Shown here: positions 1-38,230 of the stretch, one piece after another
Layout: each line of letters starts with the position of its first letter
How positions within the stretch are numbered: position 1 is the stretch's first letter
From: Methylophaga sp.
GTDB taxonomy: Bacteria > Pseudomonadota > Gammaproteobacteria > Nitrosococcales > Methylophagaceae
Length of the DNA: 38,230 nt
Direction of reading: 5' to 3'
Assembly: GCA_011053005.1 (NCBI GenBank)
Contig: DRHW01000014.1
Span: forward strand, 1 to 38,230
Notes under the pieces: model-generated
Told to the model about the DNA's origin: nothing
The model's database searches: none
Seen by the model: only the letters and a program-made list of their open reading frames with translations
Program-made: the position numbers and the translations under genes

Positions 1-210
1 GAAACAGTAAATAGCAACAGATTCAATCATTGCTAAACCAACAAATAAAGTCCGAGTAATTGTTGACGCTGAGTCAGGCTGTTGGGCTAAAGCACTAAGC
101 GCTGTTGCAACAGCACGCCCTTCCCCTAGTGCGGGGCCAATACCTCCTATTGCAATGGTTAATCCAGCAGTCACAATCGAAACCATCGCGATTAGCGTCA
201 TGTTATCCAT
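1..210 (-). CDS. atpE: N-type ATPase c subunit AtpE (partial, N-terminal 70 residues)
   Basis: Rotor-ring (c) subunit of a membrane F-type ATPase; the gene runs off the left edge. Reading the minus strand from ATG at 210 gives 70 codons. The first helix contains a GEGRA motif with Glu30, the polar loop is QQPD (43-46), and the second helix has the ion-binding Glu63 followed by Ser64 (MIES). Glu followed by Ser/Thr in helix 2 is typical of Na+-type c subunits. Glu30 sits where the Ilyobacter Na+ c subunit has Gln32, so this protein has a two-carboxylate site, a known trait of N-type c rings. The gene follows atpB by 12 bases, matching N-ATPase operon order. Whether Na+ or H+ is carried cannot be settled from sequence. 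Confidence 0.93.
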   Translation of the reverse strand, partial: MDNMTLIAMVSIVTAGLTIAIGGIGPALGEGRAVATALSALAQQPDSASTITRTLFVGLAMIESVAIYCF

Positions 211-222
211 AATAAGTCCTTG

Positions 223-918
223 TCATAAATTGTCACCGTATGATTCACCTTGACCACGAGTGGCTGCAGCGATGTATACAGTGGCGAGAATACTAAAGAT
301 GTAAGCCTGTACGACACCGGTTAGCAGATGAAGTACATCGAGTAATAATGGGAAAATTAGCGGTGTAATCGTTAACAAAATAGCAATAATCATTCCGCCA
401 CTCATCACATTACCGAACAAACGGATCGCTAAGGCTAAAGTACGGGAGATCTCACTAATAATATTAAAGGGCAACATAATCATTGTCGGTTGCATATACG
501 ATTTAAGGTAACCAGCAACGCCCTGTTCTCTAATGCCAAATAGCGGAACCGCAATAAATACACATATTGCCAAAGCCGTTGTCGTCGATAAAGATCCGGT
601 GGGTGGCTGATAACCAGGAAAAATGACACACAAATTTGCCACTAAAATAAATAAAAATAGCGTGCCGATAAACGCAATGTATTGACGTGATTGTCGTTCG
701 TTTAAGCCTACTTCCTCAATTTGTGACTTAATGCCTAAGGTGATCACTTCCAATACATGCTGCCAGCGTGAAATATGCAGATCATCCGTCAATTTTCTAG
801 TGACAAGCCAAGCACCTAATGTCATAAGCAACATCAATCCCCAGGTTGTGACAACAGTAAGATTGAGCTTAGCAAAGCCATATTGCCAAAAAATGAGCTC
901 ATCTGAACTAAGGTTCAT
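223..918 (-). CDS. atpB: N-type ATPase a subunit AtpB
   Basis: Stator a subunit that forms the ion half-channels against the c ring in the inner membrane. The 231-residue protein has several hydrophobic helices and the family signature ALAIRLFGN, whose Arg is the essential stator charge. I place the start at ATG 918 (MNLSSDELIFWQYG), because the longer reading frame back to 969 adds a charged, non-conserved stretch. With this start the gene overlaps the end of atpR by 11 bases, consistent with translational coupling. It belongs to the minus-strand atpDCQRBE operon. Length and motif fit the family well. Confidence 0.93.
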   Translation of the reverse strand: MNLSSDELIFWQYGFAKLNLTVVTTWGLMLLMTLGAWLVTRKLTDDLHISRWQHVLEVITLGIKSQIEEVGLNERQSRQYIAFIGTLFLFILVANLCVIFPGYQPPTGSLSTTTALAICVFIAVPLFGIREQGVAGYLKSYMQPTMIMLPFNIISEISRTLALAIRLFGNVMSGGMIIAILLTITPLIFPLLLDVLHLLTGVVQAYIFSILATVYIAAATRGQGESYGDNL

Positions 919-1192
919 GACTATTTTCCTGCGGTGATGGAATGAAATGAGTGAGCAACATACGGGCAATAATGAAGCCTAACAAGGCGACACATAATCG
1001 CTGCCAATCATCGCCCAACACCACATAAAACCCACTGATAACGACCGCCATACGCAACATAATACTGCCTAAAAACAATAACCCAGGATTAGGTGACGTT
1101 GTCGCTTTGCGTATTGTTAACCACAATCCGCCAAAAAAAAAGAGGCCAAGCGCCATACCCACCAAGAAAGATAATAGTAGTCCTATGATCAC
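908..1192 (-). CDS. atpR: N-type ATPase accessory membrane protein AtpR
   Basis: Small (94 aa) hydrophobic protein with about three predicted membrane helices (roughly 1-25, 35-58, 65-85). AtpR occurs only in N-ATPase operons, between the AtpI-like atpQ and atpB, exactly as here. The family is noted for Arg residues inside helices; here LRMAVVISGF and FIIARMLL carry them. Its proposed role is to help assemble or charge-balance the c ring, which has extra carboxylates; this is not proven. It overlaps atpQ by 4 bases and atpB by 11. Assignment rests mainly on gene order plus size and topology. Confidence 0.85.
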   Translation of the reverse strand: MIIGLLLSFLVGMALGLFFFGGLWLTIRKATTSPNPGLLFLGSIMLRMAVVISGFYVVLGDDWQRLCVALLGFIIARMLLTHFIPSPQENSHEP

Positions 1193-1506
1193 TTCGGTTG
1201 TTCCTCATCATCATTCATTTCACGATATTCTTTCGATACCCAGTGCCAAGCGATCAAACAACCGACAATCATGCCCAATAGCAATAAATTTAATGTCCAT
1301 GCATACGCACCAGGATATGCATTATCCAACGATAGTCCGAGTGTTAGCCCTAACAAAGTAGGAACGGTGATCGTCCATCCAACGATGCCCATCATGCCAA
1401 GCCCTTGCCAAACATGTTTATGGACTTGACGTAGAGCCTTAAGCTTGCGGTCGGCTACTTCATTGACCTTACGCATATAAAGTGTATCTTCATCGCTTAA
1501 TTTCAT
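1189..1506 (-). CDS. atpQ: AtpI/AtpQ-like ATPase assembly protein
   Basis: A 105-residue protein with a charged N-terminal part (1-38) followed by two hydrophobic helices (about 39-60 and 72-94) and a charged tail ending in DDEEQPK. This is the layout of the AtpI/AtpZ family, thought to assist c-ring assembly and possibly Mg2+ supply. In N-ATPase operons it is called AtpQ and lies between atpC and atpR. The start ATG at 1506 lies 14 bases after atpC, and its end overlaps atpR by 4 bases. Confidence 0.85.
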   Translation of the reverse strand: MKLSDEDTLYMRKVNEVADRKLKALRQVHKHVWQGLGMMGIVGWTITVPTLLGLTLGLSLDNAYPGAYAWTLNLLLLGMIVGCLIAWHWVSKEYREMNDDEEQPK

Positions 1507-1519
1507 CGTGTTATTCTCA

Positions 1520-3365
<1,846 letters not shown>

Positions 3366-3651
3366 TTAATACTCCTCGTTCTGCAGTCAAAAATAATATT
3401 ACAGGGTATTCGATTAATGAAATTCAAGAATAGTGATCAAGGCATTACCTATTTTTTCAAAGTTTTGCATCGATCGCTGCTTATATTGAAATGAAATACT
3501 GAAACCCTTAATTTTTATACGGTTATCTTTCTTCCATTAAGAACTCATTGTTCAATAAATGCAAGATAAGAGATCAATTCACACCACAATTAATTGGACC
3601 CTATATGGTAGGATAAAAGCCATACCTTATTAATTAACATTCGGTCGTTTG

Positions 3652-4005
3652 ATGACAAAAAATAGCCACAAAATTCGTTTCTTTAGAGAACGCATCCCTA
3701 CATTTTCATGCACGCCTGGTTGCCACGATTGCTGCGGCCCTGTAACCGCTTCATCAGAAGAAGTATCTAGGTTGCCGATGAAAAGTGATCAAGAACATGA
3801 AATAGCGCTTGCTGAGTTAAACTGTCCCTATCTCGGAGAGAATGGTTGTGAAGTGTATGAAGAACGCCCATTAATTTGCCGCCTATTTGGCACTACCCCT
3901 AGAATGCCCTGCCCTAATGAACAAAGGCCAGAAGAAATGATTGATCACGACATTGAGCTAAAAATTCATAAATTTCTGGCAGAGACACGACAAGTATTAT
4001 TATAG
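3652..4005 (+). CDS. YkgJ-type cysteine-cluster protein (putative Zn/Fe-binding)
   Basis: Soluble protein of about 117 residues with the N-terminal cluster CTPGCHDCCGP and later cysteines in the patterns CPYLGENGCEVYEERPLICR and MPCPN. This spacing is that of the YkgJ / CxxCxxCC family, annotated as zinc- or iron-chelating with no established reaction. A TTG at 3649 immediately precedes ATG 3652; I use the ATG. No clear Shine-Dalgarno is visible. It stands alone between the divergent N-ATPase operon and the APE operon and has no obvious link to either. Confidence 0.8.
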   Translation: MTKNSHKIRFFRERIPTFSCTPGCHDCCGPVTASSEEVSRLPMKSDQEHEIALAELNCPYLGENGCEVYEERPLICRLFGTTPRMPCPNEQRPEEMIDHDIELKIHKFLAETRQVLL

Positions 4006-4040
4006 CTAGCGACAATAGCTTTCTCACGTTGGTTTGGGAT

Positions 4041-4070
4041 GCACAGGGCTTGTTTAAACAAGTACTGTGC
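4041..4070. repeat. 30-base inverted repeat (hairpin or operator) before the APE operon
   Basis: The site has outer arms GCACAG and CTGTGC (4041-4046, 4065-4070) around a perfect 14-base palindrome CTTGTTTAAACAAG (4049-4062), separated by two mismatched bases on each side. It is followed by TGTCTTTAAA rather than a T-run, so it is a poor intrinsic terminator for the upstream gene. A dimeric regulator site or a weak terminator are both possible. A second, smaller inverted repeat (GCTTAC 4107-4112 / GTAAGC 4123-4128) follows. Confidence 0.5.
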
Positions 4071-4274
4071 TGTCTTTAAATTAATGATTAGCTCCTCGCC
4101 TTTGAAGCTTACAGGCTCAACAGTAAGCCCTGCTCAAACTAAAAACTTATAGTCGGAAAACGTTACTTTTCTGTGTAGAATATGCACCATTAGTCTCTAT
4201 CATTGAGTGTAATTAGTGATAAAACGTTAGAAAATCATTCTATTCTCGTAAACATTTCAGGCAATCTTAAATTC

Positions 4275-4580
4275 ATGCATAACGACCAAAAAACTACCGA
4301 CACTACTTCTTCATCAACTAGCACTGAAGAACTACAACGTGAAGTCGCTGAGCTGATGGTTGAATGTTTAAACCTAGAAGTAGCCGCAGACCAAATTTTA
4401 GCTGACGATCCCTTATATGAAGACGGATTAGGTTTAGATTCAATTGATGTATTAGAAGTCGCTTTAGTCGTGTCTAAGCGTTATGGATTACAACTACGTG
4501 ATGACAACGTAGATAATCAGCATATTTTTAGTTCTTTACGTAACCTATCAGACTATATTGCAAGTAAGAGAACCCTTTAA
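4275..4580 (+). CDS. Acyl carrier protein of the aryl polyene pathway
   Basis: Carries the growing aryl polyenoyl chain on a phosphopantetheine arm. The 101-residue product from ATG 4275 has the ACP helical core from about residue 19 and the attachment motif LGLDSIDVLE with Ser56. The frame is open upstream to a TTG at 4203, but that start has no ribosome site and adds a non-ACP-like leader. Residues 7-18 are a Thr/Ser-rich, probably disordered tail. The stop codon abuts the next ATG (4581). APE clusters usually encode two ACPs (ApeE and ApeF); only this one is found here. Confidence 0.88.
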   Translation: MHNDQKTTDTTSSSTSTEELQREVAELMVECLNLEVAADQILADDPLYEDGLGLDSIDVLEVALVVSKRYGLQLRDDNVDNQHIFSSLRNLSDYIASKRTL

Positions 4581-5216
4581 ATGCCCCTTCGCATCCTACG
4601 ATGGATGGGTATAGCAGGGCTTTTGATTGCTTATGCTGTATTAGCACATTACACCAATCAATCAGTACACAACGGTCATTTAGGCGCATTAGTGGCCATT
4701 ACCCCCACAGCCTTTATATTACTGGTGGCAAGTAAACAATCCATTTGGCGATTTAGCCTGATGCTAATAGTGCTGACAATTGCTTTATGGTTCGGTTGGG
4801 CTACACTGACCAACAATTTCTGGTATGTATATTGGCTGCAAGATGCAGGTTTACAATTTGCACTATTTGTTACATTTGGTCGGACATTAATCGCTAACAG
4901 GCAGCCGCTATGTACACGGTTTGCTGAAATGGTACATTCAGGTAGTTTATCTCCACAGCACTATGTCTATACAAGACAAATCACCTTCGCTTGGACACTA
5001 TTTTTTGCCCTAATGACGATAATTTCTACGCTACTTTTTTTCTTTGCACCACTAACCACATGGTCTCTTTTTGCTAATTTTCTAACCTTACCTTTAATCG
5101 CTTTAATGTTTATTGTTGAATACGGCGTACGGATCTGGGTCTTGCCCGATTCACGACAAAACAATATTTTTGATGCTATAAAAGCCTATAAAAATGACCC
5201 TGAGCGGCGCTTTTAA
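4581..5216 (+). CDS. COG4648-type membrane protein of APE clusters
   Basis: An integral membrane protein of 211 residues with about five to six hydrophobic segments (near 7-24, 32-50, 55-75, 85-100, 130-152, 160-180), ending in a charged tail. It resembles the COG4648 family that recurs between the ACP and AMP-ligase genes in aryl polyene clusters (called ApeG in some systems). Its biochemical role is unknown. It starts directly after the ACP stop codon with no gap, indicating coupled translation. The family call rests on position, size and hydropathy. Confidence 0.7.
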   Translation: MPLRILRWMGIAGLLIAYAVLAHYTNQSVHNGHLGALVAITPTAFILLVASKQSIWRFSLMLIVLTIALWFGWATLTNNFWYVYWLQDAGLQFALFVTFGRTLIANRQPLCTRFAEMVHSGSLSPQHYVYTRQITFAWTLFFALMTIISTLLFFFAPLTTWSLFANFLTLPLIALMFIVEYGVRIWVLPDSRQNNIFDAIKAYKNDPERRF

Positions 5217-5232
5217 TTGTTATTGAACTAAT

Positions 5233-6588
5233 ATGACAACACTGCCGCTAGTATCTCATCTAACACCTGATTCAATCATCGCTTGGCGTAACCGAGACGG
5301 CGATGCTGTGACATTGCATCAGTTCTTAGCTGATGTAAACCAGCTTGTATCGTTATTCCCTGCTGGTAGTCATATGCTCAATATGTGCAGCGATCGCTAT
5401 CATTTTAGTGTTGGATTAGCCGCAGCAATCGTCGCTAATAAAGTTAGCTTATTGCCCTCTACACATACGCCAGAAGTCATTCGTCAAATTAAAGCTTTCG
5501 CACCTGATGTATTTTGCTTAACAGATAATGAAAACTGCAATGTCGATCTCCCCCAATTAGCATTTCCCTTAGCCCAAAAAAATGATACTTCGCTCTTTGC
5601 TATTCCTCAGATTAATCGCGAACAATGTGTTGCCATTGTTTTTACTTCGGGTTCGACGGGTCACCCAAAACCTCACCCAAAAACATGGGCCGCATTAGTC
5701 AGTAGTATTCAAGCTCAAGCATTACGAATTGGGCTTCAACATCATGCTGGCACAACGTTAATTAGCACGGTGCCACCACAGCATATGTATGGTTTAGAAT
5801 CGAGCGTATTAATCGCTTGGTTCACTGGCAATGCCTTGTGTGATGCTCAACCATTTTATCCTGCAGATGTATGCCAAACGCTGAGTGCTGTGCCTTCACC
5901 CCGTGTGCTCGTTTCCTCTCCAGTACATCTTCGTACATTACTTGATGCCGATCTAATTATTCCCAAAGTCGACCAGATTCTTTCTGCCACCGCACCGCTT
6001 ACGATTGAGCTTGCACAGAAAGTTGAATCACATTGTGACGCCCCGCTATTTGAAATTTACGGCAGTACTGAAACAGGGCTAATCGCAACGCGTCGTTCAT
6101 CGCAAACAGATAAATGGCAATTATTGCCGGAGATACATCTCATTGCTAAAGATGAAAAAGTGTATGCCATGGGTGGCCACATTAATACATTAACGATTAT
6201 GAATGATGTGTTTGATGCAATAACAAAAACAGACTTTTTATTACGAGGGCGGGTTGACGATATGATCAATATCGCAGGCAGACGTCACTCTTTAGCCAGT
6301 CTTAATCATATACTTAATTCTATTCCTGGCGTTATTGATGGTGCGTTTTATATGCCAGATGAAAATGATAATAGTAGTACCACCACACGTTTATCAGCCT
6401 GCGTTGTGGCACCAGAACTTAATGCCACACAGTTACTAAGCATGTTACGCGACTTTATAGCGCCTGTTTTTCTACCTCGACCACTATTATTCATTGATAA
6501 ACTCCCTCGAAATGAAACAGGAAAATTATCACGCGCTTCGTTACACGATTTATTTCACTCCCCTCACTTAGGCAAGTCTAATGAATAA
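5233..6588 (+). CDS. Aryl-ACP ligase (AMP-forming; ApeH/XanA2-like)
   Basis: Adenylate-forming enzyme expected to activate a hydroxybenzoate with ATP and load it on the pathway ACP as polyketide starter. The 451-residue protein has the phosphate-binding loop IVFTSGSTGHPK (135-146), the EIYGSTETG motif (274-282), a hinge-region RGRVDDMINIAGRR, and a C-terminal NETGKLSR with the catalytic Lys. It is shorter than typical acyl-CoA synthetases, as are the APE ligases. The chorismatase gene elsewhere in this window (22438-23556) supplies the likely substrate, 3- or 4-hydroxybenzoate. It overlaps the dehydratase gene by 8 bases. Confidence 0.88.
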   Translation: MTTLPLVSHLTPDSIIAWRNRDGDAVTLHQFLADVNQLVSLFPAGSHMLNMCSDRYHFSVGLAAAIVANKVSLLPSTHTPEVIRQIKAFAPDVFCLTDNENCNVDLPQLAFPLAQKNDTSLFAIPQINREQCVAIVFTSGSTGHPKPHPKTWAALVSSIQAQALRIGLQHHAGTTLISTVPPQHMYGLESSVLIAWFTGNALCDAQPFYPADVCQTLSAVPSPRVLVSSPVHLRTLLDADLIIPKVDQILSATAPLTIELAQKVESHCDAPLFEIYGSTETGLIATRRSSQTDKWQLLPEIHLIAKDEKVYAMGGHINTLTIMNDVFDAITKTDFLLRGRVDDMINIAGRRHSLASLNHILNSIPGVIDGAFYMPDENDNSSTTTRLSACVVAPELNATQLLSMLRDFIAPVFLPRPLLFIDKLPRNETGKLSRASLHDLFHSPHLGKSNE

Positions 6589-6898
6589 TGTCACGCACTT
6601 GACAATTCCCGCCGATCATCCCGCTTTTGCAGGCCATTTTCCCGGCAATCCGACTGTTCCTGGTGTCGTATTATTGGATATCGCTTTACATGCCATTACC
6701 ACCGCGACGGGCACAGACTTAGCCGTGTGTGAAATTAGCACTGTTAAATTTCTAAGCCCCGTATCGCCAAATGAACCAATCTCGATAGAACACACCTTAT
6801 TACCAACAGGGGCAATTCGCTTTGAAATAGTCTGTGGTACAAGGAAAATCGCCACCGGCAGAGTCATTAACCACTCTAGTAAAAGCACAACATTGTAA
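6581..6898 (+). CDS. FabZ-like hotdog dehydratase (ApeI-like)
   Basis: A small (105 aa) single-hotdog 3-hydroxyacyl-ACP dehydratase. It shows the FabZ signature HPAFAGHFPGNPTVPGV with His19. The acidic partner is Asp33 in VLLDIAL, where FabZ has Glu and FabA has Asp. It is shorter than FabZ (about 150 aa), as in ApeI proteins. Expected role: one of the two dehydration activities that leave the all-trans conjugated chain. It overlaps the ligase by 8 bases and the acyltransferase start by one base (TAATG). Confidence 0.85.
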   Translation: MNNVTHLTIPADHPAFAGHFPGNPTVPGVVLLDIALHAITTATGTDLAVCEISTVKFLSPVSPNEPISIEHTLLPTGAIRFEIVCGTRKIATGRVINHSSKSTTL

Positions 6899-7839
6899 TG
6901 AGTAACACTCGCAAAGCGACCAATACAGATTGGGCCAATACGCCAGAGCGTAGCAATATGCTTTTGCTAAGGATAATGACCTGGATTTCATTACATCTAG
7001 GTCGTCGTTTTTCACGTGTAGTGCTTCACTTAATTGCTAGCTATTTTTTACTCTTTTCTCCCACTAGCCGCGCCGCATCACGCGATTATCTGACACGCAT
7101 CTTTGGTTACACACCGCGTTGGCGTGATCTGTATCGACATTTTTTTACTTTTGCTTCGACCATTCATGACCGGCTTTATTTAGTTAATCGGCGGTTTGAT
7201 TTATTTGATTTTGACGTGCATGGCATAGAGATGCTGCATAAATTACTTGATGAAGGTAATGGCTTATTTTTGTTGGGCGCTCATTTAGGTAGTTTCGAAG
7301 TGATTAACTCTCTGGCCGTTAAACATACCGACTTACGCGTTGCCATGTTGATGTATCAAGAAAATGCTCAAAAGATAAATGCGACTTTGAATGCCATTAA
7401 TCCGAATATGACTCATGACATTATTGGACTTGGCCATATTGACTCAATGATACAAGTCAGTGAGCGTTTAGATGATGGTTATATGGTGGGTATATTAGCT
7501 GATCGTAGTCCTGCTATGAATGATGCACATTATGCAGTCGAGATCCTTGGTAGTGATGTAAACTTACCCAGTGGCCCACTACGAATGGCTGCTTTATTGA
7601 AACGGCCTGTGGTATTTATGACTGGACTTTATTTAGGCGGCAATCGCTACGCAATTCATTTCGATACGTTGGCAGATTTTTCTAATATTAGCCGGGCTGA
7701 TCGCCCTGCTGCGTTGCATGCGGCAAGTCATCGATATGCGGAACTCATCAATCAATATTGTCACAAAGCGCCTTATAACTGGTTCAATTTTTTTGATTTT
7801 TGGAAGTCATCACCTGCCAAAGGATCCAATAAACCATGA
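6898..7839 (+). CDS. LpxL/HtrB-family acyltransferase
   Basis: A 313-residue inner-membrane acyltransferase of the lipid A acyltransferase family. A hydrophobic stretch lies at about 38-55, and the catalytic HX4E motif is visible as GAHLGSFE (His129, Glu134). In many APE clusters this domain is the C-terminal half of a glycosyltransferase-acyltransferase fusion (ApeJ). Here it stands alone, and a free family 2 glycosyltransferase lies on the opposite strand at 20858-21622. A likely role is moving the polyenoyl or a fatty acyl chain onto the lipid anchor. It overlaps the LolA-like gene by 4 bases. Confidence 0.82.
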   Translation: MSNTRKATNTDWANTPERSNMLLLRIMTWISLHLGRRFSRVVLHLIASYFLLFSPTSRAASRDYLTRIFGYTPRWRDLYRHFFTFASTIHDRLYLVNRRFDLFDFDVHGIEMLHKLLDEGNGLFLLGAHLGSFEVINSLAVKHTDLRVAMLMYQENAQKINATLNAINPNMTHDIIGLGHIDSMIQVSERLDDGYMVGILADRSPAMNDAHYAVEILGSDVNLPSGPLRMAALLKRPVVFMTGLYLGGNRYAIHFDTLADFSNISRADRPAALHAASHRYAELINQYCHKAPYNWFNFFDFWKSSPAKGSNKP

Positions 7840-8495
7840 TGTCATTCGCGAATTTTTTCCACTCTGTTTTGTCGACTATTTCATTCGTTCGACCCAAAAA
7901 ACTAATCATATTGTTCATGCTGATTCCTGCATTAAGTCATGCCGATGAGTGGAATATTAAGCAATTAATGACTGCGTTAGCACAAGTACAAACTCGCCAT
8001 GCTTTATTTATTGAAAGAAAATCGATCGCTCTTCTTACTGTTCCAGTCGAGTCCTCTGGAGAGTTGATTTATACAGCGCCCAATCATCTTGTAAAAAGAA
8101 CACTTAAGCCTAAACGTGAATCAATGGTCTTAGATGAAGACACACTCAACATTGAACTCAGCACCCAACAAAATTTGCCTATTGGTGGCAAGCAAACGAG
8201 CAAAAAAAATTATCAACTACAATTACAAGATTATCCTGAAATAGCAGTCTTTATTGATAGCATTCGGGGCACATTAGCAGGCGATCTTCCGGCGCTACAA
8301 AAAAACTATCAGCTCAGCTTGATTGGCAATATCGATGATTGGACTTTATCGCTCAACCCCACTAATGAAAAGATGCAAGCGCTGGTCAAAAATATTGATA
8401 TTTCAGGTGAACATAATGCCATTCATCGTATCGAAATTAATCAAACAGATGGTGATAGTTCACTGATGCTCATTGAACAAAAGCTAACGCCCTAA
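7836..8495 (+). CDS. LolA-like periplasmic carrier protein (ApeL-like)
   Basis: Exported protein of 219 residues. The N-terminus has basic residues (RPKK, about 19-22), a hydrophobic core and a signal peptidase site near ALSHA/DEW (about 36/37). The rest resembles the LolA/LolB half-barrel: LMTALAQVQTRHALFIERK, then SGELIYTAPNHLVKRT and a C-terminal IHRIEINQTDGDSS strand. LolA-like proteins precede MMPL exporters in APE clusters and are thought to carry the hydrophobic product across the periplasm. Start codons at 7836 and 7839 are adjacent; both overlap the upstream stop region. Confidence 0.8.
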   Translation: MMSFANFFHSVLSTISFVRPKKLIILFMLIPALSHADEWNIKQLMTALAQVQTRHALFIERKSIALLTVPVESSGELIYTAPNHLVKRTLKPKRESMVLDEDTLNIELSTQQNLPIGGKQTSKKNYQLQLQDYPEIAVFIDSIRGTLAGDLPALQKNYQLSLIGNIDDWTLSLNPTNEKMQALVKNIDISGEHNAIHRIEINQTDGDSSLMLIEQKLTP

Positions 8496-10837
8496 TGCAG
8501 GGTTTTCTACAAAAAGGGCGAATGGCCATACTGTTATGGTTAGTCTTTATAATCGGCTGTGGCATTGTCATCAGCCGAAGTCAATTCACTACTGACTTAT
8601 CTGCGTTTTTACCGCGTAATCCGACACCCGCTCAGCAATTATTATTAGAGCAAATTCACGATGGCCTCGCTTCGCGACTAATCTTAGTGGCCATTGAAGG
8701 CGCTGATCCGGCTACCCATGCTGCATTATCAAAACAAATAGCTAAAACATTACGCACCAACCCAGCGTTTGTCAGTGTCAATAATGGCGAACCGGTAACC
8801 ACTGAGCATGATCAATCTTATTTATTTAATAATCGTTATTTACTAAGTCCAGCAGTGACACCAGAACGGTTTACTGTTGAAGGTTTGCATGCTGCTATCA
8901 ATGACAGTATTACTTTACTCACATCGCCTGCCGGACTAATGCTTAAATCGCTATTACCACATGATCCTACGGGTGAAATGGTGCAACTTATTTCTCAACT
9001 AAATAGTGGAAAGACGCCGCAAACTTTTGATAACGTTTGGGTTTCACCTGATAAATCACGTGCTTTATTATTAATTCAAACCAACGCATCAGGTGATAAT
9101 ACCGATGCCCAACAAGTGGCTATGTCCGCCATTCAGCATGCTTTTGATAACGCCGCCAGCCATACATCTGCCACTCAATTATTAATGACAGGGCCCGGCG
9201 TATTTTCAGTGACTGCGCGTGACACAATCAAAAGCCAGGTCAGCCGATTAGCGATTATTAGCATTGTGTTAATTGCAAGCTTATTACTACTTGTCTATCG
9301 ATCCTTTAGTGCCTTGTTATTAGGATTCTTACCCGTTATGAGTGGTGCTTTGGCGGGTATTGCCTCGGTGAGTCTTGGCTTTGGCTCCGTTCATGGTATT
9401 ACGCTGGGATTTGGTACCGCATTAATCGGTGAAGCGGTTGATTATTCAATTTATTTATTTGTGCAATCAGAGAAAAATAATGGCGATGAACAACAAAACT
9501 GGAGCCAACGATTCTGGCCCACTATTCGTCTTGGTGTATTAACATCAATCTTTGGTTTTTCGTCATTATTATTATCGGGGTTTCCCGGTCTTGCACAGCT
9601 CGGTTTATATTCAATTGCAGGGCTCGTCGTTGCAGCGACTGTTACACGTTTTGTATTACCTCATTTGCTGCCCAATAACTTTCGTGTTCATGACGTAACT
9701 GCAATTGGACTCAGTTTATCTTCACTTGTAAAACACGCCACAAAACTGCGTTGGCCTGCCATCTTATTGCTGATAATTGCATGTGTAGTGCTTATTCAAC
9801 ATCGTGCTGATATATGGGACGACAGTATTTCATCCCTAAGCCCCGTCTCCCAAGCTGAAGTTGATTTGGACACACGTTTACGGGCTGATATGGGCGCGCC
9901 CGATGTGCGATATATGGTTGTCGTATCGGGTGTGAGTCAAGAAGTAGTATTGAAAACTTCTGAACAGGTTGCCTCGCAACTGCAAACGCTGGTAAATAAT
10001 GGCGCACTAGCAGGCTTTGAAAGCCCTAGTCATTATCTACCAAGTACAGAAATGCAACGCACTAGACAAAAGAGCCTGCCAGATCCAAGCACGCTAGCGA
10101 CTAGACTTGCCGATGCAACACAAGATTTACCCGTAAATGCTGAATTATTCAAACCATTCTTAGACGATATTGCCACCGCCAGACATCAACTTTTATTAAC
10201 TACCGCTTCGCTTGCACACACTTCAATGGCGATGGCAGTCGACGCACTACTGATTCAACAAAAAAATCACTGGACGGCCTTATTACCGCTGACCGCACCC
10301 GAAGGTAGCGACATTGACACACATCAAATTCGTGAACTACTCGCCACCGCGAATTTGTCAGGCGTGTTATTTGTAGATATGAAGGCTGAATCTGACAACC
10401 TTTATTCCAGTTATCTCAACGAAGCTATCTTATTATCGCTAGGCGGATTAATAGCGATTATCGGCTTACTGTTATGGGTATTTCGCTCACCTATGCATGT
10501 ACTGCGAGTTATTACCCCGCTTGCAGCAGCAGTTATCACGACAACCGCTGGTCTCGCCATTTTTGGTCAACAATTCATTATTCTGCATCTAGTCGGTTTA
10601 TTACTTGTTGTTGCTGTCGGTTCAAATTACGCATTATTTTTTAATCGTAGCGACACCCTAATTTTGCCACGCACATTAGCCTCGATGTTATTTGCAAACC
10701 TAACAACCGTTGCTGGATTTGGCGTATTAGCCTTTGCCAATGTTGCAGTATTACAAGCAATGGGCGTGACTGTCGCACCCGGTGTTATTCTTGCGTTAAT
10801 TTTTTCAGCTGTTTTCGCCAGAAAATCTCATGTCTAA
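8495..10837 (+). CDS. MMPL/RND-family exporter (ApeM-like)
   Basis: Large (780 aa) inner-membrane transporter with two repeats. Each has a helix, a big periplasmic loop (about 30-250 and 445-640), and a block of five hydrophobic helices (about 252-395 and 645-775). The GEAVDYSIYLF segment in the first block is a typical MMPL helix 4 with its Asp. APE clusters carry one such exporter, inferred to extract the polyene lipid from the inner membrane and pass it to the LolA-like carrier encoded just upstream. The start overlaps the previous stop (TAATG), and the end overlaps the deacetylase gene by 8 bases. Confidence 0.87.
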   Translation: MQGFLQKGRMAILLWLVFIIGCGIVISRSQFTTDLSAFLPRNPTPAQQLLLEQIHDGLASRLILVAIEGADPATHAALSKQIAKTLRTNPAFVSVNNGEPVTTEHDQSYLFNNRYLLSPAVTPERFTVEGLHAAINDSITLLTSPAGLMLKSLLPHDPTGEMVQLISQLNSGKTPQTFDNVWVSPDKSRALLLIQTNASGDNTDAQQVAMSAIQHAFDNAASHTSATQLLMTGPGVFSVTARDTIKSQVSRLAIISIVLIASLLLLVYRSFSALLLGFLPVMSGALAGIASVSLGFGSVHGITLGFGTALIGEAVDYSIYLFVQSEKNNGDEQQNWSQRFWPTIRLGVLTSIFGFSSLLLSGFPGLAQLGLYSIAGLVVAATVTRFVLPHLLPNNFRVHDVTAIGLSLSSLVKHATKLRWPAILLLIIACVVLIQHRADIWDDSISSLSPVSQAEVDLDTRLRADMGAPDVRYMVVVSGVSQEVVLKTSEQVASQLQTLVNNGALAGFESPSHYLPSTEMQRTRQKSLPDPSTLATRLADATQDLPVNAELFKPFLDDIATARHQLLLTTASLAHTSMAMAVDALLIQQKNHWTALLPLTAPEGSDIDTHQIRELLATANLSGVLFVDMKAESDNLYSSYLNEAILLSLGGLIAIIGLLLWVFRSPMHVLRVITPLAAAVITTTAGLAIFGQQFIILHLVGLLLVVAVGSNYALFFNRSDTLILPRTLASMLFANLTTVAGFGVLAFANVAVLQAMGVTVAPGVILALIFSAVFARKSHV

Positions 10838-11639
10838 TCAGTATAGACAATGGCAACCCACATTATTAATTAAAGCGACTGCCGTTTTACATGTAATAGT
10901 TTTGCTAATTTGGCTTGTAATGCCTGAAAAATGGCCATGGTTATTGGCGATTATCATTGCTAATCATATTCTGATTACCGCCATTGGTTTGTGGCCTCGC
11001 AGCCATGCATTAGGCCCTAACTGGACACAATTACCACCTGCTGCTCGCATACGAAATGAAATAGCGTTAACAATTGATGATGGCCCTGATCCTTTGGTTA
11101 CGCCACTGGTGTTAGATTTACTAGATCACTATGGTATTAAAGCTACATTCTTTTGTATTGCCGAAAAAGCCGAACTTTATCCTGCCTTGTGTCGTGATAT
11201 TGTTCAACGTGGACATAACGTAGAAAATCATAGCCAACAGCATCGTCATTATTTTTCGTTGTTAGGTTATACCGGCATCAAAAACGAAATACAAAAAGCA
11301 CAAGATACACTGACCAATATTACAGGCCAGCGGCCACTTTTTTTCCGCGCGCCGGCCGGTTTACGAAACCCTTTTTTAGATCCTGTACTCACTCATCTAG
11401 AACTCAAACTCGCCACATGGTCTGTTCGTGGTTTTGATACTCGTATTAACAACGCTAAAAGAGTTGAAACTAAATTATTAGCGGGTTTGAAAGCAGGTGC
11501 TATTTTATTGATGCATGATGGTAATGCTGCTCGCACATCACACGGCACGCCGATTATTATTGATGTATTACCTAACTTGTTCAACGCAGCTAAAACACAT
11601 AATCTACATTTTGTTACATTACGACAGGCGCAAATGTAA
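10830..11639 (+). CDS. Membrane-anchored polysaccharide deacetylase (NodB domain)
   Basis: Carbohydrate esterase family 4 type deacetylase, 269 residues. Two hydrophobic helices (about 14-31 and 37-54) are followed by the NodB domain. The metal and catalytic motif TIDDGPDP (81-88, Asp83/Asp84), the metal ligands His134 and His138 in ENHSQQH, and RAPAG (173-177) are all present, so the active site looks intact. The substrate is unknown. In this operon it could remove N-acetyl groups from an amino-sugar anchor of the polyene lipid, which is inference. It lies between the exporter and a PAP2 phosphatase. Confidence 0.83.
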   Translation: MSNQYRQWQPTLLIKATAVLHVIVLLIWLVMPEKWPWLLAIIIANHILITAIGLWPRSHALGPNWTQLPPAARIRNEIALTIDDGPDPLVTPLVLDLLDHYGIKATFFCIAEKAELYPALCRDIVQRGHNVENHSQQHRHYFSLLGYTGIKNEIQKAQDTLTNITGQRPLFFRAPAGLRNPFLDPVLTHLELKLATWSVRGFDTRINNAKRVETKLLAGLKAGAILLMHDGNAARTSHGTPIIIDVLPNLFNAAKTHNLHFVTLRQAQM

Positions 11640-12313
11640 TGCCTATAAATTCTGAACGTGATAATCAGCAAATACCTTGGTATAGCAAAGCATTACAGTT
11701 AATAACACAAGATGTTTTACTTAAATGCTTGGGTACGATGATATTGATTGGGCTGTTTTTTGCCGTGTATTTTTACTTGCTGACTCACCCTGCTTATCCA
11801 GTCACCGTTATGCCAATTAGTTTTGTGGATGAGTTGATTCCATTTCAACCCGCCACTTTACCTATCTACTTATCATTATGGTTTTACGTTTCTCTACCAC
11901 CCGCATTCTTAGCAACGCGCCGTGAGTTATATAACTATGCCTTAGCAATGACGCTCACCAGTATTATAGGCTTTTCTATTTTTTATTTTTGGCCTACAAC
12001 CTTACCCCTTCCTACGCTTGAGTGGCCACAATCTCCTGAAATTGATTTTCTTAAAGGCATTGATGCTGCGGGCAATGCTTGCCCTTCCTTTCATGTCGCG
12101 ACCGCCTTTTTTTCTGGCTGGTGGTTGCACTACTTATTAGGTCGTTTACGAGCACCATTATCCATACAGATCTTTAATTGGTTGTGGTGTATTGCTATTA
12201 TCTATTCCACATTAGCCATACGCCAACACGTTGTTGTAGATGTCATTGGCGGCTTAATACTGGGTGGACTGATGGCTTATCTGTCACTGCAATATCACAA
12301 AAAAACGAGCTAG
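11639..12313 (+). CDS. PAP2-superfamily membrane phosphatase
   Basis: A 224-residue membrane protein with about six hydrophobic helices. PAP2 motifs are visible: CPSFHVA (148-154, His152) and RQHVVVDVIGG (195-205, His197 and Asp201). The first motif (KxxxxxxRP) is not recognisable, as in PAP2-like lipid phosphotransferases. Possible roles are removing a phosphate from a lipid intermediate or transferring a head group. Its TAATG overlap with the deacetylase suggests the two are used together. It is followed by the largest gap inside the operon (about 90 bases). Confidence 0.8.
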   Translation: MPINSERDNQQIPWYSKALQLITQDVLLKCLGTMILIGLFFAVYFYLLTHPAYPVTVMPISFVDELIPFQPATLPIYLSLWFYVSLPPAFLATRRELYNYALAMTLTSIIGFSIFYFWPTTLPLPTLEWPQSPEIDFLKGIDAAGNACPSFHVATAFFSGWWLHYLLGRLRAPLSIQIFNWLWCIAIIYSTLAIRQHVVVDVIGGLILGGLMAYLSLQYHKKTS

Positions 12314-12410
12314 ATCATTATGATAAGTCAAAAAACATCTACATTAAGCTCAACATTGACACCTATAATTTGCTAACATTTCTTCTTAAATTTAAATTGG
12401 TTTGCCTCCA

Positions 12411-13607
12411 TTGAATCCACTATTACTTTCTCATTTCACAGCTACAAGTAGCATCGGTCAAGGTTTAATACCTACGTTGAATGCTCTACGCCAACGCTAT
12501 TCTGGGTTACATCCTTGCAACTTTGAAACCGTCGATTTAACAACCTTTATTGGTGAAGTTGCCAAGGTTGATAACGCTGTAATTCCGGAAAACTTAAGCC
12601 ACTTTGATTGTCGTAATAATCGGCTCGCCTTACTTGGGTTAAATCAAGATGGTTTTGCTGATGCTGTACGTAATGCTATTGCTGAATACGGTTCACAACG
12701 TGTTGGTGTATTTATGGGAACGAGTACAGCAGGTATTCTACAAACTGAGATTGCTTATCGACATCGCGATCCACAAACTGGTGCACTGCCCGCTGATTTT
12801 ATTTATCGGACTACTCACAATACCTTTTCCGTTGGTGATTTCACGCGTGAGTATTTTGGCCTGACCGGCCCTGCTGTCGTTGTCTCATCAGCCTGTTCCT
12901 CCAGTGCCAAAGTATTTGCTTCAGCACGACGCATGATCGACGCGGGTTTAATAGATGCTGCTATCGTTGGTGGCGTTGACTCTTTATGTCTGACGACTTT
13001 ATATGGCTTTAATTCTCTCGGGCTGACTTCTGAAAAAGCCTGTCGCCCCTTTGATACCCAACGCGATGGGATATCAGTTGGCGAAGCCGCTGCTTTTGCT
13101 TTATTAGAACGCCCACCAGCGAGATTAAAGCCAGATGATATTTTGTTATTAGGGGTTGGAGAATCGAGTGATGCTTATCATATGTCATCACCACATCCGG
13201 AAGGCTTAGGCGCTCAAATGGCCATGCAACAAGCATTAACGATGGCCAGATTACAAACGGGTGATATTGATTATATTAATCTTCACGGCACGGCGACTCA
13301 AAGTAACGATACTGCTGAAGGCAAAGCCGTTAACCATCTGTTTGGTAACACGGTTCCTTGTAGTAGCACCAAAGGCCAAACAGGCCATACTCTAGGTGCA
13401 GCCGGTGGTTTAGAAGCCGTGATTTGCGCGCTCGCTTTGCAACATAATTTTATGCCAGCAGGACTTAACACCGAACAACTTGATCCTGATCTTAATCTTG
13501 ATTATTTACTCGCTAATCGCGACCAACCACTTTCTTATGTGCTCAGTAATTCATTTGGCTTTGGCGGTACTAATTGCAGTTTAATTTTTGGACGAGCGAG
13601 CTCATGA
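12411..13607 (+). CDS. Aryl polyene beta-ketoacyl-ACP synthase (ApeO-like)
   Basis: Condensing enzyme that extends the aryl polyene chain with malonyl-ACP. It is a thiolase-fold KS with an intact triad. With the start at TTG 12411 these are Cys162 (SSACSSSAK), His292 (LHGTATQSND) and His326 in STKGQTGHTLGAAGG, with Lys321. No ATG precedes the conserved N-terminus; TTG codons at 12402 and 12411 are the candidates. I prefer 12411 because MNPLLLSHFTATS aligns with the usual start of these enzymes. It overlaps the next gene by 4 bases (ATGA) and should pair with that gene product as a KS/chain-length-factor heterodimer. Confidence 0.9.
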   Translation: MNPLLLSHFTATSSIGQGLIPTLNALRQRYSGLHPCNFETVDLTTFIGEVAKVDNAVIPENLSHFDCRNNRLALLGLNQDGFADAVRNAIAEYGSQRVGVFMGTSTAGILQTEIAYRHRDPQTGALPADFIYRTTHNTFSVGDFTREYFGLTGPAVVVSSACSSSAKVFASARRMIDAGLIDAAIVGGVDSLCLTTLYGFNSLGLTSEKACRPFDTQRDGISVGEAAAFALLERPPARLKPDDILLLGVGESSDAYHMSSPHPEGLGAQMAMQQALTMARLQTGDIDYINLHGTATQSNDTAEGKAVNHLFGNTVPCSSTKGQTGHTLGAAGGLEAVICALALQHNFMPAGLNTEQLDPDLNLDYLLANRDQPLSYVLSNSFGFGGTNCSLIFGRASS

Positions 13608-14401
13608 CAACACTCACTGCATACATTGACGGCATCGGCTTACTTGGTCCTGGCTTAATAGACTGGCCAAGCAGTCAGCCAATATTAACCGGCCAACATC
13701 TCTATCATTCACAAAAAACGATTCTGCCACCGCCCGAATTATTAGCATCAGCAGAACGCCGGCGCAGTGGTGCTGCAGTCAAATTAACGTTAGCAGTAGG
13801 ATTAGAAGCTGTCACCGCAGCGGGTGTGGATGCGACGACATTACCCAGTGTTTTTTCTGCTTCGGGTGGCGATGGTGATAATTGTCATGCTATTTGTGAA
13901 ATGCTAGCTTCAGATGACAGGCAGATATCACCAACTCGTTTTCATAACTCTGTGCACAATGCGGCATCAGGTTATTGGAGTATTGCTACTGGCGCAATGA
14001 CGCCTGCTTCAGTATTAAGTGGCTATGATGCTAGTTTTGGGGCTGGTTTATTAGAAGCGATGACCCAAGTTGTTATCGATAATACATCGACTATTTTGTT
14101 AGCCAGTGACACCCGTTACCCCGAGCCGCTGAACAGTGCGCGGCCAATTAGTGACGCATTGGGTATATCCTTGGTGTTATCTCCGGTTCAAACAACTCAG
14201 TCTTTAGCAAAAATAACCATAAGCCTGAGCGATGCTGAGGCAAATCAAATGAATAATGCTGAACTTGAACAGCTTCGCCTAAGTATTCCAGCAGGACGTG
14301 GCTTGCCTCTATTGCAAGCAATTGCCATACAACAGTCCACGCACGTCGTATTAGATTACCTTGGGAATACTCGTATCGCGGTAGATTTCACGCCATGCTA
14401 G
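13604..14401 (+). CDS. Chain-length-factor-like ketosynthase homologue (ApeC-like)
   Basis: Short (265 aa) ketosynthase-like protein without an active-site Cys. Where an active KS has its nucleophile, this protein reads VLSGYDASFGAGL. It matches the N-terminal KS-like domain family found as the chain-length factor partner (ApeC) of APE ketosynthases. The frame is open from TTG 13574, but ATG 13604 overlaps the KS stop (ATGA) and begins MTTLTAYIDGIGLLGPG, the expected N-terminus. Expected role: non-catalytic partner shaping the chain-length pocket of the upstream KS. It overlaps the next gene by 7 bases. Confidence 0.85.
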   Translation: MTTLTAYIDGIGLLGPGLIDWPSSQPILTGQHLYHSQKTILPPPELLASAERRRSGAAVKLTLAVGLEAVTAAGVDATTLPSVFSASGGDGDNCHAICEMLASDDRQISPTRFHNSVHNAASGYWSIATGAMTPASVLSGYDASFGAGLLEAMTQVVIDNTSTILLASDTRYPEPLNSARPISDALGISLVLSPVQTTQSLAKITISLSDAEANQMNNAELEQLRLSIPAGRGLPLLQAIAIQQSTHVVLDYLGNTRIAVDFTPC

Positions 14402-14877
14402 ATCAACGACGAGACAAATCTTGGATTGTTCAACACATACCGCATCAAGGAACGATGTGTTTATTGGATTCTGTCGAATCATGGAATGCTGACGTTATCT
14501 CATGTCGCGCCAGCAGTCATCGTAATAGTGATAATCCACTGCGTGCCTTTGGACAGCTATCAACGGCCTGTGGTATTGAATATGCCGCACAAGCAATGGC
14601 TGTTCATGGTGCTTTGCTCGCACCTGTCGATAGTATTCGTCCAAAGTCCGGTTATTTAGTCAGCATCCGCAGTACAAAACTGCATATTGCTCGACTTGAT
14701 ACTATTAATGCTGAGCTTGAAATTGAAGCAAGTTGTCTTGCTCGCAATGATAACGACGTGCTGTATCAATTTAAAATCACTGCCCAAGGACAATTATTAC
14801 TCGATGGCCGTGCTGCTGTCGTACTCGATGTCGAAGCACTTTCATCAACAACAAATACATCTGGAGATATTCTTTGA
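14395..14877 (+). CDS. Hotdog-fold dehydratase (ApeP-like)
   Basis: A 160-residue single-hotdog protein of the ApeP group. Candidate catalytic residues are His17 in IPHQGTMCLLD and Glu62 in CGIEYAAQAMA; the AFGQLSTACGIEYAAQA segment is the central helix of this family. Together with the FabZ-like enzyme at 6581 it provides the second dehydratase typical of APE systems. It overlaps the CLF gene by 7 bases, and its stop codon overlaps the TTG start of the ketoreductase. Confidence 0.85.
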   Translation: MLDQRRDKSWIVQHIPHQGTMCLLDSVESWNADVISCRASSHRNSDNPLRAFGQLSTACGIEYAAQAMAVHGALLAPVDSIRPKSGYLVSIRSTKLHIARLDTINAELEIEASCLARNDNDVLYQFKITAQGQLLLDGRAAVVLDVEALSSTTNTSGDIL

Positions 14878-15593
14878 AAAATGCACTGGTAACAGGTGGT
14901 AGCGGCGGTATAGGTGCTGCGATTTGTCAACGTTTGGCAGCTGATGGCTACCATGTTTATATTCATGCGAATAATGGTGTGAAGTCAGCATTAAGTTTAG
15001 TCGATGATATTACTGCTGATGGCGGAAGTGCCGAGGTTTTAGTCTTTGATGTAACAGATAATAAAGCGGTAGAAGAAATACTTATCCCCTTAATTGAGCA
15101 ACAGCCAATTCAAGTTTTAGTGAACAATGCTGGTATTCACGATGATGCCATATTCCCCGGCATGCAAGCAGCACAATGGCATCGGGTGATTGATGTATCA
15201 CTTAACGGTTTTTTCAATGTCACTCATCCACTGATGATGCCAATGATTCGTAGCCGTTGGGGACGTATTATTAATATTTCATCGATCGCTTCATTGGCTG
15301 GTAATGCAGGGCAAGTTAACTATTCTGCTGCTAAGGGCGCCTTAAACTCAGCAACCAAATCACTGGCTCGAGAAGTTGCCAGTCGCGGTATTACGGTTAA
15401 TGCGATTGCTCCCGGCATTATCGAAACCAATATGACGGCATCGACATTCAACACGGATGACATTAAACGCATGGTGCCAATGAAACGCGCTGGAACAGCG
15501 GCAGAAGTGGCTGATCTAGTTGGTTTTCTTGCATCAGATAAAGCGGCGTATATTACAGGTCAAATTATTTCGATTAATGGCGGGATGGTTTAA
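14874..15593 (+). CDS. 3-ketoacyl-ACP reductase (FabG-like, ApeQ-like)
   Basis: Short-chain dehydrogenase of 239 residues that reduces the beta-keto group of each newly added unit with NADPH. It shows TGGSGGIG (7-14), NNAG (84-87), and the catalytic Ser137, Tyr150 and Lys154 in the usual spacing. The start is TTG at 14874, preceded by GGAG eight bases or so upstream and overlapping the ApeP stop. It is the last gene of the overlapping APE operon. No clear intrinsic terminator follows. Confidence 0.9.
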   Translation: MKNALVTGGSGGIGAAICQRLAADGYHVYIHANNGVKSALSLVDDITADGGSAEVLVFDVTDNKAVEEILIPLIEQQPIQVLVNNAGIHDDAIFPGMQAAQWHRVIDVSLNGFFNVTHPLMMPMIRSRWGRIINISSIASLAGNAGQVNYSAAKGALNSATKSLAREVASRGITVNAIAPGIIETNMTASTFNTDDIKRMVPMKRAGTAAEVADLVGFLASDKAAYITGQIISINGGMV

Positions 15594-15749
15594 TTAACCC
15601 CGTTATTGATCTAAATATTAGCAAAATTTAATCGATGCTGTTCCGCATGTTCCGTCTTAACTTTGATATAAACTTACTTGCTTAAGTAATCGACCTAAAC
15701 GATATATGACGTTATTCAAATAGCATCCTTTTCAATCTAAAATAATTAG

Positions 15750-17369
15750 CTATCGCCCCCCATTGCAGTAAGCCTTGATGAATATGGACAACAACGTGTT
15801 GTCTTTGATTCAACGGGCGCAATTGATGATGCTGAGCACTTTGCTTATCGTGTTACAGGCTCGTGGGAAGACAGCGAAACATTTCGTGATTTTTACCAAC
15901 TTGATCGAGACTTTATATCAACATCACTGTCTTGGTTTGGCGACAATGGTGGTCATATCAATATCAACTACGAATACAGCAAAGAAAAACGATCCATGGA
16001 TAGAGGTTTCATAACGGCATTAGGTGCTGATGGCAAGCGCTCTATTGTTGAGGTAGATCGTTCTGTTAATTATGGTGTAGATTTTAGTTTTAATGTAGTA
16101 AATTCAAACTTAATTGAGATTGATACTATTACCCCCATAATTAACCGTAACTGGGATATAGAAACAAAACTATTTTATAACGCCGAACAAGCTGATGATG
16201 TACGGTCAGAAGTGATAGCTGTTTTAGCTGATGGCTCCTTAGCTAGACGAGTTCAAGGCAATGACGATCGCCAATTGAATACCTTTTTTGCTCGTCTCCA
16301 AACCCGAGGAGAATTTAACTTCACTTTCCCTATACAACTTGTCGCCGGCGCTGAATATCATCAACAAAAAGAAAAATGGATAAACTTCGCAGGTAATAAC
16401 CAGATTGGCGGCACAGCCACTAATCCTTATAGTTATACATTAATCAATGACTCTGCCACAGCAACACGTGATCATCGCGATGTGACGAATAAATCGTATG
16501 GCATTTTTAGTCAATTAGATATTACGCCTATTGAAGATGTCACTGTAACACTAGGATTACGGGAAGAATTTTACTCAGCAGAATTTGAAAAAGTTGTGCT
16601 AAATTCGGGGGTGACGACTTCTGCGGACACACCAAAAGATAGTAAATTCACAAAGAGCGCAGGCGTGGTTTGGAAAATAATTCCAGAGCTTTCATTATAC
16701 AGCTCTTATGCTGATACCTTTAGTGCTCAAAATATTTACACAGGCGACCAAACTACCGCCGTATTGCCGCCACAAGAAGGGCGTCAATATGAAGCTGGTG
16801 CAAAATGGTCAACGCTTGATGATCGCCTTCTATTAACCGCGGCTTATTTCGATATTAAACAAAATAATAATGTTGAAACAGTTAATGGCGAACCTGAACT
16901 TTCTGGTGGAATCGATACTAATGGTCTTGAGTTTAGCTTAGCAGCTAATCCCATAAAAGGTTGGAATATAAGAGCAGCAGTTGGTCTATTACAAGCTGAA
17001 ATCGTTAGTGAAACAAGTACTAATGGCAACCGTCCAACAAATGTACCTAAAAAAACGGCTAGCCTCTGGACAAGTTATGAATTTCAAGGGTCAGATACAT
17101 TATTAAAAGGATTTGGTATCAGCACGGGTTTATCACACGTGGCTAACCGATACGGCGATACAAATAATAGCTTCGAATTAGGTGATTACACATTGCTGGA
17201 TGCTGGAATATGGTATTACCTCCCCCCCATTGGAGGCTCGTCAATTCGATTAGACCTAGGTGTCAAAAACATTACTGATGAAAAATATTACACTGCATCA
17301 GGAGGTACTTATCGTATTTCAGTAGGGGCTCCTCGTACTTTCTTTAGTGGCATTCGTGTTGACTTTTAA
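15750..17369 (+). pseudogene. TonB-dependent siderophore receptor, 5'-truncated (plug domain missing)
   Basis: The frame opens after a stop at 15747-15749 and encodes mid-to-C-terminal beta-barrel sequence only. Recognisable receptor text starts at about 15765 (VSLDEYGQQRVVFDSTGAID), matching the part just after the plug in FpvA/FoxA-type siderophore receptors. It runs without frameshift to the terminal Phe (GIRVDF). Signal peptide, TonB box and plug are absent. The first in-frame ATG (15996) would remove still more barrel. The 3' end is intact and followed by a strong hairpin, so a 5' deletion most likely inactivated a once functional gene. Confidence 0.8.
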
Positions 17370-17417
17370 ATAGTTATTTAATTTGCTTTTAAGGATAGTT
17401 AAGACTTTAGTACGGTA

Positions 17418-17449
17418 AAAAGGCACTGGCAGGTAGGCCAGTGCCTTTT
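17418..17449 (+). terminator. Rho-independent-type terminator hairpin
   Basis: Perfect 13-base stem (AAAAGGCACTGGC / GCCAGTGCCTTTT) with a 6-base loop AGGTAG, about 48 bases after the receptor remnant. The 3' arm ends in TTTT and the 5' arm starts with AAAA, so it could work in both directions. It would separate the remnant from the intact receptor gene. Confidence 0.85.
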
Positions 17450-17453
17450 GATC

Positions 17454-17466
17454 TGTAAGGCTTACA
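17454..17466. promoter_or_regulatory. Perfect palindrome TGTAAG-N-CTTACA
   Basis: A 13-base symmetric site immediately after the terminator and about 110 bases before the receptor start. Its size and symmetry suit a dimeric regulator, but the motif is not one I can assign. A half-Fur-like ATTATCA overlaps its right side (17466-17472). Confidence 0.35.
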
Positions 17467-17519
17467 TTATCATGAGTCTATAGCATTTAGACTGAGCTAA
17501 ATTGTGGCCGCACTACATT

Positions 17520-17546
17520 TGATAATAATTCTTATTTGCATTATCA
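17520..17546 (+). promoter_or_regulatory. Fur-box-like operator upstream of the TonB receptor
   Basis: Two overlapping 7-1-7 Fur-type sites. TGATAAT-A-ATTCTTA (17520-17534) matches TGATAATnATTATCA at 12 of 14 positions. TTATTTG-C-ATTATCA (17532-17546) matches at 10 of 14. The site lies about 30 bases before the receptor start, where a repressor would cover a promoter; AATAAT at 17524-17529 could be the -10. It implies iron repression of the receptor and PepSY genes. Confidence 0.7.
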
Positions 17547-17576
17547 TGTCGGCTTTATTCAATCTGCTTGGAGGCC

Positions 17577-19700
17577 ATGTTGTCTTTCTCCCATATATCA
17601 AAACGTCTTACCATTGTCCTGCCCTTCTTAATATCTAGCTCCTATTTACATGCTGAAGATGCCATAACACTCGATGACCTTGTCGTATCCTCTACTCGCA
17701 CTGACACAAAACTTAAAGATTCTTCTCAAGTAGTGACGATCATTACGCGCGAACAAATTGAACAGCAACTTAAAATGTCCGCTGACTCATCCCAAGTGCT
17801 TAGTCGCTTAATCCCCTCTTTCACACCTGCCAGACAAAAATTATCCAATGCTGGTGAAACCTTTCGTGGTCGTCCACCTTTATTCTTAATTGATGGCGTG
17901 CCTCAATCAAATCCACTACGTGATACTCAACGTGATGGACATACGATTGATTTATCAATGGTAGAAAAAATTGAAGTCATTCATGGTGCAAGCGCTATTC
18001 ATGGTTTAGGTGCAACAGGCGGTATGATTAACTTCATTACCCGTCGCCCAAGCGGTAATAAGCTCGATCAAGATATTAATGTACAAGTCACTATGCCCAC
18101 TTCTGATATTGGTAGCGATACCTTAGGCTATCGTACAAACTATGGTCTTCGTGGTAGTCAAGATGATTGGGAATACGCATTTGGTATTACCTATGATCAA
18201 CAAGGCATGTATACCGATGCGAATCATCAGTTGATCGGCGTCGATAATACACAAGGCGATACCATGGACTCAAAAAGTTATGATATCTTCGGGAAATTAG
18301 GTTACTGGTTGAATGATGATCAACATGTTGAACTTCAAGTTAATCGTTATCAGTTAAAAGGCAACAATGATTACACAGGAGTAGCTGGTGACCGAAGCAC
18401 TGAAAGGCCTGCCACATCAATTCGAGAAACACCACAGGGTCAAGCATCACACAATCGTGTGTTAACCACTAACTTTAAATACGATGATTATGATCTTGCT
18501 GGTATGCATTTTTCTGCTCAAGCCTACCAACAAAATTTTGAGGCATTATTTGGCATTACCAATTCAGGTACCTTTTTTGATCCGACTTTAGCACCAGATA
18601 GCTTGGATCAATCGCAAGCAACGTCAACTAAAAAAGGGATCAAATTCACCTTAACAAAAGATGACTTACTTGATGACAAACTAAGTCTAACCACAGGTTT
18701 AGATATTTTGCATGACACCACAGAGCAAACATTAGAAAAAACCAATCGAATATGGGTGCCAGAAACGACCTTTAAGAACTATGCACCTTTTTTACAGGCT
18801 CAATATAAACCTATTGACAGTCTCGTATTTAATGCCGGAATTAGGCATGAAAAAGCATCATTAGATGTCGGTAATTTTCGCACGATTTATGCCACTAATG
18901 ATGCCGGTGGTGTTGATGTGCAAGGGGGTGACCCTGATTTCAGCAAGAATCTCTATAATGCAGGCGTCGTGATTTCACCTTTAACATGGCTGAGCGTGTT
19001 TGCTAACTATTCACAAGGTTTTGGTATGCCGGATGTTGGTCGCGTGCTTCGTGCAATCGGTACAGAAAATCAGAATGTTTCAAACTTTTTAAATCTACAA
19101 CCTATCATTACTACCAATAGAGAAATTGGCCTGCGAGTTGATTGGCAACCAGTTGATTTTGAAATGAGCTATTACGAGTCAAATTCTGATTTTGGCTCTC
19201 GTTTAGAAAGAGTGGGCGACGATTATTTCATTCGTCGTGAGAAAACAGAAATTAGTGGTATTGAAACATCTGTGGGTTACCAAGCAACGGAAGACCACCG
19301 ATTAGAACTAAGTTATTCATTAATTCGTGGTCGTTATGACTCAAACGATAATAATGAAACAGACTCTGACTTAGATGCCAGTAACATTCCACCCAATCGC
19401 TTACTGGCTAACTGGAGTGCAAAATGGTCGCCTAAGTGGTCATCATATCTACAAGTCAGTCATAATATGAACCGTAAGTTTGAAAAAATGGGCGTTGAGA
19501 GTGCAAAGTTTGATGGTTATACCTTGGTTGATGCATCACTTTCTCGCAACTTGCCAAAAGGTACACTTAATTTAAGTATCGCCAACTTGCTTAATGAAGA
19601 TTATTTTGATTATTACTCTCAAGCAGCAAATACGCTTGACAATCGCTACTTCAAAGGTCGAGGACGTACGCTTACTTTGGGTTATGCTATAGACTTTTAA
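17577..19700 (+). CDS. TonB-dependent outer membrane receptor (iron/siderophore uptake)
   Basis: Complete outer-membrane receptor of 707 residues from ATG 17577. It has a signal peptide (1-26, cleavage near LHA/ED), a TonB-box-like DDLVVSSTR segment (33-41), a plug domain (about 45-165, with FRGRPPLFLIDGVP and VEKIEVIHGASA), and a 22-strand-type barrel ending in Phe (GYAIDF). GGAGG ends only two bases before this ATG, so TTG 17580 or an upstream TTG (17568) might be used. The Fur-like site upstream and the PepSY gene downstream point to ferric-siderophore uptake; the ligand cannot be read from sequence. Confidence 0.9.
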   Translation: MLSFSHISKRLTIVLPFLISSSYLHAEDAITLDDLVVSSTRTDTKLKDSSQVVTIITREQIEQQLKMSADSSQVLSRLIPSFTPARQKLSNAGETFRGRPPLFLIDGVPQSNPLRDTQRDGHTIDLSMVEKIEVIHGASAIHGLGATGGMINFITRRPSGNKLDQDINVQVTMPTSDIGSDTLGYRTNYGLRGSQDDWEYAFGITYDQQGMYTDANHQLIGVDNTQGDTMDSKSYDIFGKLGYWLNDDQHVELQVNRYQLKGNNDYTGVAGDRSTERPATSIRETPQGQASHNRVLTTNFKYDDYDLAGMHFSAQAYQQNFEALFGITNSGTFFDPTLAPDSLDQSQATSTKKGIKFTLTKDDLLDDKLSLTTGLDILHDTTEQTLEKTNRIWVPETTFKNYAPFLQAQYKPIDSLVFNAGIRHEKASLDVGNFRTIYATNDAGGVDVQGGDPDFSKNLYNAGVVISPLTWLSVFANYSQGFGMPDVGRVLRAIGTENQNVSNFLNLQPIITTNREIGLRVDWQPVDFEMSYYESNSDFGSRLERVGDDYFIRREKTEISGIETSVGYQATEDHRLELSYSLIRGRYDSNDNNETDSDLDASNIPPNRLLANWSAKWSPKWSSYLQVSHNMNRKFEKMGVESAKFDGYTLVDASLSRNLPKGTLNLSIANLLNEDYFDYYSQAANTLDNRYFKGRGRTLTLGYAIDF

Positions 19701-19721
19701 TGGTAGATTTGGCTATTTTCA

Positions 19722-20861
19722 ATGCGTAAATTTTGGATCCAATTTCATCGAATCAGTGGATTGATTTTATTAGTCCCGCTGTTGCTACAAAGCATCAGCG
19801 GGTCAATTATCGTCTTTGATCATGCTATTGATGAATGGCTAAATCCCAGCCTCATTGTCACACATCTACCTAAGGAGAAGCTGGCAGCACTGCCCTTAAT
19901 TCGTGCAGCTACAATCAATGCACTTCCTGACATTGATTATATAAAGTCGCTACGTGCACCACGTAATCAACATGCTGCTTACACGGCATTTGTGCAAATG
20001 AAAAAAACGTCACCACTTTATGCAAAAAAGATGGAAATAATGATCCATCCTTATACTGCAGAAGTGCTAAGTATTCGTGAATGGGGAAGCTATTTCACAT
20101 CGTTTATTTACCTTTTTCACTACACATTCCTGCTTGGCCACAATGCCGAATTAACGCTAGGTTTTCTCGCTATCCTAATGTTAGTTAACGTATTTGTTGG
20201 AATATATTATGGCTGGCCTCGTTCAACTAAAGCATGGAAATGGTTGGTGGCAAAAAATCAAAAAATCACGCCAACAGTAGGTCGTTTACGACGTGCTCAC
20301 ATGCTCGCAGGGCTTATATCATTACCTGTTTTTACCGTGGTTATTATTAGTGGTATTAGTCTTATTTTTCCTAATCAAACAAAGTGGTTATTAGATAGGC
20401 CAGCGAAATTAAATCCGCCAATTCAACAACAAAATAATCCGTCAGTTGATGAAGATTTGTGGCTAAAAAGTGCTAAAAACTATTGGCCAGATAAACAATG
20501 GCAACGTATTAACTTTCCAACCCAACAACGTCCAGCAGTAGAAATACGATTAACAGATGCTAGCGATCCCCGTAAAACATCAGGCAGTAATATGTTGTGG
20601 ATCGATCCTTATACTAATGAAGTAATTGCTCAACAATCTTATCAACCGCTGACGGTACGTCAAAAAACAGCTTTTTGGCTATTTCCACTTCACAATGGTG
20701 AAGCCTTTGGTTTAACCGGACGGATAATCATATTTATCAGCGGCTTGCTGACGACATTACTCTCTATTGCTGGTGGCTGGCTATGGTATAAACGAAAATT
20801 TCGGCCCCAGAGAAATCAACAACAGCAAAAGACGATGAAGTTAAACTTAAAAGAGCCTTAA
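19722..20861 (+). CDS. PepSY-associated membrane protein (probable ferric-siderophore reductase type)
   Basis: A 379-residue protein with about four membrane helices (near 10-32, 125-162, 197-215, 338-360) and large periplasmic loops; this is the PepSY-TM (COG3182) layout. Conserved helix-associated histidines are visible (His9 in FHRISG, His133 and His140 in LFHYTFLLGH, His193 in RRAHMLAG), plausible haem ligands as in FoxB/FegB-like proteins. These proteins commonly sit beside TonB receptors and are linked to iron release from siderophores. The gene starts 21 bases after the receptor. Its end overlaps the end of the convergent glycosyltransferase gene by 4 bases. Confidence 0.83.
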   Translation: MRKFWIQFHRISGLILLVPLLLQSISGSIIVFDHAIDEWLNPSLIVTHLPKEKLAALPLIRAATINALPDIDYIKSLRAPRNQHAAYTAFVQMKKTSPLYAKKMEIMIHPYTAEVLSIREWGSYFTSFIYLFHYTFLLGHNAELTLGFLAILMLVNVFVGIYYGWPRSTKAWKWLVAKNQKITPTVGRLRRAHMLAGLISLPVFTVVIISGISLIFPNQTKWLLDRPAKLNPPIQQQNNPSVDEDLWLKSAKNYWPDKQWQRINFPTQQRPAVEIRLTDASDPRKTSGSNMLWIDPYTNEVIAQQSYQPLTVRQKTAFWLFPLHNGEAFGLTGRIIIFISGLLTTLLSIAGGWLWYKRKFRPQRNQQQQKTMKLNLKEP

Positions 20862-21622
20862 ACCCGTCCGGTTAAACGTCTAAACAACAACACTGGCAGC
20901 CGTAGTAAAAAGCCAACAAATAAGCGGCTATGCATCCAGCTTAATAACACGTTGTCACGCAGATATTGAAAATGGGAAACACCGCCGTCTTCCACACTAA
21001 AATATCGAACTTTAGCGGCCAAATTGATCGGCTTGACGCCATACCAACAAAGACGTACTACCGCTTCTGGATCAAAATCAAAATGACGCATCCATCGTTG
21101 ACCTGCCATCACTTTTTTGAGTGGTTCAATAGGATAAATACGAAAACCAAATAAGGAGTCGCCTATGCCCGCCCATAAGGTTTCTAAATTTGCCCACCAA
21201 TTTGATAGTTGCCGCCCTTTCACCCTCAACATCGGGGCGCTGGCATCAAATACCGGCTCACCCAATATCATTGCTTCAGGTTGCTTGATAGAAGCTTCCA
21301 TAAAGGTTGGAATTCGATCTTCAGGATGTTGACCATCTGAATCCATTGTTAGTACATGAGTAAAACCCGCTGAGGATGCTTCCTCTAGCCCGCGCAATAC
21401 CGCAGCACCCTTGCCTTGATTAGTAGGCAGTACGATTACTCTTAAGCTCTTATCTGCTCTTGCCATCGCTAACAAACCTTCAGTACTACCATCTGTACTG
21501 CCATCAATCACAACCCAAACTGGCGACCAATATTGCAGCGCAGCGCGTACCGTATCGTAAACTTTAACCCCAGGGTTATAACTAGGAATCAGTACTAAAT
21601 GGGTCGTTGAAGGTGTTGTCAT
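20858..21622 (-). CDS. Family 2 glycosyltransferase
   Basis: GT-A fold transferase of 254 residues: nucleotide-sugar region IPSYNPG (12-18), VVIDGSTDGS (37-46), NQGKGAA (68-74) and the metal-binding DSDGQHPED (94-102). The C-terminus (FVGFLLRLPVLLFRRL) is hydrophobic and basic, suggesting membrane attachment. It resembles the glycosyltransferase half of the ApeJ fusion of other APE clusters. The matching acyltransferase half is free-standing at 6898-7839. Last gene of the minus-strand operon, 14 bases after the PlsC-type acyltransferase. Probable role: adding a sugar or lipid-linked head group to the pigment. Confidence 0.83.
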   Translation of the reverse strand: MTTPSTTHLVLIPSYNPGVKVYDTVRAALQYWSPVWVVIDGSTDGSTEGLLAMARADKSLRVIVLPTNQGKGAAVLRGLEEASSAGFTHVLTMDSDGQHPEDRIPTFMEASIKQPEAMILGEPVFDASAPMLRVKGRQLSNWWANLETLWAGIGDSLFGFRIYPIEPLKKVMAGQRWMRHFDFDPEAVVRLCWYGVKPINLAAKVRYFSVEDGGVSHFQYLRDNVLLSWMHSRLFVGFLLRLPVLLFRRLTGRV

Positions 21623-21636
21623 AAATGAGTGCTTAA

Positions 21637-22434
21637 TTAAAGTTCACGTTCAGGCTGCGTAGGCAGTGAATTTGTTGGATAAAAGGCTGAGCCATTAATA
21701 AGCTCTTCCTTGAAATATTGATCAAGTTCGTTCATAAACCGCTTAGTATGCTGTGGTGGTTCAAATCGTTTTCCCAAACGTACCCGATAATGTATCGGCA
21801 TCGTGGGTTTACGAAATAATGACCAACCTTTACTTAAATACAATGAGTCCGTTTCTATCAGTATGGTCTGTACTGGTACCTGAACATGATGAGCAATTAA
21901 GCCCACACTACCGGTAAATAGTTTCACAGGATTGGTCGTTGTTCGAGTACCTTCTGGAAACAACAATAAATGACTTTTAGAGGAAAAATCATTTTCTGCC
22001 ATTTGCATCATATAACGTATTGTTTTATTACTGATGTAACGAGCTAGTCGCGCGCCCGCACCCAAAAAAACATTACTCAATAACTCAGCCTTCAGCACAC
22101 ACGATATATTAGGTAGCCGTGAAATAATCATTACCGCATCTAATAAACAAGGATGATTAGGCGCTAAAATCAATGCTGATTCACCGGCTAGTGAATCAAG
22201 GGCTTTTAAATCAAAACTAAAACGGCCAGATAAACTAAGCACCGCTAGATAAAACCGAAATGACATGGTAATCACATAACGTCCTAGCACTCTGCCTTGT
22301 GAACCAGGCACCAAGGGATATAGTACTAAGGCAATCGGCGTCCATATCAAACACATTGTGCCAAGCAATATCAGCCCTAGATAGAGCACCAGATATTCGT
22401 AAATATTCAATAATACATCTAATACGTTACGCAT
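21637..22434 (-). CDS. PlsC-type (AGPAT-family) acyltransferase
   Basis: A 265-residue membrane-bound acyltransferase. A long hydrophobic N-terminal region (about 8-42) precedes the HX4D motif in APNHPCLLD (His94, Asp99) and the FPEGTR motif (159-164). These are the signatures of 1-acyl-glycerol-3-phosphate acyltransferase relatives. Its placement between chorismatase and glycosyltransferase genes suggests it acylates an intermediate or anchor of the aryl polyene rather than serving general phospholipid synthesis. It begins 3 bases after the chorismatase stop. Confidence 0.83.
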   Translation of the reverse strand: MRNVLDVLLNIYEYLVLYLGLILLGTMCLIWTPIALVLYPLVPGSQGRVLGRYVITMSFRFYLAVLSLSGRFSFDLKALDSLAGESALILAPNHPCLLDAVMIISRLPNISCVLKAELLSNVFLGAGARLARYISNKTIRYMMQMAENDFSSKSHLLLFPEGTRTTTNPVKLFTGSVGLIAHHVQVPVQTILIETDSLYLSKGWSLFRKPTMPIHYRVRLGKRFEPPQHTKRFMNELDQYFKEELINGSAFYPTNSLPTQPEREL

Positions 22435-22437
22435 AAC

Positions 22438-23556
22438 TTAATTCAGATGGTCATTCATTAACGTATTAGCATCACTGGAAAATGCTGCTGTCGAATGACC
22501 CGCCGTGGCTTCAATTTCGACTAATAAATCTTGACGACAAACATCCGCCTGTAAATAAACGGCATTCACAGTATCTCCAACACGTCGTTTTAATTCATTA
22601 CGCACTAGGTCTAAATCCTTACTATGACGTATATACACCGTGTAATGTAGCGTCGATAGGTCAAACTTAGGTTCGTTGAATTGACGATTTACTTGGGTAA
22701 TTACCGCTTTAATATTCTCAATCGTTTCGTTTGTTTGAGCAATAACATCACCATGGTGCAATGTTTGATGCCCAACAATGCTTGCCGTACCTGATAAAAA
22801 CAAGATATCGTCGTCACCCAGTTTAACTAAGCTAGCACGGGAAAATGTCGGGCTACGAGGACCGTATTGTTCTGGATATTTATAGGCACTAATTTGACGT
22901 GGATTCTCTATGCTTTGCGGCACAACACGACCAGCTAAAAAGGCAATCATTAATGAATTTTGGCTTGAAGCCTCGTCAGAAGTTACCGCGCCAAAACCTA
23001 ATGCACAAGCTGCTGGTACATTACCTTCAACATCACGTTTGTGGGATAAAAAAGCATCTTGTCGACCCAGATTAAATTGTAAATAACGCTCTAATCCAAA
23101 ACTGTCACCATTAATGTCAGCCATATAATTACGAACGCGAAATAAATAAGGAAATGACTGCAGTTCAAGCAAACAAAATATTTGATCATATGCAGATTCT
23201 GTTGCTTGCTGGAGCGGGGTTTTATCGGAATTAGATTGAAACAAGACTTCGGAAAGTTCAATCACGCCAAAAATAAGATCATCGTTATAACGATACTTAA
23301 TCTGCTGATACTGGCCTGATGTAGGGAAATTAGCGCCATTGGCATCGGTAAACCATACGTCGCAAATTGAATCGCCATCATCTAAGCGCTTCATTGGAAC
23401 GGATGACACAGGGATATTCTGATCTGCGTTAATATTCACCACATTATCAGCATAATATTGAACGCCTAACACACTGTTCGCCCAATGTTGGGAATGATTC
23501 ATATACTCTGAAATTGGCAGCTTTATCGCCTGCAAATTACACCTTTTATCCCCCAT
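22438..23556 (-). CDS. Chorismatase, FkbO/Hyg5/XanB2 family (hydroxybenzoate synthase)
   Basis: Soluble enzyme of 372 residues expected to cleave chorismate to a hydroxybenzoate plus pyruvate. XanB2 makes 3- and 4-hydroxybenzoate for xanthomonadin and ubiquinone; FkbO forms a dihydroxycyclohexadiene acid instead. Family motifs are clear: FRVRNYMADIN (about 139-149), YGPRSPTFSRASL (231-243), FLSGTASIVGH (253-263) and the C-terminal CRQDLLVEIEA (340-350) with the catalytic-region Glu. I use ATG 23556, which overlaps the halogenase stop (TGATG), rather than the TTG one codon upstream. Which isomer is made cannot be decided by eye. The nearby aryl-ACP ligase is the obvious consumer. Confidence 0.87.
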   Translation of the reverse strand: MGDKRCNLQAIKLPISEYMNHSQHWANSVLGVQYYADNVVNINADQNIPVSSVPMKRLDDGDSICDVWFTDANGANFPTSGQYQQIKYRYNDDLIFGVIELSEVLFQSNSDKTPLQQATESAYDQIFCLLELQSFPYLFRVRNYMADINGDSFGLERYLQFNLGRQDAFLSHKRDVEGNVPAACALGFGAVTSDEASSQNSLMIAFLAGRVVPQSIENPRQISAYKYPEQYGPRSPTFSRASLVKLGDDDILFLSGTASIVGHQTLHHGDVIAQTNETIENIKAVITQVNRQFNEPKFDLSTLHYTVYIRHSKDLDLVRNELKRRVGDTVNAVYLQADVCRQDLLVEIEATAGHSTAAFSSDANTLMNDHLN

Positions 23557-24914
23557 CAACTCACCTTTTTCTCTTGTTTTTCGTTCATCGCCTCCGCGAC
23601 AACTTGGATATTAGATTTTCGCATTTTCCATGCTTTAAATGTGCGTTTCATATTGAGTAGTGAATTGACATAATAAATGCCTCTGAATATACGCAGTGGA
23701 CCACGAATATCTGTTCTTCCGAACACATCACCTGCTAACACTGATAATACGGCCTCTTTTACCCGAAATACATTTTTGGGTCCCATAAATAAATCACGTA
23801 ATGCTGGGTTGGTTATGCGGTAAATAAACCATGAAAATTCTTTCGGGCCAATTTTCATTGCTTTATCGAATTTTTTTAATGCCGCTTTGGCTTGTTTAGG
23901 ATTACGAAGGCATTGATCAACCGTCTCAGCACCCACAAAAGCACTTTGCATAGCCAGTAATACGCCCGATGAAAATACCGGATCAATAAAACTATAAGCA
24001 TCGCCTAATAATAAATAGTTGCTGCCGTGACTACGATCACATTGATAAGCAAAGTTACCCGTGGCTTCGACTGCTGAAGTAAGTTGGGCATTTTTTAATC
24101 GTACATTTAATGGGGCACAGAGTTCAATCGTTTCCTGTAAAAACTGTTCTAATGATTTGTTTTTACGTGTTTTTAAATAATAAGGCCATATAACCGCGCC
24201 AATACTTGTTGTGCCATCAGCAAGAGGAATTAGCCAAAACCAACCATGATCAAACCAATAAAGCGTGATATGACCGGCAGCCTTGCCTTCATGACGTTCC
24301 ACTTCTGAAAAATGGCCATAGATCGCAGCACTATTATGTTTTTTATTACGTTTCTTAGCTTTAAATTGATTACCGAGAAACGTGTCACGGCCAGAAGCAT
24401 CTAAAACAAAACGAGCACGTACTGTTTCAAGATGGCCGTCATCATGACTCGCCGTTACTTCTGCGCCAGTATTATCATCTAGAAAAACGACATCTTGTAC
24501 CTGACAGCCTTCGACCACACGTGCATTTTTACGACTGGCATTACGAATCAATATTTCATCAAATTCTGAACGTCGAACTTGATAAGCCATCGGCATTGAT
24601 TTATCTAGAGCGCCTGCAAACTCGTAAACTTGCTGATTATTATGCCAAGGCGAAACAAATTCTGCTCCCCATTTTTCCATACCAATGGCACGAACTTGTT
24701 CCGCTACACCTAGTTTTTCTAATAACGGTAAATTAGCAGGTAATAAAGATTCGCCAATATGAAAACGCGGGTGATGTGCCTTTTCTAGCAAAGTAACGGC
24801 ATAACCTTTATCAGCTAATAATGCTGCGGCACTTGAACCTGCAGGACCTCCACCAATTATTAATACATCACAATCAGATGTCGAAGTAGCGGATGATGTT
24901 GAAAGCGAATTCAT
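23556..24914 (-). CDS. Flavin-dependent halogenase
   Basis: A 452-residue FAD enzyme with the halogenase signatures: GGGPAG dinucleotide fold (21-26), FHIGESLLP (51-59), Lys81 in MEKWGAEF at the position of the catalytic Lys, the diagnostic WxWxIP as WFWLIP (225-230), and GDAYSFIDPVFSSG (304-317). The FHIGESLLP form is shared with halogenases acting on phenolic or carrier-bound substrates. Xanthomonas pigment clusters carry a related gene and their pigments are brominated, so the aryl ring of the polyene is the likely substrate. First gene of a four-gene minus-strand operon. A non-halogenating FAD oxygenase of the same superfamily is the main alternative. Confidence 0.85.
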   Translation of the reverse strand: MNSLSTSSATSTSDCDVLIIGGGPAGSSAAALLADKGYAVTLLEKAHHPRFHIGESLLPANLPLLEKLGVAEQVRAIGMEKWGAEFVSPWHNNQQVYEFAGALDKSMPMAYQVRRSEFDEILIRNASRKNARVVEGCQVQDVVFLDDNTGAEVTASHDDGHLETVRARFVLDASGRDTFLGNQFKAKKRNKKHNSAAIYGHFSEVERHEGKAAGHITLYWFDHGWFWLIPLADGTTSIGAVIWPYYLKTRKNKSLEQFLQETIELCAPLNVRLKNAQLTSAVEATGNFAYQCDRSHGSNYLLLGDAYSFIDPVFSSGVLLAMQSAFVGAETVDQCLRNPKQAKAALKKFDKAMKIGPKEFSWFIYRITNPALRDLFMGPKNVFRVKEAVLSVLAGDVFGRTDIRGPLRIFRGIYYVNSLLNMKRTFKAWKMRKSNIQVVAEAMNEKQEKKVS

Positions 24915-25216
24915 AACTTGACCTTATAAGAACCAGATGGAAATGCGCCATATCGCTTGGTGATTTCAGACTAAATTAAACACATTATCTATAATATATA
25001 TTTATATAAAACCCATCGTAATAGACCAGACTTTAAACAATCTAAATCATTTTGTATTTGAGACAAAAATCGAGGCTAATCCATAAGTTATGCTGTAAAA
25101 ATAGAATGTAATTATCATGTGGATTATTAATTGAAATTTAGCTTAATTACAGTAAAAACAACATAATACATTTTAAAGTTAATGTATTCTTTAGCAATAA
25201 TGATAGTTCGTTATTT
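24915..25216 (-). other. AT-rich intergenic region upstream of the halogenase operon
   Basis: About 300 bases without a gene, very AT-rich. It must hold the minus-strand promoter of the halogenase operon. The best candidate is GATAAT (plus-strand ATTATC at 24984-24989) with a weak TTTTA-type -35 about 17 bases further upstream. An ATTATCA half-site lies near 25112. I see no open reading frame, no tRNA-derived repeat and no strong hairpin. Confidence 0.4.
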
Positions 25217-25292
25217 TGGTGGACCCTCCGGGACTCGAACCCGGAACAAACGGATTAAGAGTCCGCTACTCTACCAATTGAGTTAAGAGTCC
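25217..25292 (-). tRNA. tRNA-Lys (anticodon CTT)
   Basis: A 76-nt cloverleaf on the minus strand with encoded CCA. The acceptor stem is GGACTCT paired with AGGGTCC. The D arm is ACTC...GAGT, and the anticodon stem CGGA/TCCG encloses the loop CTCTTAA, giving anticodon CTT for Lys codon AAG. The T arm is CCGGG-TTCGAGT-CCCGG. It lies between mutS and the halogenase operon, with the 3' end toward the accessory region. Confidence 0.97.
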
Positions 25293-25302
25293 TTGGTGCA
25301 GG

Positions 25303-25308
25303 ATTCTA
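25303..25308 (-). promoter_or_regulatory. Candidate -10 element of the tRNA-Lys gene
   Basis: TAGAAT on the minus strand ends 10 bases before the tRNA 5' end, which is typical -10 placement for a tRNA promoter. No convincing -35 is visible at 16-18 bases. A GTTCATGAAC palindrome (25319-25328) lies in that region. Confidence 0.45.
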
Positions 25309-25335
25309 GCATATTATTGTTCATGAACAGCCAAA

Positions 25336-27918
25336 TTAACTACGATCTTTTTGAACTAATAATTCGACTAACTGGTAGATGATTTGTTGTGCTTGTTTCG
25401 GAGTAAGATCATCAGGATTTATCGTGGCGAGCTGCGCTTCAACTGCCGACGGTACAGCTGCTTGTTCAAACAAATTGCCTTGTTGAGCGATGGTTGATTG
25501 ATTCGTATTGATATCGACTTGTTGCAACATTTCAAGCTGCTGTAATTTATGTTTAGCCGCTGTGATTACATCGTTAGGCACACCTGCCAACTTTGCAACT
25601 TGTAAGCCATAACTTTTACTGGCTGCACCTGTTTTTAATTGATGCATAAACACGATTTCATCGCCATGCTCAATGGCATCTAAATGTACATTAATCGCTC
25701 TTTCATATAATTGAGGAATTTCAGTCAATTCGAAATAATGAGTTGCAAACAAAGTATAAGCACCTAAATCACGTACTAGTTTTTCAGCACATGCCCACGC
25801 TAGAGACAAACCATCAAAGGTGCTCGTTCCTCGGCCTATTTCATCCATCAACACCAAACTATGTTCTGTGGCATTATTCATAATATTAGCCGCTTCACTC
25901 ATTTCGACCATAAACGTTGAACGACCTGATGCTAAATCATCTGATGCGCCTATTCGAGTAAAAACCTGATCAACAGGACCGATCATAGCCTTGGTTGCTG
26001 GCACAAAACTGCCCATATGTGCCATCAACACAATTAAGGCAGCTTGTCGCATATACGTTGATTTACCACCCATATTCGGGCCAGTTATTAATAACAGTCG
26101 CTGTTGCTCGGTAAAATCAAGATCATTAGGACAAAAATGCTGCTCGGTCACACCTTCAACAACCGGATGGCGACCCGCTTCTATTTTTATACCATTATGT
26201 TCAGTAAACTCAGGCGCGACATAGTTTAAGGTATCGGCACGTTCTGCTAAGTTTGCTAATACATCAAGTTCAGCCAACGCATTGGCCGAGACTTCTAATG
26301 CCGCCAAATCAGGACTTATTTTGTCAAACAAGGCTTCATATAATGCTTTTTCTAAAGCTAAAGCACGTTCATTGGCACTCAAGACCTGATCTTCAAATCC
26401 TTTTAATTCCGGCGTAATATAACGCTCTGCATTCTTTAGTGTTTGCCTACGTACATATTCAGTCGGTACTTCAATGTGGTGTGAACGACTAATTTCGATG
26501 AAATAACCATGAACACGGTTGTAACCCACTTTTAAGGTAGAAACACCCGTACGTTGACGTTCACGTTGTTCGAGGTCACTTAAAAACTGACTGGCACGAT
26601 CGCGAATTGTACGTAAGTGATCTAACTCCTCGTTATAACCTTCGGCAATCACCCCGCCATCACGAATCAATACCGGGGGCTCAGCAATTAATGCTGTTTG
26701 CAGTAAATTAAGTACTTCGGGAAAGGTGCCTAATTCACGATCAAGTTGAATTAATCGTTTAGCTGTTGAGTTAGTTAAAACATGATGAATATCGGGTAAT
26801 GAACTCAGAGTATTTCGCAAATGCATAAAATCACGAGGTCGTGCTGATTTTAAGGCAATACGCGCTACGATGCGTTCAATATCACCCAATTTACGGAGCA
26901 TGTTTTGTAAATCATCGGTCGACTGAGTATCAAGGAATTGTTTAATGGCCTGCTGACGCTGTTTTAAAACCTCATGATCACGTATAGGTCTTAATAACCA
27001 ACGACGTAATAATCTTGCACCCATCGGCGTGACTGTTTTATCGATAATTGATAATAAAGTATGTTCACGGCCGCCAGATAGGTTAGTTTCTAACTCTAAA
27101 TTACGGCGTGATTGAGGATCTAACTTGATGCTATCGCTGGTTTTTTCTAGCTTTAAACCTCGAATATGTGGCAAGGCAGTACGATGTGTTTCTTGTGCAT
27201 AATTCAGCAAACAACCTGCTGCAATGATGGCTAAATCAAGTTCATCACAACCAAACCCTTTTAAATCCTGAATTTTGAAATGCTCGCATAAACGACGACG
27301 TGCAGTTTCTGACTCAAAATGCCAAGGCGGCAAACGACGAATTTGTTTATCAAATGTAGCTAAAGCATCTGCTAAAGACTCATCCATCAGAATTTCTGCA
27401 GCTTGCAAACGTGCTAATTCGGCTTGAACTTCAGTCAATGAATTCAATTCACTGACAGTAAACCGACCACTACTTAACTCTGCGGTCGCCAAACCATAAC
27501 GACCTTTATGCTCAGAAATAGCCACTAATAAATTTTCATTACGGCTGTCGAGTAAGGCTTCTTCAGTTAACGTGCCGGGGGTTAAAATCCGTACTACTTG
27601 CCGTTCGACTGGCCCTTTACTGGTTGCCGGATCGCCAATCTGCTCACAAATAGCCACAGATACGCCGAGATTGATCAATCTTGATAAATAAGAATCGGCG
27701 GCATGGTAAGGAATACCGGCCATAGAAATAGGTTCACCATTGCTATTTCCACGCGCTGTTAAAGTAATATCGAGTAACTCCGCTGCCTTGTGGGCATCGT
27801 CATAAAACATCTCATAAAAATCTCCCATCCGATAGAACAATAGATGTTCCGGATTTTCTGCTTTGATGCGTAAATACTGCATCATCATCGGAGTATGTTT
27901 TATCGCGGTTGATTCCAT
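25336..27918 (-). CDS. mutS: DNA mismatch repair protein MutS
   Basis: Mismatch-recognition ATPase, 860 residues from ATG 27918. The start is chosen because [20 protein letters not shown] aligns with known MutS N-termini and AAAAGG lies eight bases upstream; the frame is open to 27969. The mismatch-wedge motif GDFYEMF (Phe34, Glu36), P-loop [10 protein letters not shown], and Walker B/signature region [12 protein letters not shown] are intact, as is the FATHYFELT segment. It is a full-length, ordinary MutS1 acting with MutL. Confidence 0.97.
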
Positions 27919-28140
27919 TATTACGACCTTTTCTCGCCTTAAAAGCGCACTAATAATAGATATACGCATTTCTCAAAATTATAAAAATTTGTCGATATCA
28001 TAACATTTCACAGCTTAAGTTCACATGATAGGACTCTCGCAATTTCAGTTAAATCCTTTCACTACTACAAAGCATTGATGTTCTAATTTAGCTAAATAAA
28101 AATAACCGTCCGCTTTTAAATAACTTTGTAAGCAACCGAT

Positions 28141-28149
28141 TGTTATAAT
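28141..28149 (+). promoter_or_regulatory. Extended -10 promoter of yigZ
   Basis: TGTTATAAT is a perfect extended -10 (TGn plus TATAAT at 28144-28149) with no good -35, which extended -10 promoters can dispense with. Transcription would begin near 28156, only about six bases before the ATG at 28162, leaving no room for a Shine-Dalgarno. Confidence 0.6.
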
Positions 28150-28161
28150 GTTCAACATACT

Positions 28162-28749
28162 ATGACGAATACACATTCCCAATATACTATTGCTCATGCC
28201 ACAAGCGTTGAATATGACATTAAAAAATCGCGTTTTATTGGCATGATTGCACCAGCTAGTACTGAAGCAGAAGCAATACAACATTTGCAAAAGTTAGCTG
28301 CGCAACATCCACAAGCTAACCATCTTGCTTTTGCTTGGCGAATTCGCCAAGCCGATGGGTTTATTAATGAACGCTGTCATGATGCCGGAGAGCCATCTGG
28401 TACAGCCGGGCGTCCCATTTTGGCGCCCTTAGAAGGTGGAGCGATCATTAATGCTGTAGTCGGCGTTATTCGCTATTTTGGTGGGGTCAAACTAGGAACA
28501 GGTGGTTTAACTCGTGCCTACGGCACTTCGGCGAAACTCGCCATTGATGCTGCAACCTTCACTCCGTGGGTTGAAATGGTTATCTTGCAACTCGATATCG
28601 ACTATTCGCAACTACAAACATTGGAATATCAACTTAATAAATGCCATGGTCAGATCATTGATCAGCAGTTCACTGATCGGGTTCAGGTCACGATTAACCT
28701 TCCCATTCATGAAAAGTCAAAAATTCAGCAACAATTTACAGGATTTTAA
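28162..28749 (+). CDS. yigZ: YigZ/IMPACT family protein
   Basis: A 195-residue protein of the UPF0029/IMPACT family. It shows IKKSRFIGMIAP near the N-terminus, then DAGEPSGTAGRPILAPL and the RYFGGVKLGTGGLTRAYG core, followed by a C-terminal ferredoxin-like domain that is slightly shorter than in E. coli YigZ. The bacterial function is not settled; the eukaryotic relative IMPACT is a translation-stress regulator. It is transcribed divergently from mutS and converges on the PilZ gene at 28776. The ATG at 28162 is very close to the predicted transcription start. Confidence 0.9.
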   Translation: MTNTHSQYTIAHATSVEYDIKKSRFIGMIAPASTEAEAIQHLQKLAAQHPQANHLAFAWRIRQADGFINERCHDAGEPSGTAGRPILAPLEGGAIINAVVGVIRYFGGVKLGTGGLTRAYGTSAKLAIDAATFTPWVEMVILQLDIDYSQLQTLEYQLNKCHGQIIDQQFTDRVQVTINLPIHEKSKIQQQFTGF

Positions 28750-28775
28750 TTAGCGCCCGTAGAATAAGAATCAAA

Positions 28776-29045
28776 CTAATCCAGCATAAACTCAACGGCA
28801 AAACCAACATTATCTTCAATCCGTTTAACTTTGGACGGCAAGATGGGTGCATCATCAATTTCTAATGTTTGTACCTCTACATCATCTTCCAAATGAATAT
28901 TGCTGGTATCAGAACAATAGACATACAAGCCACTATCAGAAAAATCTCTCATATCTAAAATCATTTCTACTTCTGGGTTAGCAAAAAATCGGATTTTTGC
29001 TCCGTGTTTTAATCGTTGGTGACGACGATTATTGATATCAGTCAT
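28776..29045 (-). CDS. PilZ-domain protein (candidate c-di-GMP binder)
   Basis: An 89-residue protein consisting of a single PilZ domain. The c-di-GMP-binding RxxxR is present as RRHQR (7-11) and the second motif as DFSDSGLYV, so ligand binding is plausible. Partner and output are unknown. It follows the GDSL lipase gene by 3 bases and ends the minus-strand group. It differs from the pilus-type PilZ at 30465, which lacks both motifs. Confidence 0.83.
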   Translation of the reverse strand: MTDINNRRHQRLKHGAKIRFFANPEVEMILDMRDFSDSGLYVYCSDTSNIHLEDDVEVQTLEIDDAPILPSKVKRIEDNVGFAVEFMLD

Positions 29046-29048
29046 ACT

Positions 29049-29672
29049 TTAAAAGCCTCCTGAAGCGGCGATCAGTTTTTGAGTCCGTTCTGCAAGTAAT
29101 TTGTAGCCGATGGCATTAGGATGAATGGTATCTGACTTATGGGCTGAGTTTCGTTCCAGTTCAGGAAGAATACTTAATTCAATAGGCAGTTTATGTGTCT
29201 TCGCAAGATCTGCATATAAGTCTGGCACTGCCAAGGTAAGACTAAAGCGTGGTACAGCAATCAAAACCACTTCGGCACCTGATTGCTGTATTAAAGCGAT
29301 CATCTGATCAAGGTTACTTTTGAGTTGCTCATTACCCAATTGACGAATCATATCGTTACCGCCGTGGCACAAGATCACTAAATCAGGCTTCGTTTTTTGA
29401 AGTACAGATGGAAGTCGTACCAAGCCGTTTTGGCTAATTTCGCCAGGAATACCGGCATTAATCACTGTTCGCCCAGTCAGTTGTTGCAATATAGCCGGAT
29501 AGCTTTCTGTTTCACTGTTTGCACCGGTACCGAAGGTCAAACTATCACCAAAGGCAAGAATAACTGCATCACTGGCTAAAGGTTTAAGTGCAGGCTGACT
29601 ATCCGAACAACTCACCAGGCAAAAACAACACCACAGAAAGATGGCAAAACTAAGTGATTGATGTTTTTTCAT
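29049..29672 (-). CDS. GDSL-family lipoprotein esterase (TesA-like)
   Basis: SGNH hydrolase of 207 residues resembling TesA (arylesterase / thioesterase I / lysophospholipase). It carries the catalytic block AFGDSLTFGTGA, the GGND block (HGGNDMIRQL) and DTIHPNAIGY with the Asp-His pair. The N-terminus is a lipoprotein signal (LWCCFCLVSCSDS) with a lipobox ending LVSC, so the mature protein is probably membrane-anchored, unlike soluble periplasmic TesA. It lies 5 bases after tatD in the minus-strand run. Confidence 0.87.
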   Translation of the reverse strand: MKKHQSLSFAIFLWCCFCLVSCSDSQPALKPLASDAVILAFGDSLTFGTGANSETESYPAILQQLTGRTVINAGIPGEISQNGLVRLPSVLQKTKPDLVILCHGGNDMIRQLGNEQLKSNLDQMIALIQQSGAEVVLIAVPRFSLTLAVPDLYADLAKTHKLPIELSILPELERNSAHKSDTIHPNAIGYKLLAERTQKLIAASGGF

Positions 29673-29677
29673 AAGAT

Positions 29678-30448
29678 TTAAGCTGCGCTGGGAAATAAGC
29701 GATTAAAATTAGCCGTAGTTTGCTGAGCGATATTTTCAACCGTGTCACCACGAAGTTTTGCCAAGAATTCTGCGACATGTATCACGTAAGCTGGTTTGTT
29801 GGTTTTACCACGATGTGGCATCGGTGCAAGATAAGGCGCATCCGTTTCAATTAAAATTCTATCTAACGGTAATTTTTTAGCCACTTCTTGTAATTCAAGG
29901 GCATTTTTAAAGGTGACAATACCTGACAGGGAAATATAAAAACCTATGTCTAAAGCACGTTGTGCTGTTTCCCAATTCTCCGTAAAACAATGAATAATAC
30001 CGCCGGCTATTTGAGCATCTTCTTGTTCTAAGATCGTCATCGTGTCATCTCGCGCTTCACGAGTATGGATGATTAATGGTTTTTTAAGTTGTTTTGCCGC
30101 TTCAATGTGCACTCGAAAACGATCCCGCTGCCACTCTAAATCGCCTTCGCTACGAAAATAATCCAGACCGGTTTCACCAATGGCAATAACCTTATCATTG
30201 TTGGCTAGATTGACTAACTCTTCCACCGTGAAGTTTTCGCTTTTATCGACATTGGGATGTATACCAACACTTGCAGTGATATTTGGATAGTTATCTGCAA
30301 TATCAAGTACTTGCTGACAACTCTCTTTATCTATAGAAATACAGAGAATGTGTTCAACTTGAGCATCACGAGCTTGAGCGATAACAGAATCTAATCCGCC
30401 CTCTTCTTGTGCCAATAAATTAAGATGGCAGTGTGAATCTATAAACAT
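29678..30448 (-). CDS. tatD: TatD-family metal-dependent DNase
   Basis: TIM-barrel hydrolase of 256 residues. Metal-ligand motifs occur in order: DSHCHLN (4-10), the GETGLDYF Glu, LIIHTREA, GIIHCFTENW and ETDAPYLAP. This is the TatD/YcfH type that in gammaproteobacteria follows holB and pilZ, as here. Its expected activity is 3'-5' exonuclease-type DNA processing or repair. The exact paralogue name (tatD versus ycfH) is uncertain. Confidence 0.92.
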   Translation of the reverse strand: MFIDSHCHLNLLAQEEGGLDSVIAQARDAQVEHILCISIDKESCQQVLDIADNYPNITASVGIHPNVDKSENFTVEELVNLANNDKVIAIGETGLDYFRSEGDLEWQRDRFRVHIEAAKQLKKPLIIHTREARDDTMTILEQEDAQIAGGIIHCFTENWETAQRALDIGFYISLSGIVTFKNALELQEVAKKLPLDRILIETDAPYLAPMPHRGKTNKPAYVIHVAEFLAKLRGDTVENIAQQTTANFNRLFPSAA

Positions 30449-30464
30449 AAATATATTTCTTTAA

Positions 30465-30815
30465 TTACATTGTGTGAGTGGCTTTATCGGCCTTTTTATC
30501 GGCGAGATAATTTTCGATCTTGCCTCTTAAAATAACGCCAGAGCCATCAAGATCACTAAAATGAACACCAATGCCAGCTGCTTGATTACCTTGTGCGCCT
30601 TTAGGCGTGATCCACGCAATGGTGCCCGCAACGGGAATTTTATCGGGTTCGGTCATTAAATTAAGCACGATAAAGACTTCTTCGCCTAAGTTATACACCT
30701 TGTTAGTGGGAATAAATAAACCACCGTTTTTTAGAAAAGGCATAAAGGCATGATAAAGCATGTTCTGATCCGTTATTTTTAATGCCAGAATACCTTTACC
30801 AGGAGCCATCGCCAT
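30465..30815 (-). CDS. pilZ: Type IV pilus PilZ protein
   Basis: A 116-residue PilZ-fold protein of the founding type, needed for type IV pilus biogenesis in pseudomonads and xanthomonads. It contains the typical NGGLFIPTNKVYNLGEEVF and AGTIAWITPKG segments and GIGVHFSD near the end. It lacks RxxxR and D/NxSxxG, as true PilZ orthologues do, so it should not bind c-di-GMP directly. Position after holB and before tatD is the conserved gammaproteobacterial order. No other pilus genes are in the window. Confidence 0.92.
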   Translation of the reverse strand: MAMAPGKGILALKITDQNMLYHAFMPFLKNGGLFIPTNKVYNLGEEVFIVLNLMTEPDKIPVAGTIAWITPKGAQGNQAAGIGVHFSDLDGSGVILRGKIENYLADKKADKATHTM

Positions 30816-30832
30816 AATCTTGACCTTCTTAT

Positions 30833-31810
30833 TTAGTTTGTCGGATTGCTATTCGTGATACGCATAACAGATACGATAAAATCTTCTATTAATAGAGTGT
30901 TGTTAATATTATTTTGAGACGATACTAGCTTTATTACTTTCACTATGCAATCAGATATTTGCCAATAAACGCTATTTTTAGCCGATTCTATTGTGTTATT
31001 TGGCATGTTGCTGACGGACTTAATCATCCGATCTCTAATCATATATTGCAGTTGATTTAATACCGTAATCAAATCATATTTTAACCAGCTTGCCGATAAT
31101 GCAATCGGGTTCACCGCATTTTGGAGCATTAAATTAAAATCTTGTTCGACTTGTAAATACTGCTCGACCACGCTGCCATTCATCATATCAACAACAGTGA
31201 GCGGTGCACCTTTAGCAAGTTGTAGTAGTTTCGCCATTGTTTCACTATCGAGATTATTATCCGAATTTTTGCTTAGCCAATCTAATGCTTGCTCTGTGGT
31301 CGGACTAAGCAAATGATAATTCTGGCAACGACTTTTGATGGTTATTGGTAAATTTTCAGGATGGCCAGTTATCAAAATTAAAACCGTATTTTGCTGAGGC
31401 TCTTCCAGTAATTTAAGTAAGCTATTACTTGAACTCACATTCATATTATCTGCCGGCGAGATAATTATTGTTTTCCACTGCGACACGCTTGGGGTGAGCT
31501 GCTGTTTATCACGCAAATTTCTAATCTGTTCGATCTTTATTTGTTTGCCTGCTTCTTCAGGCATTATTTCAATATGATCAGGATGACTACCTGCATTGAG
31601 CAATTGGCAACTATGGCAATCACCGCAAGCAGACTGATCCTCACTTCGATTGAGGCATAACACACTGGCGACAATATGTTGGGCAAAGCTATTTTTTGCC
31701 AAGCCTTTAACACCAGATACAAGTAATGCATGCGGTAAACGGTTGCGTTGTAATTGCTGGCAAAGTTGTTGCCACAAACTTGTTTGCCAAGGATAAAGAG
31801 TCGTTAACAT
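30833..31810 (-). CDS. holB: DNA polymerase III delta' subunit
   Basis: Clamp-loader subunit of 325 residues. The N-terminal AAA+ domain has the four zinc cysteines (Cys52, Cys62, Cys65, Cys68), a degenerate P-loop (SGVKGLAKNSF) as usual for delta', and the KLLEEP segment (NSLLKLLEEPQQNT). The C-terminal collar domain is poorly conserved, as expected. It starts 1 base after the tmk stop, the standard tmk-holB arrangement. Confidence 0.93.
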   Translation of the reverse strand: MLTTLYPWQTSLWQQLCQQLQRNRLPHALLVSGVKGLAKNSFAQHIVASVLCLNRSEDQSACGDCHSCQLLNAGSHPDHIEIMPEEAGKQIKIEQIRNLRDKQQLTPSVSQWKTIIISPADNMNVSSSNSLLKLLEEPQQNTVLILITGHPENLPITIKSRCQNYHLLSPTTEQALDWLSKNSDNNLDSETMAKLLQLAKGAPLTVVDMMNGSVVEQYLQVEQDFNLMLQNAVNPIALSASWLKYDLITVLNQLQYMIRDRMIKSVSNMPNNTIESAKNSVYWQISDCIVKVIKLVSSQNNINNTLLIEDFIVSVMRITNSNPTN

Positions 31811-31811
31811 A

Positions 31812-32438
31812 TTAGTTAATAATCAAATTATCTAATAATGTCGCGAGTTGTTGTTCAATCTCGACTATCGATTTACTGGCATCAATCACTTTTATCCGAT
31901 TAGGTTCGTGCTGGGCGCGTGATAAGTAACTTTCTCTAATCCGCTGAAAAAAATCTACTTTTTCCTGTTCAAAACGATCAATACCTTGATTACGATTTAT
32001 AACCCGTTGTTGACCCAGCTCTACAGGCAAATCAAATAAAAACGTTACATCTGTTTGCAGACCTTTCAATGCCCAATCGGATAAAGTGCTTATGCGTTGT
32101 ATATCTATTCCTCTACCGCCACCTTGATAAGCAAAAGTAGCATCAACAAAACGATCGGATAATACCCAATCACCTCGTTCGAGTGCGGGTTTAATAACTT
32201 GTTCAATGTGTTCAGCACGGGCTGCAAACATCAGCAATAATTCAGTATCAACTGCCATTGCAGTCTCTGTTGGCGTTAACAATAAGGTCCGTATTTGTTC
32301 GCCTAAATCTGTACCACCTGGCTCACGTGTAACAACCAGTTTTATTCCTTTTTCAATAAGATAACGTTGAATAAAAGCTAACTGCGTTGACTTACCTGCA
32401 CCTTCAATACCTTCAATACTGATAAATTGTCCGATCAT
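31812..32438 (-). CDS. tmk: Thymidylate kinase
   Basis: Phosphorylates dTMP to dTDP. It is 208 residues with P-loop IEGIEGAGKST (8-18), TREPGGT, the DRFVDATFAYQGGGRG DR(F/Y) motif, and a lid region near RNQGIDRFEQE. Its start overlaps the mltG stop by one base. All expected motifs are intact. Confidence 0.96.
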   Translation of the reverse strand: MIGQFISIEGIEGAGKSTQLAFIQRYLIEKGIKLVVTREPGGTDLGEQIRTLLLTPTETAMAVDTELLLMFAARAEHIEQVIKPALERGDWVLSDRFVDATFAYQGGGRGIDIQRISTLSDWALKGLQTDVTFLFDLPVELGQQRVINRNQGIDRFEQEKVDFFQRIRESYLSRAQHEPNRIKVIDASKSIVEIEQQLATLLDNLIIN

Positions 32439-33448
32439 TATTGTTTCAACTGATATTGTCTAACAGCCTTGTTATGGTCTGCTAAAGTGGCGGAAAAAAC
32501 ATGTCGACCATCACGACCTGTCGCAACGAAAAAGAGGCTATTACCAGCTAAGGGGTGCAATGCAGCTTCTATAGCTTCTTTACTAGGTAATGCAATCGGT
32601 GTTGGCGGGAGACCATTTCGAGTATAGGTATTATAAGTCGTATCAGTAGTTAAATCTTTGCGACGCAAATTACCATCAAAACTGGTACCTAAACCATAAA
32701 TAACGGTCGGATCAGTTTGCAATCGCATACCTAACTCTAAACGCCGGACAAAGACACCTGCAATTTGGGCTCTTTCTTCAGCGATCCCTGTTTCTTTTTC
32801 TATAATAGATGCCATTATTAATGCTTCGTACGGTGTTTTATACGGTAAATTTTCAGCCTTAGTAGCCCACGCTTTTTCGAGATCACGGGTCATTAAATGA
32901 TGTGCGCGACGTAATAGTTGAAGATCTGTCGTACCTGCGGTGAAGTTATACGTTTCCGGTGCAAATTCCCCCTCACCATTGTTTAAAGGGAATCCTAAAG
33001 CGGTCATTACTGTCGATAAATTAGTATCAGTCAGTGTTTTTGTTAAACGTGAATCTGAGGTCACCATCGTAATTAACTGCTGCGCCGTCATACCTTCAAT
33101 AATGGTAAAAGAATACTGAATAACTTGGCCTGCAATCAATTGATCAAGCAACTCGGACAAGGTCGTGTGCGGTTTAATACGATATTCACCCGCTTTGATC
33201 AAATGAGCCTTATGAGTGAGGCGGCCGTAAATATGTAAATATAGTGCGGGTAAATTTGTTAAGCCAGCATCGTGTAATTCTTGGCTTATCTGCTGTAGAT
33301 TACTGCCTTTTGCAACGGTATAAACATAACCCTGCTCATTGACTTGCAATGGTGTCGTCATAAATTGTTGATATTGATTCCAAACAATGGCTGACACAGA
33401 AATAAACAGTACGATCAAGATGAGCATTATTTTTATAAATAAACGCAT
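32438..33448 (-). CDS. mltG: Endolytic murein transglycosylase MltG
   Basis: Inner-membrane lytic transglycosylase that terminates nascent peptidoglycan strands. It is 336 residues with one N-terminal membrane helix (about 5-24), a LysM-like region (about 40-90), and the YceG domain with catalytic Glu217 in ASIIEKETG, followed by RRLELGMRLQTDPTVIYG and the NTYTRNGLPPTPI segment. It lies between pabC and tmk, the usual order. Confidence 0.95.
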   Translation of the reverse strand: MRLFIKIMLILIVLFISVSAIVWNQYQQFMTTPLQVNEQGYVYTVAKGSNLQQISQELHDAGLTNLPALYLHIYGRLTHKAHLIKAGEYRIKPHTTLSELLDQLIAGQVIQYSFTIIEGMTAQQLITMVTSDSRLTKTLTDTNLSTVMTALGFPLNNGEGEFAPETYNFTAGTTDLQLLRRAHHLMTRDLEKAWATKAENLPYKTPYEALIMASIIEKETGIAEERAQIAGVFVRRLELGMRLQTDPTVIYGLGTSFDGNLRRKDLTTDTTYNTYTRNGLPPTPIALPSKEAIEAALHPLAGNSLFFVATGRDGRHVFSATLADHNKAVRQYQLKQ

Positions 33449-33449
33449 G

Positions 33450-34268
33450 TTATTTTGTTACCTGTTGTAAAGCATGTTGAATTTTTTGTGTTATTGGGCC
33501 TATTAAATAGGTCTTATTTTCGATTTCAGTCACTGGCCAAATTCCTATTACACTATTCGAAATAAAAATTTCATCTGCGGCTACAAAATCATCAAGATGA
33601 ATCTTAGTTTCAGTTATCGAGATATTTAATTTGTTAGCTAGCAGGATGATTTGGCCGCGCATAATACCTGCAACGCCAGATTTATCTAACAAAGGTGTTA
33701 CTATTTTTCCTGATTTCACCATGAAGACATTGCTCATCGTACCTTCAATCACACAGTTAGCTTGATCAAGCATGAGCCCTTCAGCAATATCAGTATCCAC
33801 CCATTCATTACGAGCGATAATTTGATCGAGCCGATTAAGGTGTTTAATGCCTGCTAGTGTTGAATTTTCCGACAAGGTATGCGTGCATAGTCTAATCTTT
33901 ACGCCAGTTTGGCTATGTTGTGCAGGATATATAGGTGAAGGATGAGTTGAAATAATACGAGTAGGCTCAACACCTTGATTAGCCAAATAACCACGACCAC
34001 CACTGCCGCGCGTGATAATGATTTTAATGATTCCGTCATTATCACCCAAGCTTTGGCTGACTTGATTGAGTTCATTGCGTAGTGCTTCAGCTTGTGAAAA
34101 TTTAATATTAAGCCGTCTACAGCCATCAATCAAACGTGCAATGTGCGCTTCAAGAAATTCAAGCTTTCCGAAACGATAAGGGATGGTTTCAAATAAACCA
34201 TCACCATATTGAAGGCCACGGTCTGAGATGGCGAGTTTGTCATCATGCAGACCGTTAATGAGAATCAT
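33450..34268 (-). CDS. pabC: Aminodeoxychorismate lyase
   Basis: PLP enzyme converting aminodeoxychorismate to 4-aminobenzoate and pyruvate for folate. It is 272 residues of the class IV aminotransferase fold: DRGLQYGDGLFETIP (16-30), the PLP Lys142 in GIKHLNRLDQ, and TRGSGGRGY. The fabF-pabC-mltG neighbourhood supports PabC over a branched-chain or D-amino-acid transaminase. It uses a chorismate derivative, but its location ties it to housekeeping, not to the pigment locus. Confidence 0.93.
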   Translation of the reverse strand: MILINGLHDDKLAISDRGLQYGDGLFETIPYRFGKLEFLEAHIARLIDGCRRLNIKFSQAEALRNELNQVSQSLGDNDGIIKIIITRGSGGRGYLANQGVEPTRIISTHPSPIYPAQHSQTGVKIRLCTHTLSENSTLAGIKHLNRLDQIIARNEWVDTDIAEGLMLDQANCVIEGTMSNVFMVKSGKIVTPLLDKSGVAGIMRGQIILLANKLNISITETKIHLDDFVAADEIFISNSVIGIWPVTEIENKTYLIGPITQKIQHALQQVTK

Positions 34269-34281
34269 CTTAAATCCTGAG

Positions 34282-35523
34282 CTAGCTTAGTTTTTTAAAT
34301 ATGACCGTGCCATTTGTACCACCAAATCCAAAAGAATTCGACATAGCAACATCGATATTCATCTGTCTTGCTGTGTGTGGTACATAATCTAAATCACATT
34401 CAGGATCTGGGTTGTCTAGATTAATCGTCGGTGGTGCGACTTGATCGCGGATAGCTAAAATACTAAATATGGCTTCAACACCACCTGCCGCACCTAGTAA
34501 GTGACCAATCATTGATTTTGTTGAACTCACTGCAACATTTTGTGCAGCACTACCGAAGGCAGCTTTAATGGCTTGTGTTTCGCCAGCATCACCTGCAGGT
34601 GTCGATGTACCATGAGCATTAACGTAATCGATTTGTTCAGATGATAAACCTGCATCAGCCATTGCATTTTTCATACAACGAGCCGCACCTTCGCCACCGA
34701 TTGATGGAGAGGTCATGTGATAAGCATCAGAACTCATTCCAGAACCAACCAACTCGGCATAGATTTTAGCACCACGTTTTACAGCATGTTCATATTCTTC
34801 AAGGACGATAATGCCTGCGCCATCACCTAATACAAACCCATCACGATCTTTATCCCAAGGACGGCTAGCAGCTTGAGGATCATCATTACGTGTAGATAAT
34901 GCTCGAGCAGCAGCAAAGCCACCTAGACCGGTATAACACGTTGACATTTCCGCACCACCTGCAATCATGACATCTGCATCACCGTATTGAATCATACGCC
35001 CTGCTGATGAAATATTGTGTGTTGCGCTTGAACACGCTGTCGCTATCGCAATATTTGGGCCTTTTAATCCATATAAAATCGAAAGATTTCCTGCAACCAT
35101 ATTGATGATATTGCTAGGTACAAAAAACGGTGATATTTTTCTAGGGCCGCCTTTTAGATAAGCATCATAACCTTCTTCAATACCAGGAAGACCACCGATA
35201 CCAGAACCGATAGCAACACCAATTCGCTCAGCATTTTCTTCAGTAACAATGAGACCAGAATCCTCAATAGCCTCTTTACCCGCAGCGAGACCATAATGGA
35301 TAAAGGTATCCATTTTTTTGGCTTCTTTACGCGAAATAATAGTAGTGATATCAAAATCTTTAACACTACCGCCAAACCTGACAGGAAATGCTGACACATC
35401 AAATGAGGTAATTGGAGCGATACCGCTTTTACCTGCCAGTATATTTTCCCAGCTTTCTTTGACAGATAATCCAACTGGCGTTACAGCACCCAGACCGGTT
35501 ATCACAACTCGTCGCTTAGACAT
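34282..35523 (-). CDS. fabF: 3-oxoacyl-ACP synthase II
   Basis: Elongating ketosynthase of fatty acid synthesis, 413 residues. The active-site Cys164 lies in [10 protein letters not shown], and the histidines lie in [11 protein letters not shown] and [15 protein letters not shown]. Its start is preceded by AGAGG about seven bases upstream. A strong hairpin (35561-35599) lies between acpP and this gene and may lower its expression relative to acpP. It is distinct from the APE ketosynthase at 12411. Confidence 0.97.
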
Positions 35524-35560
35524 TAGGCATCCTCTTCGAATTGACTAATATTAAATACAA

Positions 35561-35599
35561 ACTAGCCGCCTAGTGCTTATGCACATCTAGGCGGCTAGT
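35561..35599 (-). terminator. Hairpin between acpP and fabF (partial terminator or processing site)
   Basis: Perfect 13-base inverted repeat (ACTAGCCGCCTAG / CTAGGCGGCTAGT) with a 13-base loop that holds a further TGC-TTAT-GCA mini-stem. On the transcribed strand it is followed by TTGTATTTAATATT, which is U-rich but not a clean U-tract. It probably attenuates read-through or stabilises the 3' end of acpP mRNA. Confidence 0.7.
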
Positions 35600-35618
35600 A
35601 TTGAAACAATCGGTAATA

Positions 35619-35855
35619 TTAAGACTGAACAGAATTAATATAATCAATCGCTTTTTGAACTGTAGTGATAGTCTCAGCTTTATCATCTGGGATTTCACAT
35701 TCAAATGCTTCTTCAAGAGCCATTACTAACTCTACAGTGTCTAAAGAGTCAGCACCTAAATCATCAATAAATGATGCTTCAGCTGTTACTTCTTCAGCAT
35801 TTACACCCAGTTGCTCAACAACAATGTCTCTTACTCTAGCTTCGATATCACTCAT
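35619..35855 (-). CDS. acpP: Acyl carrier protein of fatty acid synthesis
   Basis: A 78-residue, strongly acidic ACP with the phosphopantetheine site [10 protein letters not shown] (Ser37) and standard helices. A strong ribosome site (AAAGGA) precedes the ATG. Located between fabG and fabF as usual. The APE-specific ACP (4275-4580) is clearly different, with DSID and a Ser/Thr-rich tail. Confidence 0.98.
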
Positions 35856-35901
35856 TTTTTATATTTCCTTTGGTGGTTTGTTACACAAAATCTGCTGGCA
35901 T

Positions 35902-35928
35902 TTTATAGTGCAAGCACCTTATAGACAA
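35902..35928 (-). promoter_or_regulatory. Candidate acpP promoter
   Basis: On the minus strand TTGTCT (35928-35923) is followed after 15 bases by TATAAA (35907-35902), about 46 bases before the acpP start. The 138-base gap between fabG and acpP, long for this operon, supports an internal promoter. The -35/-10 spacing is short, so the exact boxes are uncertain. Confidence 0.45.
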
Positions 35929-35993
35929 GCCATATTGATTTTACGGTTTTTTTTATTACACTATATTACTTAAAAATTTTACAATTTAAGTAA

Positions 35994-36737
35994 TTAATTC
36001 ATATACATGCCGCCATTAACGTGAATAGTTTCACCTGTGACATAAGCAGCATCTAAGCTGGCTAAATAGCTAACTGCGGCAGCAATTTCTTCTGGTTCGC
36101 CCAATCGTTTAACAGGCACTTGCTCTAATAAAGCAACCTTGTGCGCTTCTGCTAATGTATTGGTCATATCAGTATCAATAAATCCAGGGGCAACAGTATT
36201 AACGGTAATACCGCGAGCACCGACTTCGCGAGCTAATGATTTACTAAAACCAATCACACCTGCTTTAGCAGCGGCATAATTAGTTTGACCTGCATTACCC
36301 ATTACACCGACTACCGAGGTAATTGTAATGATACGTCCCCAACGCGCTTTCGTCATTGCACGTAAGCAACGTTTACTTAACTTAAATATTGGCGTGAGAT
36401 TAGTATCAATAATGTCATCCCACTCATCATCTTTCATCCGCATCAATAGATTATCGCGAGTAATGCCTGCATTATTAACTAAAATACTTGGCGCACCAAA
36501 GCTTGTTTCAATTTCAGTCACTACGGCCTCGATCGAATCCGCATCAGTAACATTCAATAACAAGCCTGTACCGACTATGTTAGCCTCATTAAGAAAATCA
36601 GTGATCGCCTGAGCACCTGATTCAGAAGTGGCAGTACCAATAACCGTAGCGCCTTGTTGACCTAGTCGAAGTGCTATCGCACGGCCAATACCTCTGGTTG
36701 CGCCAGTAACTAATGCAATTTTACCTTCCAAACTCAT
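35994..36737 (-). CDS. fabG: 3-oxoacyl-ACP reductase
   Basis: NADPH-dependent ketoreductase of fatty acid synthesis, 247 residues. It has TGATRGIG (11-18), NNAG (88-91) and the Ser141/Tyr154/Lys158 triad. Its start overlaps the fabD stop by one base (TAATG). Related to, but separate from, the pathway reductase at 14874. Confidence 0.97.
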   Translation of the reverse strand: MSLEGKIALVTGATRGIGRAIALRLGQQGATVIGTATSESGAQAITDFLNEANIVGTGLLLNVTDADSIEAVVTEIETSFGAPSILVNNAGITRDNLLMRMKDDEWDDIIDTNLTPIFKLSKRCLRAMTKARWGRIITITSVVGVMGNAGQTNYAAAKAGVIGFSKSLAREVGARGITVNTVAPGFIDTDMTNTLAEAHKVALLEQVPVKRLGEPEEIAAAVSYLASLDAAYVTGETIHVNGGMYMN

Positions 36738-37675
36738 TATTGTTCTCCTAATGTTTGAATCGTTTTTTCAAGCGATGCTTGATCAAATACTGCTAATCCA
36801 GTTAATGATTTATCAATCCGTTTCGTTAAGCCAGCTAATACTTTGCCCGGTCCGCATTCAACAAGGGTATCAACACCTTGTGCTGCATAATATTCTACCG
36901 TTTCAACCCAACGAACTGGACTATAAAGTTGTTCGGTTAATAAACGCTTAATATTGTCGCTATCATTCTCACTAGTAACGCTCACATTATGAATAACAGG
37001 AATCGTCGGAACCTGTATCGCAATATCTGCGAGTGCCACTGATAACTTTTCAGCGGCAGGTTTCATCAATGCACAGTGTGAAGGTACGCTAACAGGCAGT
37101 AATAAAGCTCTTTTTGCACCAAGTTCTTTAGCTAAGTCTATTGCAACATTAATAGCAGCGGCTTCACCAGCTATAACAACTTGGCCCGGAGAATTAAAAT
37201 TAACGGCTTCTACAATACCATTAGCCGATGCTTGTGAGCATAGCGTTCTAACAACATCATCTTCTAAGCCCAATACTGCAGCCATAGCACCAGTACCGAC
37301 AGGAACAGCTTGCTGCATGAACAATCCACGTTGTTCAACCAATTTAATCGCATCGGCAAATTGCATAGCACCAGCAGCAACTAAAGCAGTATATTCACCC
37401 AGACTATGTCCTGCTAAAAAACTTGGAGTAATATCTGTGACCGACTGCCAACTGCGCCAAACAGCAATACCTGCAGCCAACATCGCAGGTTGAGTACGTT
37501 CTGTTTGATTCAATGATTCTGCTGGGCCATCACTAACCAATTTCCAAAGATCATAACCGAGCACATCAGATGCTTCAGAGAAAGTGGCTTGAACGTGGGG
37601 AAATTGAGTGGCTAACTGTGACAACATGCCTACAGATTGCGAGCCCTGTCCAGGAAATACAAACGCTAGACTCAT
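36737..37675 (-). CDS. fabD: Malonyl-CoA:ACP transacylase
   Basis: Loads malonyl groups onto ACP. It is 312 residues with FPGQGSQSVGM at the N-terminus, the nucleophile Ser91 in AGHSLGEY and the catalytic His200 in VPSHCALM. No separate transacylase is encoded in the APE cluster, so this enzyme is the natural supplier of malonyl-ACP for both pathways (inference). Confidence 0.97.
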   Translation of the reverse strand: MSLAFVFPGQGSQSVGMLSQLATQFPHVQATFSEASDVLGYDLWKLVSDGPAESLNQTERTQPAMLAAGIAVWRSWQSVTDITPSFLAGHSLGEYTALVAAGAMQFADAIKLVEQRGLFMQQAVPVGTGAMAAVLGLEDDVVRTLCSQASANGIVEAVNFNSPGQVVIAGEAAAINVAIDLAKELGAKRALLLPVSVPSHCALMKPAAEKLSVALADIAIQVPTIPVIHNVSVTSENDSDNIKRLLTEQLYSPVRWVETVEYYAAQGVDTLVECGPGKVLAGLTKRIDKSLTGLAVFDQASLEKTIQTLGEQ

Positions 37676-37755
37676 GATTTAAACCTCGAGAAGATAATAG
37701 CTAATACAAATAATGCCGGTGTAGAAAAAATGGCCGTGCACCATACAATGTATGT

Positions 37756-38230
37756 CTAAAATTTTAAAAGTGCAGAGCCCCAAGTGAATCCACCACCGAA
37801 AGCTTCTAATAATAAAGTTTCACCGCGTTTAACACGGCCATCACGTACAGCGACATCAAGTGCTAACGGTATCGATGCCGCAGAGGTGTTACCATGCTCG
37901 TCAACCGTTACAACAACTTGTTCCATAGACATGCCAAGTTTTTTAGCTGTGGCGGCGATAATACGAATATTAGCTTGATGAGGAATCAGCCAATCTATAT
38001 CTTGTTTACTAAAATTGTTGGCAGCTAAAGTCTCATCAACGATATTACTTAAAGTGCGAACAGCAACTTTAAATACATCATTACCTTGCATTTCAATATA
38101 AGGTAAAGCTTCATCATTATTTTTAGCTGAACCGGGCCCCGTTGGAACAGTCAGTAAAGCATTATATTGACCATCAGAGTGAATATGAGTCGATAAGATC
38201 CCCGTTTCTTCCGATGCTTGCAATACTACA
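37756..38230 (-). CDS. fabH: 3-oxoacyl-ACP synthase III (C-terminal part, cut by window edge)
   Basis: Initiating ketosynthase of fatty acid synthesis; about 157 C-terminal residues are in view and the gene continues past the right edge. Visible motifs are the catalytic His in [17 protein letters not shown], the Asn in [14 protein letters not shown], and the terminal [18 protein letters not shown]. The active-site Cys lies outside the window. It is upstream of fabD, separated by 80 bases. Confidence 0.96.

Follow-up and report, generated by a model that had tools for sequence, protein, structure and literature searches.

A probable xanthomonadin/arcuflavin-type aryl polyene gene cluster in Methylophaga sp., arranged as two opposed operons

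Closest Described Systems

The arcuflavin cluster of Azoarcus sp. BH72 (arcA–arcL and arcM–arcX; PMC3949708) carries the same gene set as the window, i.e., the whole 38,230-nucleotide stretch of Methylophaga sp. DNA that was analysed. With this published precedent, the first-pass annotation, in which the set was said to differ from those of standard aryl polyene (APE) clusters, is not supported on that point. One half shared by the two comprises a halogenase, a XanB2-type chorismatase, an acyltransferase, a glycosyltransferase, a ketoreductase (KR), a dehydratase, a chain-length factor (CLF) and a ketosynthase (KS), and the other a polysaccharide deacetylase, an exporter, LolA, an acyltransferase, a dehydratase, an AMP ligase and an acyl carrier protein (ACP). 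The set occupies two unlinked loci in Azoarcus, whereas both halves lay on one contig in the window, with a TonB/PepSY cassette between them. Azoarcus additionally possesses the methyltransferase arcM, the outer-membrane protein arcC and a separate dialkylresorcinol cluster; no counterpart to any of them turned up in the window. The consulted part of PMC3949708 also lists similar clusters in Dechloromonas, Variovorax and Sideroxydans.

In the xanthomonadin cluster of Xanthomonas (X. arboricola, locus L142), the halogenase is followed by the chorismatase as in the window, with identities of 46% and 34%, respectively. The opposed side carries, again as in the window, homologues of the ACP, LpxL-type acyltransferase, LolA, MMPL exporter, 14395–14877 protein, KR and AMP ligase. 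The gene order was different, and no homologue of the PlsC or GT2 protein of the window was matched within the 21 kb compared. For Lysobacter enzymogenes OH11, the consulted part of PMC3691225 describes a type II KS and CLF-like pair, a XanB2 homologue, a LolA-type carrier and exporters, as in the window; the same text gives that cluster as lacking a halogenase gene and its pigment as non-brominated, whereas the window has a halogenase. The nearest locus overall was that of Gallionella sp. UBA6045 (L072), where the halogenase, GT2, KS and KR were 76%, 74%, 75% and 80% identical. L072 shares the convergent order of the window; unlike in the window, 0.85 kb separates its GT2 from its KR, and this interval contains no TonB/PepSY homologue. 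A literature search found no paper combining "aryl polyene" and "Methylophaga".

Gene Content of the Two Operons

The genes at 4203–15593 (plus strand) and 20858–24914 (minus strand) very probably constitute a xanthomonadin/arcuflavin-type APE cluster. The plus operon extends from the ACP start to the KR stop at 15593, and its description as an APE core operon agreed in coordinates and families with profile searches (Pfam/NCBIfam). The features of this operon are as follows.

4203–4580 (TTG start at 4203, or ATG at 4275), plus: acyl carrier protein (PF00550, 5e-7; NCBIfam PRK09184, 3e-38)
4581–5216, plus: ApeG-like integral membrane protein, named by position and analogy
5233–6588, plus: AMP-dependent ligase for aryl-starter activation, ArcT/ApeH-type (PF00501, 3e-21)
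6581–6898, plus: ApeI-like hydroxyacyl-ACP dehydratase (PF22818, 2e-7)
6898–7839, plus: LpxL-type acyltransferase (PF03279, 2e-10)
7836–8495, plus: LolA-like periplasmic carrier (PF19574, 2e-13; LolA2 flexirubin model, 2e-12, under cut-off)
8495–10837, plus: RND/MMPL exporter, ApeM/ArcP-type (PF03176, 2e-14)
10830–11639, plus: polysaccharide-deacetylase family protein, ArcN-type (PF01522, 2e-27)
11639–12313, plus: PAP2 phosphatase family membrane protein (PF01569, 1e-15)
12402–13607, plus: APE ketosynthase with CSSS motif (NCBIfam PRK09185, 7e-171, above cut-off)
13574–14401, plus: chain-length-factor-like KS partner, ArcJ/ORF16-type (PF13723, 6e-23)
14395–14877, plus: probable second dehydratase, ArcI-type, named by position
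14874–15593, plus: ketoreductase, FabG/ArcH-type (PF13561, 3e-54; PRK05653, 1e-108)

As a whole, the cluster has a type II KS with an adjacent CLF-like partner, together with the ACP, AMP ligase, KR and ApeI-type dehydratase and with acyltransferase, glycosyltransferase, LolA and RND exporter genes. The AMP ligase also matched a 4-coumarate-CoA-ligase model at 5e-37, under the cut-off of that model. The 4581–5216 protein had no Pfam match and just a weak NCBIfam match to IspZ, far under cut-off; in many APE loci of the neighbourhood comparison, its homologue lies next to the AMP ligase or the ACP. Neither Pfam nor NCBIfam matched the 14395–14877 protein. Of the 80 named halogenase loci, 44 carry a homologue of it, which frequently sits between the CLF and the KR. 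The PAP2 homologue occupies the matching position in L072. Among 39 of the 49 window ORFs of at least 80 aa, Pfam detected neither a methyltransferase nor an ApeK-type thioesterase nor a second ACP. A ring O-methyltransferase is not essential for a xanthomonadin/arcuflavin-type cluster. The Lysobacter cluster is likewise without one in the consulted part of PMC3691225.

The minus operon starts at the halogenase ATG (24914) and ends with the GT2 stop codon (20858), and its four genes were found at the positions and in the families given by the first-pass annotation. Read in the direction of transcription, the first two genes overlap by 4 bases, and the next two junctions leave 3 and then 14 bases between genes.

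23556–24914, minus: flavin-dependent halogenase with GESL, Lys81 and WFWLIP (PF04820, 8e-34)
22438–23559, minus: XanB2/Hyg5-type chorismatase with Gly257 and Cys341 (TIGR04444, 4e-62; PF21168, 3e-26)
21637–22434, minus: PlsC-type acyltransferase, ArcD-type (PF01553, 6e-11)
20858–21622, minus: GT2 glycosyltransferase, ArcE-type (PF00535, 1e-17)

Linkage and Layout of the Operons

The analysis itself established which genes the cluster has, how they are linked, how they co-occur across genomes and where the cluster falls in phylogenetic trees. In a class sample of 369 genomes, an APE-type KS was present in all 35 halogenase-bearing genomes. KS and halogenase shared a contig in 22 genomes and lay within 25 kb of each other in 21 of these; neighbourhoods were mapped for 21 of the 34 halogenase genomes other than that of the window. 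Among the 80 named halogenase loci, a KS fell within the examined stretch in 35, and it was located elsewhere in the genome for 41 of the 44 searchable loci with none in view; the genome-wide search gave no KS match in the other three. It is extremely improbable that the product of the minus operon is a halogenated hydroxybenzoyl glycolipid in its own right, with no relation to the polyene. Such a reading could draw on the distance that can separate this operon from the KS (329 kb in genome G165, a different contig in G084), but no halogenase genome of the class sample lacked the KS, and the two unlinked arc loci of Azoarcus are both essential for one pigment (PMC3949708). The consulted part of that paper describes arcK (KS) and arcT (ligase) insertion mutants as colourless. 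The proposal that the two operons form one xanthomonadin-like pathway is strongly supported by the 35/35 co-occurrence and by KS and halogenase trees that give the window the same two neighbours.

The arrangement had been regarded as unusual. Opposed operons were instead the common layout: of the 33 named loci that were informative, 29 had them convergent. Between the operons of the window lies one further element.

15750–20861, plus: TonB/PepSY cassette with a 5'-truncated TonB-receptor remnant, a full-length second TonB receptor and a PepSY protein

These genes were not mentioned in the first-pass annotation. The cassette is apparently not part of the pathway, and no homologue of it was matched in the examined stretches of the 80 named halogenase loci. 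A promoter scan of 15400–25400 was uninformative (21 found against 31.1 expected), and the terminator-like sites in the same interval (12 against 7.8 expected) were given no weight.

Halogenase and Chorismatase

The predicted halogenase contains GxGxxG, GESL, the catalytic-Lys position and WxWxIP, the motifs of flavin-dependent halogenases. A halogenase is usual, though not universal, for this cluster type. The best NCBIfam model was CmlS (3e-59, well under the curated cut-off), and the six best PDB relatives were named halogenases, PltA, ChlB4 or CmlS. The flavoenzyme may conceivably be an oxygenase or non-halogenating in the cell, its pigment being a non-halogenated APE, although this was considered rather unlikely. 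Oxygenases and reductases occur among its FAD-enzyme relatives, and arcuflavin has been proposed to be a non-brominated heptaene despite arcA in the cluster (PMC3949708). Against this, Lys81, GESL and WxWxIP were invariant across 18 of 18 aligned halogenase sequences, that of the window included, and halogenases account for nine of the top ten PDB relatives. A flavin-dependent halogenase is the preferred assignment; since arcuflavin is non-brominated although Azoarcus has the halogenase arcA, halogenation of the product is putative.

The XanB2-type chorismatase of the cluster scored 210 bits against TIGR04444, for which the cut-off is 325. Its closest solved relative was Hyg5, and it also aligned with the Xanthomonas homologue. 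Gly257 and Cys341 stand where FkbO has Ala and Ala, placing the enzyme with the Hyg5/XanB2 chorismatases, which form 3-hydroxybenzoate, and not with FkbO. By our reading of the alignment, they would be equivalent to Gly-231 and Cys-318 of Nat-hyg5, residues named in the consulted part of PMC7170507; the comparison covered these two of three residues, the third being Gly-164.

XanB2 serves both pigment and ubiquinone in Xanthomonas, according to the consulted parts of PMC3949708 and PMC5069965. A chorismatase feeding chiefly ubiquinone synthesis via 4-hydroxybenzoate, its operon position being incidental, would also fit family f2, in which a chorismatase occurred without a UbiC match in six of six genomes and two of the six neighbourhoods (L022 and L023) were examined, with no APE gene matched. 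For the window this role is very improbable. A genome search found UbiC in the same genome, so that ubiquinone synthesis does not have to rely on the chorismatase, and ubiquinone supply was rejected as its main role. Moreover, among 24 further genomes examined from the genus, not one had the chorismatase, while UbiC was present in 23 (the exception is 73% complete), and the chorismatase gene overlaps that of the halogenase by 4 bases within one operon. The preferred role is in the APE pathway. In the class sample of 369 genomes, no chorismatase was matched in 8 of the 35 halogenase genomes, and the KS was missing from 18 of the 64 with a chorismatase; hence, chorismatase alone is no APE marker.

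Proposed Pathway and Origin

The individual reactions, the product and its anchoring, and also the horizontal transfer of the block, are proposed here from characterised relatives. The chorismatase would convert chorismate to 3-hydroxybenzoate, perhaps also to 4-hydroxybenzoate, and the AMP ligase would load hydroxybenzoate onto the ACP. This starter would be extended by KS/CLF, KR and dehydratases to a conjugated polyene, which the flavin halogenase may halogenate. Attachment of the polyene to a lipid would fall to the acyltransferases and GT2, and its transport to the outer membrane to the RND/LolA proteins; the lipid anchor, suggested by analogy with the roles proposed for ApeD/ApeJ of E. 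coli in the consulted part of PMC8253772, is likewise putative. The predicted product is a yellow xanthomonadin-family membrane pigment, and the cluster is an ordinary, though well-supported, member of a widespread pathway type.

The block probably entered this lineage by horizontal transfer from a betaproteobacterium, the TonB/PepSY cassette having come to lie between its operons. The KS tree (43 rows, limited to loci whose examined stretch gave a long KS match) and the halogenase tree (103 rows, quick method only) both put the window beside the betaproteobacterial loci L072 and L073, the only neighbours common to the two. Polaromonas loci were neighbours in the KS tree, but their halogenases fell elsewhere; G084 was near the window in the halogenase tree, yet its KS was only 59% identical. 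A different, divergent APE-type KS occurred in 2 of 24 other genomes of this gammaproteobacterial genus. A Legionella-like host was rejected, DotI/IcmL being unmatched both in the genome of the window and in the six f2 genomes. In a check for island boundaries, direct repeats within 3350–25400 amounted to two short pairs of 21 and 23 nt. The tRNA-Lys had no second full copy in the genome; a single partial match was 81% identical. Ten of 12 mutS neighbourhoods were scanned for tRNAs, and mutS-adjacent genes were read in 2 of 12. Taken jointly, a halogenated, un-methylated and chemically undescribed APE lipid, betaproteobacterial transfer and co-regulation of the TonB/PepSY cassette form an improbable combination.

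As the first-pass annotation had held, a xanthomonadin-like APE locus sits in a lineage outside Xanthomonas. A convergent and at times split arrangement is usual in xanthomonadin-type APE clusters, and the operon split is therefore no sign of novelty. To judge from the 35/35 co-occurrence, the halogenase family would serve well as a marker of such clusters. Furthermore, the locus adds a probable horizontally acquired case to a widespread pigment pathway.

Gene Content of the Two Operons

The first-pass annotation had described two opposed operons at 4275-24914 as one halogenated, lipid-anchored aryl polyene (APE) pathway with an unusual gene set and arrangement. Its coordinates agreed with the gene calls and family matches of both blocks, and the features are as follows.

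4203-15593, plus strand: ACP, ApeG-like membrane protein, AMP ligase, ApeI-type dehydratase, LpxL-type acyltransferase, LolA, MMPL/RND exporter, polysaccharide deacetylase, PAP2 protein, ketosynthase (KS), chain-length-factor (CLF)-like protein, probable second dehydratase and ketoreductase (KR), in this order
15750-17369, plus strand: 5'-truncated TonB receptor gene just after the KR gene, lacking the plug domain and start
up to 20861: full-length TonB receptor gene, then a PepSY gene ending at 20861
24914-20858, minus strand: halogenase, chorismatase, PlsC-type acyltransferase and glycosyltransferase (GT2)
25217-25292, minus strand: tRNA-Lys(CTT), between halogenase and mutS

The reading frame of the truncated receptor was open to about 15750 upstream of its first ATG at 15996. 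Next to the APE block, the minus-strand stretch 223-3359 encoded parts of an ATP synthase (a chain, gene-1-like, epsilon and beta), a set that resembles an N-type Na+-ATPase operon. The minus-strand stretch 29678-38223 encoded TatD, PilZ, DNA polymerase III delta', thymidylate kinase, YceG, a class IV aminotransferase, a beta-ketoacyl synthase, an SDR reductase, an acyl transferase and the C-terminal part of KAS III, and is an ordinary run of replication and fatty-acid genes.

Co-Occurrence and Layout in Relatives

The halogenase (E<=1e-60), APE-type KS (E<=1e-70) and chorismatase (E<=1e-20) were found in 35, 82 and 64, respectively, of 369 genomes sampled from the class. The KS was present in all 35 halogenase genomes, which represent 30 genera (Fisher p 1.4e-26, a value overstated because related genomes are not independent). 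Ordinary FabF-type matches reached at best 2.9e-53 in the subset of genomes checked, and the KS cut-off therefore leaves them out. Other APE subtypes may account for the lowest-scoring KS hits in the count, such as G263 (9e-76), G114 (9e-76, part of the query) and G069 (3e-84). The chorismatase occurred in 27 of the 35 halogenase genomes, and the KS in 46 of the 64 chorismatase genomes. Halogenase and KS shared a contig in 22 of 35 genomes, lying within 25 kb in 21 and 329 kb apart in one. The cluster of genome G084 was spread over two contigs, C19 with the halogenase operon and transport genes and C31 with the KS (L184/L052). On the basis of the 35/35 association and the same two nearest loci in both gene trees (see Origin), the assignment of both operons to one APE pathway stands with high confidence.

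The best 80 halogenase loci of at least 272 relatives were taken from a GTDB genome scan with the halogenase alignment. A KS match was in view at 35 of these 80 (best identity per locus, 42-78%); 44 of the other 45 were searchable genome-wide, and a KS was found in 41. The three searchable genomes with no KS match were those of L084, L111 and L122; even so, chorismatase, GT2 and KR were matched at both L111 and L122, and PlsC at L111 as well. All four minus-operon genes lay on the halogenase strand at 23 of the best 80 loci. Thirty-three of the 80 were informative, with halogenase then GT2 in view plus any KR-type reductase, and a rule-based script scored GT2 and KR as convergent in 29. In 25 of these, no window homologue was matched in the interval between them; the others had PAP2, halogenase-like or KS/CLF matches. 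Because of this convergence, opposed operons are the standard layout. Furthermore, the study of the Azoarcus BH72 arcuflavin genes lists the same gene set as the window and similar clusters in Dechloromonas, Variovorax and Sideroxydans (Gallionellales) (PMC3949708). Hence, the novelty claim falls. Homologues of the window's TonB and PepSY genes were not matched at the 80 named loci, in stretches up to 10 kb on each side; this TonB cassette was seen in no relative examined.

Halogenase, Chorismatase and Product

A PDB search with the halogenase gave ten top matches with E values from 7e-55 to 6e-40; nine of them carry the names halogenase, PltA, ChlB4 or CmlS, and the remaining one is a flavoprotein/dehydrogenase. 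G54-E55-S56-L57, K81, W225, W227, I229 and P230, which belong to known halogenase motifs, were invariant in 18 aligned sequences including that of the window. The Azoarcus pigment is described as non-brominated, yet arcA is a halogenase gene (PMC3949708), which calls for caution in naming the window's product halogenated. The same study reports colourless KS and ligase mutants, 3- and 4-HBA as ArcB products and 3-HBA as the ArcT substrate. Halogenase genes are noted in Xanthomonas clusters, and the Lysobacter pigment needs both KS and its CLF-like partner (PMC3691225). In E. coli, the proposed roles are anchoring for ApeD/ApeJ and transport for ApeL/M/N (PMC8253772).

Two Hyg5 entries matched the chorismatase, at 3e-38 and 8e-37, and FkbO matched it at 3e-35. 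Its Gly257 and Cys341 are common to Hyg5; FkbO has Ala at both positions. Gly-231 and Cys-318 are named among the residues of the 3-HBA-forming class in PMC7170507. Both residues were kept in all eight aligned homologues (Xanthomonas, Pseudoxanthomonas, Lysobacter, Gallionella, Dechloromonas, Chromatiaceae and two genomes of family f2), and therefore cannot tell the Hyg5 from the XanB2 type. Among the 40 nearest genomes, the chorismatase occurred in the window's genome, the six f2 genomes and the distant G031, which carries its own KS and halogenase. The ubiquinone-pathway enzyme UbiC was present in the window's genome and G031 and had no match in the six f2 genomes; no APE genes were matched near the chorismatase in the two f2 neighbourhoods examined out of six. 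Hence, it likely has a ubiquinone role in f2, set apart from the pigment role in the window.

Origin

The chorismatase was absent from all 24 other genomes of the genus that were examined. The window's MutS was 92% and 90% identical to those of G001 and G006 of the same genus, where mutS was followed by what is presumably an HtpX-like gene, with no tRNA-Lys and APE genes there. No tRNA lay beside mutS in any of 10 same-genus neighbourhoods scanned, and tRNA-Lys(CTT) may thus lie at the boundary of an acquired block. Alternatively to transfer, the sister genomes may have lost the genes. In the halogenase tree, a quick tree, the window's halogenase fell in a five-row clade (SH-aLRT 99) with L072 (Gallionella sp. 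UBA6045), L073 (a Burkholderiales bin), G084 and L076 (a proteobacterial bin). The KS clade (five rows, 100/99) joined the window's KS with L072, L073 and two Polaromonas, whose halogenases, unlike their KS, were placed in another group; the G084 KS, 59% identical to the window's, was outside the tree's rows. If the operons had moved together, the same two nearest betaproteobacterial loci would be expected for both halves, and L072 and L073, common to both clades, are as expected under such joint transfer. Horizontal transfer of the APE block is probable, with the caveat that many rows of these trees are metagenome bins.

Two same-genus genomes had their own APE-type KS, G005 (49%) and G023 (47%). 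Locus L011 of G005 (1-3160, a short contig) held KR, a 160-aa protein, CLF, KS and MMPL homologues; with a KS 48-49% identical to the window's, this core is divergent and the third of its kind in the genus. G023 had a halogenase-like gene of 32% identity, and its locus L021 (364-14823) holds another type of APE cluster, in which no match to the chorismatase was seen and the halogenase is represented only by that distant gene. Hence, APE genes may have been gained more than once in the genus.
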